Shown here one piece after another: positions 1 to 64,000 of a stretch of DNA of 64,000 nucleotides. Source of the DNA: Ferrimonas lipolytica (GTDB lineage Bacteria; Pseudomonadota; Gammaproteobacteria; Enterobacterales; Shewanellaceae); the NCBI RefSeq assembly GCF_012295575.1, contig NZ_CP051180.1, forward strand, positions 3,348,001 to 3,412,000, written 5' to 3'. Each line of letters opens with the position of its first letter. Position 1 is the stretch's first letter. A program made the translations under genes and the position numbers. The notes under the pieces were generated by a model. The model made no database searches and was not told the DNA's origin. It saw nothing but the letters and a program-made list of their open reading frames with translations.

Positions 1-2
1 GC

Positions 3-422
3 AGTAGCAAGCCAGAACGTCCAAACCACCTGTTTCAGAGCTATGTTGATGCCGCTGGGATCACCCATTTTCAGCTCAACTACTTTGGTAATGGCAGCAA
101 GGAAGAGCAGCCAACAGCCAAGCAAGACAAATCGGAACGAGGCGGAAAAGGTGGCGGTGGCAAAGGCGGCGGTGGCAAAGGTGGTCCACCACCAGGAGGC
201 GGTAAAGGTGCCCGAGGTGAAACCGCCAAGAATGAGTCGGAACGACCAGTGCCCCAATATGAAGGGATTGAAAGCGAGCATTTTCTCATGCAGCTGTTGG
301 ATAATGAGCTCGAACAACGCCAACTGTGCATCGCTGGCTATAAGGTCACCGAACAGCGGCCAACTCAAAATGGCGCAGTGATGCTAGGCGAATGTACCCA
401 AACAACCGCTATGCTAGATTAA
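3..422 (+). CDS. 3' part of a hypothetical protein with a glycine/lysine-rich linker (5' end outside window)
   Basis: The third forward frame is open from the window edge to a TAA at 420-422 and gives about 139 residues without a start, so the gene begins upstream of the window. The middle holds a low-complexity Gly/Lys stretch (GGKGGGGKGGGGKGG) followed by PPPGGG. The flanks are ordinary, charged and folded-looking (PQYEGIEGEHFL-type composition, LDNELEQRQLCIAGY). I chose this frame over the ATG-initiated frame at 43-381 because it alone runs from the edge and has normal composition on both sides of the linker. No family is recognised. It is convergent with the next gene. Confidence 0.6.
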   Translation, partial: SSKPERPNHLFQSYVDAAGITHFQLNYFGNGSKEEQPTAKQDKSERGGKGGGGKGGGGKGGPPPGGGKGARGETAKNESERPVPQYEGIESEHFLMQLLDNELEQRQLCIAGYKVTEQRPTQNGAVMLGECTQTTAMLD

Positions 423-433
423 GCGGCTCCGAA

Positions 434-841
434 CTACAGGTGCAATGTTCTTTTTTGCATCCACACCAAGGAGTTATTGGTGAATGGAATCATCCATACT
501 GCGGTATTATCATCTTGATAGACACGGAAAAACACCAGCTCTGCCAAGCTAAGTTCACTTTTCCTAAATGAGCGATAGAGCTTATTCGCCATTTTCGACA
601 GTCGATTGGGTGAACTGAGGTCGACCGAAGTCAAATCGACGGTAAAACGGCTTACTGGTCGCTCGCCCCAGTATTCTTGAGTTTCGATATAGCGGCCATG
701 AACTCGATATTTCAATGGTGTGGTAAAGCAATCTTCGTCAGTCACGCAGGCGGCAAAATAGAAGAGGCCACTATTATCTTCTTGCGGCACCGCGGAGATC
801 CGCATATCGGCTCGCGCAATGACGAGTGTCATTCCAACCAC
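434..841 (-). CDS. hypothetical small exported protein
   Basis: A 135-residue reading frame with GTG as the first usable start. It holds two cysteines in the context ACVTDEDCFTT and an acidic, beta-rich body. No family is recognised. The in-frame sequence upstream of the GTG still reads like a signal peptide (RVRSVFVTSSVVGMTLVIARA), so the true start may be farther upstream at a non-standard codon, or the start may have been lost by mutation. It lies 74 bp downstream of assT1 on the same strand and may be co-transcribed with it. Confidence 0.5.
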   Translation of the reverse strand: MVGMTLVIARADMRISAVPQEDNSGLFYFAACVTDEDCFTTPLKYRVHGRYIETQEYWGERPVSRFTVDLTSVDLSSPNRLSKMANKLYRSFRKSELSLAELVFFRVYQDDNTAVWMIPFTNNSLVWMQKRTLHL

Positions 842-915
842 AGACGAAGTTACAAAAACAGACCGGACTCGAAAGCCAGGTCTGTCATGAAAATGTACTC
901 TGCAGACAATTTACT

Positions 916-2706
916 TTACTTGGCAAACACGCTGTTGGGATTGATGATCAGAGCACGGTAGTGGGGTTTGTGCGGCTTGTCGGTGCGTACATCAATCTCA
1001 ACCATGATTTCCTTAGAGTCGTAGTCAATCTCGGTGAGCTTACCTACAGTCGGGGTTGGCCCTGGCTTGAATAGGTCAATAGACCCGGAGAAGTTAAACA
1101 TGGTGTTGCGGTCAGCCCTGTACTCAGTAATGGAAGTCACGGGGCTGTACCAATCGTAGCCTTTCTCTTTCCCGTATTCCCAGATCTGCTCAATAGTACC
1201 CTTATCTTCGTCGATTTTATATTCAACGAAACGGGAGTATTTCATGGTTGGCATAGCCGGCTGTTCCAAGTTGCGGCCATCACCGTTATCGAACACGGTC
1301 AGAGTACCCTTGGGAGATAACCAAGCGGTGTGCTGAGTGTAGGTCCAGTCGAAATCGGTGCCTTCACAGGTCGCGCCCTTACAGTTCAGCTTGTTGCCCT
1401 CGTTATCAACCGGGGTCAGTACCTTATCGGACAGTTCGCCCCAACCCACGTCGGGTGCCTGAATCCACTTCACTTCCATATCGCGGCCCACTTTTACTAC
1501 GCCCTGATGACGTAGGGAGACGATGATAGCGTCGTCCTTAGGATCGTACTCAATAGAGTTGATGTGGGCCCAGTTACGGCCAGGACCAACACCCAGAGCA
1601 TCACCGAAGGGGGTGTCAGGCTCCAGTTCGGCGGTTTCACCAACGTGGTTTAGGTCCACGTTTAGGCACACCGCGCCTTGGTCCAAGGCACCTAGCAAAT
1701 CGTCACGCAGGGGATCCAATATCTTGTTGAAATCCCAAGCTTCAATCAGGTTGCCCTGACGATCGATTTCTATCACTTGGTCACGCACCGTGTGCACGTG
1801 CTGCCCGTCTTCCCGCTTATAATTGGCCTTACCGGCGCGGATCAGAATGGTATCGTTTGCAGTGTAACGGGCCTCGTGAGAACCGTCCACGTATCCTCCG
1901 GGCAGACGCTTGAAGGTGATAACGCGACCAAGCATGTCGACCTCACCCCAGCTCTGACCTTGTACGAAGACAAAGGTACCGTCTTTGGTTTCGCTGAGGC
2001 CCATCAAGTAACCTCGACTGTCCATATTACGATCGTAGCCCTCATAGGTGGCATCTTGGTTCAGCCACCAGCGGTATTCACCCTGAGTGTCGATCATGTA
2101 GGTCATAGGAGCCGCTTCGAAAGAGGCGGAGCCGGTTGCTGGCGAGGGGTCAAGCGGGTGGGCGTTCTGGGGTTTTTGACCGGACCAATGCATGTCGGAA
2201 CCGTGGAAAGTATTGGTAGAAGAGTTCACCAAGTACAGACGATCTTTAAACTGCTTGTCGACTTTTTTAACGTCGACTGGTTGCATGATGGATTGGGAGC
2301 GATTATCAATGTAGTGGTTGGTCAGGCTGCCCGTCAGAATTTTGTAATTCTCTTCAAACTTCTTACCGTCTTTAGTGAACTCAATGGTCACCTTGTTTTC
2401 GTGGTTGGCATACATCCCCCACACCGGGATGCCATCGTGAGTCAGAATGGAGGTTTTACCCACATCGTATTCAATGTCCACGCCCTTATGTCCTTTGCCT
2501 TGAACAGTAACGTGCACGTCGCTCAACTCGGCTCCGTCACGCAAGATCACTGCTGTCAGCGGGGCATTGTCGTAAGGGTTGACGATCACCGCACCCAGTT
2601 CGCCTACGGCAGGGGCTGGCGGGTATCCGGCGGCGTTTACGGTGGCAGTTAGGCCCAAGCCTGCCAAAGTGGCTACAGTGACCAGAGAAACAACGGATTT
2701 TTTCAT
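916..2706 (-). CDS. assT: aryl-sulfate sulfotransferase AssT, copy 1
   Basis: A 596-residue periplasmic arylsulfate sulfotransferase, which moves sulfate from one phenyl sulfate to another phenol without PAPS. It has a Sec signal peptide ending VNAAG, then the AssT N-terminal beta domain (GELGAVIVNPYDNAPLTAVI) and the beta-propeller. Residues equivalent to the E. coli CFT073 active site are all present: His in GSHEARY, His in NWAHINS, Arg in SLRHQG, and the transiently sulfated His in TQHTAW. The Cys pair in LNCKGATC matches the disulfide made by DsbL. Length matches the E. coli enzyme (598). The ATG is preceded by AGGG in the gap. There is no outer-membrane protein gene beside it, and the dsbL on its upstream side is a pseudogene, so it would need DsbL from another locus. 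Confidence 0.95.
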   Translation of the reverse strand: MKKSVVSLVTVATLAGLGLTATVNAAGYPPAPAVGELGAVIVNPYDNAPLTAVILRDGAELSDVHVTVQGKGHKGVDIEYDVGKTSILTHDGIPVWGMYANHENKVTIEFTKDGKKFEENYKILTGSLTNHYIDNRSQSIMQPVDVKKVDKQFKDRLYLVNSSTNTFHGSDMHWSGQKPQNAHPLDPSPATGSASFEAAPMTYMIDTQGEYRWWLNQDATYEGYDRNMDSRGYLMGLSETKDGTFVFVQGQSWGEVDMLGRVITFKRLPGGYVDGSHEARYTANDTILIRAGKANYKREDGQHVHTVRDQVIEIDRQGNLIEAWDFNKILDPLRDDLLGALDQGAVCLNVDLNHVGETAELEPDTPFGDALGVGPGRNWAHINSIEYDPKDDAIIVSLRHQGVVKVGRDMEVKWIQAPDVGWGELSDKVLTPVDNEGNKLNCKGATCEGTDFDWTYTQHTAWLSPKGTLTVFDNGDGRNLEQPAMPTMKYSRFVEYKIDEDKGTIEQIWEYGKEKGYDWYSPVTSITEYRADRNTMFNFSGSIDLFKPGPTPTVGKLTEIDYDSKEIMVEIDVRTDKPHKPHYRALIINPNSVFAK

Positions 2707-2844
2707 TATTAATACCCTATTGGTTTTGTATGATAGCAGTTAATAAAGTGGCTGGTGCTCGTCTGTATTTCGCCAACTCAGAACTACAAATAATCAGCGC
2801 GAGCTTGCCTTGAGGTCACTATCTCCGTAAGCCTCTAGATAAAA

Positions 2845-2860
2845 TGAGACAGAGATCACT
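2845..2860. promoter_or_regulatory. CRP-like site upstream of assT1
   Basis: TGAGA-CAGAGA-TCACT matches the CRP pattern TGTGA-N6-TCACA at 8 of 10 core positions. It is about 140 bp upstream of the assT1 start, in a 349-bp AT-rich gap (2707-3055) that contains no gene. CRP binding is inferred from pattern only. Confidence 0.35.
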
Positions 2861-3055
2861 CTCAAATGATGTGGCGAGGTAGCAATCCTGCTTTTTATGA
2901 CTACTGATATGATTCGATATGGATAATTAAATTTTTAATAATCGTAATTATTTTCTTGATATTCATTGGTGAGCATTACTTCCTAATTATTAAGATAAAA
3001 AATTATTCTATTTATCAGATGTTGAATTATTAACTGGCAAAGAAGCTAATAAAAA

Positions 3056-3494
3056 GGCTGTGTCGCAGTTAACTGTTGCAAGTCTATACTTAGAGTGTCT
3101 CCTGCTTCGGGGGGCTCAGACATGAAACAGCATGATTTTGCAGAACTGCTGCATCACGTTGAGGAGTTGTCGCCCAGTCAGCGTGAACAACTCCTCAATC
3201 TTCTGCGCTTTGACGGCTCTTCTGCCAGTAAATTTCTCATAGAAAATCACCCAGACACTTGTCCTCACTGCCGCTCAGCCGAATGCGACTTTGGGGTTCC
3301 ACATCCAAAATGTGAACGCTTACGACAGTCTCTTGAAAAGTTGGATAGCTCGATTTCGGGGCGTCACGACCAAATACCTGCATAACTACTTGAGGTGGCA
3401 CCGAATGTTAGACCGGTATCGGTACCAATTCGACCAAAGGCAGCGCCTTAAAGAAGTTGTTGGATGGGATGCAACAGCTAATTAAGACACAGCC
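3056..3494 (+). mobile_element. internally deleted IS1595-family insertion sequence relic
   Basis: Two pieces of an IS1595-type transposase remain. An N-terminal part starts at 3122 (MKQHDFAELL, SPSQREQLLNLL, then CPHCRS, the zinc-ribbon start). A C-terminal part lies in another frame at about 3291-3420 ([33 protein letters not shown]). The catalytic core between them is missing. Imperfect terminal inverted repeats are visible: GGCTGTGTCGCAGTTAACTG at 3056 and, reversed, GGCTGTGTCTTAATTAGCTG ending at 3494, both continuing TTGCA. No matching target duplication is visible, so flanking DNA was probably lost. The right end cuts into the dsbL pseudogene. Confidence 0.8.
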
Positions 3495-4009
3495 CTTAAT
3501 TTTGGCGATGGCTACGCCGCGATCCCACTTGGCCAGCAGTTTCCGGACTTCGGAAGAGTCCTTCTTGGCGTTGTAATCCGCTTTGGAAATACCGGCAGCA
3601 TCTAGACCGAAGGAAACGGCCTCTTCGGAGGTTTTGAATTTAATCTTGTCGTCGTGGATATGCTTGTAGTAAGCCATCTGGCTTGCTTGTACTGCTTGTC
3701 ACCCGTGGCCTTGGCGACAACTAGCAAAGTTGGTTTTTCTTTACCGAACAGAGGCTTATTAGTGATGCGGTAGGCATTGTACTCCACGCTAGAAGGCAGA
3801 TTCTTGGTGTAACCGGGAATAACAACCTTTTCGTACTTGTAGCAGAATGGGCAGTTAGTGGAGTACACCTTGACCACGCTATCTCTCGCCTAGAATGCTT
3901 CGTTACCTAAGGTGATGTAATGGGTACCTTCCTCGTAATCAGCAGCGAAACCGGAGGCGGAGAGAACTCGGGCTGCGGTGGCAGTCAGTTTGGCGAGAGA
4001 GAATTTCAT
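3495..4009 (-). pseudogene. dsbL: decayed dsbL (thiol:disulfide oxidase of the AssT system)
   Basis: Three separate lesions are visible. The ATG at 4007-4009 opens a signal peptide (MKFSLAKLTATAA...SGFAADYEEGTHYI) that hits an in-frame TAG after GNEAF. The frame then resumes with the thioredoxin-fold core VVKVYSTNCPFCYKYE, keeping the CPFC active site. After GDKQYKQ a frameshift moves the reading to AYYKHIHDDKIKF. The C-terminus stops after AIAKIKG, exactly where the IS1595 relic begins, so the cis-proline segment (IPAIVVNGKY in the intact copies) is gone. It is more divergent than the three intact dsbL genes are from each other, so it is an older lineage. No dsbI remnant was found beside it. 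Confidence 0.9.
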
Positions 4010-4236
4010 GATGTTGACCTCGGAAAAGTTAGGGCTTCAACGCGGCCCTATACCGCTGTTGGCCGCCACAATACGTCCCTTTCCGAGGCAAAAATAAGAT
4101 CCACATCACCTACCATTCCCCTTTAGCATGGAGGAACTGGACATTTTTGAGTCCACATAGATTTCGCTTCGACGTAGCAAATTCTCCCTGTCCGTTACCC
4201 AACCTTTCAATATCCACACGTGACTACTTCTCACCC

Positions 4237-4254
4237 AAAAAACCGCAATGCGGT
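4237..4254 (-). terminator. terminator after lysR copy 1
   Basis: On the minus strand ACCGCATTGCGGT forms a short GC hairpin followed by TTTTTT, about 27 bp past the lysR stop. No gene is seen in the rest of the 4010-4280 gap. Confidence 0.6.
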
Positions 4255-4280
4255 GTGTGAAAAGGGTGCAGTGTTGTCGC

Positions 4281-5234
4281 TCAGTTTTGTCTGGGCATGA
4301 CCATATGTTCGGCTTCAGCTTGCACTTGTTCCAAGGTCGCTTTGACCTCCTGGCACAGCCATTGGTGAAAAGCAGAATTCTGGTGCGAAGCTGGGTAGAT
4401 GCCGTAATGAATGGACTTGACCTGTTCCAATTCCTTGGGGCCGTGAAACAAAACCAACCTATCTTGGAACGCCGATAAACCAACCTGGGAGGTGTAAAGC
4501 AGTGCATTTCCTCGCTCTATTATATTCACCAAGGCTGGCAAATAGTCTGCTCGTGCAACTACCTTGGGGAAGAGTCGCTTCTGTTCCGATACAACTTCGA
4601 TAATGTTTTTACTCCGGTTCGGGTTGTACACCTGTTGCACTACCCAAGGATATTGGCATAGGTCCATCAGAGTAATGTTACGTCGTCTCAAGATGGGGTG
4701 GTGGGGGCGGCAAGCCATCAATCGCTGTGCAGGCCCAAGAGCTTCTGAAGTGATCATGGGGTCATCCGGTACGAAGTTGTGCACGGCGAAGTCGAGGTCA
4801 TCTTGCCTTAGCTTGTCCAGAGTTTCCGACGTCCAGGTACTGAAGCTCAACTCCAGGCCGGGAGCCTGATGGTGTAATCGTTCGAACAGCCGTGGAATCA
4901 GGCCCACTGCCATTGGTTCAATCACTGCAATGTTAACCTGACCAACATAGTCGGTAGGATTAAACTCCTCCTTGGAGTTGTAGAGATGCTCAACGGCCCC
5001 TAATACTTCAGAAATTTGAGGATAGAGCCTTAGAGTCTTGTCATTAGGCACTAATCCTTCTCTGCTACGAATGAACAGAGAATCATCAAAGATTTCCCTG
5101 AGCTTCTTCAATTCGTAACTCACTCCCGACTGAGACAGATTCAGCTTCGTAGCAGCTTTCTGGGTAGAACCTTCCTCCACTAATACCTTCAGTAATCGTA
5201 GAGATCCCACTTTCAAATCATTAAGGTTCGGCAA
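4281..5234 (-). CDS. LysR-family transcriptional regulator, copy 1
   Basis: A 317-residue LysR-type regulator. The N-terminal winged HTH is at about residues 8-65 (LRLLKVLVEEGSTQKAATKLNLSQSGVSYELKKLRE, then LFIRSREGLVPN). A periplasmic-binding-protein-like effector domain follows (VGQVNIAVIEPMAVGLIPRLF). Full length for the family. It sits between the dsbL relic and an OmcA/MtrC-like lipoprotein, all on the minus strand, and is not divergent from any assT. It may once have regulated the decayed dsb module, but nothing in the sequence proves a target. Confidence 0.9.
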   Translation of the reverse strand: MPNLNDLKVGSLRLLKVLVEEGSTQKAATKLNLSQSGVSYELKKLREIFDDSLFIRSREGLVPNDKTLRLYPQISEVLGAVEHLYNSKEEFNPTDYVGQVNIAVIEPMAVGLIPRLFERLHHQAPGLELSFSTWTSETLDKLRQDDLDFAVHNFVPDDPMITSEALGPAQRLMACRPHHPILRRRNITLMDLCQYPWVVQQVYNPNRSKNIIEVVSEQKRLFPKVVARADYLPALVNIIERGNALLYTSQVGLSAFQDRLVLFHGPKELEQVKSIHYGIYPASHQNSAFHQWLCQEVKATLEQVQAEAEHMVMPRQN

Positions 5235-5485
5235 AGCAAATTCCTCCTTGGTCAGTAACGAAGCTGTAATTATTTGGAATCAAGTTTGTCAAATTACCTT
5301 GCCGACTTTTCAACGATAGGCAAGAGCTAGGCCAAGGTATTCTATATCGAAGCCAAGAAGAGATAGCTTTGTTCGGTGTGAAAGATATCCCAATTAAAAC
5401 AATCGCCTTCATCTCGTTTTCGCAAGTGCAAGTAGTGGGCAGCGACTACATAACTGCCCAATCCATAGAGATCTCATGTCAGCTT

Positions 5486-5998
5486 TTACCCTACAACGGT
5501 CATTGGTGAACCGAATCTGAGTGTCAGGAACTGGCCGAACAGCGACCGTTGAGGCAGTGTTAGATCGTAAGCGCTGTCAACGGCGCCACTAAAAGTGTAG
5601 CGATAGGTGCCATCGTTACGATCCTCTAGCTCACCAGCACAGCTATCAACTTTGCACTTTTCATACCCTAACACTTGCCATTGCGAGCGCTCACCTTCGT
5701 TTTCGGCTTGTAGCTGGGCTGCTTGCACCTTTAACCCGTCGATACGCACTAGCGGCAAAGCCAATTCATTGTAAGCGGCAAATTCAATAGTTAAACGGCC
5801 ATCAACCACTGTACTTGCGGTTATCTCAACATCAACGGTTTTTGCTTCATCGGTAACCAATGGAGCAGCATCACCAGGGATCCCCGGAGCCCCAGGAGCA
5901 CCATCTTTACCATCATCGCCGTCTGAGCAACCCACTAGGCCTAACAGTAACGTGGACGCCAATATCGCGGTGATTCGATTCACTGCAAAAGTCATCAT
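5486..5998 (-). CDS. lipoprotein resembling the haem-free N-terminal domain of OmcA/MtrC cytochromes
   Basis: A 170-residue protein with a lipoprotein signal (lipobox LVGC), then a collagen-like spacer (GKDGAPGAPGIPGD). The body fits the first domain of OmcA/MtrC decahaem cytochromes: LTIEFAAYNELALPLVRIDGLKVQAAQL, SQWQVLGYEKC, DGTYRYTFSG, then LTLPQRS. There is no CXXCH motif anywhere, and it stops where the haem domains of MtrC would begin. The only Cys pair (CKVDSC) is not a haem site. It is either an orphan domain or a truncated cytochrome gene. No cytochrome gene follows it on the minus strand. Family assignment is by recalled resemblance to MtrC. Confidence 0.65.
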   Translation of the reverse strand: MMTFAVNRITAILASTLLLGLVGCSDGDDGKDGAPGAPGIPGDAAPLVTDEAKTVDVEITASTVVDGRLTIEFAAYNELALPLVRIDGLKVQAAQLQAENEGERSQWQVLGYEKCKVDSCAGELEDRNDGTYRYTFSGAVDSAYDLTLPQRSLFGQFLTLRFGSPMTVVG

Positions 5999-6218
5999 CT
6001 ATCCTCATCATCAACTGCTGCGACATGGGCCGCAGCGAACGGTGACATTGTGAATTTTTGCAAGCAGCACTGCTGAGGGCACAAGTGGGGTTAACGAATA
6101 AGTGAAGGTTTAAGGTAATTATTCAGGCGATTTAAGCACTTTTAAGAGCAAAGGCAGTGGTGGGAAGTTATAAAAAAATCTAAAAAACCTTTATCTTTAT
6201 ATACTTACTTTTATTCGG

Positions 6219-6392
6219 TATGGCTTAGGCCTAATCGACACTGCGGCGTTAATGCATCTAGATGTCGACTACGATGATACCTTTATCAGTGGCATACATG
6301 GCTTAGCTAGCACACCGAGGCCAATGATTCGCCAGTGCATCCAAGTCAGGCGCCACTTGATATTAAAAATAGCTGATAGCAAGTGGCATTAA
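6219..6392 (+). other. possible gene remnant in a 423-bp intergenic region
   Basis: The 5999-6421 gap holds a forward stretch with coding-like composition (LGLIDTAALMHLDVDYDDTF, then ISGIHGLAST) ending at a TAA, but with no start codon or ribosome site and no recognised family. It may be the tail of a lost gene. The rest of the gap is AT-rich and shows nothing else. Confidence 0.2.
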
Positions 6393-6421
6393 TAAGCGAC
6401 AATTGACAAGTAAGCAGATTA

Positions 6422-7174
6422 TTACTGCAACTCTTGGGCGTTCATCTCTACCGCCCAAATATGTTCATCAACATCAAAGTTTCGTAATGAAGTTTCAACT
6501 TCATCACATATATTCATTACTCGCTTAAAGCTGTCGTTAGTTAATGGCGTCTGCCAGCTTAATTCTTCCAAGCTAAATGACATCACCTTAAACACACGTT
6601 CCATAGGCAAACTTATCGCCTCATCGCGGAAGCTGTAATTATTACTGAACAGCGAGAAGCCTCGCTCAACGCAAGTAACTTCATTGAGACACTGATGAAG
6701 GTGATCGTCATCGGCCACCAGCTCGCCATTAGCGCGTGCCATCTGCAGGAAGTTCAGGTTACTTTGGTACCAGCTATCCAGCAGTTTGCGAGTAATAGCA
6801 ATACGGCTATGCGACGCATGTTTCCATACGCTCGGCATGGCGGCCAAAAACTGTACACCCCCCAAATCACTTTGCTTATGTTGGCGCCGAATCCAGATCA
6901 TCTGCATCGCCATAAACCGCTCTGCTATAGACTCCTGCCGCAATGCAATCTCTTGGCAGGCTTTAACCCCAAAGGTTGCCATCACCCGATTAAACAAGCC
7001 AACCGCGATATCTTCTCGTTTAGCAAAGCTGCCATAAAGGGTATTGACGGAGCACTCAGCTTGGCGCGCTAACTCTAGTAAGCTCAGTGAGAACAACCCT
7101 CTCTCAACGATCGCTTCCTCCGCTTTATCTAGAATCATTCTGTCTCGCTGTTTCTTCTGCTCAACCCGGCCCAT
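6422..7174 (-). CDS. TetR-family regulator, copy 1 (divergent from omp1-assT2)
   Basis: A 250-residue TetR-type repressor. The start is the internal ATG at 7174 because AAGGA stands 7 bases before it; the longer frame adds 11 residues without a ribosome site. The HTH covers about residues 12-58 (RMILDKAEEAIVERGLFSLS, then ECSVNTLYGSFAKRED). The ligand domain shows IRRQHKQSDLGGVQF, AMPSVWKHASH and VERGFSLFSNNYSFR, features shared with copies 2 and 3, so these regulators form one subfamily. Divergence from omp1-assT2 across a 397-bp gap suggests local control, presumably relieved by an aryl sulfate or phenol ligand (inference). Confidence 0.9.
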   Translation of the reverse strand: MGRVEQKKQRDRMILDKAEEAIVERGLFSLSLLELARQAECSVNTLYGSFAKREDIAVGLFNRVMATFGVKACQEIALRQESIAERFMAMQMIWIRRQHKQSDLGGVQFLAAMPSVWKHASHSRIAITRKLLDSWYQSNLNFLQMARANGELVADDDHLHQCLNEVTCVERGFSLFSNNYSFRDEAISLPMERVFKVMSFSLEELSWQTPLTNDSFKRVMNICDEVETSLRNFDVDEHIWAVEMNAQELQ

Positions 7175-7571
7175 GGCAATGTCCTTATTTAAAAAGTATT
7201 GAAGCATTGTTTATCAAAGACACCGAAATTTCTGTTAACTGAAGCCAATTCAAGCCGCGACTAATAGTATCTGGTTCACAGATCTCTTATTTACGTCACG
7301 AAAGTGAAAAAAATTACTCACCCAAATGATAATTACTGAAATAAATAACGGAAACTTCTTTGAGCAAAGCCACGGCTCATAAATTAAGCCTATAAATATC
7401 ACTATTTTACAAACCAAGCTGACATTTATAACGGTGACTAACATTCTTCTAATCACATTCTTATCGGCATCAAATTTCTATTCTGCTCTGCAACGAATAC
7501 AGGGAGCAGTGGCTAATCCAAGGCGCCCTAGAGTCTGAGTTATGGCCCGAAGAAGCGGCCAAGGAGAAAGA
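7175..7571. promoter_or_regulatory. divergent control region tetR1 / omp1-assT2
   Basis: A 397-bp AT-rich gap between divergent genes. Short inverted repeats that could be operators include TCACGAAAGTGA near 7298 and TGAGCAAAGCCACGGCTCA near 7361. The small reverse frame at 7250-7456 has no ribosome site or recognisable content and is not called. The ribosome site AAGGAGA precedes the omp1 ATG. Confidence 0.4.
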
Positions 7572-8315
7572 ATGAAATCACTACAAACTGCCACTTTAGT
7601 TGCAAGCTTGCTGGCGCTGCCCGGTGCAAATGCCGCCATGCTTGCAGTCGAAGCTGGGGTAATGGATTGGGGCAGCAAAGCCGAAAACTACTTTGGCGAC
7701 GCTAAAAGCAGCAACCCATTCATCAAAATTAAGGCCGCTACCGGCTCGGAGTTTGGCGACATCTATGGCCACTTCGTTCTCGAGGATTTCGACGATAGCG
7801 ACTTGATGGGTAGTGAAATCAATGTAATTGGCCAGATCAACATGGGCCAAACCGATTTCAATTGGTACGGCCAGATCTTCAGTAAGACCAAACCTAACTG
7901 GTCTGAAACCAACACCTTATTAGGCTTTAGCCACGATAAAACCTGGGACAACGGTATCTACACCCAAGTTGCTGTTGCTGGCCACATCGTTACCTCTGAT
8001 TACCAACATTTTGGCTTCGATGTTAATGGCTTTAACGGCGGTTACGCCTACTTCGGCATCGATAAGACCTTTGCCATTGCTGACAGCGCACTCAAATTAT
8101 TGTGGTGGCAAGAGCACTACTTTGGTCGCGACGACGACTACTTGATAGTCGCTGGTGACGGTGAAGACCACGGCTTCAATGGCAAGCTAGAAGCCCGTTA
8201 CTTCATTGGCGATACCGGTTTGTCGGCGGCTCTGGCTTACCGCTACGCCGAAAATAACATGGGTAAGCAGGGTTACCACGACGCCATCTTCTACTCCATG
8301 CAGTACAACTTTTAA
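7572..8315 (+). CDS. outer-membrane beta-barrel channel, Tsx/OmpK-like, copy 1
   Basis: A 247-residue exported protein. ATG at 7572 is chosen because AAGGAGA lies just before it and MKSLQTATLVASLLALPGANA is a clean signal peptide; the ATG at 7542 would bury that signal. The mature part has alternating aromatic beta strands (TDFNWYGQIF, KLLWWQEHYF) and ends SMQYNF with a C-terminal phenylalanine, as outer-membrane barrels do. Segments such as EFGDIYGHFVLEDFDD and NVIGQINMGQTDF recall the Tsx/OmpK nucleoside-channel family, though this is by eye. It lies 47 bp upstream of assT2 and likely admits substrates or acceptors to the periplasmic enzyme (inference). Confidence 0.75.
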   Translation: MKSLQTATLVASLLALPGANAAMLAVEAGVMDWGSKAENYFGDAKSSNPFIKIKAATGSEFGDIYGHFVLEDFDDSDLMGSEINVIGQINMGQTDFNWYGQIFSKTKPNWSETNTLLGFSHDKTWDNGIYTQVAVAGHIVTSDYQHFGFDVNGFNGGYAYFGIDKTFAIADSALKLLWWQEHYFGRDDDYLIVAGDGEDHGFNGKLEARYFIGDTGLSAALAYRYAENNMGKQGYHDAIFYSMQYNF

Positions 8316-8362
8316 CTGATTACTTCGACCGAATTAAATAGAGATATATAGGAATTAACGTT

Positions 8363-10072
8363 ATGAAAAAGACAATTCTAGCAACCTCATTAGCATTGGC
8401 TGTGGTTGGATTTACTGGTACTGCAATGGCTGGCGGCGGTGATGATTGGGCAGATAAATACCTAACTACCGTACAAACCCAAGGTGAGATTGGCATCGTT
8501 AAGGTTAACCCATACGACTTTGCCCCCCTGACGGCTATCATCGACCTCAACGGCTTTGAGATCTCTGACGTAAGCGTACGTGTTGTACCAAAGAAAGGTG
8601 GCGCCGAGATCGCTTACCCAGTGGACAAAGTAGCACTGACTACCCACAACGGCATTCCAGTATTTGGTTTGTATCCCGATTACAAAAACACCGTAGAGGT
8701 GGAGTACGTTAAAAATGGTAAGAAGATCAAAGAAGATTACACCATTCACACTGCACCGCTAAAGCCACTGTTGTTTGATGGTCAGGTACGTACCTTCCCA
8801 GAAGTAAAACCAGTTAAGGTTGATAAGAAATTCAAAGACCGCCTCTACATGGTTAACCACCTAGGAGCCGATGAAGGCACCATTGGTTGGGATAACTATC
8901 CAGTCGTATTCGTGGCCGACACCACCGGTGAAATCCGTTGGTTTATGGATTGGGATAAGGTCTACGACCAAGACACCACCAAAGGCATCGCCATGGGGTT
9001 CCACTTAGCTGAAAACGGCGAACTGTACTGGGGTCAAGACCATTACTACGCTCGCTATGACATGCTGGGTCGTAAAGTGTTCAAGCGTGATATGCCACGG
9101 GGCTTCACCGGTTTCTCCCATGCAATGAAAGAGATGCCAAACGGCCACTACTTGCTCCGCGTTGCCAAAGAAAAATACCTGCGCGAAGACGGCAAGCGTG
9201 TCGACACCGTCCGTGACCACGTAATTGAAGTAGACGCCACCGGTAACGTGGTACACGTTTGGGATTTCAACAAGATCTTCGACAACATGCGTGATGACCT
9301 GCTATCTGGTTTGGATGCTGGCGCCGTTTGTCTGAACGTTGATGAAGGCCACGCTGGCGAAACCATGGACATCGAGCCTGATGCCCCATTCGGTGACCTT
9401 CCTGGGGTTGCGGCAGGACGTAACTGGGCGCACATCAACTCAGTTGATTACGACCCATCTGACGACTCCGTTATTGTTTCGATGCGCCACCAAGGCACCG
9501 CTAAAGTCGGTCGCGACGGTGAAGTTAAGTGGATTCTGGCCGCAGATAAAGGCTGGGGCGACCTATCTGACAAGGTACTGACGCCGGTAGATAGCAAAGG
9601 TAATAAGCTAGACTGTGATGACAATGGCCGTTGTGCAGGCAGCGACTTCGACTTCCCTTGGACCCAGCACACCTCATGGCTGACCAGCCGTGGCACCTTG
9701 GTTTCCTTCGATAACGGCGATGGCCGCCACTTCGAACAGCCTGCAATGCCAACAATGAAGTACTCTCGTGGTGTGGAATACAACATCAACGAAGACAACA
9801 TGACCGTTGAGCAGACTTTCGAATACGGTAAAGAGCGTGGTTACGAGTGGTACTCTCCAATCACCTCCAACATCGAATGGCGTGAAGACAAAGACACCTT
9901 CTTCATGTACTCCGCGTCAGCTGGCCTGTTCACTGGCGAACCAGGTAAGCACTTCATCAACGAAGTTGCCGAGAACGGTAAAGTGAAGGTAGAGCTTACC
10001 GTTAACTCAATGGCTAAGACCGAGCCATCTTACCGAGCGCTGATTGTTGAGCCGGGCAAACTGTTCAACTAA
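8363..10072 (+). CDS. assT: aryl-sulfate sulfotransferase AssT, copy 2
   Basis: A 569-residue periplasmic AssT. The signal peptide ends AMAGG, and TAGGAATT precedes the ATG. Catalytic positions are kept: His in GFSHAMKE, His in NWAHINS, Arg in SMRHQG, His in TQHTSW. The DsbL-type Cys pair is CDDNGRC, one residue wider than in copies 1, 4 and 5. It is about 27 residues shorter than AssT1 because the insert between the N-domain and propeller is smaller. It forms a two-gene operon with omp1 and has no dsb genes of its own. Its last 650 bp are nearly identical to assT3. Confidence 0.95.
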   Translation: MKKTILATSLALAVVGFTGTAMAGGGDDWADKYLTTVQTQGEIGIVKVNPYDFAPLTAIIDLNGFEISDVSVRVVPKKGGAEIAYPVDKVALTTHNGIPVFGLYPDYKNTVEVEYVKNGKKIKEDYTIHTAPLKPLLFDGQVRTFPEVKPVKVDKKFKDRLYMVNHLGADEGTIGWDNYPVVFVADTTGEIRWFMDWDKVYDQDTTKGIAMGFHLAENGELYWGQDHYYARYDMLGRKVFKRDMPRGFTGFSHAMKEMPNGHYLLRVAKEKYLREDGKRVDTVRDHVIEVDATGNVVHVWDFNKIFDNMRDDLLSGLDAGAVCLNVDEGHAGETMDIEPDAPFGDLPGVAAGRNWAHINSVDYDPSDDSVIVSMRHQGTAKVGRDGEVKWILAADKGWGDLSDKVLTPVDSKGNKLDCDDNGRCAGSDFDFPWTQHTSWLTSRGTLVSFDNGDGRHFEQPAMPTMKYSRGVEYNINEDNMTVEQTFEYGKERGYEWYSPITSNIEWREDKDTFFMYSASAGLFTGEPGKHFINEVAENGKVKVELTVNSMAKTEPSYRALIVEPGKLFN

Positions 10073-10136
10073 CCCCAGCGTAAACGCAACAACCACAACC
10101 TAACCCAGCAAGCCGGACCTCGTGTCCGGTTTGTTG
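9480..10136 (+). repeat. near-identical tract shared by assT2 and assT3, copy A
   Basis: By direct comparison, this stretch and 13406-14062 differ at only three positions (C/T in CGCCAC, CGCCAC/CGCTAC, and GGTTAC/GGCTAC). It runs through the assT stop codon and the hairpin after it. The upstream parts of the two genes differ at many codons. Confidence 0.9.
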
Positions 10137-10140
10137 GGTT
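10102..10140 (+). terminator. hairpin terminator after assT2
   Basis: AACCCAGCAAGCCGGAC pairs with GTCCGGTTTGTTGGGTT around a CTCGT loop. It is a very stable stem but lacks a clean U tract, so it may act as an attenuating or stabilising hairpin. It is copied after assT3. Confidence 0.7.
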
Positions 10141-10394
10141 AATGACGCTGTTACCTAACGCGATTAAGCCATCTATCGTATCTTGAGTTAAGCATAACAG
10201 TGCACAGGAGAGAACAACTGATAGCCAGTCTATTAACGAGCGCTATTTGAGTAGCTGGTTTTCGAGCCAAGAACTAGCACGGCTGCGAATTGCCTCCAAC
10301 TTAGCCTCTACGTCGCAACGCTGACAACAAGCTGGAAGACTATTCAGGTATTGATAGCTAAAGAAGTGATTGCAGTAGGCGGAGAGCAGAAAAC

Positions 10395-11156
10395 TTAAGA
10401 CTCATTACTTAGCTGGCAAATAAATTGGTCAACATCAAAGGCTAACAACTCTGGCATTACGCTATCGATCAAATCAATTACGGTACAAAAATTAATATTT
10501 TCAATATCAATTTTCCAATCCAAAATTGGAAAGCAATCAAGTAGATCTTCAAATAGATCCTTTAGTGGCGCCTCAACTACCGCATCCCGAAAAGCCTTAT
10601 TGTTACTAAGAACACAATAGCCTCGCTCTAACACATACATTTTCCGGAGCATTCGGTCAATCTGCTCATTATCACCATGAAAATAACCTAGTTGGCGTCC
10701 CTTTTTTACGAACTCAACAATTTTGTTATTACTCATTTTCATAATACGTCGAGTTACTGCATTTTTATCATGACTGGCGTTATCCCAAACCTTAGGGTTT
10801 GAGCCAACAAAAGCGACGCCACTCTGATGCATCTCATTTTGATGAACCGAAGCGGCACAGAGCATCATCGCTAGTAAGCGTTCGACAAAACCTGCAGGAG
10901 ATTGACTAAGTAGTTGGATAGAGTGTAGATACCAACGGCTTACCCAGCGATCAAACAAGCTAATGGCCACATCTTCTCGATTTGGAAAGTGACTATAGAG
11001 TGTGTTTACTGGACATGCTGCGAGTTTGGCCAACTCAGGTAAGCTTAATGAGTACAGGCCTTTCTGTGACACCAATTGCTCAGCACAATCTAGAATTCGC
11101 TTATTACGCTCTCGCCGTAACTCAAATCTATTCATATTATTATTTTCGGTAACCAT
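10395..11156 (-). CDS. TetR-family regulator, copy 2 (divergent from omp2-assT3)
   Basis: A paralogue of TetR copy 1. The HTH is FELRRERNKRILDCAEQLV, followed by CPVNTLYSHFPNRED. The ligand domain has ASVHQNEMHQSGVAFVGSNP, KVWDNASHDK and LERGYCVLSNNKAFR in the same order as copy 1. ATG at 11156 or 11135 is possible; alignment with copy 1 favours 11135, but neither has a strong ribosome site, so the longer is given. The frame extending to 11243 would need a TTG start. It is divergent from omp2-assT3, repeating the layout of the first module. Confidence 0.88.
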   Translation of the reverse strand: MVTENNNMNRFELRRERNKRILDCAEQLVSQKGLYSLSLPELAKLAACPVNTLYSHFPNREDVAISLFDRWVSRWYLHSIQLLSQSPAGFVERLLAMMLCAASVHQNEMHQSGVAFVGSNPKVWDNASHDKNAVTRRIMKMSNNKIVEFVKKGRQLGYFHGDNEQIDRMLRKMYVLERGYCVLSNNKAFRDAVVEAPLKDLFEDLLDCFPILDWKIDIENINFCTVIDLIDSVMPELLAFDVDQFICQLSNES

Positions 11157-11333
11157 TATAGAGTTGACGATTATTGCTTTAGCTGTGAATAACAATTGTG
11201 ATAACCATCTGCCTTTGTGAAAACGTACTTTAAAGCAGCACAAATTGCGACCTTAATCAAGAAACAAACCCGTAAACATGAATACCTTTCAATTCCCGTA
11301 GAAATATAACTAAGCTCAACTACAAGACAATTA

Positions 11334-11349
11334 TTTGAGTTACATCACA
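11334..11349. promoter_or_regulatory. CRP-like site in the tetR2 / omp2-assT3 control region
   Basis: TTTGA-GTTACA-TCACA matches TGTGA-N6-TCACA at 9 of 10 core positions. It lies in the 376-bp divergent gap (11157-11532), about 185 bp upstream of omp2. No gene is seen in that gap. Function is inferred from pattern. Confidence 0.45.
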
Positions 11350-11532
11350 AATAAATGGAAACTTATTTCATGTTTGTATTCCTACTATCCATTTATCTCT
11401 CTTTATTTTGCCATTTATTCCATAACAGTCGTTGTTTATCGCATTTATAACTGTTGGTGCATCACGCCTAAAGCGAGCTACAAGCCATACCATTTTCATC
11501 ATCACGTCGAACCTAAAAATAACGAGATGAAA

Positions 11533-12261
11533 ATGAAAAAGAACAAACTCGCTATCACACTAAGTATGCTCCTACTTAGTGCCTCAGCAAACGCTGGTAT
11601 GGTTGCTGTAGAAGCCGGTGTCATGGATTGGGATGGTAAAGCCGAACAAAGTAAGGGCGAAAGTCCATTTGTAAAAATTAAGGGAGCTACTGGCTCAGAA
11701 TTTGGTGACGTCTATGCGCACTTAGTACTAGAGGATGTCGACGACAACGACCTCCTTGGTAGTGAGATCAACATTATTGGTCAAATCAACATCGGTGCCA
11801 CTGACTTTAACTGGTATGGGCAGGTATTCAACAAACAAAAGCCTACATGGTCAGAAACCAATACCTTCTTAGGCGGCAGTTGGGATAAAGGGTTCGACAA
11901 CGGCGTATATGCTCAAGTTGCCCTTGCTGCACATGTCGTTACCTCTGATTACGAAATCTACAACCAAGACGCCAACGGTTTTAACGGCGGCTACTTCTAC
12001 ATGACTCTTAATAAAGGCCTTGAGATTGGCGGACAGCAGTTCTCCATCAATTGGTGGCAAGAGCATATGTTTGGCTTCAACGACGATTATAAAGAGTTCG
12101 CCATGTACGGCGAGTCTCATGGTTTCAACGGCAAGCTGACTGCTAAATGGCACATCGATAACAACTTAACTGCAGCGCTCGCTTACCGCTATGCGGATAA
12201 CAACCTCGGTATTCAGGGCTACCACGACGCTCTGTTCTATTCCATGCAATACAACTTCTGA
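11533..12261 (+). CDS. outer-membrane beta-barrel channel, Tsx/OmpK-like, copy 2
   Basis: A paralogue of omp1 (about 242 residues). The start is taken at ATG 11533 because GAG lies six bases before it; ATG 11527 is also possible, and the frame from 11335 contains a non-coding-like leader. The signal peptide is KKNKLAITLSMLLLSASANA. Shared blocks with omp1 include EAGVMDW, ATGSEFGD, GSEINIIGQINIGATDFNWY, NGFNGGY and GYHDALFYSMQYNF. It ends in phenylalanine. It is 27 bp upstream of assT3 and surely in one transcript with it. Confidence 0.78.
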   Translation: MKKNKLAITLSMLLLSASANAGMVAVEAGVMDWDGKAEQSKGESPFVKIKGATGSEFGDVYAHLVLEDVDDNDLLGSEINIIGQINIGATDFNWYGQVFNKQKPTWSETNTFLGGSWDKGFDNGVYAQVALAAHVVTSDYEIYNQDANGFNGGYFYMTLNKGLEIGGQQFSINWWQEHMFGFNDDYKEFAMYGESHGFNGKLTAKWHIDNNLTAALAYRYADNNLGIQGYHDALFYSMQYNF

Positions 12262-12288
12262 TCAATCCAATTTAGCAGGACAATAATT

Positions 12289-13998
12289 ATGAAAAAAACT
12301 CTATTAGCGACCTCTTTAGCACTCGCCACCCTAGGCTTTAGTAATGTCACTCTTGCCAGCAATGGTGATGATTGGGCGGACAAATACCTTACTACCGTAC
12401 AAACCCAAGGTGAGATTGGCATCGTTAAGGTTAACCCATACGACTTTGCTCCACTGACGGCCATCATCGATCTAAACGGCTTTTCCATCTCTGACGTTAA
12501 GGTACGTATTGAGCCGAAAAAAGGCGGCGCGGTGATCGAATACCCAGTCGACCAAGTGTCGCTGACTACCCACAATGGTATTCCGGTATTTGGTTTGTAT
12601 GCCGACTACGACAATACCGTAATGGTGGAATACGTTAAGAATGGCAAGAAGGTAAAAGAAAACTACAAGATCAAAACCGCCCCAGTCAAACAACTGTTGT
12701 TTGATGGCCAAGTGCGCAGTTTCCCTGAGGTAAAATCAGTAAAGGTTGATAAGAAATTCAGAGATCGTCTGTACCTAGTAAATCACATGGGGGCTGATGA
12801 AAGTACCAAAGGGTGGGATAGCTACCCAATGATCTTCGTAACCGACACCGCTGGTGAAGTTCGTTGGTTTATGGATTGGGACGCGGTGTACGACCAAGAC
12901 ACTACTCCTGGGGTTGCCATGGGTTTCCACCTGTCTGAAAACGGCGAACTGTACTGGGGTCAAGACCATTACTACGCTCGCTATGACATGCTGGGCCGCA
13001 AGGTCTTTAATCGCGAGATCCCTCGAGGATTCACCGGCTTCTCTCACGAGATCCAAGAGATGCCAAACGGCCACTACTTGCTCCGCGTTGCCAAAGAAAA
13101 ATACCTGCGCGAAGACGGAAAACGTCTTGATACCTGGCGAGATCACGTGATTGAGGTCGATACCACCGGCAACGTGGTCCACACTTGGGACTTCAACAAG
13201 ATCTTTGACAACATGCGCGACGATCTTTTAGCTGGCCTCGACTCTGGTGCCGTTTGCCTCAACGTTGATGAAAGCCACGCTGGCGAAACCATGGACATCG
13301 AACCGGATGCGGCTTATGGCGATTTGCCTGGGGTTGCGGCAGGACGTAACTGGGCGCACATCAACTCAATTGACTACGATGCTAGCGACGACAGCATCAT
13401 CGTTTCGATGCGTCACCAAGGCACCGCTAAAGTCGGTCGCGACGGTGAAGTTAAGTGGATTCTGGCCGCAGATAAAGGCTGGGGCGACCTATCTGACAAG
13501 GTACTGACGCCGGTAGATAGCAAAGGTAATAAGCTAGACTGTGATGACAATGGCCGTTGTGCAGGCAGCGACTTCGACTTCCCTTGGACCCAGCACACCT
13601 CATGGCTGACCAGCCGTGGCACCTTGGTTTCCTTCGATAACGGCGATGGCCGCTACTTCGAACAGCCTGCAATGCCAACAATGAAGTACTCTCGTGGTGT
13701 GGAATACAACATCAACGAAGACAACATGACCGTTGAGCAGACTTTCGAATACGGTAAAGAGCGTGGCTACGAGTGGTACTCTCCAATCACCTCCAACATC
13801 GAATGGCGTGAAGACAAAGACACCTTCTTCATGTACTCCGCGTCAGCTGGCCTGTTCACTGGCGAACCAGGTAAGCACTTCATCAACGAAGTTGCCGAGA
13901 ACGGTAAAGTGAAGGTAGAGCTTACCGTTAACTCAATGGCTAAGACCGAGCCATCTTACCGAGCGCTGATTGTTGAGCCGGGCAAACTGTTCAACTAA
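12289..13998 (+). CDS. assT: aryl-sulfate sulfotransferase AssT, copy 3
   Basis: A 569-residue close paralogue of AssT2. The signal peptide ends TLASNG, and AGGA lies eight bases before the ATG. The active-site motifs are GFSHEIQE, NWAHINS, SMRHQG and TQHTSW, with the CDDNGRC pair. The N-terminal two thirds differ clearly from AssT2 (for example TWRDHVIEV against TVRDHVIEV), while the C-terminal third differs by a single residue (DGRYFEQ against DGRHFEQ). Different N-terminal parts with a shared C-terminal part could give different substrate preference with the same catalytic end, but this is inference. Confidence 0.95.
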   Translation: MKKTLLATSLALATLGFSNVTLASNGDDWADKYLTTVQTQGEIGIVKVNPYDFAPLTAIIDLNGFSISDVKVRIEPKKGGAVIEYPVDQVSLTTHNGIPVFGLYADYDNTVMVEYVKNGKKVKENYKIKTAPVKQLLFDGQVRSFPEVKSVKVDKKFRDRLYLVNHMGADESTKGWDSYPMIFVTDTAGEVRWFMDWDAVYDQDTTPGVAMGFHLSENGELYWGQDHYYARYDMLGRKVFNREIPRGFTGFSHEIQEMPNGHYLLRVAKEKYLREDGKRLDTWRDHVIEVDTTGNVVHTWDFNKIFDNMRDDLLAGLDSGAVCLNVDESHAGETMDIEPDAAYGDLPGVAAGRNWAHINSIDYDASDDSIIVSMRHQGTAKVGRDGEVKWILAADKGWGDLSDKVLTPVDSKGNKLDCDDNGRCAGSDFDFPWTQHTSWLTSRGTLVSFDNGDGRYFEQPAMPTMKYSRGVEYNINEDNMTVEQTFEYGKERGYEWYSPITSNIEWREDKDTFFMYSASAGLFTGEPGKHFINEVAENGKVKVELTVNSMAKTEPSYRALIVEPGKLFN

Positions 13999-14062
13999 CC
14001 CCAGCGTAAACGCAACAACCACAACCTAACCCAGCAAGCCGGACCTCGTGTCCGGTTTGTTG
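13406..14062 (+). repeat. near-identical tract shared by assT2 and assT3, copy B
   Basis: Second copy of the tract at 9480-10136, with three differences in about 655 bp. Identity ends just inside the hairpin (TTGTTGGTTATG here against TTGTTGGGTTAATG in copy A). Confidence 0.9.
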
Positions 14063-14065
14063 GTT
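14028..14065 (+). terminator. hairpin terminator after assT3
   Basis: Same hairpin as after assT2 (AACCCAGCAAGCCGGAC with GTCCGGTTTGTTGG). The last bases are changed, so the stem is slightly shorter. Confidence 0.65.
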
Positions 14066-14306
14066 ATGGCGTTTGCTAATGTTGGCGCTAGTTGATCTAG
14101 GCTTGGGCAATTTGGGGCGACGGCATTCATCGGGCCCAGCGATAAACTCTCCACCGATAGCTGTCGAGCACATCTACCTTCAAGTCAAATAAAGTGTGAC
14201 CACATCTACAGTTTAGTGCTCTAGTAAGGTTGCAGTTAACAAAGCTAATGCTCAGTTCGATCTCACCTGAACCATTGCCATATTATCTCTGGATATCGTC
14301 AATTTA

Positions 14307-15512
14307 TTGGTTGAGCTGCCGTTGTCGCACTTTCGTTCCGTCACCATTGTCACAGCTTGTATTACAACCTCTGCCATTGGCGCTGGGGTATTTGTGCTGC
14401 CAGTGGTGCTTACGGGCTTAACCTTATTTGAGTCGTTAACAATCATGGCCGCCTACTGCGCGGTAATGACCATCGCCGCTCAAGTTATGGTTGAGATTTC
14501 ATTACGATTTCCACAAGGTGCCAACATTCGCGCCATCGCATCTCAGGGGTTAGGAAGAGGCTCTGCCTTTGTCGCTGGATTAGCCTTTACACTGGTCTTT
14601 ACGACGGTATTTTACTCGCAATTTTGCGGCTTAAAACAGCTATTTGGGATATTACAACAAGACCACCAACTGCTAACTTATATCATGGCGATGTTAACCA
14701 GTTTGTCGTTGAGTACGTTGATTTTAGGTCGCTTAGGGGCACTTAGTGGATTAGCGAGCGCACTATGGATCCCGCTGCTCAGCCTATCGCTGTTTGGCTT
14801 GTTTGACTCCTCTAACAATACCGTAGCAACCGATTTCGTTAACATCGAAGCCATGGCAATAGCACCGCAATGGTTGATGGTTTTACCCTTGTGTCAGGCC
14901 TGCTTTAGTTTTCACGCGATCTTGCCAAGCTTGGCTAAGCGGACTCAGTTCAATCGGCAAGTGATGGTCCATTCGGTCTATCTCGCGATGCCGCTGATTT
15001 GGCTCGCCTATGCCGGTTACCTTATTGCCATCCGTTCACGTCTCGATGAAGCCGCGTTAACTCGCCTAGCTAACAACAGCGAAAGTACCGTCCAGTTGGT
15101 GATGAAGTTATCGCAACTGTTAGACAACCACTTCAGTGAAATCCTTATCCTACTGTTCTTTATTGCGGTACTTACCTCACTGCAAGGGTTAGCACTGGCC
15201 GCATCGGATTTCGTTAAGGATCAACTCAAGCTCAACGACAATTGGGTAGGTAACATCCAAGCTGCCGTAGTTATCTTTTTTGTGCCGTTATTGATGCAAA
15301 ACAGCAACAGTGATGGTTTTATTTATGGCATGCAACTGTCGGTTTATGGCTCATCGTTTATCGCCATTATTTTACCTAGCCTAATCGCATGGCGAAGCCG
15401 CCAAATATGTAGCGACAGTTATCGCTTTGGGCATAACAAACTGCTGCTATCGATGATGTTATTCGGTGGCGTGTCGATTCTGATTAACGTGGCTCATCAC
15501 TCACTAAATTGA
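14307..15512 (+). CDS. amino-acid permease of the aromatic (TyrP/Mtr, HAAAP) type
   Basis: A 401-residue inner-membrane transporter with about 11 hydrophobic segments. The first segment carries TSAIGAGVFVLPVVLTG, typical of the hydroxy/aromatic amino-acid permease family; MVEISLRFPQGANIRAIA follows. The start is uncertain: TTG at 14307 is the first recognised start, ATT at 14274 is possible, and no strong ribosome site is visible. It lies between assT3 and a metallo-beta-lactamase gene, which suggests uptake of a phenolic amino acid that could serve the AssT enzymes (speculative). Substrate cannot be read from sequence. Confidence 0.75.
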   Translation: MVELPLSHFRSVTIVTACITTSAIGAGVFVLPVVLTGLTLFESLTIMAAYCAVMTIAAQVMVEISLRFPQGANIRAIASQGLGRGSAFVAGLAFTLVFTTVFYSQFCGLKQLFGILQQDHQLLTYIMAMLTSLSLSTLILGRLGALSGLASALWIPLLSLSLFGLFDSSNNTVATDFVNIEAMAIAPQWLMVLPLCQACFSFHAILPSLAKRTQFNRQVMVHSVYLAMPLIWLAYAGYLIAIRSRLDEAALTRLANNSESTVQLVMKLSQLLDNHFSEILILLFFIAVLTSLQGLALAASDFVKDQLKLNDNWVGNIQAAVVIFFVPLLMQNSNSDGFIYGMQLSVYGSSFIAIILPSLIAWRSRQICSDSYRFGHNKLLLSMMLFGGVSILINVAHHSLN

Positions 15513-15537
15513 TGTTCTACATCATGTCTTAACGATC

Positions 15538-15565
15538 AAAAAACGCAGCCATTGGCTGCGTTTTT
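15538..15565. terminator. bidirectional terminator
   Basis: CGCAGCC-ATT-GGCTGCG is flanked by AAAAAA and TTTTT, so it can end both the permease transcript (plus) and the metallo-hydrolase transcript (minus). Confidence 0.85.
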
Positions 15566-15587
15566 ATTGTTGGTATTTATACCAAAC

Positions 15588-16370
15588 TTACTTATAAGCG
15601 TGCGGCAAAATCATATCCAACATGAAATCACCTTGCCAATCTGGGTATTGCGCCACAATTTTCGCTTTGGCTTCAGCGGCATCCACTGAACTCTTAACCG
15701 CTTCAGCACAGAAGCGCTGGTAGTTAGCGAAAACTTGCGGTGCTTTAGGCCCACCAACCTTACCGTGGCCACCAATGTAAAGCTGATAGCCATTGTTGCT
15801 GTAGTTCTCAACCATAGCGAGATATTGACCACTTAGATCCGGCAGGTGGAAACCGATGTACATGCTGTGGTGGCTCCAAAGCAACCCTTCGGTTGGCATT
15901 GATAAGGTAACTGTATCGCCAGCACCAACAGAGAAGTTGGCCTTGATGCCATTGGTGAGTTGTTCACCGGGCTTAAGTACATTGATCTGTGCCTTTGGAT
16001 ATAACCCAAGCTGCTCTAACTCAGACTTAGTGTTAGCAAAGGTGTAAATCGGCGCCTTAGCTGCCGCAGCTGGAACCGCAGTATGGTGCTGACCATCGCC
16101 ATGAACGTGCGACACAATCACTTTAGTAATCGGCTTATCTAATCTATCGAGGTAATCAGAGAGCTCTTGCGCTGACTGTGGATCTGAGCTGAAATCAAGC
16201 AAAGTTAAGCTATCTGCAGACTCAATGATATGGGAGTTCGAGCCATGGTTTGAGGTGTAGCTGTGGACGGTAACAGTCTTAAGTGGGTTGATTGAAAAGC
16301 TGCCCGCCTGCGCCGGCGCACTAAGCATAACGGCTACCGTGGTTGCAGTAACGGCTAGTTGTTTAAACAT
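15588..16370 (-). CDS. exported metallo-beta-lactamase-fold hydrolase with atypical metal motif
   Basis: 260 residues from ATG 16370, chosen because AGGGG precedes it and it opens a signal peptide (MFKQLAVTATTVAVMLSAPAQA). The fold is indicated by the ordered landmarks NHGSNSHIIES, TLLDFSSD, KVIVSHVHGDGQHH, LLWSHHSMY and YIGGHGKV. The usual HXHXDH reads HVHGDG here, with histidines three and four residues later, so metal site 2 is altered. It is much shorter than SdsA1-type alkyl sulfatases, so a sulfatase role is not supported by length. Its place inside the assT island suggests a periplasmic role on a related substrate, which is inference. Confidence 0.75.
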   Translation of the reverse strand: MFKQLAVTATTVAVMLSAPAQAGSFSINPLKTVTVHSYTSNHGSNSHIIESADSLTLLDFSSDPQSAQELSDYLDRLDKPITKVIVSHVHGDGQHHTAVPAAAAKAPIYTFANTKSELEQLGLYPKAQINVLKPGEQLTNGIKANFSVGAGDTVTLSMPTEGLLWSHHSMYIGFHLPDLSGQYLAMVENYSNNGYQLYIGGHGKVGGPKAPQVFANYQRFCAEAVKSSVDAAEAKAKIVAQYPDWQGDFMLDMILPHAYK

Positions 16371-16529
16371 CGTAAAGCCCCTGAATTGATTAGCATAAAA
16401 AGTGGGAAATAAAACCAAGTCACACAGAGACTTATGTTTTTCACCGCCAAAGTTAAGAGACTAATTTACAAGGAATATACCGTCCTGATTAGAGTGAAAA
16501 ATCACGATAAACTGTTCCTGGAAGTGATC

Positions 16530-16558
16530 AAATACGCCACCCATTGGGTGGCGTATTT
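16530..16558 (-). terminator. long hairpin after dsbI copy 1
   Basis: A perfect 13-bp stem, AAATACGCCACCC with GGGTGGCGTATTT around ATT, 28 bp past the dsbI stop. No long U tract follows on the minus strand. Confidence 0.6.
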
Positions 16559-16585
16559 GATTCAAACTAAAGGTGTTATTGCAGC

Positions 16586-17200
16586 TTATTTAGTGATTAG
16601 CTTCTTTAGCCAACCAAAGGTTGCCGCTCCCAAACAGATACCAAAAATGCTGTAAGCAATGATGCAGTACTCGGCCATATTTAAGCCCAGCAGTGACCAA
16701 TCGTCTTCACCACAAATACCAGAGGGCTGGAACTCATACGGAAACCACTCATGCAGTGGCAAGCCCAGTGGGAACTTCGGATCGGTAGAGCAAGAACCGG
16801 CACCACCACCAGCAGCAAACAGATCACCACCGCTGGATAACACATCATCCAATTCATGTGCGGCGTGGTGGATGTCGTTTAATTGAATCGACCAAGCCAT
16901 GCCTTGCACAACGCCATACCAAGCCAACAATAGACCAATCACTTTCAAGACATTATTGCTCGGCTTTATGGCAATAATCAGTCCTGCAAATAGGATACAA
17001 AACTGGCTGTAACGGATGTAAACGCACTTCTCACAAGGGTCCATCTCGAGGAACCACTGGAAGTAACCCATCGCAGATAGAATCAGAAATAGTGCCGCTC
17101 CGCTCATCACCAACCATAGCCAGCGTTGGTTTTGCCACTCAGATAAGGTTTGGGCTGGGGCACTTTTCAGTGAACTAAAGCCCGCTGTAATTGGATTCAT
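16586..17200 (-). CDS. dsbI: DsbI, quinone-linked reoxidase for DsbL, copy 1
   Basis: A 204-residue DsbB-family inner-membrane protein with four hydrophobic segments. The first periplasmic loop carries PCEKCVYIRYSQF (CxxC). The second loop holds one Cys in GAGSCSTDPKFPLGLPLHEW and one in PSGICGEDDW. DsbI passes electrons from DsbL to quinone. It begins 9 bp after dsbL and is co-transcribed. Together with assT4 it makes the same order as the E. coli CFT073 assT-dsbL-dsbI operon. Apart from its C-terminal ten codons it is nearly identical to copy 3. Confidence 0.93.
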   Translation of the reverse strand: MNPITAGFSSLKSAPAQTLSEWQNQRWLWLVMSGAALFLILSAMGYFQWFLEMDPCEKCVYIRYSQFCILFAGLIIAIKPSNNVLKVIGLLLAWYGVVQGMAWSIQLNDIHHAAHELDDVLSSGGDLFAAGGGAGSCSTDPKFPLGLPLHEWFPYEFQPSGICGEDDWSLLGLNMAEYCIIAYSIFGICLGAATFGWLKKLITK

Positions 17201-17757
17201 CAGATACCCCTACTTAGCCAGCAGTTCAGCAGTTAACTCGTCCAGCATCTTCATGCTGGTCACGCTTTGGGTGATGATCAGGTATTTGCCGTTAACCACG
17301 ATGGCTGGAATACCTTTAATCTTGGCTACTTCTAAGCCTTGGTCCCACTTCTTCAGCAACTTGGCAACTTCTGCTGAGGCTGCACGCTTATCGAACTCTG
17401 CTTTGGAGATCCCCAATTGATCGATACCGAACTGAGTCGCTTCTTCGCTTGAGCTGAACTTCTTCTTCAGATCGTGAATTTGCTTGTAGTAGGCCATCTT
17501 CACTTTCTTGTACTGCTTATCGCCCAACACTTTACCCACTGCAACCGCAGTGGCTTTTTCTAGTCCAAATGGTGGCTTGGTGGTTATATGGTAGGCATCG
17601 TAACTGATGCCATCAGGCAAGTTTTTAACGTAATTAGGGATAACCGCTTTTTCATACTTGTAGCAGAACGGGCAGTTAGTGGAATAAACCTTTACCACTT
17701 GATTTGGAGCCTCGAAACCACCGTCTTTTAGGTCGATGTAATGCTTACCTTCATCGT
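16611..17757 (-). repeat. near-identical dsbL-dsbI tract, copy A
   Basis: This 1.15-kb tract and 37518-38664 differ at three positions by direct comparison (A/G at CAAGAACCGG, G/A at GATGTCG, T/C at GCAAATAGG). Identity stops inside both outer ends of the gene pair: the last codons of dsbI and the signal-peptide codons of dsbL. Confidence 0.92.
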
Positions 17758-17812
17758 AAGCGGCTGCGCTGAAAGAAAGGGTTAATGCTAAGGCTGTGAT
17801 CAGTTTTTTCAT
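17210..17812 (-). CDS. dsbL: DsbL, periplasmic disulfide oxidase for AssT, copy 1
   Basis: A 200-residue DsbA-like protein with a Sec signal (MKKLITALALTLSFSAAA) and thioredoxin active site TNCPFCYKYE (CPFC, as in E. coli DsbL). The cis-proline loop is KGIPAIVVNGKYLI. GGAG precedes the ATG. It lies 200 bp after assT4 and 9 bp before dsbI, so it probably shares their operon. It makes the single disulfide of AssT. Confidence 0.94.
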   Translation of the reverse strand: MKKLITALALTLSFSAAAYDEGKHYIDLKDGGFEAPNQVVKVYSTNCPFCYKYEKAVIPNYVKNLPDGISYDAYHITTKPPFGLEKATAVAVGKVLGDKQYKKVKMAYYKQIHDLKKKFSSSEEATQFGIDQLGISKAEFDKRAASAEVAKLLKKWDQGLEVAKIKGIPAIVVNGKYLIITQSVTSMKMLDELTAELLAK

Positions 17813-18011
17813 GAGAGAGCTCCAATTGACTTATTGCCATAGATTTTATGGATTCACTCAAAGTGATACGCGGAGCCATAGCAAAGAATTAGAGTACAAA
17901 TCGTACACTTCAATAGGCATATGCAGTATCGAAAGCGACAGCACAAAATTGATGGTAATTAAATAATAAGGAAATTGAAGGGGAGCGTACTCCCCTTCAA
18001 TGTCGGGGGTA

Positions 18012-19814
18012 TTACTGCATCATTTCTGATGGGCGAATGACTTGCGCACGGTAACCGGTGGCAAATAGACGGTGGCTATCAATGTCGATACGAACCGCTG
18101 GCTTGGTTTCTCCATAGCGGTGCTCAGTAATGATCGACTTCACCTTACCGGTAGTTTCATCCATCTTCAGGTTGCCGTAGCCACCTCCAACGCCAAACAA
18201 ACCAGCTGACGCAAAGTGAGTCATCACAGAGTCTTTATCCGCTTGATATTTCACAATCGACGTTACTGGGGAATACCCCTCGTAACCCAACTCGTCTTTA
18301 CCGTATTCCCACACCTGCTGAACAGTCATTTTGTCCTCATCGATTTTGTATTCCACTGCACGGGAGTACTTATCTGTTGGGAAGGTAGGCTGCTCTAAAT
18401 AACGGCCGTCGCCATTATCGAACACGGTTAACGTGCCTTTTTCATCCACCTTGTAAGCGGTATGCGAAGTCCAAGAGTAATCAAAGTCGGTGTCGTAACA
18501 ACGGGCGTCATCACAGTTCAGTTTCTTGCCGCGCTTATCAACTGGGGTCAGAACCTTATCGGCTAACTCACCTTTCCAACCACGTGGCGCACCAAGAATC
18601 CATTTCACTTTCTTATCACGAGTAATCTTAAATACCGCCGATTGGTGGCGTGAAGATAGGATGATCGAGTCATCTTCTGGATCATAATCTACTGAGTTAA
18701 CGTGTACCCAGTTACGGCCGGTTTCAACGCCGTGAATATCACCGTATGGTGCTTCGTGGATATCTTCTGCCGTAGCTTGGTGGCCCGCTTTATCAACATC
18801 GATATTCAGGCAAACCGCACCAGCATCTAATGACAACAGCGCCGCATCACGCATTGGATCGAGGATTTCATTCAAATCCCAGAAATCAACCAACTCACCG
18901 CGGGCGTCCACCTCGATAATGTGGTCTCGAATGGTGTTAACGATTTTGCCATCCCGGCGCTTGTAGTCTTTTTTAGCCACTCGTAGTAGATAGTTACCAT
19001 TTTCGATTGGCATCCCTTCGTGCGAGGCATCAATAAAGTCACCAGGCAGTGAGTGTTCCGAGATCATCCGCCCCATCAGCGTCATCTCTTTCCAACCCTG
19101 CCCTTGAACCCACGCCATGTTACCTTCTGCGGTTACGTTCATGCCCATGGCATAACCGGCCTTCTCGAAGTGGCTAGGATCGTGAGTGGTGTGGGGATTC
19201 ATAAACCAACGAATGTCGCCGGCGGTATCGTAAATCAAGAACGCTGGAGTCCCATCCCAGTTAAAGGCACCTTGCGCTGTCACGTTGTTGTGCGTCAGCT
19301 TTGCTTCTTTGGTAGTTGCAGTAGTGAAGTTAACGAAGTAGAGGCGATCTTTAAATTCAGGATCAACATGGTGCACTTCAGCGGTTGGAGCCTTAGCCCA
19401 CTGGTTTTGGTTGATGCCAACATCTACGTCTGGAGCATAGAATCGGTATTCTGCCGATTTTTTCTCACCGCCCTCAGAGTAAGAAACGGTAAAGGTATTG
19501 TTGAAGTCTGGGTATAAACCAAAAATGGGCACACCACCTTCACTATAAAGGCGCATGTCACCAACGTCATAAGTAATAGGCACACCGTCTTTGTCATCGG
19601 CGTGAACGGTAACAGTAACATCTGAGATTTTATGATTGTTTAGGGTAACCAGCGCCGTAAGAGGCGCATTACCGTAAGGATCATGTACGATATAACCCAG
19701 TGGAGCATTTGGCCCTACTTTTGGTTTCATACCATACAAACCAGCAGAATGTGCGTTGATAGAGGCCATTGCTAAGCCTGCGACTACCGTTGCTAATACT
19801 GTTTTCTTAAACAT
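18012..19814 (-). CDS. assT: aryl-sulfate sulfotransferase AssT, copy 4
   Basis: 600 residues from the ATG at 19814, five bases after AGGG (GTGAGGGTGATG); the frame also allows a GTG four codons earlier. The signal is MFKKTVLATVVAGLAMASINAHSA. Active-site motifs are ASHEGMPI, NWVHVNS, SSRHQS and TSHTAY, and the disulfide pair is CDDARC. TSHTAY and SSRHQS differ from the TQHTAW and RHQG of the other copies, so this is the most divergent member around the catalytic His. It has no omp gene but is followed by dsbL-dsbI, and a tetR gene lies divergently upstream. Confidence 0.94.
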   Translation of the reverse strand: MFKKTVLATVVAGLAMASINAHSAGLYGMKPKVGPNAPLGYIVHDPYGNAPLTALVTLNNHKISDVTVTVHADDKDGVPITYDVGDMRLYSEGGVPIFGLYPDFNNTFTVSYSEGGEKKSAEYRFYAPDVDVGINQNQWAKAPTAEVHHVDPEFKDRLYFVNFTTATTKEAKLTHNNVTAQGAFNWDGTPAFLIYDTAGDIRWFMNPHTTHDPSHFEKAGYAMGMNVTAEGNMAWVQGQGWKEMTLMGRMISEHSLPGDFIDASHEGMPIENGNYLLRVAKKDYKRRDGKIVNTIRDHIIEVDARGELVDFWDLNEILDPMRDAALLSLDAGAVCLNIDVDKAGHQATAEDIHEAPYGDIHGVETGRNWVHVNSVDYDPEDDSIILSSRHQSAVFKITRDKKVKWILGAPRGWKGELADKVLTPVDKRGKKLNCDDARCYDTDFDYSWTSHTAYKVDEKGTLTVFDNGDGRYLEQPTFPTDKYSRAVEYKIDEDKMTVQQVWEYGKDELGYEGYSPVTSIVKYQADKDSVMTHFASAGLFGVGGGYGNLKMDETTGKVKSIITEHRYGETKPAVRIDIDSHRLFATGYRAQVIRPSEMMQ

Positions 19815-20000
19815 CATCACCCTCACTACATTTTTATTTTGTTGTCATCACCTACTATAAAAAATGAGGAATTTTGAAACTGATATCTGGCTGGTATTAA
19901 CTGTTCCAGCGAATTTCAACAACAGTGACTAAACCCGCAGGAATAACATTCGCCCGATAAATATCACGCAAAAATAATCAACGGAAATGATTGCAATTTA

Positions 20001-20026
20001 AAATAACGTGATCTAGTTCACGCACA
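20001..20026. promoter_or_regulatory. CRP-like palindrome between assT4 and tetR3
   Basis: CGTGA-TCTAGT-TCACG inside AAATAACGTGATCTAGTTCA is a near-perfect palindrome and fits TGTGA-N6-TCACA at 8 of 10 core positions, with the favoured TCTAG centre. It is about 190 bp upstream of assT4 and about 80 bp upstream of tetR3, in a 288-bp gap without genes. Confidence 0.5.
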
Positions 20027-20102
20027 ATGAGACAGTAATTACCGCAAAGTAAGCAATAACGACAGAACTTTATTCTATCTCAAATTGTAGGAGTGCAGTG
20101 CA

Positions 20103-20879
20103 ATGCTTAAGACTGACTTAGAAAACATCATGAGAGAAGTAACTCGCGTTGGGATTAATGATGTAAGCCTGAGTTCATTGTCTGCTAGTTTAGGATTGAG
20201 CAAACGTGCACTATATCGAGAGTTTGTCAGTAAAGAGGGCATGATTGCCGACATTCTGTCACATATTATACGCGATCGGATCAATCTTGGTGCATCTATA
20301 GTCAACGACAACAACCTCAACTCATACGAAAAAATCGCATGCTATTACATATATGGTGTTATGCGCTGTCGTTGGGACTCGAGTGAATCAGGAGTGCTAT
20401 TTTTATTTCACAATAAAAATCTATGGAATAAAGTACCACCGGATAAATTTTCAGTATTGAAAAAGCTATATTTTGACTATGTGGAGTACTCGCAGCGAGT
20501 CATTGCTGACAGCCCAAAAATAAAGATTAAAAAAGATATTCAGAAAAATTTATCACAAAAATTAAGCTTTATTGAGAGAGGGATGGTAAATTCTATTTTA
20601 AATGTCTTTCATCCGAGTGAAAACGTATCTGACCAATACATAGCGAATCTCTTTTCAACAGAAATAGAATCCGACTTAAAACTGGAAGCGGGCGTGATTG
20701 ATAGAGAAAAAATATTGCTGTGGACTCATAACTTTCTCAGTAACCCGCCAAAGTGGAGTTGTGTAAAAAAAGCTGACAATGTCCAAAAACCGCCACCCCA
20801 TGGTGGACAGCAATGCGCATCGTTCAAACTAGAAAACATTAGCCGCAAAAAAGCAAAAACAGCGACTGATCACCCATAG
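20103..20879 (+). CDS. TetR-family regulator, copy 3 (divergent from assT4)
   Basis: A 258-residue TetR-type protein. The HTH is DVSLSSLSASLGLSKRALYR, then EFVSKEGMIADIL. The ligand domain shows MRCRWDSSESGVLFLFHNK, NLWNKVPPDKF and FIERGMVNSIL, the same positional pattern as copies 1 and 2 but strongly diverged. GTAGGAG precedes the ATG. AT-rich, lysine-rich codon use sets it apart from its neighbours. The last 40 residues are basic and proline-rich with no counterpart in the other copies. It is divergent from assT4 and convergent with dsbI2. Confidence 0.85.
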   Translation: MLKTDLENIMREVTRVGINDVSLSSLSASLGLSKRALYREFVSKEGMIADILSHIIRDRINLGASIVNDNNLNSYEKIACYYIYGVMRCRWDSSESGVLFLFHNKNLWNKVPPDKFSVLKKLYFDYVEYSQRVIADSPKIKIKKDIQKNLSQKLSFIERGMVNSILNVFHPSENVSDQYIANLFSTEIESDLKLEAGVIDREKILLWTHNFLSNPPKWSCVKKADNVQKPPPHGGQQCASFKLENISRKKAKTATDHP

Positions 20880-20895
20880 GTAATAGCCGCTGTTT
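20857..20895. terminator. hairpin between convergent tetR3 and dsbI2
   Basis: ACAGCG pairs with CGCTGT, with partial pairing of the inner CTGATCACC and GGTAATAG. A short TTT follows on the plus strand and AAAAA precedes it. It overlaps the last codons of tetR3. Confidence 0.5.
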
Positions 20896-20910
20896 GTTAG
20901 AACAACATTG

Positions 20911-21525
20911 TTACTTCTTCAGCAGGCTTCGTACCCAACCAAAGGTGGCTGCACCCAAACCGATGGTAAAGAAGCTGTACGCAATAATGCAGTACTGTGC
21001 CATGTTCAAGCCCAGTAGTGACCAATCGTCTTCACCACAGATACCAGATGGCTGGAACTCGTACGGGAACCACTCATGCAGTGGCAAGCCCAGTGGGAAG
21101 TGAGGTTCAGTCGAACAAGCACCGCCACCACCACCCGCTGCGAACAAGTCGCCACCAGTTGCCATTACGTCATCCAGTGCATGGGAAGAGTCATGCAGTG
21201 CATTTAGTTCAATCGACCACGCCATGCCCTGCAATACGCCGTACCACGCCAGTGCCATGCCAACAACTTTAAGGATGTTGTTGCCAGGTTGAATCGCGAT
21301 GATTAGGCCGGCAAACAAGATGCAACACTGGCTAAAGCGAATGTAAACGCAGATTTCACATGGGTCCATCTCTAGGAACCACTGGAAGTAGCCCATCGCA
21401 GATAGAATCAAAAACAGTGCCGCGCCGCTCATTACAAACCACAGCCAACGCTGGTTTTGCCATTGTGCTAAGGTTTGAGCTGGGGCGCCTTTTAGCGCGC
21501 CAAAGCCTTCTTTAATTGGATTCAT
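20911..21525 (-). CDS. dsbI: DsbI, copy 2
   Basis: A 204-residue DsbB-type membrane protein from ATG 21525; an upstream in-frame TTG adds one residue. The first CxxC is PCEICVYIRFSQC (CEIC, against CEKC in copies 1 and 3). Second-loop cysteines are in GGGACSTEPHF and PSGICGEDDW. Four hydrophobic segments. It differs from copies 1 and 3 across its whole length, so it was not part of the recent conversion. It lies 10 bp after dsbL2. Confidence 0.92.
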   Translation of the reverse strand: MNPIKEGFGALKGAPAQTLAQWQNQRWLWFVMSGAALFLILSAMGYFQWFLEMDPCEICVYIRFSQCCILFAGLIIAIQPGNNILKVVGMALAWYGVLQGMAWSIELNALHDSSHALDDVMATGGDLFAAGGGGGACSTEPHFPLGLPLHEWFPYEFQPSGICGEDDWSLLGLNMAQYCIIAYSFFTIGLGAATFGWVRSLLKK

Positions 21526-21535
21526 CAAGGCGCCC

Positions 21536-22141
21536 TTACTTAGCCAGCAGTTCTGCAGTCAACTCGTCCAACATCTTCATGCTGGTGACCGACTGGGTGT
21601 TGATCAGGTATTTGCCGTTAACGACGATGGCAGGAATGCCTTTAATCTTGGCAACTTCTAAGCCTTGGTCCCACTTTTTCAGCAACTTAGCCACTTCTGG
21701 CGAGGCAGCGTGCTTGTCGAATTCTGCTTTAGAGATCTCCAGTTGATCAATACCGAACTGAGTCGCTTCTTCGCTTGAGCTGAACTTCTTCTTCAGATCG
21801 TGAATTTGCTTGTAGTAAGCCATCTTCACTTTCTTGTACTGCTTGTCGCCCAGTACTTTACCTACTGCCACGGCAGTAGCTTTTTCTAGCCCAAATGGAG
21901 GCTTAGTGGTGATGTGGTAGGCGTCGTACTTGATACCATCTGGCAAGTTTTTAACGTAGTTAGGGATAACCGCTTTTTCATACTTGTAGCAGAACGGGCA
22001 GTTGGTGGAGTACACCTTAACTACTTGGTTGGGAGCATCGAAACCACCATCTTTTAGGTCGATATAATGCTTGCCTTCATCGTAGGCAGCAGCACCAAAA
22101 GAGAGGGTCAACGCTAAGGCCGTGAGTAATTTTTTCATCAT
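21536..22141 (-). CDS. dsbL: DsbL, copy 2
   Basis: About 201 residues, with a signal peptide after MMKKLLTALALTLSFGAAA. The active site is TNCPFCYKYE and the cis-Pro loop is KGIPAIVVNGKYLINTQS (the other two copies read IITQS). ATG 22141 is chosen because GGA lies five bases before it; the frame from 22153 lacks a site. The pair dsbL2-dsbI2 has no assT in its operon and its own promoter region with a CRP-like site. It could serve the assT genes that lack local dsb genes (1, 2 and 3). Confidence 0.93.
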   Translation of the reverse strand: MMKKLLTALALTLSFGAAAYDEGKHYIDLKDGGFDAPNQVVKVYSTNCPFCYKYEKAVIPNYVKNLPDGIKYDAYHITTKPPFGLEKATAVAVGKVLGDKQYKKVKMAYYKQIHDLKKKFSSSEEATQFGIDQLEISKAEFDKHAASPEVAKLLKKWDQGLEVAKIKGIPAIVVNGKYLINTQSVTSMKMLDELTAELLAK

Positions 22142-22201
22142 GCTATTCCACAAATTTGAGTGATTTCGATAGCTAAACTACTGCGCTGGCTTAGCGATTT
22201 T

Positions 22202-22217
22202 CATGAGCTAGCTCACA
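22202..22217. promoter_or_regulatory. CRP-like site upstream of dsbL2
   Basis: CATGA-GCTAGC-TCACA within TGAGCTAGCTCA, a perfect 12-bp palindrome. The right half is a full CRP half-site. It is about 60 bp upstream of the dsbL2 ATG. The rest of the 22142-22427 gap shows no gene. Confidence 0.45.
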
Positions 22218-22427
22218 CTGAAATGTTGCGGGAATATATGTCGGCTTTTTATCGAAAAGGGTCACAAAAGAAGCTGGGAAAGTTTTCAGGAATAATGGTG
22301 GTGACTAGACATACTGGGGAAATTGCAGCGAAAACACAGCAAATACGCTATCGCTTACCCGCTCATCCAACTGCGACCTAAGGCGATAGCGACCTTCATT
22401 TGCTCATCTAAAATCACGGTGTTGCCA

Positions 22428-23942
22428 CTATTGCTGTCGTTGATAACGCACCATATCAACCGCCATTGAGATGACTTGGCCAATCATCACAAGGGTAAAC
22501 GGCAGTGCTCCGGCAATCGCCACCTGTTTATTCAGATCAACATCGTTAATGTAGATCAGTGCCATTGAAAGGCTAACCAACAAAGCCGCCCACACGATTT
22601 TACTTTTGTTGCCTTCGTCACCACCGAGCATACAGCACACCAATAGGGCTGAATCGGCGCTGGTAATAATGAAGGTGATCAACAACACAATTGCCGCGAT
22701 AGATAGCACTTCACCAAAGCTGATTTGCTGGAAGAAGCGAAACAACCCTTGAGTATAGTCTTGATTAACGGCATCGATAACCTGTTGCGCAAACGGCTGT
22801 TCCAAGGCGCTGCCACCAAAGGCGCTAAACCAGACAATTGAGGCTATTGTTGGTACCCAAACTGCACTAAGTAAGAACTGACGAATGCTACGCCCTTTAC
22901 TTATCCGAGCAATAAAGGGGCCAACAAACGGTGCCCAAGCTACCCACCACACCAGATAGATAATGGTCCAGCCTAAGCTCCATTGTCGCGACTCGTCATT
23001 TATGCTGAACGACACCTCTGGCAACAACGACAGATAACTGGTTGTAGACGAGACAATAGTATTGAGTGTCTCTAACGGGCTGAAAGAGACAAACACAACC
23101 GAGACCAAAACCAGCATAAGCATGGTATTAAACAGGCTCAGCCGCTTAATACCACGGTGCAGACCCAGAATCGATGAACCAGTAAACAACAGTGCAATTA
23201 ACAATATCAAGCCGTAGCGGAACAGCACTGAACCGATCTCAGCAGAAACCGTTTGCTGCAGTCCGGTTTGCACTAACGCAATAGTATTGGCAAAGGTACC
23301 GGCAACCCCAAACAGGATGGCGATTATCGCCATCCAATCAACAAAGCGATAACGACTCTGGTTGGACTTAGCGCTAAAGCTGGAGGAAATATGCATCGAA
23401 CGACCGCGATTAAAGCTAAACCAAGCCACTGCTAAGCCTGCCATCGCATAGATGCTCCAGGCGTGGATCCCCCAGTGAAAGTAGGTTATCGCCAGAGCCG
23501 TATCTTTACTATTGTTGCCAGCGTCAACAAAGGCCGGCGGGTTAGCAAAATGGAACAGTGGCTCAGCAATTCCCCAGAAAATCAGGCCTGAGCCCATCCC
23601 AGCAGTAAACAACATCGCCAACCAACTGAGAGTACTGAACTCGGTTTTGGCTTGTGCTCCCCCCAGCCGTAACTTACCCAGCGGACTAACGCTAATAGCA
23701 AGGGTGAGCAAAACCATTACCGTTGAAAACAACAACAGCGCCAACCCAAACTGTTCAATAAAGCTCTGGGTATAGTCTGCAATCACATTGATACTGTAGC
23801 GAGGGAAAAATATCACTAGCGCAATCAGGCTGGTGATAACAAAGAAGCTCTTACTGCGGTACGCAGGCTGAGTAGCCGCAGTAGTTATAGTGATAGATTG
23901 AATCAAATCCATTGCCTTTTTAGAGGGGGACACTGCTAACAT
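22428..23942 (-). CDS. BCCT-family (betaine/choline/carnitine) transporter
   Basis: A 504-residue inner-membrane protein with about 12 hydrophobic segments. BCCT landmarks are GMGSGLIFWGIAEP, GIHAWSIYAMAGLAVAWFSF and the signature IYLVWWVAWAPFVGPFIARI followed by SKGRSIR. Members take up quaternary ammonium solutes or related compounds by Na+ or H+ symport; the exact substrate cannot be read. It lacks the long C-terminal osmosensing extension of BetP. The start may be the internal ATG MDLIQS. It is monocistronic, next to the assT island but not obviously part of it. Confidence 0.9.
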   Translation of the reverse strand: MLAVSPSKKAMDLIQSITITTAATQPAYRSKSFFVITSLIALVIFFPRYSINVIADYTQSFIEQFGLALLLFSTVMVLLTLAISVSPLGKLRLGGAQAKTEFSTLSWLAMLFTAGMGSGLIFWGIAEPLFHFANPPAFVDAGNNSKDTALAITYFHWGIHAWSIYAMAGLAVAWFSFNRGRSMHISSSFSAKSNQSRYRFVDWMAIIAILFGVAGTFANTIALVQTGLQQTVSAEIGSVLFRYGLILLIALLFTGSSILGLHRGIKRLSLFNTMLMLVLVSVVFVSFSPLETLNTIVSSTTSYLSLLPEVSFSINDESRQWSLGWTIIYLVWWVAWAPFVGPFIARISKGRSIRQFLLSAVWVPTIASIVWFSAFGGSALEQPFAQQVIDAVNQDYTQGLFRFFQQISFGEVLSIAAIVLLITFIITSADSALLVCCMLGGDEGNKSKIVWAALLVSLSMALIYINDVDLNKQVAIAGALPFTLVMIGQVISMAVDMVRYQRQQ

Positions 23943-24031
23943 TGCAGCGCCTCAGTCTCATCATTACCGTTAAAGCGATCCATTCTGGCGTTCGTCATCA
24001 TTAGGTGGCATTTAGCCAACGAACAAAACCG

Positions 24032-24883
24032 TTAAGGTTCGATTTTTAACTCAGAAAAATACGCCGACCAGCTTTGGTGAGGACGCCCAGCGGCTTGTTC
24101 AAAATCGCTTGGATTATTGGATTTACCGGCCCGGATCCCTTGGTATATTCCGCCAACAACATTACCGATAAAATCACCTAACTCCTGCATACAATGAAGG
24201 CGGTACTCTTCAACGGCCATCGGCTTATACACCAGCTCCGTCGCAAAGGTAAGATTCATATAATGGGTTAATTGAGTCTGAGTAATTGGCTCGCCGTTAA
24301 GGTTATAGATTTGACCATGATGCTTATCTTCAATGAGCATTCTTGCATACGCGTAAGCCAACTCTGCGCGAGTGGTGTAGCCGCACTTACCATCACCGGC
24401 ACTATTGAAGATACAGCCGGCCTGTTGGTACTGCTCGATGTACTCAATATCCGGCTCAATGTAGATGCCATTGCGGCCAATAACCCACTCAAGGCCGCTA
24501 CGCTGCAGATCGAGCTCGGTTTGACGATTACTCTGAATCACTGGCGAGAATGCGGTGCCCTCCTCGGCGCCTTGCACGCTGGTATAGACAATTTTCCGTA
24601 CCCCCGCTTTTTTGGCCGCAGCCATGACATTGCGATGCTGGCCAATGCGATTTTCTGGCTTATCCATGCCAGAAACCAATAGCAATACGTCGATTCCCTG
24701 CAGCGATTGTTCTAATTGCTCAGGGTTACCATAATCACCAGGGCGCACCTCAACCCCTAACTGTTGCGCCTTTTGTTGATTCCTCGCCAGCGCAACTACA
24801 TCCTCTTTAGGCAACAATGCCAATGTTGCTCGAACAATCGAAGCGCCTAATTGCCCGCTCGCCGCGGTAATACCAATCTTCAT
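24032..24883 (-). CDS. NmrA-like NAD(P)-dependent quinone oxidoreductase, QOR2-like
   Basis: 283 residues from ATG 24883, chosen because GGAGATCGCA precedes it and MKIGITAASGQLG opens the Rossmann fold directly; the longer frame to 24985 has no support. Order of landmarks: dinucleotide loop TAASGQLGASIV, ALARNQQKAQ, RPGDYGNPEQLEQSLQGID, QHRNVMAAAKKAGVRKIVYT, then RNGIYIEP. This matches NAD(P)H:quinone oxidoreductase 2 (YtfG) of E. coli, which reduces quinones in the cytoplasm. Quinones arise from phenol oxidation, so a link to phenol metabolism is conceivable but unproven. Confidence 0.8.
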   Translation of the reverse strand: MKIGITAASGQLGASIVRATLALLPKEDVVALARNQQKAQQLGVEVRPGDYGNPEQLEQSLQGIDVLLLVSGMDKPENRIGQHRNVMAAAKKAGVRKIVYTSVQGAEEGTAFSPVIQSNRQTELDLQRSGLEWVIGRNGIYIEPDIEYIEQYQQAGCIFNSAGDGKCGYTTRAELAYAYARMLIEDKHHGQIYNLNGEPITQTQLTHYMNLTFATELVYKPMAVEEYRLHCMQELGDFIGNVVGGIYQGIRAGKSNNPSDFEQAAGRPHQSWSAYFSELKIEP

Positions 24884-25342
24884 TGCGATCTCCATCTGCT
24901 GGGTTGCCCCTAATCGAACCAATTGCGATTGAGACACCGACCCAATTACTACGTAACCACCTGTTCTACTGTCCCCCCAAACCAATTAATAACAGCAAAC
25001 TATCAGCAACAAAATAGTCCCACATGACAGCAACGGCCGCAATGCATACAAAAATCACTAAAAATCGACCACTAACCCACCAGTCGTTAAGAGGGGGCAG
25101 ATATCAGTCTCGTTCAATTGGGGAGAACTGCATTCACTTTACAAAGAATCGACTGCGCTGATTAGAGAGACAAGTCGCGATAGACTGTTCCTTAAAGTAA
25201 GCAAATAGTTAAGAGCAGCAATTGAGATTACACGCAATTATCGAGGTTAGAAGTCTAACTATTGCAAGCCAAGATAGGGTTTATCGCTGGGGCCCTCACC
25301 AATTAATAGAGCGACTAGTACAACTTAATTTACGTTGATTTT
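24884..25342. other. intergenic region, no gene seen
   Basis: A 459-bp non-coding stretch between the oxidoreductase and an IS remnant. No ribosome site, long frame or stable hairpin was noticed. Confidence 0.5.
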
Positions 25343-25608
25343 ATGGAATGGGCATTGGCAGATCGAAACCGACTGCATTGGATGTTCGATGTCATTATGA
25401 ATGAAGACGCATGCCAAATTTACCGAGGCAATGCCGCCGAGATACTGGCCAGAGTCCGATCTATGGCACTTAACATGTTGCGTATAGAAAAAGGCCAGTA
25501 TGCCCCCGAAAACAGAAGCGAGCAGCAATTAATATAAGTTACTTGGAACAGGTGATTTTGCGGGTATCAACGAGCTCGATTAAAACTGAATACACGTGCT
25601 ATCGCCCT
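25343..25608 (+). mobile_element. ISAs1-family transposase C-terminal remnant (left of the giant gene)
   Basis: The frame reads NRLHWMFDVIMNEDACQIYR, then GNAAEILARVRSMALNMLRI, the conserved end of ISAs1 (H-repeat) transposases including the NEDAC block. Everything upstream of the NRLHW block is missing. From 25387 to 25608 it is nearly identical to 36959-37190 in the same orientation, apart from a short indel after CGTATAGAAA. It is a relic, not an active element. Confidence 0.82.
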
Positions 25609-26154
25609 GGCTGACAATCGTGCTACTCAGGTGAGTAGCTATAACCGCCGCCGCTCTTTGTTAAAGGCTTTTTAATTAACCGGCAAACATATTCACTAGC
25701 GGCAGGTTGTGTCATTCCCGACTAATTAATAAAGATACTTGTTAAGTAAAGTAGATAAGTTAGAAGCATACCTTTGCCAAATTGTTAGGCAATAATATAT
25801 TTAAGCCCGACGCAATCACTCAAGACTATAAGTCTCATTGGGTTCACATAGAAAAATAAACACTACTTTGTTTGAAAGTTGATCAACCAATGCAGAAATA
25901 ACAATAAAGCGTTGAAAAATAGAACCTTTAACTCATACATCATAGAAATGAAAATCACACTATAGTACTTTCTCACCCATTCAGTTTCGGTAAAGGTAAG
26001 CGTAATTTTTACCGTTCGAAACTCACAATGATGATTGCTCTCGATGGTAACGATTAGTTGCCTGTTTCTAACAAATAGAGTGTCAATTATCTGATCCTAA
26101 TTGTCAGCTTAAATAGGCATTCGGGATAGTTTGCAAAACATAAAGGATTAATGG
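25609..26154. other. AT-rich leader of the giant gene
   Basis: A 546-bp stretch without a gene. The ribosome site AAAGGATTA lies just before the ATG at 26155. The promoter position cannot be fixed by eye. Confidence 0.4.
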
Positions 26155-29100
26155 ATGAGCAGTAGGCTAAAGTTGGCTTCATTAGCGAAGTTATGGTTAT
26201 TAACGTCGATGATGATAGTTTCGGTATCGGTATCAGCATCAGAGCCGCTATTGAATTTGGACGTCAACTTCCAGCGCATCAACATTGGTGGCGAAGGCGT
26301 AACCATTACCCAGTTTCCCTCTAAACTGGAAGTCACTGAGCGGTATCGTGACTGGAGTGTTTGTCAGAATGGCCCGAGTTTCGATTGTCCGAATCCAGAG
26401 TCAGTTGAGGATGCTATCTGGGTTGACGATATTGTCCACCTATATGAGAACGTGATCACCATCGATGGGGTGCAGGTCGACGCGGTGATGCTACGCACGA
26501 GCTTTGGAGAGCATAATCCTACGAAACAAGCCGACTATGACGTGGAAGCGAGCTCCGATGATGATGGAGATTTTTGTCCGGTTTATATTGGTGATATTCA
26601 GTATGACATCCATTTTATCCTCGGTGGCAGTTTTGACCTCGATAGTATGACTTGGGAGCCGGTGAACCTGCAAAATGTGCAAGCAACCACTCGTGGATCA
26701 GGATTTGGGGACTACATGGATTTTACCGGGTTCGATCGCCTATGGATTTCTCGGTATGACAACGCTACGTCTACTAGTCCTGTAGTTGATGAGTACCACA
26801 TTGCCACTGGATTTACTCGTTTTAGGGGAAAAGGTGGCACTAATGGGCGATATGCACTGTTCTACGACAACCTATCCACCTTTAGCATGTCCATAAATTC
26901 GGCATACGCTATTAGCGACTATTCGTTAATTCGTTTCGGTGGTTATCAGGATTGGTACATCGGACCCAATGGTGCTCCATACGATGCCGTAGAGTTGGAT
27001 GTGAGTTCGCTGACATTCAGCTTGGATGGCAGCTTGGATGGCAGCACAGATAACGCCCGAGCGGTGCGAGTCGATGATGCTGAGGTGCCGCTGATTGCCG
27101 ATGGTGAACTGGTCAAGAACTTTGGCATCGTCGGTGATTCCTACAGTGAGCTCTACGACGGTTATTACCACCTTTGGCTCAGCTACGATGCGAGGCAAAT
27201 TCTTGATGGTAGCGCCGAGAAACTGCGTGTTGGGGAACATGAATTTAGTTTAGTCGACGGTGAAAACCAGAACTCGGTTCGCGCAGGTTCGGATCGAGTT
27301 GATGTCACTTTTTATGACCCGATGGATAACATGGTCCTCATCGACATTTATAAGACCGTGGAGATGAACGGTCATATTCCGGACAATCGTCGCCTTCATC
27401 CAGATGAAATGGAGGATTTAATTGAGGACATCCGCTACATCAACACCAGTGCTAACCCGACCCCAGGGGAGAGAGCTTTCTTCGTCACTCCACAGCACTT
27501 CAACTTTGGCCTAAAGGCGGGCAAGCTCAATATCGAGGTTGTTGATAACACTCCGCCGCTGGCTGAGAGTCGCACCTTGGTGGTAGCTGAGGAGTCGCTA
27601 GGCACTCCAGTTAGCCTAGCGGTTTCTGATGTTGACGGTGACCCACTGGAGATGAATATCCGCGAGTTGCCGTTGATGGGCACCATCGTTGACGGTACTG
27701 GCACTCCTTTGGTTATCAACCAAAACTTGAGCGCAGAGGCCTTTGCGCAACTCAAGTACGATGCGCCTGAAGATTACTTGCATGAGCAGAACCCGGGCCA
27801 GCTTAGTTATGCGGTAAACGATGGTTTTACTGAGGCCATTGGGGTCCTAGATATTCAGGTGTTGCCCATTAACGACGCCCCTAAAGCCGACAGTGCCTCC
27901 ATCTATGTCGACGAAGACGATGTCGACGTTGTTCCAGGGCTTGAAACACCGACTGATGCCGATAATGACAGTCTGCTGATTACCGTATTCTCCGTTCCTG
28001 ATCTGGGTTCGGTAACCCTTAATGGTATCGCAGTGCAGTTGGGGCAGGTAATCAGTGAGCAGGAGTTCACTGCGCTGCGTTATCAGGCACCTACGGTCCT
28101 GAGCGAGAACAGCGCTTCGACCCGCTTTGCCTATTTGGTAGATGACCAGCAAGACATGAGCAACAGTACTGATGAAGGTGAGCTGCTTATTACCATTGCT
28201 GCCGTTGATGACGACCCGGTGTTAACCGATGACTACGCTAGAATGGTCGAGTCGGTGGACACCGTGGCCTCCGGCCAGGTGAATGCCTTCGATGAAGAAA
28301 CTGGCCCGCAGTTGTATGTTCCTCAGCAAGCACCTTATTACTATGGGTATTTTGAACTTTTCGAAGACGGCAAATGGCAGTTTTTGCTCAATAGTTCCAC
28401 TGCAGCCTCGCTAAAAGAGGGTGAGACGAAAACCTTGCAGTTTCAGGCTAAGCTTGCCTCGGGTTGGCCATCTCAGATCATCATCGACATCGTCGGGGTT
28501 GATACCCCACCGGAGATTACCACCGGAGAGGGGAGTGTAATCGAGGATGAACGCACCTATGCCTCAGGTTCGCTGACCGCCAAAGATTTAGATGATGGTC
28601 ATCCACAGTTCATCGACAAGGTTTATCAAGGTACCTATGGAGCCTTGACGGTTAGCAATGGTAGCGGCTATAGCGGTACGTGGAACTATAGACTTGACTC
28701 GGACAAAGCCGATCCTCTGCAGCAGGACGAACAAGTTGTCGAACAATTCACCATCCTATTAAGCGATGATTATACTACCACCGTCACCATCAACATCACT
28801 GGTACCGATGACCCCTCCAAGATAAGCCGTGGTCAGGGTAGTGTGGTGGAGGATACCCAATTGACAAGCTCTGGCCAGTTGACGGTGACCGACCCTGATA
28901 ACAACATCGATGCAGTTGAGTTCAAGACTGAAATCGTTAACGGCGATTTTGGTAGCTTGTCGATAGACAGCGATGGTAGCTGGGAATACACCCTTGATAA
29001 CGACAAGGCTAACCCTCTTGGTGAGGGTGAAAAAGACTCCGATCTGCTAACGGTGAGTCTGGCCGACGGCCGCACCACCACAGTAGTGATCTACATTACC

Positions 29101-32100
29101 GGTGTTGATGATGCACCGGAAGTATCTGAGGGCCAGGGCAGCGTGGTTGAAGATACTCAGCCAAGGACGTCAGGTACCCTGATAGTGACCGATGTTGACG
29201 GTCCTAAGCTCAGCTTTACTGAACAAGTTTTGAAAGGTAGCTATGGCACCTTCTTTATTAAGTTAGATGGCAGCTGGTCCTATAACCTAGATGAGCAACT
29301 GGCGAACCCGTTAGCTCAGGATGAAACGATACAGGAGCTGTTTACCGCAACGCTAAGCAACGCAATGACTACCAAGGTGACCATTGATGTGATGGGTAGC
29401 GATGATCCCGCAGTTATATACTCGGAGTTGCAATACGTTTATGAAGATACTCGATTGCAAGCCAGTGGCCAATTCAGGGTCAGCGACCCAGATAGCCCGT
29501 TGCCAACCTTCGATACTTTCAGTAAGACCAGTGCCTATGGCGAGGTCAACCTCGAAGAGGATGGGCGTTGGAACTACTTGCTTGATAATGACAAAGTCAA
29601 TCATTTCGCAAAGGGTGACTCAGAAACAGAGACTTATCCGGTTGAGTTGAGTGACGGTTCCACCTCTGAGTTGAAGATCGTGATCCATGGCACCGATGAC
29701 CCAGCTGAGATCAGCGCTGGTGTTGGCGCTGTTGTCGAGGACAGCCAACCTGCGACTTCTGGCCTATTGGTCGCCACCGATGTAGATAGTCCATCGTTGG
29801 CCTTCAAGGCTGCTGAGCTGAACGGCAGCTATGGCAAGCTTACCGTGAGCGCGGACGGCAGCTGGGGCTACCTCTTGGACGAGCGCGCCGATGCGCTGGC
29901 TCAAGATCAGGCGGCCACTGACCAGTTGACCTTAACCCTAAATGATAACCAATCCACTACCACGGTAACCATCAGCATCACTGGCACCGATGATAAGCCT
30001 GTGATTGAAGAGGGCAGCGGCAGCGTGGTGGAGGACTCTAAGCCTACGACTTCCGGCACCTTGGTCGCCTTTGATGCCGATGATCCAACCCTAAAGCCAG
30101 TTGCCGCCGTTATTCTCGGGGATTATGGCAGCTTCACAATTGCCGTTGACGGCAGTTGGACTTACCAGCTGGACGAACGAGCCGATGCCCTCACTGAGGG
30201 ACAGTCGCTGACCAAGGTGTTTACCGTTAACCTGACCAGTGGTGAAGCCACCAAGGTGACCATCGCTATTAGCGGTATTGATGATGTTCCAGTGATCTCC
30301 GAGGGTGTCGGATCTGTGGTGGAGAATACCCAAATCCAAGCGTCAGGCCAATTGACTGCCACCGATGCTGATAACCCTGAGCTGAGCTTTATCGCCGCTG
30401 AGTTTGAGGGCACCTTTGGCGACCTAGTGGTTAACGCCGATGGTAACTGGGAGTATCAGCTTGATGAGCGTGCCGAGGTGCTGGGACAAGATCAACAGGA
30501 GCTTGATGGCTTTGTTGTTGCCCTAAATGACGACAGCGCAACCCATATCAATATTACGGTTACTGGCATCAATGATGAACCGTTAGCGGTAGACGACTCC
30601 TCAGAGTTGGACGAGGATGCGCTGACTGTTATCGAGGTGCTGAGTAATGATATCGACGCCGAACACAGCATCGATCCAGCTAGCGTGATGGTAACGACTA
30701 AGCCTGAGAATGGCAGTGTCGAGGTTAACGTCAACAATGGCAGCATTAACTATCAGCCAGACGCCAACTACGCCGGTTCTGACAGCTTCCAATATCGCTT
30801 TACCGATGCTGATGGTGCCCAGTCAAACATTGCAACCGTATCACTGACCATTCGTGAGCTTAACGATGCACCGCTGGTGGTGAATGACTCAGCCATGACA
30901 GAAGAGGATGTTGCAGTTGAAGTCGACGTGTTGGCCAACGACAGTGAGATTGATAGCGAAGACAGCATTGATGCATCCAGCTTGGAGATCGTCACCGAGC
31001 CGAACCACGGTACGGTGGCTATTGTCGATGGTAAATTGTGGTATACCCCAGCGCTAAACCAAACCGCAGCTGCCCAGCTGAGTTATCGAGTGGCTGATAG
31101 CTTTGGCCTTTACTCCGAAGCAGCCTTAGTGGTTGTGGCAATTAGCGGCCTGAATGACGCCCCAGTTGCTCGCGACGACAGCTTTGAAATTGATGAAGAT
31201 ACACCGCTTGTTCTCACGCTGCTAGCTAACGACGAAGATGTCGACAGCGTGCTTGGCAATGAATCGGTGCGTATCCTGACTCAGCCTGACAACGCCAGCG
31301 TGTCGCAGGATGAGGCGGGCAACTGGCAATTCCTCTCAGAGACGCATGTCAATGGCAACTTCGAGTTCCAGTACTTGCTGATCGATGACAATGAACTGGC
31401 CTCTCAACCTGCCACGGTGACCGTCGAGGTGCTGGCTGTCAACGATGCGCCAATAGCGCAGGATGACAGTGCCCAATTGTTGGAGGATGGTGATGTCAGT
31501 ATCAACGTTCTGGGTAACGACAGCGACGTCGATGGTGAATTGGTGCTATCGAGTATCGATATCGTCACTGCACCGCAATATGGCGAAGTGACCCTCGATA
31601 GGACTTCCGGCTTGGTTCGTTATCAAGCTGCAGCCAACCACTATGGCAGTGACAGCTTTGTCTACCGAGTTCAGGATGACCTTGGGGCGTGGTCTAACAC
31701 TGCGGTGGTTGAGCTCAATATCGCTGCGGTCAATGACGCTCCCGAGGCGGTCGATGATGTGGCAACGGTAATTGAGAGCGACAGCGTTATCATTGCGGTA
31801 TTGACCAATGACTTCGATACCGATGGTGAGTTGATGCCACAAAGCGTAACCGTGATGGCAGCGCCGAGCCATGGTGAGGTTGAGCTTAATGCTGACGGTA
31901 GCATTCGTTATACCCCGCAGCCAGACTACTACGGCGCGGATAAATTTAGCTACCAGATCGCTGATGAAATCGGTGAACTGTCGAACATCGCTCAGGTGGC
32001 GATTACCGTGATATCCAATAATGGCATACCCGTTGCCAAAGATGACAGCTACACCTTGGCGGAAGGCGAGTTGCTCAGCATCAACGATGGTGTACTGCTG

Positions 32101-35100
32101 AATGACAGTGACGCCGATGCAGACCCCATAACTGCGGAGCTGGTTACCAAGCCGAGCTACGGTGAGCTGATCCTAAACAGCGACGGTAGCTTCAGCTACC
32201 AGCACGACGGCAGCGAGCAGCGCAGTGACAGCTTCAGCTATCGCGTCAGCGACGGTGAAGCGGTGTCTGATAATGCCAACGTTAGCCTGACGATCAGCAA
32301 TGTTAACGACGCGCCGTTGGCCAACGATGACAGCCAAACCACTCTGGAAGAACTGCCTGTAACCATCATGGTGTTAGCAAATGACAGCGATGCCGATGGC
32401 GACGCCCTGAGCGTAACCTTGCTGAGTCAACCAACCCTGGGACAAGCTACGGTGCTGGATTCCGGCTCGGTGCTGTACCAGCCTTGGCCAAACCTCAACG
32501 GTGGCGATAGCTTTAACTATCAGATCAACGACGGTAACGGTGGCATTGCCAATGCCAAGGTCGCCATTACCATCGGCGGCGTCAATGATGCGCCAGTCGC
32601 GATGGACGACAGCGCCGTGACCGACAACCGCACTGGGGTGATGGTAGATGTGTTAGCCAACGACAGCGACGCAGATGGCGACACCCTAACGCTGGTGAGT
32701 GCTGAAGTGGCTGTGGGGCAGGTGCTCATCAATCCAGATCAGACCCTGAGTTATCAACCAGATCCTGAGGTGCTCGGTGAAATGCCGATCTCCTATCAGA
32801 TCAGTGATGGTAACGGTGGCCTGGCTAACGCCTTAGTTACCGTTACCGTGGTGAGCAACAATGCTCCACCGGTAGCCAACGACGACGAGTTGGTACTGGC
32901 CAGTGGTCAGACTGAAGCGCAGATCGACGTACTGGTTAACGACATCGATGCTGATGGCGATAGCTTAGCCTTGATTGGCGCGGCGGCCAGTGAAGGCTCG
33001 GTAACCATTGCCAGCAATCAATTGCGCTTCGTGACAGGCGATAACTTCAGTGGCTTCGCTAGCATCAGCTACCGCATCAGTGACGGCTTTGGCGGCGAAG
33101 ATTCCGCCGTGGTTACGGTTATCGACGAAGACGCACTCAAGCCGGTGATCACCGTACCTGATTCCGCTTACGTTGATGCCAGTGGCCTCTTTACCAAGGT
33201 AAACCTAGGAACCGCAACCGCAGAGGATCGTTACGGCAATCCGTTGCCGGTAAGCCTGATTGACGGCCTGCCGTTCTTCCAACCTGGAGACAACACCGCC
33301 TTCTGGCAAGCCTGCGATGACGAGGGCCGCTGTGCCACCGCACCGCAAAAGGTGTATGTACGACCGCTGATCTCCATCGCCAAGGATCAGGTGGTGCTTG
33401 AAGGCGACGAGGTAGAGGTGGCAGTGGTGATGAACGGAGCACACTTCGAGTACCCGGTTACCGTTCCATTTACTGTGTCTGGCGATGCAGATAATGCCGA
33501 CCATGATCTGCAAGCGGGTGAAGTGATAATCGAGTCCGGCTCCTCAGCTTCGATCCGTTTCCGCGTTGTTCAAGATGAACTGCTTGAAGGTGACGAAACC
33601 CTGCTTATTGAGTTAGCAGAAGGCATCAACCGAGGTAACAAGCACAACCATGAGATTGTGATCTCTGAGTCCAACCTAGCGCCAGAGCTTACCTTGGCAG
33701 CCTATCAGGCCGGTGAGCCTCGGCTAATCGCATTCCAACAGCAAGGGATGATGGAGGTTGAGGCGCAACTGGTTGATCCGAATCTCGGCGACAGTCATCA
33801 GTTGGTATGGCAGTTGGATGATGCCGTCGTCGATCTTGATGCCGACGACTACCGCGTTAGTTTCGAGCCGAGCAAGATGGAAGTCGGCTTGTACCCATTG
33901 TCGCTGACTGTAACTGATAACGGTGGCCTGTCAGATACCTCTGCTCTCTATATCGAGGTGCGTAGCAGTGCTGTGGCGCTGATGCCAAACCAAGACAGCG
34001 ATGGCGATCTGATCCCAGATGCGCAAGAGGGCTATGTCGATAGTGACTACGACGGTATTCCTGATTACTTGGACCAGATGACCGACGAATGCAATGTCTT
34101 GCCGGAAACAGTTGATAACTGGGACGGTTACATCGTTGAAGGTGATCCAGCGGTATGTCTTCGAACTGGGGCTTACAGTGCTCAAGGCGTAACCGGTGGT
34201 GCTCAGATCGTCGATGAGGATATTGCTGTCGAGGGTGATGAGCTGGGTGTTGATACCGAGGCGCAGAACATCGGCGGCATCTTCGACTTTATCGCCTACA
34301 ACCTACCGGAGTCTGGTCAGCAGTTGCAGGTGGTGATGCCACAACGCTTGGCCATTCCAGCTGATGCGGTGTACCGCAAGTTCCTGCCGAACGAAGGCTG
34401 GATAACTCTGGTAGAGGATCTGTTTAACCTAGTTCACTCTGCACCAGGGGAGCCGGGCTTCTGTCCCCCACCAGGTGGAGATGTATGGACGCCAGGGCTA
34501 ACCGAAGGACACTGGTGTGTGCAGCTGACCTTGGTGGATGGTGGTCGTTACGATGCCGACGGTATGGTTAACGGTACTGTGGTCGATCCGGGGGGCGTTG
34601 CGGTGCTGCTGAGTGATAACACTATTCCGGTGGCACTCGATGACAGCATTACCCTGCGTGCCGGTGAGCAGACCGAGATCTGGGTGCTGGACAACGACAG
34701 CGATGCCGATGGTGACGCATTGACCGTGGTATCCGCTTCCGCGTCTTTTGGTGAGGTAACCATTAATGACGATGGTTCCGTCAGCTATCTGGCTCCGGAA
34801 AACTATCTGGGCAGCGACAACATCCGTTACGGCATCAGTGATGGCCAAGGTGGCAGTGCCTATGCCGAGGTAGCGGTTACGGTGTACGTTAACCGTGCAC
34901 CTGTGGCCGAAGATGATACTGCACAGATGTTCGACGGCGAACAGATCGATTTACCAGTGTTAGCGAACGACAGCGACGCCGATGATGATGTGCTTCGCAT
35001 CGTCGATGTAACCGCATCAGCTGGGAGTGTCAGCATTATTGACGATGGCAAGCTGCGCTTTGAGGCGCCAGAAGGCTTTGTGGGTAATGTGGTGATTGAA

Positions 35101-36459
35101 TATAGCGTATCGGATGGGGCCGGAGGCCTTGCTACTGCAACGGTCATCGTAACGGTCACAGCGAATCAAGTTGTTAAAACTGAAGGAGGCAGTGGCGGTA
35201 GTATGAGCCATGGTTGGATAGTACTGCTGATGTTCGCGGCGGCGTGGCGTCGCTTGTCACAGCAGCGGATGGGAGCGGCCGTGCTGGCTGCCATCGCCCT
35301 GATGAGCTCGGCAGCCAATGCGGCCGGGCCAGAGGGTAAGGAGTCCAAGGCGCTTAAGTCTTGGTTCGTCAGCGGCCAGTTGAACTGGGCGGCCAGCCAG
35401 GTGGATGAGTCAGATCTTAACGGAGACTTTACCGATGCAGGCATCAATGCCTCGGTGCTGTCGCTGGATGAAGCACGCCTGGGTTGGGGATTAGGGCTGG
35501 GCTACTTCGTAACCGATAACTGGTTCGTTGAGGCGGGTTACCTGGATACCGGCGAGGTAGAGCTCACCCTGCAAGGGATCTTCGATGATACCGAGCAGTT
35601 TTTCGATACGGTTGAACACATCTACCCAGAATCAGGCAGTGGTCCATACGCGCAATTGGGTTATCGCTATCAGCTTTCGCCGCAATTCTCGTTGAGCGGC
35701 AAAGTCGGGGCCTTCTTCTGGCAAGGGGACTACGATAGCTTCTCACTATCAGGAAACGGTAGGGGCTCGGATGCACCGAGCGGCACCGATCTGCTTTATG
35801 GCATCAGTGCTGATTATCGATTTGCTGATAACTGGGTGGCTTCAATGCAAGCGCAGCGGATTGAGTTTGATAACTACCCAACCCATATGATTGGCCTGAA
35901 TCTGGCTTACCACTTTGGTGCAGCAAAGCAACCGGCATCTACCGTGACTAAACCGATCACAGCAAAGCCTGTAGTTGTGGCAGATGGTGATGGTGATGGT
36001 GATGGCGTGCAGGATCGAATGGACCAATGTGCGCAAACACCGGTTACTGATGCGGTGGATGAGTTCGGCTGTACTCGTTGGCAAAAAACTTCGACCAAGC
36101 TGAAGTTACAGATCTTGTTTGCCAACGACAGTGACGTCGTTGCCGCTGAATATGATCCGGCTTTAGCAGAGGCAGCTGAAATAATTACAGCGCACAACTT
36201 GCAACATGTGCCCATCAGCGGCCATAGCTCTTCACCTGCAGGCCGTGCCTACAATCAGGAGTTGTCTGAACGTCGAGCTGAAGCAGTGAAAACCATTTTG
36301 GTCGAGCATTACCAGCTGTTACCGGAACAGTTAGATGTACAGGCCAAGGGAGAAAGTGAACTCAAGGTATCAGGCGATAGCGAAGCACACCATGCGCAGA
36401 ATCGCCGGGTTGAGATTGAGCTTTCTTTTCCCGAGAAGAATGCACTGAAACGGCAGTAA
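26155..36459 (+). CDS. giant surface protein: VCBS and tandem-95 repeats, GlyGly-CTERM-like tail, fused to an OmpA-type protein
   Basis: 3434 residues. Approximate order: signal peptide 1-28 (SMMIVSVSVSASE); unique Asp-rich N-domain to 462; two CSPG/cadherin-like units 463-683; eight VCBS-type repeats 684-1471 (GSVVEDTQ, SGQLTVTD, DGSWEYTLD, then TGTDD); tandem-95/cadherin-like repeats 1472-2324 (NDAPVA-DDS, VLANDSDADGD, YQP); HYR-like 2325-2404; Calx-beta-like 2405-2508; PKD-like 2507-2606; TSP3 2612-2643 (DSDGDLIPD); a choice-of-anchor-like domain to 2822 (PGLTEGHWCVQLT); two more tandem-95 units to 3010; GlyGly-CTERM-like tail about 3011-3037 (GGSGGSMSHGW, hydrophobic stretch, RR). An internal second signal follows (MGAAVLAAIALMSSAANA, from 3039), then a beta-barrel, TSP3 (DGDGDGVQDRMDQC) and an OmpA C-terminal peptidoglycan-binding domain (ELSERRAEAVKTIL, NRRVEIEL). 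The many Asp-rich turns suggest Ca2+ binding. It is likely an adhesin or biofilm protein. No type I secretion genes are nearby. Confidence 0.88.
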   Translation: MSSRLKLASLAKLWLLTSMMIVSVSVSASEPLLNLDVNFQRINIGGEGVTITQFPSKLEVTERYRDWSVCQNGPSFDCPNPESVEDAIWVDDIVHLYENVITIDGVQVDAVMLRTSFGEHNPTKQADYDVEASSDDDGDFCPVYIGDIQYDIHFILGGSFDLDSMTWEPVNLQNVQATTRGSGFGDYMDFTGFDRLWISRYDNATSTSPVVDEYHIATGFTRFRGKGGTNGRYALFYDNLSTFSMSINSAYAISDYSLIRFGGYQDWYIGPNGAPYDAVELDVSSLTFSLDGSLDGSTDNARAVRVDDAEVPLIADGELVKNFGIVGDSYSELYDGYYHLWLSYDARQILDGSAEKLRVGEHEFSLVDGENQNSVRAGSDRVDVTFYDPMDNMVLIDIYKTVEMNGHIPDNRRLHPDEMEDLIEDIRYINTSANPTPGERAFFVTPQHFNFGLKAGKLNIEVVDNTPPLAESRTLVVAEESLGTPVSLAVSDVDGDPLEMNIRELPLMGTIVDGTGTPLVINQNLSAEAFAQLKYDAPEDYLHEQNPGQLSYAVNDGFTEAIGVLDIQVLPINDAPKADSASIYVDEDDVDVVPGLETPTDADNDSLLITVFSVPDLGSVTLNGIAVQLGQVISEQEFTALRYQAPTVLSENSASTRFAYLVDDQQDMSNSTDEGELLITIAAVDDDPVLTDDYARMVESVDTVASGQVNAFDEETGPQLYVPQQAPYYYGYFELFEDGKWQFLLNSSTAASLKEGETKTLQFQAKLASGWPSQIIIDIVGVDTPPEITTGEGSVIEDERTYASGSLTAKDLDDGHPQFIDKVYQGTYGALTVSNGSGYSGTWNYRLDSDKADPLQQDEQVVEQFTILLSDDYTTTVTINITGTDDPSKISRGQGSVVEDTQLTSSGQLTVTDPDNNIDAVEFKTEIVNGDFGSLSIDSDGSWEYTLDNDKANPLGEGEKDSDLLTVSLADGRTTTVVIYITGVDDAPEVSEGQGSVVEDTQPRTSGTLIVTDVDGPKLSFTEQVLKGSYGTFFIKLDGSWSYNLDEQLANPLAQDETIQELFTATLSNAMTTKVTIDVMGSDDPAVIYSELQYVYEDTRLQASGQFRVSDPDSPLPTFDTFSKTSAYGEVNLEEDGRWNYLLDNDKVNHFAKGDSETETYPVELSDGSTSELKIVIHGTDDPAEISAGVGAVVEDSQPATSGLLVATDVDSPSLAFKAAELNGSYGKLTVSADGSWGYLLDERADALAQDQAATDQLTLTLNDNQSTTTVTISITGTDDKPVIEEGSGSVVEDSKPTTSGTLVAFDADDPTLKPVAAVILGDYGSFTIAVDGSWTYQLDERADALTEGQSLTKVFTVNLTSGEATKVTIAISGIDDVPVISEGVGSVVENTQIQASGQLTATDADNPELSFIAAEFEGTFGDLVVNADGNWEYQLDERAEVLGQDQQELDGFVVALNDDSATHINITVTGINDEPLAVDDSSELDEDALTVIEVLSNDIDAEHSIDPASVMVTTKPENGSVEVNVNNGSINYQPDANYAGSDSFQYRFTDADGAQSNIATVSLTIRELNDAPLVVNDSAMTEEDVAVEVDVLANDSEIDSEDSIDASSLEIVTEPNHGTVAIVDGKLWYTPALNQTAAAQLSYRVADSFGLYSEAALVVVAISGLNDAPVARDDSFEIDEDTPLVLTLLANDEDVDSVLGNESVRILTQPDNASVSQDEAGNWQFLSETHVNGNFEFQYLLIDDNELASQPATVTVEVLAVNDAPIAQDDSAQLLEDGDVSINVLGNDSDVDGELVLSSIDIVTAPQYGEVTLDRTSGLVRYQAAANHYGSDSFVYRVQDDLGAWSNTAVVELNIAAVNDAPEAVDDVATVIESDSVIIAVLTNDFDTDGELMPQSVTVMAAPSHGEVELNADGSIRYTPQPDYYGADKFSYQIADEIGELSNIAQVAITVISNNGIPVAKDDSYTLAEGELLSINDGVLLNDSDADADPITAELVTKPSYGELILNSDGSFSYQHDGSEQRSDSFSYRVSDGEAVSDNANVSLTISNVNDAPLANDDSQTTLEELPVTIMVLANDSDADGDALSVTLLSQPTLGQATVLDSGSVLYQPWPNLNGGDSFNYQINDGNGGIANAKVAITIGGVNDAPVAMDDSAVTDNRTGVMVDVLANDSDADGDTLTLVSAEVAVGQVLINPDQTLSYQPDPEVLGEMPISYQISDGNGGLANALVTVTVVSNNAPPVANDDELVLASGQTEAQIDVLVNDIDADGDSLALIGAAASEGSVTIASNQLRFVTGDNFSGFASISYRISDGFGGEDSAVVTVIDEDALKPVITVPDSAYVDASGLFTKVNLGTATAEDRYGNPLPVSLIDGLPFFQPGDNTAFWQACDDEGRCATAPQKVYVRPLISIAKDQVVLEGDEVEVAVVMNGAHFEYPVTVPFTVSGDADNADHDLQAGEVIIESGSSASIRFRVVQDELLEGDETLLIELAEGINRGNKHNHEIVISESNLAPELTLAAYQAGEPRLIAFQQQGMMEVEAQLVDPNLGDSHQLVWQLDDAVVDLDADDYRVSFEPSKMEVGLYPLSLTVTDNGGLSDTSALYIEVRSSAVALMPNQDSDGDLIPDAQEGYVDSDYDGIPDYLDQMTDECNVLPETVDNWDGYIVEGDPAVCLRTGAYSAQGVTGGAQIVDEDIAVEGDELGVDTEAQNIGGIFDFIAYNLPESGQQLQVVMPQRLAIPADAVYRKFLPNEGWITLVEDLFNLVHSAPGEPGFCPPPGGDVWTPGLTEGHWCVQLTLVDGGRYDADGMVNGTVVDPGGVAVLLSDNTIPVALDDSITLRAGEQTEIWVLDNDSDADGDALTVVSASASFGEVTINDDGSVSYLAPENYLGSDNIRYGISDGQGGSAYAEVAVTVYVNRAPVAEDDTAQMFDGEQIDLPVLANDSDADDDVLRIVDVTASAGSVSIIDDGKLRFEAPEGFVGNVVIEYSVSDGAGGLATATVIVTVTANQVVKTEGGSGGSMSHGWIVLLMFAAAWRRLSQQRMGAAVLAAIALMSSAANAAGPEGKESKALKSWFVSGQLNWAASQVDESDLNGDFTDAGINASVLSLDEARLGWGLGLGYFVTDNWFVEAGYLDTGEVELTLQGIFDDTEQFFDTVEHIYPESGSGPYAQLGYRYQLSPQFSLSGKVGAFFWQGDYDSFSLSGNGRGSDAPSGTDLLYGISADYRFADNWVASMQAQRIEFDNYPTHMIGLNLAYHFGAAKQPASTVTKPITAKPVVVADGDGDGDGVQDRMDQCAQTPVTDAVDEFGCTRWQKTSTKLKLQILFANDSDVVAAEYDPALAEAAEIITAHNLQHVPISGHSSSPAGRAYNQELSERRAEAVKTILVEHYQLLPEQLDVQAKGESELKVSGDSEAHHAQNRRVEIELSFPEKNALKRQ

Positions 36460-36523
36460 GGTTGAAGGCTGTCCGGCGTTAAACTACCACCGCTTAAGCC
36501 TGTAACCTTAAACACAGTAAAAG

Positions 36524-36553
36524 CCGTCATTACCTTGGTAATGACGGTTTTTT
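36524..36553 (+). terminator. rho-independent terminator after the giant gene
   Basis: CCGTCATTACC pairs with GGTAATGACGG around TT, followed by TTTTTT. It is 65 bp past the stop. Confidence 0.92.
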
Positions 36554-36619
36554 GGTGTTTTACCATCGCTCTAGTTAAGGACTGAGGTCAATCACCACTG
36601 GTTCAGGACTGTTGTATAA

Positions 36620-37190
36620 AGTGAGTGCAAGCAGTCAGATTATCGACCTAGAGGACGAACTACCTATTGGCTGTTAAGGGCGCTAAGGCAGTTAAAAAGG
36701 CTTTTAAATCGGTAACAAAGCAGATCCATACAAGCACTATCGAGCGAGGCCATGGGCGTGTCGAAGCCCGCGAATACCATGCTTGCCTACTAATGATATT
36801 GCAGCCGAATTGTCAGCTTGGAAAGGGCAAAAACGATTGGTGTCGCCATTGGCTATCCGTTGGATTCGGATGGCAGAGAATCGCTGGACTATCGCTATTA
36901 CATCAGCTCAGCAGAACTAACTCCCGAACGATTTGCCGATGCGGTTCGGGGGCGTTGGGTGTTCGATGTCACTATGAATGAAGACGCATGCCAAATTTAC
37001 CGAGGCAATGCCGCCGAGATACTGGCCAGAGTCCGCTCTATGGCACTTAACATGTTGCGTATAGAAACCAGTAAAAAGGCCAGTATGCCCTGAAAACAGA
37101 AGCGAGCAGCAATTAATATAGGTTACTTAGAACAGGTGATTTTGCGGGTCTCAACGAGCTCGATTAAAACTGAATACACGTGCTATCTCC
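36620..37190 (+). mobile_element. ISAs1-family transposase remnant (right of the giant gene)
   Basis: Frame-broken transposase pieces in order: AVKGAKAVKKAFKSV (the usual AVKGNQ block), ERGHGRVEAREYH, then after a frameshift IGVAIGYPLDSDGRESLDYR, YYISSAELTPERFADAVRG, then RWVFDVTMNEDACQIYRGNA. The SHWSIENRLHW-type segment between AVRG and FDV is deleted here but partly kept in the left remnant. The orientation is the same as the left remnant, and the last 230 bp repeat it almost exactly. Confidence 0.85.
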
Positions 37191-37448
37191 CCGCCCTACA
37201 GATGCTTATTGATAATATAATTAATTTATAAGCTATGTCATATTTACCATAGCATTATAAAAATTAGGTATCTCAGATAAATATAAAAAGTTTTAGCATA
37301 TTACTCGAATAAAAATTATTAAGATATACAACTCAAAAAATGGAGTATTATTTACCCAATCAACAAGATTAAATTTAATTAAAATAATATAGTTTGTGAC
37401 TTAATATTGTTGATTTCAATGTCAAACATCAATATAAATTTCTATCCA

Positions 37449-37473
37449 TAAAAAAATGGGCTCAAAAGAGCCC
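37449..37473 (-). terminator. terminator of the assT5-omp3-dsbL3-dsbI3 operon
   Basis: GGGCTC-AAAA-GAGCCC followed on the minus strand by ATTTTTTTAT, 20 bp past the dsbI3 stop. The 37191-37448 stretch beyond it is very AT-rich and holds no gene. Confidence 0.88.
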
Positions 37474-37492
37474 GTTTCTTATTACTTTAATA

Positions 37493-38107
37493 TTACTTTT
37501 TCAATAGCTTTGATACCCAACCAAAGGTTGCCGCTCCCAAACAGATACCAAAAATGCTGTAAGCAATGATGCAGTACTCGGCCATATTTAAGCCCAGCAG
37601 TGACCAATCGTCTTCACCACAAATACCAGAGGGCTGGAACTCATACGGAAACCACTCATGCAGTGGCAAGCCCAGTGGGAACTTCGGATCGGTAGAGCAA
37701 GAGCCGGCACCACCACCAGCAGCAAACAGATCACCACCGCTGGATAACACATCATCCAATTCATGTGCGGCGTGGTGGATATCGTTTAATTGAATCGACC
37801 AAGCCATGCCTTGCACAACGCCATACCAAGCCAACAATAGACCAATCACTTTCAAGACATTATTGCTCGGCTTTATGGCAATAATCAGTCCTGCAAACAG
37901 GATACAAAACTGGCTGTAACGGATGTAAACGCACTTCTCACAAGGGTCCATCTCGAGGAACCACTGGAAGTAACCCATCGCAGATAGAATCAGAAATAGT
38001 GCCGCTCCGCTCATCACCAACCATAGCCAGCGTTGGTTTTGCCACTCAGATAAGGTTTGGGCTGGGGCACTTTTCAGTGAACTAAAGCCCGCTGTAATTG
38101 GATTCAT
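37493..38107 (-). CDS. dsbI: DsbI, copy 3
   Basis: 204 residues, identical to copy 1 through the four membrane segments and all four redox cysteines (PCEKC, GSCSTD, GICGED). Only the last ten or so residues differ (GWVSKLLKK, more like copy 2, against GWLKKLITK). It is the last gene of the complete assT-omp-dsbL-dsbI operon. Confidence 0.93.
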   Translation of the reverse strand: MNPITAGFSSLKSAPAQTLSEWQNQRWLWLVMSGAALFLILSAMGYFQWFLEMDPCEKCVYIRYSQFCILFAGLIIAIKPSNNVLKVIGLLLAWYGVVQGMAWSIQLNDIHHAAHELDDVLSSGGDLFAAGGGAGSCSTDPKFPLGLPLHEWFPYEFQPSGICGEDDWSLLGLNMAEYCIIAYSIFGICLGAATFGWVSKLLKK

Positions 38108-38664
38108 CAGATACCCCTACTTAGCCAGCAGTTCAGCAGTTAACTCGTCCAGCATCTTCATGCTGGTCACGCTTTGGGTGATGATCAGGTATTTGCCGTT
38201 AACCACGATGGCTGGAATACCTTTAATCTTGGCTACTTCTAAGCCTTGGTCCCACTTCTTCAGCAACTTGGCAACTTCTGCTGAGGCTGCACGCTTATCG
38301 AACTCTGCTTTGGAGATCCCCAATTGATCGATACCGAACTGAGTCGCTTCTTCGCTTGAGCTGAACTTCTTCTTCAGATCGTGAATTTGCTTGTAGTAGG
38401 CCATCTTCACTTTCTTGTACTGCTTATCGCCCAACACTTTACCCACTGCAACCGCAGTGGCTTTTTCTAGTCCAAATGGTGGCTTGGTGGTTATATGGTA
38501 GGCATCGTAACTGATGCCATCAGGCAAGTTTTTAACGTAATTAGGGATAACCGCTTTTTCATACTTGTAGCAGAACGGGCAGTTAGTGGAATAAACCTTT
38601 ACCACTTGATTTGGAGCCTCGAAACCACCGTCTTTTAGGTCGATGTAATGCTTACCTTCATCGT
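37518..38664 (-). repeat. near-identical dsbL-dsbI tract, copy B
   Basis: Counterpart of 16611-17757 in the same orientation, with three differences. A recombination between the two would remove or invert nothing essential in the tract itself but would delete about 21 kb including the giant gene. Confidence 0.92.
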
Positions 38665-38719
38665 AGGCCGCTGCACCAAAAGAAAGAGTTAGGGCTAATA
38701 CTGATAGTAATTTTTTCAT
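38117..38719 (-). CDS. dsbL: DsbL, copy 3
   Basis: 200 residues. The mature protein is the same as copy 1 (TNCPFCYKYE, KGIPAIVVNGKYLI), but the signal peptide (MKKLLSVLALTLSFGAAA) is different, showing where the copied tract stops. The ribosome site is weak (AAGAATGAC). It lies 62 bp after omp3 and 9 bp before dsbI3. Confidence 0.94.
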   Translation of the reverse strand: MKKLLSVLALTLSFGAAAYDEGKHYIDLKDGGFEAPNQVVKVYSTNCPFCYKYEKAVIPNYVKNLPDGISYDAYHITTKPPFGLEKATAVAVGKVLGDKQYKKVKMAYYKQIHDLKKKFSSSEEATQFGIDQLGISKAEFDKRAASAEVAKLLKKWDQGLEVAKIKGIPAIVVNGKYLIITQSVTSMKMLDELTAELLAK

Positions 38720-38781
38720 TTTGTCATTCTTAAATTAAATTAGTAAACAGGATAAATACGACTCTTCGTAACTGTAAATAT

Positions 38782-39534
38782 TTAGAAAACAAAATTTACT
38801 GAAGTTTCTATAGCTTGCCCATCTTTAGCATAACCACCCCAATCACTGTAATCGTGATATACCATGGCGATGTTTATGGATTTGTTTATTTGGTATTTAC
38901 CACCCAACAATATGTGATGGCCGTTATCTTCACTATGGTTAAAGGTCTCCTTAAAGTCCTCATCGCGGTCCCATCGAGAATCAGCTAAACCAAATACAGT
39001 GGCATTAGCTGCCAATGGATAAGCGAACTCAAAACGAGTAATTGCTGCCCCCAGCATTACATCATAGGAGCGAAGTGGTGAGTGCCCGACTGAGTAAGGC
39101 AAACCCGCTCCTGCTTTAAGTTTTAATTTGCCAATTTTTGCACTATAAGCAAGGCCAAGTGTATTGGTAACTTCAGTAATGTTTTGGTTTGCTGATGAAT
39201 ACCAATCCCACCATAACTGCGTACTACCATCACCTAACTTATAATAAACATCAGCAAAGGTTTTAAACGTTTCAACCGCCGATTTACCATTAGGTTTGTC
39301 TGCTTCGAGTGTGAATGGGTTTTCATACCTTGCGGCCAGACTAACTAATCCCCAATCAGTAATAGTTTTATGTTTAGCGGTTAACACCACGTAATCATTT
39401 TTATTGGATTTATCGGCATCATCACCTAAGTGCGCACGATAACCAACGCCGACACTATTTGTTTGTTTTATTATTTCGGCTTGTGCAATTGAAAATGGAG
39501 CTAGAACAGCAAGCGCCAATGCAATTTTTTTCAT
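38782..39534 (-). CDS. outer-membrane beta-barrel protein of the assT5 operon
   Basis: A 250-residue exported protein with signal MKKIALALAVLAPFSIAQA and AGGAG before the ATG. The mature part is made of amphipathic beta strands (GLVSLAARYENPF, STQLWWDWYSSAN, IAMVYHDYSDWGGY) and ends SVNFVF with a terminal Phe. It does not align by eye with omp1 and omp2 beyond the barrel pattern, so it may be an independent recruit to the same role. Its place between assT5 and dsbL3 makes it part of the sulfotransferase operon. Family not certain. Confidence 0.75.
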   Translation of the reverse strand: MKKIALALAVLAPFSIAQAEIIKQTNSVGVGYRAHLGDDADKSNKNDYVVLTAKHKTITDWGLVSLAARYENPFTLEADKPNGKSAVETFKTFADVYYKLGDGSTQLWWDWYSSANQNITEVTNTLGLAYSAKIGKLKLKAGAGLPYSVGHSPLRSYDVMLGAAITRFEFAYPLAANATVFGLADSRWDRDEDFKETFNHSEDNGHHILLGGKYQINKSINIAMVYHDYSDWGGYAKDGQAIETSVNFVF

Positions 39535-39547
39535 AACAACTCCTAGT

Positions 39548-39578
39548 GTAGGAGGCCCAATTAATTTAGGCCTCCTAC
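39548..39578 (-). promoter_or_regulatory. intercistronic hairpin between assT5 and omp3
   Basis: GTAGGAGGCC and GGCCTCCTAC form a perfect 10-bp stem within the 51-bp gap. On the transcribed (minus) strand no U tract follows, so it is more likely an mRNA-stabilising or processing element than a terminator. It ends just before the omp3 ribosome site. Confidence 0.6.
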
Positions 39579-39585
39579 TTATTTT

Positions 39586-41361
39586 TTAGTAGTTAAACAT
39601 TTGGGTTAGATCAAGAATCAAAGCGCGGTAATGTGGTGCGTGTGGTTTATCGCTGGTTACGTCAATTTCCACTTTAATATCTTTGGTTTTGTAGTCGATT
39701 TCGTTGATACGTCCGATAACGCCATCTTTAGAAAACATATTGGCTGAACCACCAAAACCAAACATGGTGTTGCGATCACCACGGTATTCAGTATTTGACG
39801 TAACGGTAGAGAACCAATCGTATCCGCGGTCTTTACCGTATTCCCATACCTGCTCAACGGTGCCTTTGTCTTCGTTGATCTTGTATTCAACGAAGCGACT
39901 GTACTTCATGGTTGGCATTGCTGGTTGCTCGTAATTACGAGTGCCGCCGTTGTCATAAACGGTAATGGTGCCTTTGCCTGTCAGCTTGGCGTCGTGTTGT
40001 GAGAACGGCCAATCAAAATCGGTGTTATTGCAACTGGCATTGTGGCAGTCCAACTTACGGCCTTTGCTATCAACCGGTGTAAGCACTTTGTCTTTGAGTT
40101 TGTTCCAACCAACATTTGGTGCCAGTACCCACTTAACCTCTTTATCGCGCCCCACTTTCACCACACCTTGATGTCGTACCGACAGGATCAGTGAGTCATC
40201 ACTTGGATCGTATTCAATAGAGTTAACGTGAGCCCAGTTACGGCCAGCACCAACCCCAACAATGTCTCCAAATGGTGCATCTTGCTCAATCTCAACAGTC
40301 TCTCCTTGATGATCAACGTCAACGTTCATGCATACCGCCCCCGCATCCAACGCCAACAACACTTCTTCTCGTGAGTTCTCAAGGATTTTATTCAAGTCCC
40401 ACACCTCAACGAGGTTGCCGGTTGGGGTAACTTCAATAATATGGTCACGGACGGTATTTACGTAGCTGCCATCAGCGCGACGATAATTTTGCTTACCAAC
40501 TCGAATGAGGTAATTACCACTGCTGGTTTGGTTAATCTCGTGCGAAGCATCAACATAACCACGAGGAAGTTTAAAGTCGGTCATACGACCGATAAGATCG
40601 AACTCTCCATAGTGCTGCCCCTGCAACCAAGTGTAGGTGCCGTGATCGGTTGGGTTTAAGCCCATGAATACGCCACGCTTATTGGCATCAATATCAAAGC
40701 CGTCATAAACCTTATTTGGATCCATCCACCAGCGGATCTCTCCCTGCGTATCGACTACATAGTTCATCGGTACTTCATCAAATGGCATCGCACCACCGCC
40801 AGGGGCAGGATCGGTTTTGGCTGCCCCCACTGCTTTCGGAGTTGCCCAGTTTAGGTTGGCACCATTGGGGTTATAGGTATTGGAGTTAACAAAATAGAGG
40901 CGATCTTCGAAGCCTTTACTTACTTGTTTTACCTTGATTTGCGGCAGTGCTGTTAAGTTACGACTATCGATGTAATCGTTGGTGATAGCACCGGTAATGA
41001 TTTTATATTGTTCCTCGTGTGCCTTGCCGTTTTTAGTAAATTTTACCGTCACCGTATTTTTGTAATCAGCGTAGAGACCAAATACTGGAATACCATCGTG
41101 AGAATTCATCGCGGTATCACTAACCTTGTACTTAATGTCTACCCCATTCTTACCTTTACCATGAACCAGCACACTAATATCGCTGACAGTATGGGTATCA
41201 AGTCCAATAACTGCAGTTAGCGGTGACATCCGATAGGGGTCCATAATTACCGAGCCCAATTCACCAACGGCAGGAGCTGGAGGAAACGCGCCAGCATGAA
41301 CACCACTGCACACGCAGAAGCTCAACAGAGACATTTTTAGTAACGAGTTGGTTTTCATCAT
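39586..41361 (-). CDS. assT: aryl-sulfate sulfotransferase AssT, copy 5
   Basis: 591 residues from ATG 41361 (AAAGG six bases before; an in-frame TTG lies one codon earlier). The signal ends SGVHAGAF. Motifs: ASHEINQ, NWAHVNS, SVRHQG and SQHDAK at the four catalytic positions; TQHTAW has become SQHDAK, so the residue after the sulfated His is Asp. Disulfide pair CHNASC. Overall it is most like AssT1 (FPPAPAVGELGSVIMDPY, the long insert with APGGGAMPFDEVPMNY). First gene of the only operon here that carries assT, a barrel, dsbL and dsbI together. Confidence 0.94.
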   Translation of the reverse strand: MMKTNSLLKMSLLSFCVCSGVHAGAFPPAPAVGELGSVIMDPYRMSPLTAVIGLDTHTVSDISVLVHGKGKNGVDIKYKVSDTAMNSHDGIPVFGLYADYKNTVTVKFTKNGKAHEEQYKIITGAITNDYIDSRNLTALPQIKVKQVSKGFEDRLYFVNSNTYNPNGANLNWATPKAVGAAKTDPAPGGGAMPFDEVPMNYVVDTQGEIRWWMDPNKVYDGFDIDANKRGVFMGLNPTDHGTYTWLQGQHYGEFDLIGRMTDFKLPRGYVDASHEINQTSSGNYLIRVGKQNYRRADGSYVNTVRDHIIEVTPTGNLVEVWDLNKILENSREEVLLALDAGAVCMNVDVDHQGETVEIEQDAPFGDIVGVGAGRNWAHVNSIEYDPSDDSLILSVRHQGVVKVGRDKEVKWVLAPNVGWNKLKDKVLTPVDSKGRKLDCHNASCNNTDFDWPFSQHDAKLTGKGTITVYDNGGTRNYEQPAMPTMKYSRFVEYKINEDKGTVEQVWEYGKDRGYDWFSTVTSNTEYRGDRNTMFGFGGSANMFSKDGVIGRINEIDYKTKDIKVEIDVTSDKPHAPHYRALILDLTQMFNY

Positions 41362-41637
41362 CAAAGCCTTTATTTGTGTTAGTGAATAAAGGCTATCGTG
41401 AAAAAAATAATTTAACTCTCAACATAATGGGATGCGGCATTGCAGTTTGTGACACCATTATCTTTATGCCAATCACGGCTTAATTGAAGACTGTGATCAC
41501 CATACAACTTGCTCTCAAGTGCTCGATACTTTTTTCGACTGAGGTTCGCCCCCCTCCTTCCATATTTGGTCTTACGGTTACTATTTTATTTCAGGGCTGG
41601 TTAATGTAACTACCGTTTCCTCATAGGCAGTGCGTAT

Positions 41638-42546
41638 ATGAACCTCGAAGCGGTAACAGTTTTCCAGAGCGTTGCAAATCTTCTAAGCATATCCAGAGCG
41701 GCAGAAGTGTTAGACATTCCGACTTCGTCGATCAGCCGTAAGATCCGTGCATTAGAGCAAGAGCTGGGAGCAGAGTTATTTCACCGTGGCGGTAAGCGCA
41801 TCACCTTAACCCACCAAGGTGAGCTGTTATTGCAGCGCGCAGAAGTCATTACCGCAGAAATAGCGCAGATCAAACAAGAGATCAGCTGCCATGATGATTC
41901 CATTACGGGTGAGATCCGAATCGCCACGCCACCAAGCTTAGCGTCAATATTAACGACAAGCTTCTTTATTCCATTTCAACAGCGTTACCCACAAATCCAA
42001 CTGTCGATTCAGTCGACTCAAGGGCGTCAATTGGACGAGTTGCTCGACTGTGACTTTGCCATAAGCCCCAACCAACCCCGTGACCAATCATTGATTGCCA
42101 GCCCTATCTGTAAGGTGAAACGCTACTTCTGTGCCAGCAAACGTTTTATCGCCACTTTTGGGGAACCAACCAGCCCAGAGCAATTGAATCTTTACCCATT
42201 TCTATCACTGGCTCACTCTAATTTGGCCAAAGGGGAGCTGCATTGGAACAACGGTAAAGGCAAAAGCGGCCAAGTGCCGATAACAAGCTATGCCTCATCA
42301 GATTCTCCCGCAGTCTTGGCGCAGATGATGCTGGCAGATAAAGGCATCGCTTGTTTGCCTGAAATGGTGCTGGCCGAGCTGCCACAAGACCAGTTTCAAC
42401 TGCTATTTAATGGCGAAATTCTCGATATCAACGATCTATACATCATCTATTCGTCTCGTCGCTATCAACTGCCCAGAGTACGTCTGCTTATCGACGAACT
42501 CGTTGAGAACATTCGACAGTGGAGCTCTACCCCGCCAGCGCAGTAA
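41638..42546 (+). CDS. LysR-family regulator, copy 2 (divergent from assT5)
   Basis: A 302-residue LysR regulator. The HTH is FQSVANLLSISRAAEVLDIP, then TSSISRKIRALEQELGAELF. The effector domain starts GEIRIATPPSLASIL. It is related to the short-chain CrgA/AaeR-type LysR group by length and layout. Divergent from assT5 across 276 bp that contain two TGTGA half-sites (near 41447 and 41492), so it is the likely activator of the complete operon. It is not closely similar to LysR copy 1. Confidence 0.92.
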   Translation: MNLEAVTVFQSVANLLSISRAAEVLDIPTSSISRKIRALEQELGAELFHRGGKRITLTHQGELLLQRAEVITAEIAQIKQEISCHDDSITGEIRIATPPSLASILTTSFFIPFQQRYPQIQLSIQSTQGRQLDELLDCDFAISPNQPRDQSLIASPICKVKRYFCASKRFIATFGEPTSPEQLNLYPFLSLAHSNLAKGELHWNNGKGKSGQVPITSYASSDSPAVLAQMMLADKGIACLPEMVLAELPQDQFQLLFNGEILDINDLYIIYSSRRYQLPRVRLLIDELVENIRQWSSTPPAQ

Positions 42547-42638
42547 CACCTGCTTTCAGCTTAGGTCTAGCAAACTCCCCTTTACCAAGACTCGATTAAA
42601 TGGCTGTGTACCAATTAAGTGTTGTTGTTTCCAATGCT

Positions 42639-42888
42639 GTTAAAGCACCGGCTAGGCGAGTTTTGGTACAAGGGGAAAGCACCGCCGCCGTTGATCTTCT
42701 GCCGCATTGGAGCACTCCAGCGAAGCGTTTTGGACTGCGACCTAAGGCAAAAGGGGACTCCAAAGGGGGCGGAACTCCCCCCTAATGCACACAAGAATGT
42801 GCCGTCGCCACCGCGACATAACCCCTTAAGATTACTGCAACCGATAGAGCCGAAGGCTTGATATAAACCTCAACACTTAACTGTGACA
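42639..42888. repeat. interspersed non-coding repeat, copy 1
   Basis: GTTAAAGCACCGGCTAGGC starts a block that reappears at 49105-49281: CAAAGGGGGC, CTCCCCCCTAATGCA, ACAAGAATGTGCCGTCGC, ACCGCGACATAACCCCTTAA, then ACTGCAACCGATA and AGGCTT. This copy is longer by about 75 bp inside (GCACTCCAGCGAAGCGTTTT region). Short forward frames across it are not convincing genes. Confidence 0.82.
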
Positions 42889-42895
42889 AACCAAT

Positions 42896-42927
42896 AAAAA
42901 CGGCCAATCACCGCAATGATTGGCCGT
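42896..42927 (-). terminator. terminator of the M16 peptidase pair
   Basis: ACGGCCAATCA pairs with TGATTGGCCGT. TTTTTATTGG follows on the minus strand, 24 bp past the stop. Confidence 0.88.
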
Positions 42928-42950
42928 TGATTTAGCGTTAGTTGCTCCGC

Positions 42951-44417
42951 TTAGAAGCGAAAGCCAGCTTGATTGATACTTACTTCAGTCACATCACCAT
43001 AGTTAGCAGCAAGGCCACGGATATCATCCGCTTTACCGACCAAAACAAACTGTAGGTTGTCCTTAGGGAAGTGCTTGGCAACCAGCTGCTGAGCATCCGC
43101 TACCGTTAACTTGTCCACTTGTTGGCTAAAGTTATCCAACTGCTTCGGATCCATCTTCATAAGATGCATCTGCCCCAGCAAACCGGCAAGCTGATCAGCG
43201 GTTTCATACTTCGGCGGGAACTGCCCTTTCACATATGCTTTGGCACTGTCTAAAGTGGCTTGGTCTATCCCTTGTTCCCACAGACGAGTGTAGGTTTTCA
43301 GGGCTAAATCCATCGCTGCTGCGGTGGTTTCCGTTGCGGTAAAGGTGCTGATAGTAAAGCCACCATGTTCACCCAAAGCATTGAAGTGGGAGCGCGCACC
43401 ATAGGTTAATCCTGCATTCACTCGCAATTCATCGTTCAACCATGAGGTAAAACGACCACCTAAGATGGTGTTTAATACCTGCAGACCAACGTAATCAGGG
43501 TTATCCCGCGCGACACCTGGGCCACCAATTAAAAAGGTGGTTTCGCGGGCATCGGCCTTATCCACCAACAACACTCTAGCACTGCTAGGTTGCGCTACTG
43601 CAACCTCTAAGTTCGGTGGCGTTGGGGTTTTGCGATCCGCCCACTGGCCAAATTGTTGCTTCACCAGAGCCAAGACGTCGGCACGATTGAAGTCCCCAGC
43701 AATCACTAACGCCGTGTTGCGCGGCTGATACCAGCTACCATGAAAGATTTTCAGGTCAAACTCATCCAGTTGAGCAATTGCATCGGCGTTACCTACTGCA
43801 GCATTGCCGTAGGGGTGATTGCCGTACAACAACCGATCAAAGTAGTTATTGATGACCTGACGTGGACTCTCTTTTTGCTGCGATAACTGCGCCACATAGC
43901 GGTCGCGCGCTTTCATCACTTCGTCCGCCGGAAAGCTTGGTTTGGTTAAGACCTCGGCAATCAGCGGTAACATCACCTGCAGATCTTTACTCTGAAACTG
44001 GCTGTGGAGGGAAGTGCCCTCTTTGCCCGCAGAGGCATTGAGGCTAGCACCAAGGTTTTCAACCGTACTTTCAAGCTTGTTTTTGCTCAACGAGCTGGTC
44101 CCCAGCAGCATCGCTTGGCTAGTTAGCTTAGCGGTGCCCGGCTCGGCATCGTTCACGGCACCAGCGCGGACAACAGCATTGACGGTGATCAGCGGTACCG
44201 TATCTCGCTGCAGCAAATAAACGGTTAGACCATTATCCAGTTCCATCTGCTCGTATGCAGGCAAAGTAAACTTGGCACCAGATTTGGCCACGGTTGGCAC
44301 CACAAAAGGTGTAGGCGCCACGGCATTGGTAGTCGATGGATTCCCTTCTAGCGTGGGCGTAGTACTCATACAACCACTGAGACTAGCTACGGCTAAGGCA
44401 AGTATTAGCTTTTTCAT
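42951..44417 (-). CDS. M16-family peptidase-like lipoprotein, non-catalytic partner
   Basis: 488 residues with a lipoprotein signal (lipobox LSGC). It has the two-domain M16 fold (LPAYEQMELDNGLTVYLLQR, later GGRFTSWLNDELRVN) but lacks the HXXEH zinc motif: the position reads TAKLTSQAML. It keeps the GLTYGARS block of the substrate-binding half. Such inactive subunits pair with an adjacent catalytic one. The ATG overlaps the stop of the upstream gene by 4 bp, so translation is coupled. Confidence 0.88.
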   Translation of the reverse strand: MKKLILALAVASLSGCMSTTPTLEGNPSTTNAVAPTPFVVPTVAKSGAKFTLPAYEQMELDNGLTVYLLQRDTVPLITVNAVVRAGAVNDAEPGTAKLTSQAMLLGTSSLSKNKLESTVENLGASLNASAGKEGTSLHSQFQSKDLQVMLPLIAEVLTKPSFPADEVMKARDRYVAQLSQQKESPRQVINNYFDRLLYGNHPYGNAAVGNADAIAQLDEFDLKIFHGSWYQPRNTALVIAGDFNRADVLALVKQQFGQWADRKTPTPPNLEVAVAQPSSARVLLVDKADARETTFLIGGPGVARDNPDYVGLQVLNTILGGRFTSWLNDELRVNAGLTYGARSHFNALGEHGGFTISTFTATETTAAAMDLALKTYTRLWEQGIDQATLDSAKAYVKGQFPPKYETADQLAGLLGQMHLMKMDPKQLDNFSQQVDKLTVADAQQLVAKHFPKDNLQFVLVGKADDIRGLAANYGDVTEVSINQAGFRF

Positions 44418-45736
44418 AGGTCCTTATCCTCCTCGGCCGCCAGCACACCTACGGTACGACGCGCTTTGGTAAGGTAGGTTTGTGCTACACGTTGAATATC
44501 TGCGGGGGTAACCGCTTGGTAAGCCTCTGGCGCATTGAACAGCTTGCTGTAATCACCAAAATAGAGCTCGTAAGTGCCAACGGTGTTGGAGCGGCCGTTG
44601 ATGGTTTGCATCTGTTTATAGAACTCCATCAACTTATGGTTCTTCACCTTATCCAGTTCAGCCTGTGAAACTAACTCAGTGCTCAGACGATTTACTTCCT
44701 GAATAAGGGTGTGTTCCAGCTTGGAAGGATCCCCCTGCGGATTAGCAATCGCGTATAGATAGAACAGGTTAGGGTCAAAGCTTTTGGGTAGGTAGCCATC
44801 AACCGCTAACGCCAACTGTTCGTCCACTAATGCACGGTTGAGACGGCTGGATTTCCCTTTTAACAACAGATCGGACAACAGGTCCAATGCATAGAAGTCG
44901 GCATCGCTACTGGCTGGAATTTTATAAGCGACCATTAAGTTGGTGCTGGAGACCGACGGTTTCTGTACGTATACCCGTTTTTCACCCTTCTGCTCCGGCT
45001 CAATGGTACGAACTACTGCTGGCGTAGGTTGAGCAGGAATTACCCCAAAGTATTGCTCTGCCATCTGCTTAACTTCAGCAAACTTAACGGCACCGGAGAT
45101 CACTACCACCGCATTATTCGGCGCGTAATAGGTTTTGTGATACTGCTTGAGATCATCCAAGGTCCACGCATTAATGTCTGACTCATGGCCAATAACCGAC
45201 CAGCTGTACGGGTGAGCGCGAAAAGCTGCGCCTTTTACTTCTTCGCTGAGCATGCGCCAGTTGGAGTTTTCCAAACCGGTGCGACGCTCAGAGGAAACGA
45301 CCCCACGTTCGCTATCAACCATTTTTGGATCGATGGTTAGTGAACTGATGCGATCCGCTTCCAGTGAGAAGATCACCTCCATCGCTTCCGCTGGGAACCA
45401 ATCGGTGTAAACCGTGAGATCTTCGGTGGTGTATGCGTTGTTGGCGCCGCCAGCAGCTTCCATCGTGCGATCGAACATCTTCGGCGCGTAATGTTCCGAG
45501 CCGTTAAACATCATATGTTCGAAAAAGTGGGATAAACCGGTAATGCCTGGCACCTCATTACGAGAGCCGACTTTCCAGAATAGGTACATGTTGGCATTAG
45601 GGATGGTGTTGTCTTCCATCACCATTATCTTCATGCCATTGTCGAGGGTGAAGCTCTGCACATCTTCAACGGTGGTGGCTTGTGCCAATCCAGTTGTAGA
45701 AAGCAGCAGCCCAATCCAGAGGCTACGCATTGCCAT
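44414..45736 (-). CDS. M16-family zinc metallopeptidase, catalytic subunit
   Basis: 440 residues from ATG 45736, chosen for the AAGGAG site before it and the signal peptide MAMRSLWIGLLLSTTGLAQA. The inverted zinc motif HFFEH is in GLSHFFEHMMFNGSEHY, with the downstream glutamate in the M16 position. A periplasmic peptidase expected to form a heterodimer with the non-catalytic lipoprotein whose gene overlaps it. Likely degrades peptides in the periplasm. Confidence 0.9.
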   Translation of the reverse strand: MAMRSLWIGLLLSTTGLAQATTVEDVQSFTLDNGMKIMVMEDNTIPNANMYLFWKVGSRNEVPGITGLSHFFEHMMFNGSEHYAPKMFDRTMEAAGGANNAYTTEDLTVYTDWFPAEAMEVIFSLEADRISSLTIDPKMVDSERGVVSSERRTGLENSNWRMLSEEVKGAAFRAHPYSWSVIGHESDINAWTLDDLKQYHKTYYAPNNAVVVISGAVKFAEVKQMAEQYFGVIPAQPTPAVVRTIEPEQKGEKRVYVQKPSVSSTNLMVAYKIPASSDADFYALDLLSDLLLKGKSSRLNRALVDEQLALAVDGYLPKSFDPNLFYLYAIANPQGDPSKLEHTLIQEVNRLSTELVSQAELDKVKNHKLMEFYKQMQTINGRSNTVGTYELYFGDYSKLFNAPEAYQAVTPADIQRVAQTYLTKARRTVGVLAAEEDKDL

Positions 45737-45837
45737 CTTGGTCTCCTTAGATCCTTGTAGAAACAGTGACCTAAGTTTGGCCCTAGGCCAGATTACGAAC
45801 AAGGGCATTGCGCAAAAGATATGTCAGAGTTTGTTAC

Positions 45838-46368
45838 TTAGCGACTGCTCCACTGTGCATGGGTTAGGCAAAAAGTTTGCCAATGGCCGTGCTCATCGGA
45901 AAATTCGCTGATGGGGTGCATACCGAGCTTTCGCAACACCTGCACTGAGCCTGGGTTAGCTGGCATAGCATGCGCCACAATCTGCGGCAGTTTGAATTGC
46001 TCGAAGCCAAGCTGCAGTGCCAACCGCCCCGCATCGGTGGCGATGCCTCTACCCCACAGCTCTAATGGCACGCGATAACCCAAGTCAATTTCTGAGCTAC
46101 CTCCGCTGTTAATGGTTTGCCGAAGGCCGCAAAATCCGCCGTAGCGACCATCGTGCAGATAGATGCTCCACCGGCCAAAACCATGCTGTTGATAGTGGTC
46201 GTAATTGCGCAGAAATAGTGCCGCTTCAGCCTCAGAAGCAAAGGGCTTATCGCCGGTAAATTCAAGCACCTTTGGCTGATCGTTCATCAGTTTAAATGCA
46301 GCGGCATCGCTGTCGTCAAACTGATGCAGCGACAATGTACTTGAACGTGCAACCTCTAATCCGGGCAT
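45838..46368 (-). CDS. GNAT acetyltransferase, RimJ/RimL type
   Basis: A 176-residue acetyltransferase. LSLHQFDDSDAAAFKLMND opens the fold. The acetyl-CoA segment is LWGRGIATDAGRLALQLGF (the usual Q/RGxGxA reads GRGIAT). NPGSVQVLRKLGM is the conserved C-terminal turn of the ribosomal-protein acetyltransferase subgroup. The substrate is not known. It ends 10 bp before the next gene, so the two probably share a transcript. Confidence 0.85.
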   Translation of the reverse strand: MPGLEVARSSTLSLHQFDDSDAAAFKLMNDQPKVLEFTGDKPFASEAEAALFLRNYDHYQQHGFGRWSIYLHDGRYGGFCGLRQTINSGGSSEIDLGYRVPLELWGRGIATDAGRLALQLGFEQFKLPQIVAHAMPANPGSVQVLRKLGMHPISEFSDEHGHWQTFCLTHAQWSSR

Positions 46369-46378
46369 CTATCCCTCC

Positions 46379-47815
46379 TTAGGATTCTGATTGTGGATAG
46401 CCATCCACACTAAAACGCCTACGCACTGCCTGCAGTTCACTATTGCCAGCCTCAATGGCGCTGTCTAACTGCGCGACCAGCTCTGGTGCCAGCTGATGAA
46501 TAGCCAAGCCTAGCTCAGATTGCGGCAATACTCGTTGATAGGCCTGCCACAACAGTTGCGCACCAAGGTTTAAATCTGGCTGCGGCAGCTCTTGCTCAAA
46601 GTGGGCCAATGCCAGCTCAAACATCGCCCGTGGCAAGGCACCATACTCAATGGCTTGCTGATATAGCGCTTCCGCTGCCGCGGCATTGGCCTCGATACCA
46701 TCGCCATCCAATCGACGCTGAGCCAAATCCGCCAGCGCTTCAGGGTAGTGCTGTTCGGCAGCACTTTGCAGCCACTGCATGCCAGATAACGCATCGACGG
46801 TGCCGCCCTCACCAGCAAACAGCATAACCGCTAGCTGGTATTGCGCGTGGGGATAACCCGCTTGCGCACCTTGTTCGGCACAGCGACGCGCCTGCTGGTA
46901 ATCCGCTTGGCCAAGTAGCCCCTTGTAATACAGCACAGCGAGATTGGCTAACGCCTCTGGCTGCTCTTGCTCCGCCCCTGCCAATAAATAGTGCTCGGCC
47001 AATTGTGGATCGGCACTAAAGCCATGACTGCCGGTGAGGTGAAAGTAGCCCACCAATGCCTGTGCATCGGCGTTTTTTTCCTCCGCCGCGGCTTGGATAA
47101 GCTCTAACGCCAGTGCTTCATCCATCTCACCGCCGTAGCCGTGCAACAGCGCCACGCCGTGCTCAAAGCGAGCACCAGCGTGACGCAAAGCGGCACGTTC
47201 AAACCAATAAGCCGCTTGAGTCAGTTCGTCACTGGAGTCACTTTGCAGCTGCGTTTCGTTAGCTTCAGCGAACGACAGCTCTTGCTCATGTCGTGCCGCT
47301 GCTCGGGCTTTCAGTGACAGCCCAACCAAATATTGCGCCTCGGCGTCGTCGTCCATTACCGCTCGATAACACAGCTCTCGACCGGCCTCAGCATCAACCG
47401 GAGCAAACTGCCATTCAGGCACCTCATCGGTCTCTGCGAGGAGCGGATAGAGATCAGCACAGAGGTTGGCGCAATCCTTAACGCTTTTGGTTGCCAGCAG
47501 AACCAGCTGCTGTTGCGATAATTGGTATTTCTCTGGGTGAGCACCTTTGTTGCCGTCATTACGAAGTTTATGCAACTTACGGGTAAGGCGCATATCAATA
47601 AGCCGAGTTTTGCCCAGCTGATCAATGCGGTCGTAGAGGTTTTTAGAGCGAAACTCGATCTGTTTCAGTGCCGCTATCTGCTCAACCAACCGATGAGCAA
47701 CGCTACGCAGGTGCACCAGCGCATAGGTCGGTACATCAAGACAGTAATTCCGGGCCAGCTGATAGTCGTCAATCAACTCGCGGTTGAGCCGTCGAACTAG
47801 CTCTAGATCGTTCAT
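46379..47815 (-). CDS. DUF4145-like domain fused to Sel1 repeats
   Basis: 478 residues. Residues 1-125 resemble DUF4145 (ALVHLRSVAHRLVEQ, KLHKLRNDGNKGAH). From about 140 to 430 there are Sel1/TPR-like helical repeats (AQYLVGLSLKARA, ALLHGYGGEMDEALALELIQ, AVLYYKGLLGQADYQQARRC, AVMLFAGEGGTVDALSGMQW). Such proteins are cytosolic scaffolds in many bacteria. No enzymatic motif is seen. Confidence 0.8.
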   Translation of the reverse strand: MNDLELVRRLNRELIDDYQLARNYCLDVPTYALVHLRSVAHRLVEQIAALKQIEFRSKNLYDRIDQLGKTRLIDMRLTRKLHKLRNDGNKGAHPEKYQLSQQQLVLLATKSVKDCANLCADLYPLLAETDEVPEWQFAPVDAEAGRELCYRAVMDDDAEAQYLVGLSLKARAAARHEQELSFAEANETQLQSDSSDELTQAAYWFERAALRHAGARFEHGVALLHGYGGEMDEALALELIQAAAEEKNADAQALVGYFHLTGSHGFSADPQLAEHYLLAGAEQEQPEALANLAVLYYKGLLGQADYQQARRCAEQGAQAGYPHAQYQLAVMLFAGEGGTVDALSGMQWLQSAAEQHYPEALADLAQRRLDGDGIEANAAAAEALYQQAIEYGALPRAMFELALAHFEQELPQPDLNLGAQLLWQAYQRVLPQSELGLAIHQLAPELVAQLDSAIEAGNSELQAVRRRFSVDGYPQSES

Positions 47816-48171
47816 ATTGCTGATATACCATAATCAAAAACACTATTTTTCATCATACCACCGGAATAACCCAGCAAAGCATGATGTTGATAGCGCAAAG
47901 TAAAAATAACCAGTAGCGACCAATAACAAGGCCGCGAAGGTTGTCTTAGTGCTGATTTTTCTATTGTTAGTTCACAGTTAAGCCGCTTAAGTAGTGACCT
48001 ATATCTGACTCTATTGCTGTGCTCACCAACACCATAATTCGCTTTGCTATGATTACAACCACATTGAAATCTCTGCCAATACCGATGGATTACTGTACTG
48101 CGAAAATGACGCAGGCTAGCCTCGAGGTACGTTTCACCAATCATTTAATTTGCTCACAGGGACAAACCTTC
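47816..48171. other. divergent intergenic region, no gene seen
   Basis: 356 bp between divergent genes. Overlapping frames here lack ribosome sites and known content. The ribosome site AGGGA precedes the gene at 48172. Confidence 0.4.
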
Positions 48172-49041
48172 ATGACGACGCAAACGCTGATCAGCACGGT
48201 GACCAAAACGTTGCTATCAACCGGTGCTCTAGCTATGGCGCTTTACTCTACTAGCACTTTCGCACAGGCGAATACGCTGTCCATCAAAGAGAAAGCCGAA
48301 GCTATCGTCACCAGTATCGAAACTCGTGACTCCGCAGCCATTAAACACATCAACCGTCGTCAGTTCATTCAACATAATCCCGCGATTGAAGATGGACTGG
48401 TTGGTTTTGGTACCACCTGGCACATGCTGCCGGCAGATACAACTAAGGCCAGTGTTACCCGAGTAATTCAGGATGATGACTTCGTAATAACGCACGGCGA
48501 GTACAACTACCTCGGCCCTAAGGTTGGCTTCGAAGTGTTCCGCTTTGAAGAAGGCAAAGCGGTAGAACATTGGGATAACTTCCAAAAGCGACAGGGCAAC
48601 AACGCCAGCGGTCGCAGCCAAACAGATGGTATTGCCGCCATCACCGATCTGGATAAAACCGACGCTAACAAAGCGCTGGTAAGCGACTTCGTCACCACGG
48701 TGCTCATCGGCCGTGATGTCGATAACATCAACCAATTTATCGGTACCGCGGCGGCTGATTATCTACAACACAACCCAAGCATGGCCGATGGTGCCGTTGC
48801 GGTTATTGCTGCTGTTACTGCCGACGGCACCGCCCCAAGCTACCAAACCAATCACAAAATTTTGGGTGAAGGTAACTTTGTGTTAGCCATCAGCGAAGGT
48901 TCATTCAACAGCAAGCCGGTGGCCATCTATGATCTATTCCGCCTCGATAACGGCATGATTGTTGAGCACTGGGATACCGTTGAGGTGATTCCAGCGACTT
49001 CGAAATGGGCCAACGATAACGGCAAGTTCGGCTTTAACTAA
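48172..49041 (+). CDS. exported SnoaL-like protein with two NTF2-type domains
   Basis: 289 residues from ATG 48172 (CAGGGACAAACCTTC before it). The signal peptide is TKTLLSTGALAMALYSTS, then TFAQA. Two tandem SnoaL-like units follow: first EKAEAIVTSIETRDSAAIKH, IQHNPAIEDG, FEVFRFEEGKAVEHWDNFQ; second LVSDFVTTVLIG, LQHNPSMADG, YDLFRLDNGMIVEHWDTVE. The matching QHNP and VEHWD motifs show an internal duplication. The catalytic role is unknown; the family includes polyketide cyclases and many stress-linked proteins. The long frame upstream of 48172 is not supported. Confidence 0.85.
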   Translation: MTTQTLISTVTKTLLSTGALAMALYSTSTFAQANTLSIKEKAEAIVTSIETRDSAAIKHINRRQFIQHNPAIEDGLVGFGTTWHMLPADTTKASVTRVIQDDDFVITHGEYNYLGPKVGFEVFRFEEGKAVEHWDNFQKRQGNNASGRSQTDGIAAITDLDKTDANKALVSDFVTTVLIGRDVDNINQFIGTAAADYLQHNPSMADGAVAVIAAVTADGTAPSYQTNHKILGEGNFVLAISEGSFNSKPVAIYDLFRLDNGMIVEHWDTVEVIPATSKWANDNGKFGFN

Positions 49042-49104
49042 ACCCAATGGCGTTTATTCACAGGTCGCATCAATCGATTGGTGCGGCTTTTAAGGCTGAA
49101 TACG

Positions 49105-49281
49105 GTTAAAGCACCGGCTAGGCACGTCCTGATACAAAGGGGAATTCCAAAGGGGGCAGAGCTCCCCCCCCCCTAATGCATACAAGAATGTGCCGTCGCT
49201 ACCGCGACATAACCCCTTAAGAGTACTGCAACCGATACAGCCGCAGGCTTAAGATAAACTTCAACAGCTAACTACGACACA
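49105..49281. repeat. interspersed non-coding repeat, copy 2
   Basis: Shares GTTAAAGCACCGGCTAGGC, CCAAAGGGGGCAGAGCTCC, ACAAGAATGTGCCGTCGC, ACCGCGACATAACCCCTTAA and the following block with 42639-42888, with scattered changes and one internal deletion. It lies between the SnoaL-like gene and the transporter, again in non-coding DNA. Confidence 0.82.
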
Positions 49282-49287
49282 GTCTTT

Positions 49288-50610
49288 TTATTTGTCCGCA
49301 ACGCTGGCGATTCGGCTGGCCAAACGACGCTGCAGCGCACGTTGACTGGTTTTACCCAGTCGGTAATGCCACACCAGCCATAACATCGGCAGCAATAACA
49401 ACGACGGCCAAACAATAAAACCAAGCTTCAAGCCAACGCTCGCCGATTCACTTAACTCACCTTTGCCAGAAAAGCCAAAGAAGGCAGCAATACCCAGCGC
49501 TAATGCGCTGCCAAAGCCCTGATTGAGCTTGACCGCAAACGCCTGAATCGAAAACAGGGTGGCGGCCCGATCGCGGCGGTTACGCCAACGGTCGTAATCA
49601 ACGATATCGGCCATCATCGACGGCAACACAATCGCTACCAAGCCGACACACAGACCAACCCCGCCCATAGCAATCTGCATCTGCATTAGTGCCGAATCAC
49701 CAGGAGCTATCGTTGCTATCCACAACAATAGCGCTATTAACAGCAGCGCCGATGCGGCCCAGGCTCGATGCTTTTCAACTCGCTTAAGAAGCTGCGCCCA
49801 GCCTGGTATCGATAGCACCATCATCAGCGTCATTGGCATTGCCACCTGTACAATCTTATCGCCCAGCTGTAAGTAATAACGGGCATAGATAACAAACATG
49901 CCGGAGATCCCACCGATCGCTAAGCCAAACAAAACTTGTGTCACGATAAAATATCGCAGTATGGGCAGTTGCCCCCACAATCGCCAAAGATCAGCGAAAC
50001 GAGGTCGTTGTTGTTGTGGCTCAAATTCTGGCACCGTCCGCCACATGACGAGTAAGGTCAGTGGCAAAGAGATCAGGATAAACAACGCAATGGCGTGAAA
50101 TACATCCGGAGAAAAGTCGTTTTTCCCTAATAACAGCAAAGGCATCGCCATAAACAACACCCCACCGCCAAAGCCAAGCAGCTGGCGCCACAACACCACT
50201 CGGTTACGTTCTTGATAATCATCAGAGAGTGACGCAGTAAGTGTACTGTGGGGAATTTCGATTAGGGTCCAGCCTAACGTCACCAACATATACCACCCCA
50301 GTAGGTAAGTGATGTCAGCGTGCGCAGGCGGTTGATAGAGCGGGTATGTCGATGCCATCAATAACAACACCCCCAACAACATCCACGGTTTGCGCTTGCC
50401 GGAGCGATCGCTCAGATAACCAATTAGGGGATCGGTTAGCGCATCGAACATTCGTGCAATTAGGGTCACGCTGGCCAATGCCGCGGCAGTAACGGCTGTA
50501 TATTCCAGATAATAGTTGGGTAATATCGAGGCGGTCGGCGACATTAACATCGACAACGGCATGTTAATTAAGCTGAAAGCTATCAGCTGCAAAGTAGAGA
50601 AACGTTTCAT
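49288..50610 (-). CDS. GPH-family (MelB-like) cation:sugar symporter
   Basis: A 440-residue, 12-segment transporter of the major facilitator type. The MelB/GPH signature is RMFDALTDPLIGYLSDRSGK with RKPWMLLG next. Also EIPHSTLTASLSDDYQERNR and SMMADIVDYDRWRNRRDRAA. The substrate is likely a sugar or glycoside but cannot be assigned. Monocistronic on the minus strand. Confidence 0.88.
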   Translation of the reverse strand: MKRFSTLQLIAFSLINMPLSMLMSPTASILPNYYLEYTAVTAAALASVTLIARMFDALTDPLIGYLSDRSGKRKPWMLLGVLLLMASTYPLYQPPAHADITYLLGWYMLVTLGWTLIEIPHSTLTASLSDDYQERNRVVLWRQLLGFGGGVLFMAMPLLLLGKNDFSPDVFHAIALFILISLPLTLLVMWRTVPEFEPQQQRPRFADLWRLWGQLPILRYFIVTQVLFGLAIGGISGMFVIYARYYLQLGDKIVQVAMPMTLMMVLSIPGWAQLLKRVEKHRAWAASALLLIALLLWIATIAPGDSALMQMQIAMGGVGLCVGLVAIVLPSMMADIVDYDRWRNRRDRAATLFSIQAFAVKLNQGFGSALALGIAAFFGFSGKGELSESASVGLKLGFIVWPSLLLLPMLWLVWHYRLGKTSQRALQRRLASRIASVADK

Positions 50611-50644
50611 GCGCAGAAACCGAGTATCCCGATATAAAGTTAAG

Positions 50645-50678
50645 CAACAAAAAAGCAGTGCCTTAGGACACTGCTTTT
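50645..50678 (-). terminator. terminator after ftnA
   Basis: AAAAGCAGTG pairs with CACTGCTTTT. TTTTTTGTTG follows on the minus strand, 19 bp past the ferritin stop. Confidence 0.88.
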
Positions 50679-50696
50679 GGCAAAAATGGTATGGCG

Positions 50697-51227
50697 TTAT
50701 TCGGCGCTGCTTTCTTTCATCACGCTGCCACTCTCTTCCGTAGCCAGTTGCCCCAGCTCCTTGTCGATAAGGTACAGGCTAGCGCCATCGTTACCAACTA
50801 GATCGATGCGGTCGAGAATGCCTTTGAATAGCTTCTCTTCTTCATGTTGCTCAGCCACGTACCACTGCAGGAAATTAAAGGTAGAGTAGTCTTGGTTAGC
50901 AAATGCGGTATGGGCCAGATCGTTGATCTTTTGAGTGATCAGCTGTTCGTGTTCAAAGGTCTTCACAAACACATCTTTTAACGACTCGAACTGTGAATCC
51001 GGAGCATCGATTGCCCCCAACAGTGGCATACCACCGGCCTCTGACACATAGGTGAACAAACGGCGCATATGCTCCATCTCCTCATCCGCGTGAGCCCGCA
51101 GGAATACTGCCGCGCCCTCAAATCCTTTATCTTCGCACCACGCGCTCATCTGTAGATACAGATTAGAGGAGAAAAATTCCAAATTAATCTGTTCGTTGAG
51201 TCGTGCGGTCATCGCTTCGGCCAGCAT
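50697..51227 (-). CDS. ftnA: non-haem ferritin FtnA
   Basis: A 176-residue cytoplasmic iron-storage ferritin. Four-helix landmarks: [20 protein letters not shown], the ferroxidase glutamate/histidine segment [15 protein letters not shown], then [15 protein letters not shown]. The C-terminal tail is acidic. It stores iron as a ferric core. Length and motifs match E. coli FtnA. Confidence 0.95.
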
Positions 51228-51280
51228 AAATAAACTCCTTGTTTAAAAGCCTCTACTGTCCGCTATGTTGCTACGGCTCT

Positions 51281-51688
51281 CTAGCGGTTGCAACACATCA
51301 ACAGCAAAGGTTGCCGATTAAGATAAACGTTGTAGGCGGTTAAGATTGGCTCTGGCGCCTCTGCAACGAGTTGGTAATCGGCTTGATGATAAAGCGACTG
51401 CAGATGTGGATAGGGAAAACACCAAATGGGTTCAGGATTCTGCGCCCCGACAAACTGCAGCAACTGTAATGCTATACCTTGCTGACGCCGCTGCGGATCA
51501 ACCAACAGCGCTCTTAACAACCAATGGCCACCAATACGGCGCAACCGTAATGACGCCACAATCTGTTGACTGTTATCGCGGATCACCGCTACCCGTTCGT
51601 CTGCCTTAGCTTTTTCTTTACTGCCACAACGTTTGTAAAACGCGCTAGCCAACGGCGTTTGAATGGAAGTTAACCACTGCGGGGTCAT
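51281..51688 (-). CDS. short GNAT acetyltransferase
   Basis: 135 residues. AVIRDNSQQIVASLRLRRIG and LLRALLVDPQRRQQGIALQL match the GNAT strand and acetyl-CoA loop (RRQQGIA). It ends with a Cys-rich tail (LLMCCNR). The first strand of the fold is short. Acceptor unknown. It starts 13 bp after rsmJ and is probably co-transcribed. Confidence 0.8.
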   Translation of the reverse strand: MTPQWLTSIQTPLASAFYKRCGSKEKAKADERVAVIRDNSQQIVASLRLRRIGGHWLLRALLVDPQRRQQGIALQLLQFVGAQNPEPIWCFPYPHLQSLYHQADYQLVAEAPEPILTAYNVYLNRQPLLLMCCNR

Positions 51689-51701
51689 GTCGTTGCCCTA
51701 A

Positions 51702-52457
51702 TCAGGCCATAGCCGCCTTCACGTAGACGTCAAAGCGATTCTTCTTAGTGGCAATCACTGTGCTCGGCTTTTGCCCAGCCAAATCCTCAGCGTAATCAGG
51801 GCGCTTTACCACCACGCGCTTAGTAGCCAAGGCGTATGCTGGGGCAAACAAGCCATCGGCATCGATATCGGCACCAACCAATTGCTGGAATACCCGCATC
51901 TCCTTTTTAACTAAAGCAGACTTCGCTCGGTGGGGGTACATCGGATCAAGGTAAACCACGTCAGGTTTGAGTGTCAGCTCACTGAGCTGCTCGACGCTGT
52001 TGCCGTGGTGCAGATGCAAACGTTGTTGTACCCAAGAGCCAATCTCGCTGTCTTGATAGGCACGGCGCAAGCCATCGTCCAGTAGCGCGGCCACAACGGG
52101 ATGACGCTCAACCATAGTGACGGTGCAACCTAACGTGGCCAACACAAACGCATCACGCCCCAATCCAGCGGTGCCATCAACCACAGTTGGCATTACCCCA
52201 CCCTTTAAGCCCACGGCTTTGGCAATCGCCTGACCACGGCCACCGCCAAACTTGCGTCGATGCGCCACCGCCCCACTCACCAGATCGACCTCAATGGCGC
52301 CGAGTTTGGGTTCATCCCGCAGATACAGGCGCAGTCGGTCTTGTTCAAAACACAGCAAAAATGGCGCTTGTTCGGAATGCACTAAGTCCCAACGTGCGGC
52401 AATGGTTTGCAGCTGCTGAGGTTGCTCTCGAGTAAAATCTAGGTAGATGGCGATCAT
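51702..52457 (-). CDS. rsmJ: 16S rRNA (guanine-1516-N2) methyltransferase RsmJ
   Basis: 251 residues. SAM-binding [19 protein letters not shown], then [15 protein letters not shown], and the catalytic DPMYPHR (a DPPY-type motif). [16 protein letters not shown] is typical of RsmJ (YhiQ). It methylates G1516 of 16S rRNA using SAM. It lies near prlC and gor, matching the enteric rsmJ-prlC-gor neighbourhood with a TetR gene inserted. Confidence 0.95.
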
Positions 52458-52581
52458 GGCGTGACAAGAACTCTAAAAAATCTGCTCGGCAGAGTAAAAG
52501 ATAGCGCCTAGATCAGCAAGAGCCGACCGAAGCCGACTCTTGTTTAGCAAAGCCTTAGTAGCAATAAATTGCTAATTAAGC

Positions 52582-53301
52582 TTATGCGACGCCCACTTCG
52601 CTCAATACCAAGCCTTCCAGCTGCTGTTGGTTTTGGCTTAATACTTCAAAGCAACGCTCATGCCAGTTGCCCACAGGTGCATTCAAGCCCGCTTTTTCCA
52701 GCAGCACCAATAATGCATCCATCATAATAGCTTCGTCTTGTAGCAACTTCACCGGCCCTAAGGTTTGGCGAGAAGCTTGCAGTTGCACACCAAGCATCAG
52801 TGCGCGACCTAATTCAGCAGTGCGCTCAACTTCAACCACATCCAGTTGTACTTCACCCACTTCCACAGCTGTCTTCAGTACGCTTTGCAGCACCTCAGAT
52901 AACTCACGGTTGGTATTACGCAGTGCAATTTGGCGTTGATCAGCGGCACGACACCATAGCTCAGTGTTATTCACCAGTACTTCTAATTGCGCCAGCACAT
53001 CATCCTGCACTAAGCGGCGGCGATCAGACAGCAACAATACAATGAATTTTTCAGCCGAACTGATTGGCATCAACTGCACTAACTCAAACCATTCGGTACG
53101 ACGTTGTACGGCCAGCTGAACCAAAGCAGCCATCATGTCCTCTTTGCTGAGGAAGTGACCATACAGAGTACCAACGGAACATTCTGCAACGCGGGCAACA
53201 TCTGCCATGCGAAAATCCAATGCTCCCTTGCTGCGCGCAGTACTTAATGCCGCAGCCAGAATTCGACGTTCTCGTGATTTGAACAGTTCCGATTTGTTCA
53301 T
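52582..53301 (-). CDS. TetR-family regulator, copy 4
   Basis: 239 residues from ATG 53301, preceded by GAGGGAG; the frame extends to 53373 without a ribosome site. The HTH is LDFRMADVARVAECSVGTLY, then GHFLSKEDMMAAL. The ligand region has VLVNNTELWCRAADQRQIAL, the same position as VWKHASH in the island regulators, so it is a distant relative. It is not next to an assT. Its target is unknown. Confidence 0.88.
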   Translation of the reverse strand: MNKSELFKSRERRILAAALSTARSKGALDFRMADVARVAECSVGTLYGHFLSKEDMMAALVQLAVQRRTEWFELVQLMPISSAEKFIVLLLSDRRRLVQDDVLAQLEVLVNNTELWCRAADQRQIALRNTNRELSEVLQSVLKTAVEVGEVQLDVVEVERTAELGRALMLGVQLQASRQTLGPVKLLQDEAIMMDALLVLLEKAGLNAPVGNWHERCFEVLSQNQQQLEGLVLSEVGVA

Positions 53302-53539
53302 TGCGTTTACTCCCTCAGACTCAAACAATCGGTGATCCTCGCGATTGAGCGAAGTCATCGTTACAAACTCCATAAAATCAGATTCAGCCGGTTCTATCTG
53401 AGATAGCGATCACACAACAATGCACTTTTATCTTTTAATAACAGTATGTTGCATGTAAAAACCATGTTCTAAGTGCTGTTTTACCATTTCCCTGCACTAA
53501 ATTTAAACAAGTCGCAAACATAACTCGAAAAAATATTAC

Positions 53540-53566
53540 AAAAACGCCCATGTGGTAACATGGGCG
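53540..53566 (-). terminator. terminator after prlC
   Basis: CGCCCATGT pairs with ACATGGGCG around GGTA. On the minus strand TTTTTG follows, 37 bp past the prlC stop. Confidence 0.9.
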
Positions 53567-53603
53567 CTATTGACATGGTAAAGACTTACTTAAAACACCT
53601 TAA

Positions 53604-55646
53604 TCACACTCGGATGCCACTATGTCTCAGCAATGCATCAGTACTTGGTTCGCGTCCGCGGAATGCCACAAACAGATTCATTGGCTCATCACTGCCACCA
53701 CGCTCAAGCACATTTTGAGCGAAATCAGCACCGGCTTGCTCCGAGAAGATGCCCTCCTCTTCGAAACGGCTAAACGCATCAGCGGACAATACTTCGGCCC
53801 ACTTGTAGCTGTAGTAACCCGCCGCATAGCCACCAGCAAAAATATGACTAAAGCCGTGCTGGAAACGGTTGAACTCAACCACAGGCACTACGGCAACTTG
53901 GCCACGCACTTCATTGAGAATGGTTTGGACCCAATCGGCTTTGTCGGCATCAAACTCAAGGTGCATACGGAAATCGAATAATGAGAATTCCAGCTGACGC
54001 AGCATCATCATCGCGCTTTGGTAGTTCTTGGCCGCCAGCATCTTATCCAGCATCGCTTTTGGCAAAGGCTCAGCGGTTTCGAAATGGCCAGAGATCTGCG
54101 CCAGCGCTTGCTCTTCCCAACACCAGTTCTCTAGAAACTGACTTGGTAACTCAACCGCATCCCAAGGCACACCATTGATACCGGCAACACCGCTGGCATC
54201 AACGCGGGTAAGCATATGGTGAATACCATGGCCAAATTCATGGAACAGGGTAACCACTTCATCGTGGGTAAATAGGGCGGGTTGATCGCCTACCGGCGCG
54301 GTGAAGTTACACGTGAGGTAAGCCACGGGCTGTTGCAGTTCACCGTTCGCTTTGATGCGACGACCTTGGCAGTCGTCCATCCAAGCGCCACCACGTTTGT
54401 GCTGACGGGCGTACATATCTAAGAAGAAGCTACCGCGAACGCTGCCATCGGCTTCGAGGATATCGAAGAAGCGTACATCGTCGTGCCAACTATCGAACTC
54501 ACTGCGCTCTTGCACCTTAACGCCAAACAAACGCTCGACGGTATAGAACAAACCAGACAGGACTTTGTCTTCTGGGAAGTAGGGCTTCAGCGCCTCATCG
54601 GAGATCTGATACAGATCTTGCTTCTGCTTCTCCGCAAAGTAGGTCACGTCCCATGGCTGCAAATCAGCGTGGCTATATTTGTCAGCCGCGTATTTCGCCA
54701 AGGTTTTAAACTCTTGCTCGCCTTGTGCCTTCGACGCCAATGCCAATTCGTTCAAAAAGCTGATTACCTGATCCGGTGTCTGTGCCATCTTGGTGGCCAG
54801 CGATTTATCGGCGTAGCTGTCAAAGCCAAGCAGGTTAGCGAGCTCATGACGCAGTGCGAGGGTTTCGGTCATCAGTTGGCTGTTATCGAACTCGCCTGCA
54901 TTCGGGCCTTGATCAGAGGCGCGAGTAGTAAAAGCGGTGTAGGCCTCTCGACGCAGCTCAGCGTCGTCAGCGTAAGTCATTACCGCTAAGTAGGATGGAA
55001 ACTCCAACGTCAGCATATAACCTTGCTGTTCGCGCAGCTCGGCCGCTTGTTTGGCTGCGGCGATGGCGTATTCCGGCAACCCTTGCAGTACCGCGACATC
55101 ATCAATCTGCTTAGTCCATGCGTTAGTCGCATCCAATACGTTGTTGGAATATTGGCTCGAGAGATCGGACAGACGGCTAACAATCTCGCCGTAGCGCTTC
55201 TGCTTATCGTCGTCCAAACCGATGCCTGACAGTTCGAAATCACGCAAGGCATTAGAGATAACTTTTTGTTGCGCTTGGGTCAGCTCAGCAAACTGTTCGC
55301 CTTCCGCCAGCTCTTTATAGGCTTGGTATAAGCCTTTGTGCTGGCCCAGCCAGGTACTGTATTCGGATAACATAGGTAAGCAAGCATCATGGGCAGCACG
55401 CCACTCATCAGTGCTGACCACCGAATTCATATGTCCAACTGGTGACCATAATCGCGACAGTTTGTCTTCCGCTTCTTCTAGTGGGGTTTCCAGCTTTTCC
55501 CATGTCCATGGGCCACCTTGCGCTAAGGTATGCTCAACAGTATCACGGCAGTGCTGCAACGCGGCCTCAACCGCTGGTTGAATGTGTTCAGCGCGGATCT
55601 TAGAAAACTCTGGAAGCGCTTGAGGTTCCAGCAATGGGTTTGGCAT
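53604..55646 (-). CDS. prlC: oligopeptidase A (M3 zinc peptidase)
   Basis: 680 residues from ATG 55646 (AGGAG before it), the same length as E. coli PrlC; the frame extends 48 codons farther without support. The zinc motif is LFHEFGHGIHH (HEXXH). Also MDDCQGRRI and YFAEKQKQDLYQISDE, typical of the family. It degrades peptides including cleaved signal peptides in the cytoplasm. Confidence 0.96.
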   Translation of the reverse strand: MPNPLLEPQALPEFSKIRAEHIQPAVEAALQHCRDTVEHTLAQGGPWTWEKLETPLEEAEDKLSRLWSPVGHMNSVVSTDEWRAAHDACLPMLSEYSTWLGQHKGLYQAYKELAEGEQFAELTQAQQKVISNALRDFELSGIGLDDDKQKRYGEIVSRLSDLSSQYSNNVLDATNAWTKQIDDVAVLQGLPEYAIAAAKQAAELREQQGYMLTLEFPSYLAVMTYADDAELRREAYTAFTTRASDQGPNAGEFDNSQLMTETLALRHELANLLGFDSYADKSLATKMAQTPDQVISFLNELALASKAQGEQEFKTLAKYAADKYSHADLQPWDVTYFAEKQKQDLYQISDEALKPYFPEDKVLSGLFYTVERLFGVKVQERSEFDSWHDDVRFFDILEADGSVRGSFFLDMYARQHKRGGAWMDDCQGRRIKANGELQQPVAYLTCNFTAPVGDQPALFTHDEVVTLFHEFGHGIHHMLTRVDASGVAGINGVPWDAVELPSQFLENWCWEEQALAQISGHFETAEPLPKAMLDKMLAAKNYQSAMMMLRQLEFSLFDFRMHLEFDADKADWVQTILNEVRGQVAVVPVVEFNRFQHGFSHIFAGGYAAGYYSYKWAEVLSADAFSRFEEEGIFSEQAGADFAQNVLERGGSDEPMNLFVAFRGREPSTDALLRHSGIRV

Positions 55647-55746
55647 AACAGCTCCTGACACTACGGTATGGATGGCGTTTATCTGAGTAAAGACGTGGGG
55701 GCGCGTCAAGGCAACTTCAACCACGCTGAGTAATCTCTGCGCTAAA

Positions 55747-55776
55747 AACAAAAAACCGCAGCTAAGCTGCGGTTTT
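55747..55776 (-). terminator. terminator between the outer-membrane protein gene and prlC
   Basis: AAAACCGCAGC pairs with GCTGCGGTTTT. T-rich DNA follows on the minus strand, 23 bp past the stop of the gene at 55799. Confidence 0.9.
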
Positions 55777-55798
55777 AACGGCATGAACAAGGAGCGAC

Positions 55799-56509
55799 TT
55801 AGAACGCCACAGAGATCCCTACGCTGAGCAGTGATTCGTTGTCGGCACTTTCGCCTTCGGCGGCCATCTCATCGTCAATGTCGCTGCCAGCGATGTGGTA
55901 GCTGTAGCCCAGACCCAACGCGAACTGGTCGTTGATGGCGTAGCTGGCCGCAACGCCCAAGGTGGTGTGGTTGTAACCATCGTTTGCGGCAGTGGCGTAA
56001 CCAAAGTCAAAAGCGGCTACAGCGTAAGCTTCCACCGATAGGCGCTCGTTGATGTCGTAAGGTGCGGTTAAGCCGAACTCAACAAACTGGCCATTGGCTT
56101 CGGTGCTATAGACGGCATCAACGCTAGGGATAAGGTATTCGAGGCCTTCGTATGCAACAGCGACCGCGATCTCGTTATCGTGCTCGTCGTCTTCGAACAT
56201 CTCGAGACGGGTATAAGCCGCTGAGATAGCAAAATCAGCTACACTAACGCCATATTCTAGGGTTAATCCAAGTTCGTCATAATCTGCTTTTTCATCGGAG
56301 TAACCGTAATCGACCGCAAGGGCGATACCGTTATCAAAACCAACTGCCGCACCGGCCCAAGTGATGCCAGCGCCATCAAGGTTGGAACGCCCCTCAGACA
56401 CATAATCGCTGTCATAACTCAGATAGCCTTCGATCTCAGCAGCCATGACTGAACCGGAAAAAATCGCTGCAGTTACTAACGACAACGCCAATATATTACG
56501 CTTATTCAT
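55799..56509 (-). CDS. outer-membrane barrel protein, TorF (TIGR02001)-like
   Basis: 236 residues from ATG 56509. The signal is MNKRNILALSLVTAAIFSGS, then VMAAE. The mature start EGYLSYDSDYVSEGRSN fits the SDYxxRG opening of TorF-like outer-membrane proteins. Alternating strands follow, ending VGISVAF with a terminal Phe. Very acidic, as in marine bacteria. Function unknown; family call is by eye. Confidence 0.7.
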   Translation of the reverse strand: MNKRNILALSLVTAAIFSGSVMAAEIEGYLSYDSDYVSEGRSNLDGAGITWAGAAVGFDNGIALAVDYGYSDEKADYDELGLTLEYGVSVADFAISAAYTRLEMFEDDEHDNEIAVAVAYEGLEYLIPSVDAVYSTEANGQFVEFGLTAPYDINERLSVEAYAVAAFDFGYATAANDGYNHTTLGVAASYAINDQFALGLGYSYHIAGSDIDDEMAAEGESADNESLLSVGISVAF

Positions 56510-56784
56510 GCTGAGTACTCTTGTCAAAACCTAATTGCGACTCATTATTGTTTCTATTGTCACTAGAAGAACTGATCTACATCAACTATTTGATAACAAA
56601 CAATTAGCGACAAAAGTAATTGCCACCACGATCACACAAAACCGGCATTTACATGGTTCAAATCACCGCTATTAGGTGCAATCGATTAGCGCTATCTCTT
56701 GTTTTAGGTTGAGCTTGACCCCACATCGGTTTACAACATAGCCACTCGTGCGAACGCGTCGCGGTCACTAATTAAGGAATTCCC

Positions 56785-58140
56785 ATGGCACAACAGTATG
56801 ACTACATCGTTCTAGGCGCCGGCTCTGGCGGCATTGCTTCCGCTAACCGTGCCGCTATGCGTGGCGCCAAGGTGTTGCTAATTGAAGCGCAACACCTGGG
56901 CGGCACCTGTGTAAACGTTGGCTGTGTGCCAAAGAAGGTGATGTGGTTTGGTGCTCAAGTGGCCGAAGCCATTAATCTTTACAGCGAAGATTACGGCTTT
57001 GATGTAGAACTGAAAAAATTCGAATGGAGCAAGTTGGTTGCCAGCCGAGAAGCCTACATCGAGCGTATTCATGGTGGTTACAACCGCGGCCTAGCGTCGA
57101 ACGGCGTTACCTTGGTGCGTGGTTTCGGTAAATTCGTCGACAAAAACACCGTTGAGGTAAATGGCGAACAGTACTTCGCTGAAAACATCCTTATCGCCAC
57201 TGGCGGTCGCCCCACCATTCCTGCGATTCCAGGTGCAGAATACGGCATCGATTCCAACGGTTTCTTTGCCTTACAGGAGCAACCTAAGCGCGTTGCGGTA
57301 GTCGGTGCTGGTTACATTGCGGTTGAACTAGCTGGCGTTTTGCACTCACTGGGTAGTGAAACCCATCTATTAGTACGTAAACACGCACCACTGCGTAACT
57401 TCGATCCATTGATGACCGAAACCTTAGTTGAGTTGATGGCCGAAGACGGCCCAACCCTGCACACCCACTCAACTCCAAAACAATTGGTAAAGAACGCCGA
57501 CGGCAGTCTGACCCTGAAACTGGAAAACGGCCACAGCGTTGAGGTCGATTGCTTGATCTGGGCTATTGGTCGCGAGCCAAGCACCGATAAGATCAACATT
57601 GAAGCGGCCGGTGTTAAGGTCAACGAACGCGGTTTTATCCCAGTGGACGAATACCAAAATACCAATGTGGCCGGGATCTACACCGTCGGCGACATTATGG
57701 AAGGCGGTATTGAGCTGACGCCTGTGGCAGTAAAAGCTGGTCGAGCTCTGTCTGAGCGTCTATTCGGTGGCCAACCACAAGCCAAGATGGATTACTCACT
57801 GGTACCAACTGTAGTATTCAGCCACCCAGCCATCGGTACCATCGGCTTAACTGAGCCACAGGCACGGGAACAGTACGGCGACGACAATATCAAGGTATAC
57901 ACCTCTAGCTTCGGCGCTATGTACACTGCCGTAACCGCCCACCGCCAAGCCACGAAGATGAAGCTGGTCTGCGCTGGGCCAGACGAGAAGGTGGTTGGTT
58001 TGCACGGTATTGGCCTAGGTATGGATGAGATCCTGCAAGGTTTTGCGGTAGCCATGAAGATGGGCGCCACCAAAGCCGACTTTGACGCCACCGTAGCATT
58101 GCACCCAACTTCGGCAGAAGAGTTTGTAACTATGCGCTGA
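56785..58140 (+). CDS. gor: glutathione reductase
   Basis: 451 residues. FAD-binding [16 protein letters not shown], redox pair in [18 protein letters not shown]-binding [15 protein letters not shown], and the C-terminal catalytic His in [11 protein letters not shown]. It reduces GSSG with NADPH in the cytoplasm. GGAATTCCC precedes the ATG. The place next to prlC agrees with the enteric order. Confidence 0.97.
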
Positions 58141-58168
58141 AGCATGAGTTGTTAGCAGTATGAATTGT

Positions 58169-58192
58169 AAGGCCGAGCACTGCTCGGCCTTT
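58169..58192 (+). terminator. terminator after gor
   Basis: AGGCCGAGCA pairs with TGCTCGGCCT, followed by TTTTGC, 28 bp past the stop. Confidence 0.9.
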
Positions 58193-58245
58193 TGCTGATC
58201 TTAAAGCAACCTCGTATCGATGCACTGCCAGCTCAAACACAAAAA

Positions 58246-58641
58246 CTAGCGGCCGATAATTTGGCTAATTTTAGCTCCATGGAAGTGAACCTCTGCACCA
58301 GCAATGATGGCGCTGCCATAGAGCAGATTATTGTCAAAGTTGATCAACAAAGTGACGTAATCGCCATAGTCCTTCTCAAACCACGAAGCCAAATATTGGT
58401 TCGGCTCTACTTCAAATGCCGTATAGGGAAAAGGCCCCCACCACTTATCCGGCTTAGAACCAGTTAGGTAGCGATAACTCAGCCCTTGCGGTTCAAACCG
58501 AACGTTGTATGCGCGGTCATTAGTGTATTTATAAGTGATGCTTACCCCGTCGAGCATTCGTGTTTCCTGAGCTAATTCGACGGCAAACGCAGTTGGCGCC
58601 ATCAACGCCGTAAGAAACAAAAATAACTTGAACGCTTTCAT
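58246..58641 (-). CDS. exported small protein, possibly MoaF-like lipocalin fold
   Basis: 131 residues with signal MKAFKLFLFLTALMAPTAFA. The body (SYRYLTGSKPDKWWGPFPYT, YLASWFEKDYGDYVTLLINF, LYGSAIIAGAEVHFHGAKI) reads like a small calycin barrel of the MoaF-like group. No catalytic motif is evident. The assignment is tentative. Confidence 0.65.
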   Translation of the reverse strand: MKAFKLFLFLTALMAPTAFAVELAQETRMLDGVSITYKYTNDRAYNVRFEPQGLSYRYLTGSKPDKWWGPFPYTAFEVEPNQYLASWFEKDYGDYVTLLINFDNNLLYGSAIIAGAEVHFHGAKISQIIGR

Positions 58642-59058
58642 ATCGATGCACCCTTTCGTTGGTTAACAGGAAATTGGCAAGAAATCATCGCGCCGAAATC
58701 GCCACTGTAAAGATCTAGCATAGTAGAGCTGCTTGTCTCGACCAGAGGCAAAACCGAACAATTCAATAATGCACAAGACCTAACCGAATTTGCTCACAGC
58801 ACACCACTCACCCGCCAAAATTAAAAATTTGACCACAGTCCAATGCTCAGGCCGCAATCAGTGCGACTAGGTCATTAGGCTCTCTAGCTACAATTTGCAA
58901 AGTGACTCACACCAAGCAAACACCAGCGTCAAAAAACTTACCGCCGCAACAACAATTAGCGTGATCGAGTAATACAAATCGCAATAAATCACTACTCAGA
59001 GCTCACTTTCGGCATTCTTTATGTCCAGTTAATAAAAATGAAACATTAGTCAGGGCTG

Positions 59059-59074
59059 ATTGATCAATGTCACA
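59059..59074 (+). promoter_or_regulatory. CRP-like site upstream of arrA
   Basis: ATTGA-TCAATG-TCACA matches the CRP pattern at 8 of 10 core positions, 89 bp before the arrA ATG. It lies in a 521-bp gap (58642-59162) with no gene. In Shewanella ANA-3 arsenate respiration is known to need cAMP-CRP, so the site is plausible. Confidence 0.4.
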
Positions 59075-59125
59075 TACGGAATGTGGTTGCTCCTTTACTA
59101 TCCATAAAGTGATATATGTATTTTT

Positions 59126-59137
59126 AGACATATGTCT
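59126..59137. promoter_or_regulatory. perfect palindrome in the arrA promoter region
   Basis: AGACATATGTCT is self-complementary over 12 bp and sits 25 bp before the arrA ATG, flanked by related GATATATGTA and GCATATCTG words. The position suits a repressor operator over the start of transcription, possibly for the ArsR domain encoded downstream. Confidence 0.5.
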
Positions 59138-59162
59138 TTAACCGCATATCTGAGTGGATAAT

Positions 59163-61727
59163 ATGAATAACAGTGACCAATTTAACGCCAGCCGACGCCA
59201 GCTGTTAAAGCGCTCCCTTGGTGGGACGACTTTACTGGGTTTGACCGGTGGCTTTGCCTTCAACCCAATGCTCGAGGCCATGGCGGCCGATCTACCTAAA
59301 GTAGACCTGCGTACTGGCACTGGCCAGTGGGTGCCTACGACTTGTCAGGGCTGTACTTCTTGGTGTGCCAAACAGGTCTACATCATGGACGGTCGGGCAA
59401 TTAAAGTGCGCGGCAACCCACACTCAAAGATCCACGACACCTCGAGTTGTCCGCGCCAATTCTTAGGCTTACAGCAAGTATACGATCCAGATCGTCTGCA
59501 ATCGCCAATGATCCGTACAAACCCGAACAAGGGACGCGACGAAGATCCGATGTTTCAGCCGATCAGCTGGGATAAGGCGATGGATCTATTAGCCGACAAG
59601 ATCATGGCGCTGCGTGAGAAAAACGAAACCCATAAATACGCACTGATGCGTGGCCGTTACTCCCTGTGTAATGACTTGCTGTACAGCAAGATGACCGCAA
59701 TGATCGGCTCGCCAAATAACATATCTCACTCCTCTATCTGTGCCGAAGCCCATAAAATGGGGCACTACTACATGGATGGGAACTGGGGCTACATGCAGTA
59801 CGACGTGAAGAACACCAAGTACATCTTGAGCTTCGGTGCTGACCCCATCGCGTCTAACCGTCAGGTAAGCTTCTACTCCAGCGAATGGGGTAACACCTTA
59901 GATCAGGCCAAGGTTGTAATTGTCGATCCACGCCTGTCTGCTTCTGCCGCTAAAGCACACAAATGGATCCCAATTGAGACCGGCCAAGACAGTGCTTTAG
60001 CACTAGCCATTGCTCACCATGCCTTGGTTAAAGGTCTATGGCACAAGCCATTCGTTGGCGACTTTAATGACGGTAAAAATCGCTTTGTTGCTGGCCAAGA
60101 GGTTGATGACAGCAGCTTCAGTGAAACCCACACCTACGGCATCGTAAAATGGTGGAATCTGGCGCTTAAAGACTACACCCCAGAATGGGCTGAGCAGACC
60201 GCTGGTATCGCAGCCGCTGATATTCGCACCATCGCCGAAGAGATGGGGGCCGTCGCACCTAACGTCCAAGTATGGAACGCGCGCGGCGCAGTAATGCAAA
60301 CCCGCGGTACTTACACCTCAATGGCATGTCACGCCCTGAACGGCATCTTCGGCTCCATCGATAACGAAGGCGGTGTGTTCCCGTACAACAAGGCTCCACT
60401 AAACAAGAACTTTCCTGACCCAGACGCGTACATGGATGCGATTGCCAAGAAGGGTAAGAAGCACGAGAAGATCGATCAACGTGGCCGTTTGGAACTACCG
60501 GCGCTGAAGAAAGGCAAATCCGGTAAAGGCGTAGTAACCGGCAACGTGGCTACTGCCCTAAACGCCGCTGATCCGTATAACATTGAAGTGATGTTGGCCT
60601 ATTTCAACAACTTCGCGTTCTCTTCACCAGAGAGCAAGCAATGGGAGAAGGCGCTATCAAACATCAACTTTATGGCGCATATCACCACTAACATCAGTGA
60701 GTTCAGCTGGTTCGCTGATTTGCTGTTGCCGTCCACTCACCATATGTTTGAAAAATGGGGCGTACTGAACGCTGCCGGCAATGGCGTTAGCCATGTTTCG
60801 CTGCAGAAACCATCTATCAAGCGTATGTACGACACTCGTCAAGACGAAAGTGAGGTGCCTTACCTGCTGGCGCAGAAATTGGCTGAAAAGGGTTTCGATC
60901 TGCCATGGCGCTACATCAACGAACAGCTGCTTGATCCAGAAACGGGCAAGCCGGCTAAGAGCATTGATGAATTCCCAGAGTTACTGGCCAAGTACGTTAC
61001 TGCGCCTATCTGGGGCGAAGATGGCCATAAATACGGTGAGCAACTTTCTGGTTGGGACGAACTAAAAGAGAAAGGCGTTTGGAACACCCACGAATACCAG
61101 CTCAAGTCCCGTTGGAGCAAGTTCAAGACCGAAACTCATAAGTTCGAGTTTTACTCTAAGAGCTTTGAAAAAGCACTAACCAAACACGCTAAAAAACACC
61201 ATGTCGATGTAAACACGGTGGTCGATGCCTGTGAATACAGCGGCTACGATAAAGTTGCCTTTGTACCGAACTATCAAGCACCTATCCGTGACGGTAGCGC
61301 TAAAGAGTTCCCACTGCTGTTTGTTGATCAAAAGTCTCGCTTAAACCACGAAGGTCGCTCGGCCAACTCGTCGTGGTACTACGAATTTAAGGACGTTGAC
61401 CCTGGCGACATCGCAGGTGAAGACACCGCTAAGATCAACCCAATTGATGGCAAGAAACTTGGCTTGAAAACCGGCGATCGCGTTCGTATTACCTCTACCG
61501 TTGGCAGCATCGAATGCACCATCGCCCTGTGGGAGGGCATTCGCCCAGGCTCTGTTGCTAAATGTTTCGGCCAAGGTCACTGGGCTTACGGTCGCACCGC
61601 ATCCAAAGAGTTTGGTAAAACCGCCCGCGGTGGCAACAACAACACCATTATCCCGACCCGTTTCGATCGCTTCAGTGGCGCATCCGCATTCTACGGTCAC
61701 ATCCGCATCCGCGTTGAGAAGGTATAA
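59163..61727 (+). CDS. arrA: respiratory arsenate reductase catalytic subunit, ArrA-like
   Basis: 854 residues from ATG 59163 (GAGTGG six bases before; a GTG lies three codons upstream), the length of Shewanella ANA-3 ArrA. The Tat signal is SRRQLLKRSLGG. The [4Fe-4S] site is Cys61, Cys64, Cys68 and Cys96 (CQGCTSWC, then SSCPR). The molybdenum ligand is Cys193 in SSICAEAHKMG. Arg165-Tyr166 (RGRY), Lys198 and Tyr210 fall at the substrate-pocket positions I recall for ANA-3 Arr, while residue 190 is Ser where I recall Lys. It reduces arsenate to arsenite in the periplasm as terminal electron acceptor. A related oxyanion reductase (selenate, polysulfide) cannot be fully excluded. Confidence 0.85.
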   Translation: MNNSDQFNASRRQLLKRSLGGTTLLGLTGGFAFNPMLEAMAADLPKVDLRTGTGQWVPTTCQGCTSWCAKQVYIMDGRAIKVRGNPHSKIHDTSSCPRQFLGLQQVYDPDRLQSPMIRTNPNKGRDEDPMFQPISWDKAMDLLADKIMALREKNETHKYALMRGRYSLCNDLLYSKMTAMIGSPNNISHSSICAEAHKMGHYYMDGNWGYMQYDVKNTKYILSFGADPIASNRQVSFYSSEWGNTLDQAKVVIVDPRLSASAAKAHKWIPIETGQDSALALAIAHHALVKGLWHKPFVGDFNDGKNRFVAGQEVDDSSFSETHTYGIVKWWNLALKDYTPEWAEQTAGIAAADIRTIAEEMGAVAPNVQVWNARGAVMQTRGTYTSMACHALNGIFGSIDNEGGVFPYNKAPLNKNFPDPDAYMDAIAKKGKKHEKIDQRGRLELPALKKGKSGKGVVTGNVATALNAADPYNIEVMLAYFNNFAFSSPESKQWEKALSNINFMAHITTNISEFSWFADLLLPSTHHMFEKWGVLNAAGNGVSHVSLQKPSIKRMYDTRQDESEVPYLLAQKLAEKGFDLPWRYINEQLLDPETGKPAKSIDEFPELLAKYVTAPIWGEDGHKYGEQLSGWDELKEKGVWNTHEYQLKSRWSKFKTETHKFEFYSKSFEKALTKHAKKHHVDVNTVVDACEYSGYDKVAFVPNYQAPIRDGSAKEFPLLFVDQKSRLNHEGRSANSSWYYEFKDVDPGDIAGEDTAKINPIDGKKLGLKTGDRVRITSTVGSIECTIALWEGIRPGSVAKCFGQGHWAYGRTASKEFGKTARGGNNNTIIPTRFDRFSGASAFYGHIRIRVEKV

Positions 61728-61732
61728 CTATT

Positions 61733-62434
61733 ATGAAATTTGGCATGGTAATCGACCTACAGAAATGCGTGGGTTGCGGCGGCTGTAATCTAGGTTGTAA
61801 AACCGAGAACAATACGCCCGATGGAATACAATGGTCGCATCACAGCAGCGAAACCGTCGGCACTTTTCCGAACGTGAGTTACAACTACACCCCTACGTTG
61901 TGCAACCACTGTGACAACGCCGCCTGTGTTGAGGTCTGCCCCAAGCAAGCGATGTACAAGGCAGATAATGGCCTAACATTACATGACGCTGACAAATGCA
62001 TCGGCTGTAAGCGCTGTATGAAAGCGTGTCCTTATGGGGTGATAAGCTTTAACAAGAGCAAACCCCACCGCAATTGGCAAGATGACTCGGCATTAATCGC
62101 CAAAGGAACCTCGTCACCATACGAAGTTCTGCGACAAACCGGCGCCAAGTCTTCGCCGCACGCCAACCCTGAGCGGGGTGACACCTACCCAGTACAGCGA
62201 CGTCGTCGTACTGTGGAAAAGTGCACCGGTTGTGATCACCGCCAAGCGGTTGGGCTCAACCCAGCTTGTGTTGATGCATGCCCATCGGGCGCCCGCATTA
62301 TTGGTGATTTGAACGATCCAAACAGCGAAGTAAACCGCTTGATTAAGTTGCACAACGCTAAGGTATTGCAACCAGAAGCGGGTACCAAACCGAACGTGTA
62401 TTACATTCGTAGCTTCGGTGTACGCAACGCTTAA
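61733..62434 (+). CDS. arrB: respiratory arsenate reductase iron-sulfur subunit, ArrB-like
   Basis: 233 residues starting 5 bp after arrA. Sixteen-cysteine ferredoxin-like subunit for four [4Fe-4S] clusters: QKCVGCGGCNLGCKTEN, LCNHCDNAACVEVCPKQ, KCIGCKRCMKACPYG, and EKCTGCDHR with CVDACPSG. The opening MKFGMVIDLQKCVGCGGC and the ending YYIRSFGVRN match recalled ArrB sequences. It has no signal of its own and is carried through Tat with ArrA. It feeds electrons to ArrA. No arrC, arrD or cymA follows. Confidence 0.9.
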   Translation: MKFGMVIDLQKCVGCGGCNLGCKTENNTPDGIQWSHHSSETVGTFPNVSYNYTPTLCNHCDNAACVEVCPKQAMYKADNGLTLHDADKCIGCKRCMKACPYGVISFNKSKPHRNWQDDSALIAKGTSSPYEVLRQTGAKSSPHANPERGDTYPVQRRRRTVEKCTGCDHRQAVGLNPACVDACPSGARIIGDLNDPNSEVNRLIKLHNAKVLQPEAGTKPNVYYIRSFGVRNA

Positions 62435-62500
62435 CCGCGCGGAACGATACAATCAGATGCCATACCATTGGTATCTGGTTGTCTAAAGCAACGGTCAGAT

Positions 62501-62535
62501 AAGTCCGAGCTGCCTGCTAGCGCTTGGACTTTTTA
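62501..62535 (+). terminator. terminator after arrAB
   Basis: AAGTCCGAGC pairs with GCTTGGACTT (one G-U pair), followed by TTTATTT. It separates arrAB from the ArsC-ArsR gene, which must have its own promoter or depend on readthrough. Confidence 0.8.
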
Positions 62536-62669
62536 TTTCGTGTTACAATCATCTAGATAACAGCACTCCTACCCCAATTTGACCACGTGAGAGATGATAA
62601 AACCTCGTCAGGTTAGCCTTTAGGTTTGCACTATTTCACCTTATCGATAGCAATCAAGTACCCAAGCTC

Positions 62670-63383
62670 ATGAGCCAAAGCATTCTATTTTTATGTACCG
62701 GAAACTCTGCCCGTTCACAATTGGCGGAAGCCGTGGCTCGACAAAAGTTAGGCAGCAAATTTGATATCGCCAGTGCTGGTACTCGGCCTGAGTCGGTCGA
62801 TTCAAGAACCCTCGAAGTGTTGGCTAATGCGGGTTACGACAGCAGCGGCTTAAACGCGAAACACATCGACCAATTTGCTGATCGAACATTCGATTTCGTT
62901 ATTACCTTGTGTGAGCAGGCTAGCGCTGAATGCGGCAGTTTTCCTAATGCGGAACAAACCTTAGCGTGGAACCTAGCAGACCCTAAAGATCAGCCCGGTA
63001 TTGCCCTGTTTGAGCAAGCACTCACTGAGATTGAACAACGTGTACAACGCTTTTGTCAGATCCACTGCTACCAAGCCAAAGATCTGCAAACGGTCGTTCG
63101 CTTCCAAAAAACCCTAGGGGAAGCATTGCGCCTTAGCTGTGTATTGATGCTGCACCAGCAAGAAGAACTATGTGTCAGCGATTTCGTCAATGCGCTGCAA
63201 CAGGTACAACCCAAAATCTCCCGCTGCTTAGCGCAATTGAAGCAACAAAAGGTGGTTATTGACCGCCGTCAGGGTCAAAAAATCTTCTATCGTTTAGCCC
63301 CAGAGTTAGAGCAGTGGCAGCGAGATATCATCAAGGTCTTGGCCAACAGCCATGCCGTCAGCCTGCGCCCACAGCAGTGCTAA
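62670..63383 (+). CDS. fusion of thioredoxin-type arsenate reductase (ArsC) and ArsR-type regulator
   Basis: 237 residues. Residues 1-133 are a low-molecular-weight-phosphatase-like ArsC: P-loop FLCTGNSARS (Cys9, Arg15, CX5R), acid Asp104 in ADPKDQPG, and Cys81/Cys88 in TLCEQASAEC, the triad of S. aureus pI258 ArsC (Cys10/82/89). Residues 140-237 are a winged HTH of ArsR type: LGEALRLSCVLMLHQQEELC, VSDFVNALQQVQPKISRCLA and DRRQGQKIFYRL. The classic CVC metal site reads CVS, with other cysteines at 157 and 186. It could both reduce cytoplasmic arsenate and sense the arsenite formed, then control arr transcription (inference). The ribosome site is weak. Confidence 0.9.
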   Translation: MSQSILFLCTGNSARSQLAEAVARQKLGSKFDIASAGTRPESVDSRTLEVLANAGYDSSGLNAKHIDQFADRTFDFVITLCEQASAECGSFPNAEQTLAWNLADPKDQPGIALFEQALTEIEQRVQRFCQIHCYQAKDLQTVVRFQKTLGEALRLSCVLMLHQQEELCVSDFVNALQQVQPKISRCLAQLKQQKVVIDRRQGQKIFYRLAPELEQWQRDIIKVLANSHAVSLRPQQC

Positions 63384-64000
63384 ATTAACTTGGTGTTTAC
63401 CATGCTGGTGGCACTAGTTCGTTAACTGTCAGTCCGGCATCAACAATGATTAAGGGTGCCGCTGCAACTGCCGTTTGTGAACACAGATAATCTTGGCTTT
63501 GGGTTTCCCTATAGCAGCTTAAACCCATGCATTTTGCGCAGACTAAGTTTGGTTAAAAGACTACACAACGGTCTAATTTACCTAGACAAGTCTACAAATT
63601 TAACCGCATTCGGTAGCCCCAAAAGCGACCGTCATGCAAAGCATGTGAGTTAATCATTCGTTACAACACATGCAACCACTGATGACTACTTTAACATGGT
63701 GCCGTTGCAACAACGGCAAGCGAATTAACGTTGCAGCAAATACAATGGCTATTGATAGTAATAAAACCATTTAATCAAATGTCATCAAAAATCGCTTCGA
63801 AACTGAATTAAATACAATGAATCGAGCCTAATAACAGACTATTTTAAGCATGAACAAAGCTTACTTGGAAATAACTAAACGGGGGTTTTAACCGCCAGTG
63901 AAATACTTTCGATCGCGCATTATTTAACATGCGGATGACGGTCACAGTTTCGCACAACAGGTAGGCAACATTTAGGTAACAGCCGCAGAACTGAGATGAC
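63384..64000. other. window end, no convincing gene
   Basis: 617 bp. The only frame of any length (63456-63653, plus) has no ribosome site or familiar content. A small hairpin GCCGTTG-CAA-CAACGGC near 63702 lacks a U tract. AT content rises to the right. Confidence 0.45.

Follow-up and report, generated by a model that had tools for sequence, protein, structure and literature searches.

A lineage-specific insert with five predicted arylsulfate sulfotransferase genes in a Ferrimonas genome holding fifteen

Why does one stretch of the genome of a Ferrimonas, a marine-type bacterium, hold five arylsulfate sulfotransferase (AssT) genes, and do the five do different work? The 64-kb window (the whole stretch of DNA that was analysed) had been described in a sequence-only reading as carrying five full-length AssTs together with three DsbL-DsbI pairs, three barrels and five local regulators; all of these were found here by domain and model searches, the regulators being of LysR and TetR type. 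The answer that we consider likely is an insert built stepwise at a core locus, whose five PAPS-independent AssTs are part of a set of 15 and would work with Tsx-like entry, shared Dsb proteins and separate modules.

The insert and its junction

The block is a lineage-specific insert of ~42.5 kb at a core junction, where the flanking genes are adjacent in relatives. Its parts and a remnant inside it are as follows.

423..42888 (approximate limits), no strand: insert; homology to the sister genome resumes at 42889
About -57 to 422: left flank, small lipoprotein-like gene
Right flank: terminator/M16 peptidase gene
3122-3460: probable transposase fragment, IS-like remnant

The left limit (423) was set by reading the flanking gene there, and the limits noted earlier (916-42546) nearly match those of the insert. 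The insert nature of the block had been overlooked in that reading, as had a broken fourth dsbL and ten further AssT genes. Both sides of the insert lie only ~15 bp apart in sister G013, and the spacing of the flanking genes by gene places is 1.2-3.1 kb in 13/13 sisters versus 44.2 kb here. The junction was checked by gene places in all 13 sisters and gene by gene in 12 of them, with G007 checked by gene places alone.

A mobile-element signature at the insert ends was rejected, with no tRNA gene across the window, no exact 14-mer common to both edges and no integrase among the ORFs scanned (a subset of those in the window). A ~300-bp repeat at 42598-42906 ends the insert and has 327-329 candidate places genome-wide (40 scored). 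About 20 copies were counted in 212 kb (twelve stretches), and the repeat was rejected as a spreader of assT because this density is close to the genome-wide average of candidates. An Rfam search alongside gave no match.

The insert probably took shape stepwise at this site. Parts of it may be ancestral and lost in sisters (a truncated DsbI is retained near the junction in G013), and part of the block is decaying, as a broken dsbL and the probable transposase fragment show. The same signs, together with other AssTs in the same neighbourhood in G002, G003 and G011 (one close group) and in G010, favour redundancy, that is, copies with one and the same function, retained for dosage or through chance at a site prone to insertions, and sharing out no tasks among them. 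That explanation is weighed below against the divergence of the copies.

AssT genes and their divergence

The five genes of the window are listed with their Pfam scores.

916..2706, - strand: AssT1, E. coli-like arylsulfate sulfotransferase; PF05935 416.9 bits, PF17425; aligned with PDB 3elq over 26-594
8363..10072, + strand: AssT2; PF05935 417.8 bits
12289..13998, + strand: AssT3, duplicate of AssT2; PF05935 410.1 bits
18012..19826, - strand: AssT4; PF05935 416.2 bits
39586..41364, - strand: AssT5; PF05935 411.8 bits; aligned with PDB 3elq

PF17425 and PF05935 were both above cut-off in 5/5 (PF05935 at 410-418 bits), and the proteins are about 570-620 aa long. The genome holds 15 AssT genes with all ORFs open, ten of them outside the window (PF05935 in 15/15), a total that rests on the genome PF05935 count; two surveys scored only 11/16 and 5/16 of the candidates of this genome. 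In the alignment of the 15 copies, with E. coli numbering placed via PDB 3elq, the columns of His252, His356, Asn358, Arg374 and His436, which we take to be catalytic, and those of Cys418/Cys424, presumably the disulfide residues, are invariant, in agreement with the earlier statement that all are present in the five. The window proteins are probably PAPS-independent arylsulfate sulfotransferases. From the invariant residues, and by comparison with the E. coli enzyme, whose structure is solved, each is predicted to take sulfate onto the catalytic histidine in the periplasm and pass it to another phenol. It is improbable that some of the proteins have abandoned arylsulfate transfer in favour of modifying other periplasmic targets (peptides, glycans, quinols). 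According to the available text of PMC13426309, little is understood of what most AssTs do physiologically, and the target of Cpz4 is a sugar hydroxyl, but all catalytic columns are invariant in 15/15.

The copy-number comparison proposed with the sequence-only reading gave 0-3 AssTs in 13 sister species and at most six in the other 151 family genomes searched. A count so unusual for the genus would also fit an assembly artefact or contamination, which is barely credible given a single 4.13-Mb contig with completeness 100 and contamination 0, and copies at about ten genome places with differing flanks.

Two AssT trees were built, one on 65 chosen rows and the other on 103 rows. A single clade of all fifteen AssTs was rejected (p-AU 1.15e-69), as was one of the five window AssTs (p-AU 4.7e-9). 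Because the single clade was rejected, the sequences indicate that the fifteen are not one recent amplification. The AssT clades are deeply diverged; AssT1 and AssT5 fall in the larger clade of E. coli-type AssT, and AssT2 and AssT3 are the sole pair of close duplicates (support 99/98). The latter two are 88.9% identical with a dN/dS of 0.137, and are read as being under purifying selection. The set would have grown mainly by gathering diverged AssTs of Shewanella and Ferrimonas kinds, to which one local duplication (AssT2/AssT3) was added, with the copies now under unlike regulators. Against the redundancy explanation, AssT1 shares 41-60% identity with the remaining 14 AssTs, all of which are intact and which fall in different clades, and the AssT2/AssT3 pair is under purifying selection; we regard redundancy as rather unlikely.

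Helper, barrel and regulator genes

Three intact DsbL-DsbI pairs and one remnant were located in the window.

16586..17812, - strand: DsbL-DsbI pair a, downstream of AssT4; PF02600, PF01323
20911..22153, - strand: DsbL-DsbI pair b, without an AssT in the same gene run; PF02600, PF13462
37493..38719, - strand: DsbL-DsbI pair c, in line with AssT5 and Omp_c; from the domain search; 98% identical to pair a
About 3480..3997, - strand: broken dsbL remnant, the fourth dsbL, upstream of AssT1; tblastn, two pieces, 56-60% identity

The remnant has an early stop and a frame change, and its C-terminal end is missing. For DsbL of pair a, which has a CPFC motif, the best PDB matches were 3l9u and 3c7m (presumably DsbL structures), ahead of DsbA chains, and the best NCBIfam models for DsbL a and b were DsbA models, far below cut-off. 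The best model for DsbI of pair a was NF003304, with a score of 167 bits, which is below the curated equivalog cut-off of 212 bits, and the DsbI proteins here form a DsbI-like branch of their own in a tree from which 15 enterobacterial loci and duplicates were left out (45 to 43 rows).

The genome has six pairs for 15 AssTs and does not follow a one-to-one rule; the arrangement of one enzyme and one pair per locus, called usual in the sequence-only reading, was seen in the 21 E. coli-type loci fetched (L028-L048). No intact Dsb pair lies close to ten of the 15 AssTs (near AssT1 there is only the broken dsbL), so their dependence on distant pairs is an assumption. The 98.7% DNA identity of pairs a and c is restricted to the two ORFs, and the adjoining AssT4 and AssT5 are 46.6% identical. 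Since pairs 98% identical stand beside AssTs 47% identical, Dsb looks like a shared helper for several AssTs. By this pattern, DsbL and DsbI would form the disulfide of AssT, and a small number of interchangeable pairs may serve many AssTs. Pair b is 97.5% identical to the pair in locus L017, and two near-identical Dsb pairs adjoin AssTs of different clades in Shewanella marinintestina.

The barrel genes were scored with NF008574 (cut-off 282).

7542..8315, + strand: Omp_a, 12-stranded Tsx-like barrel; 88.8 bits, below cut-off
11335..12261, + strand: Omp_b, Omp_a relative (60.7% identical); 82.7 bits, below cut-off
38782..39534, - strand: Omp_c, barrel-type protein; 28.7 bits, partial, below cut-off

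The start of Omp_b is probably downstream of the listed TTG, and Omp_c clusters with AssT-adjoining proteins of other loci. The AlphaFold2 model of Omp_a (pLDDT 85.2, 12 strands) had Tsx (1tlw) as its top PDB match with an E of 4.7e-7, TM of 0.60-0.63 and 11% identity, which places it in the Tsx fold, and no Pfam Tsx family match was obtained for the barrels at E 0.001. By likeness to Tsx, Omp_a, the one barrel modelled, may work as a Tsx-like channel. Aryl sulfates would enter through such channels, judging from this one model and gene position. Open-licence articles gave none on arylsulfate sulfotransferase together with an outer membrane channel.

The regulators and one possible accessory gene are given below.

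4281..5234, - strand: LysR regulator 1; PF00126, PF03466
6422..7207, - strand: TetR1, divergent from the omp-AssT2 unit; PF00440
10395..11243, - strand: TetR2, divergent from the omp-AssT3 unit; PF00440
14307..15512, + strand: Trp/Tyr permease-like protein, possible accessory; PF03222
20103..20879, + strand: TetR3, divergent from AssT4; PF00440
41638..42546, + strand: LysR regulator 2, divergent from AssT5; PF00126, PF03466

A LysR or TetR gene is close to 14/15 AssTs, and from their positions these proteins would switch the modules separately. TetR1 and TetR2, the regulators of the AssT2 and AssT3 modules, are 31.9% identical. Because the enzymes are 89% and the regulators 32% identical, different inducers look likelier than different substrates for AssT2/AssT3. 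Of the earlier suggestion that every enzyme may have its own aryl sulfate and its own inducer, the inducer part fits this pair and the substrate part is unlikely there. For the whole set, a division of labour in which each AssT is specific to a different natural aryl sulfate is a tentative possibility, somewhat short of even. The deep divergence between clades and the different neighbours at different copies (barrels, porin, MFS, TyrP-like) speak for it; AssT2 and AssT3 are almost the same enzyme, and known AssTs are broad in substrate according to the available text of PMC13426309. A relative of the permease adjoins AssT in Shewanella sp. NIFS-20-20 (L078), and tyrosine sulfate as a substrate, from a TyrP-like permease at two loci, is a lead only. 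In some Shewanella and Ferrimonas, genes of a two-component pair were repeatedly seen in the vicinity of AssT.

Known systems and meaning

The E. coli-type assT-dsbL-dsbI locus (AssT 3elq) has the same catalytic and cysteine columns and DsbL-type and DsbI-type helpers. The 21 loci fetched each hold one AssT and one pair with no barrel relatives, in contrast to the five AssTs, three pairs, barrels and five regulators of the window.

The several module layouts, local regulators and lineage-specific block of the sequence-only reading are supported, and its claim that the multi-module organisation is new is weakened. Multi-copy AssT is already known from the gut genus Sutterella: S. wadsworthensis 3_1_45B has 17 asst genes, 7 near lysR, according to the available text of PMC10932419. 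AssT counts were 7, 11, 10 and 5 in S. wadsworthensis 2_1_59BFAA, S. seckii and two uncultured Sutterella. In S. wadsworthensis 2_1_59BFAA a 22-kb stretch contains four AssTs with a single DsbL-DsbI pair, and one of these AssTs has LysR-like genes next to it; in a canine Sutterella, AssTs each adjoin a LysR-like gene. Sutterella thus resembles the window in its many diverged AssTs, clustering, LysR-like neighbours and a few DsbL/DsbI genes. The five Sutterella stretches read held no relatives of the window barrels or TetRs, no copied Dsb pairs were seen in Sutterella, and the main text of PMC10932419 does not mention DsbL.

The claim of novelty is also weakened by Campylobacter portucalensis (L087), where a single array combines five AssTs with DsbL-DsbI, as in the window, but all in one direction and with a single pair (barrel or LysR/TetR relatives were not found there by this search), and by S. 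marinintestina, with two AssT modules side by side. A TetR-DsbL-DsbI-Omp-AssT module is shared by five further Ferrimonas genomes and by Shewanella (L068, L070). AssT2, AssT3, Omp_a/b and TetR1 are close relatives of its parts (TetR1 at 288-320 bits to the same-module TetR of other Ferrimonas; L062, L063, L065, L067, L131), whereas the window unit is doubled, lacks the Dsb pair in both copies and has one unlike TetR. Among open-licence articles, none was found on Ferrimonas and sulfotransferase, and only the Sutterella paper (PMC10932419) on aryl-sulfate sulfotransferase and Shewanella.

Type I sulfatase (PF00884) gave one weak match in the genome, of the same kind by length and score as in all 14 genus members; strong matches occur in 11/14 genus members and none in the source genome. 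That this Ferrimonas lives by periplasmic sulfate exchange and not release, with 15 separately regulated AssTs, Tsx-like channels, few shared copied Dsb cassettes and canonical type I sulfatases lost, is a doubtful proposal; if true, it would mean a network moving sulfate among natural phenols.

According to the available text of PMC13426309, neither what AssT does physiologically nor which substrates it meets in nature is settled. Fifteen AssTs under separate regulators, in a genome that gave no strong type I sulfatase match, amount to a natural experiment, in which the inducers of each module should point to the real donors. With diverged AssTs set against nearly identical Dsb pairs, the question of a dedicated or shared oxidase is directly testable.

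Inventory and module layouts

The five arylsulfate sulfotransferases (AssT1-AssT5), three DsbL-DsbI pairs, three barrel-type proteins and five LysR/TetR regulators named by the sequence-only reading were all found in place, and the four module layouts that it counted could be distinguished among the AssT genes, as listed here with the remaining dsb genes.

916-2706, AssT1: layout 1, LysR1 / broken dsbL / AssT1
8363-10072, AssT2: layout 2, first copy, TetR1 divergent from Omp_a-AssT2
12289-13998, AssT3: layout 2, second copy, TetR2 divergent from Omp_b-AssT3
18012-19826, AssT4: layout 3, TetR3 divergent from AssT4-DsbL-DsbI (pair a)
39586-41364, AssT5: layout 4, LysR2 divergent from AssT5-Omp_c-DsbL-DsbI (pair c)
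20911-22153, DsbL-DsbI pair b: own gene run without any AssT
3480-3997, fourth dsbL of the window: broken

PF05935 and PF17425 were both detected in all five AssT genes by Pfam scan, and the enzymes belong to the AssT family by domain and residue criteria, with sulfotransferase activity predicted from sequence. Just downstream of the broken dsbL, a reading frame with stops (3122-3460, + strand) resembles the beginning of an IS1595-type transposase; no Pfam match was found as far as its first stop. A 170-aa protein (5486-5998, - strand) matches the MtrC/MtrF N-terminal domain (PF22111) and has no second Pfam domain.

Insert at a core-gene junction

The block is bordered on the left by an EF-G-like GTPase and an S58 peptidase and on the right by an M16 peptidase, and the distance from the EF-G-like gene to the M16 gene is 44.2 kb, against 1.2-3.1 kb in 13/13 sister Ferrimonas genomes. 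In G013, the sister with the M16 gene closest to that of F. lipolytica (81% identity), ~15 bp separate a small lipoprotein-like gene from the M16 terminator. The insert limits were placed at ~423-42888, since the F. lipolytica lipoprotein-like gene stops at 422 and terminator homology resumes at 42889. The junction is a repeatedly used spot, with few independent cases, because the same neighbourhood holds AssTs of other branches in sisters G002/G003/G011 and G010 and a truncated DsbI in G013.

The stretch 42598-42906 is a ~300-bp interspersed repeat with 327-329 candidate sites in the genome; of the 40 candidates scored, most were full-length copies with 86-92% identity. No match was found in 12/13 sisters (G013 has diverged pieces only) and no Rfam family at gathering score; the repeat folds somewhat better than shuffled sequence (z -2.5). 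A 3434-aa cadherin-repeat protein (26155-36459), with an outer-membrane barrel and an OmpA domain at its end, is flanked by a direct repeat of 233-240 bp (25375-25607 / 36952-37191, 92.5%), of which only those two copies were found in the genome.

Origin of the enzymes, barrels and Dsb pairs

AssT trees were built from 103 and 65 sequences, with weak support at several deep nodes and some long branches. In both, the 15 AssTs of the genome are scattered among Shewanella, Ferrimonas, enterobacterial and Campylobacterota enzymes. A single clade was rejected for all 15 (p-AU 1.15e-69) and for the five window AssTs (p-AU 4.7e-9). The sole clear recent pair is AssT2 and AssT3 (88.9% identity, dN/dS 0.137); their barrels Omp_a and Omp_b share 60.7% identity and TetR1 and TetR2 31.9%, so that what is nearly one enzyme is paired with two dissimilar regulators. 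In the usual Ferrimonas module, present in five other Ferrimonas genomes (loci L062, L063, L065/L133, L067/L132 and L131), the regulator is a close relative of TetR1, not TetR2, and dsbL-dsbI lies between TetR and Omp; both window copies are without it. The AssT of locus L074, titled Marinobacter nauticus DP3N21-5, is sister to a Ferrimonas balearica AssT, and that public name looks wrong.

The Omp_a model is a 12-stranded barrel (pLDDT 85.2) with the nucleoside channel Tsx as best PDB match (E 4.7e-7, 11% identity). Omp_c and relatives are 16-25% identical to Omp_a, and the Tsx-type model covers Omp_a only. Proteins of the Omp_a and Omp_c groups occur near AssT in 16/79 fetched loci, all within the 32 titled Shewanella or Ferrimonas, and this position suggests a part in aryl sulfate entry.

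Between pairs a and c, protein identity is 98% and DNA identity 98.7%, and the similarity is confined to the ORFs; the neighbouring AssT4 and AssT5 share 46.6% identity. Pair b and the pair at L017, another locus of the genome, share 97.5% identity. In the Dsb tree, 5/6 of the genome's pairs fall in one clade and the L021 pair stands apart. In Shewanella marinintestina, two near-identical pairs adjoin AssTs from different clades. The Dsb pair may be a helper cassette that has been copied or homogenised from one module to another and that serves AssTs of different kinds, since near-identical pairs adjoin diverged AssTs in both organisms.

Copy number and known multi-copy systems

AssT depends on both an aryl sulfate as donor and an acceptor, rather than just setting sulfate free. 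Sulfatase family PF00884 gave one weak match in the genome, like in length and score to one in 14/14 genus members, and strong matches in 11/14. Sisters G009 and G010 also lack strong matches and carry only 2 AssTs each, so this lack alone fails to explain the AssT expansion. Tyrosine sulfate is a candidate substrate, weakly hinted at by the TyrP-like permease (14307-15512). Zosteric acid and other marine phenol sulfates are known to occur (PMC12985265).

Among the fetched AssT loci, DsbL and DsbI were both present in 51/79, and more than one AssT was found in 5/79 (L051 3, L054 2, L087 5, L096 2, L102 2). For Sutterella wadsworthensis 3_1_45B, 17 asst genes are published (PMC10932419). Across eight named genomes counted, four Sutterella had 11, 10, 7 and 5 AssTs, Campylobacter portucalensis 5, and Mesosutterella, C. 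concisus and Budvicia 1-2. As in the window, AssTs of S. wadsworthensis 2_1_59BFAA are clustered, four inside 22 kb, and a LysR-like gene adjoins 4/5 AssTs read in a canine Sutterella; because of these examples the window is not unique in clustered, locally regulated AssTs. An insert that combines several AssT modules with channel-type barrels, regulators of both the TetR and the LysR type and copied Dsb pairs was seen in none of the other fetched loci. No open-licence PMC paper with both Ferrimonas and sulfotransferase was found.

The F. lipolytica genome (single contig, 4.13 Mb) holds 15 AssT genes, every ORF open, and seven DsbB-family genes, 6/7 DsbI-like with an adjoining DsbL. By our own count, LysR or TetR lies near 14/15 AssTs, a protein of the Omp_a or Omp_c group near 6/15 (a Porin_4 protein near one further) and an intact Dsb pair near 5/15. 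Directly upstream of an AssT of this genome, L025 8470-9063 (- strand) gave a weak, below-cut-off match to PF04143 (Sulphur transport; 22.6 bits). Copy number in relatives, which the earlier reading had proposed to check, was 0-3 per genome in the 13 sisters; AssT matches occurred in 70/151 other genomes of the family survey (maximum 6 per genome) and in 17/368 of a class-wide draw, 13 of those 17 scoring <85 bits. The AssT set is a real, lineage-specific and well-kept expansion, bigger than the sequence-only reading had stated.
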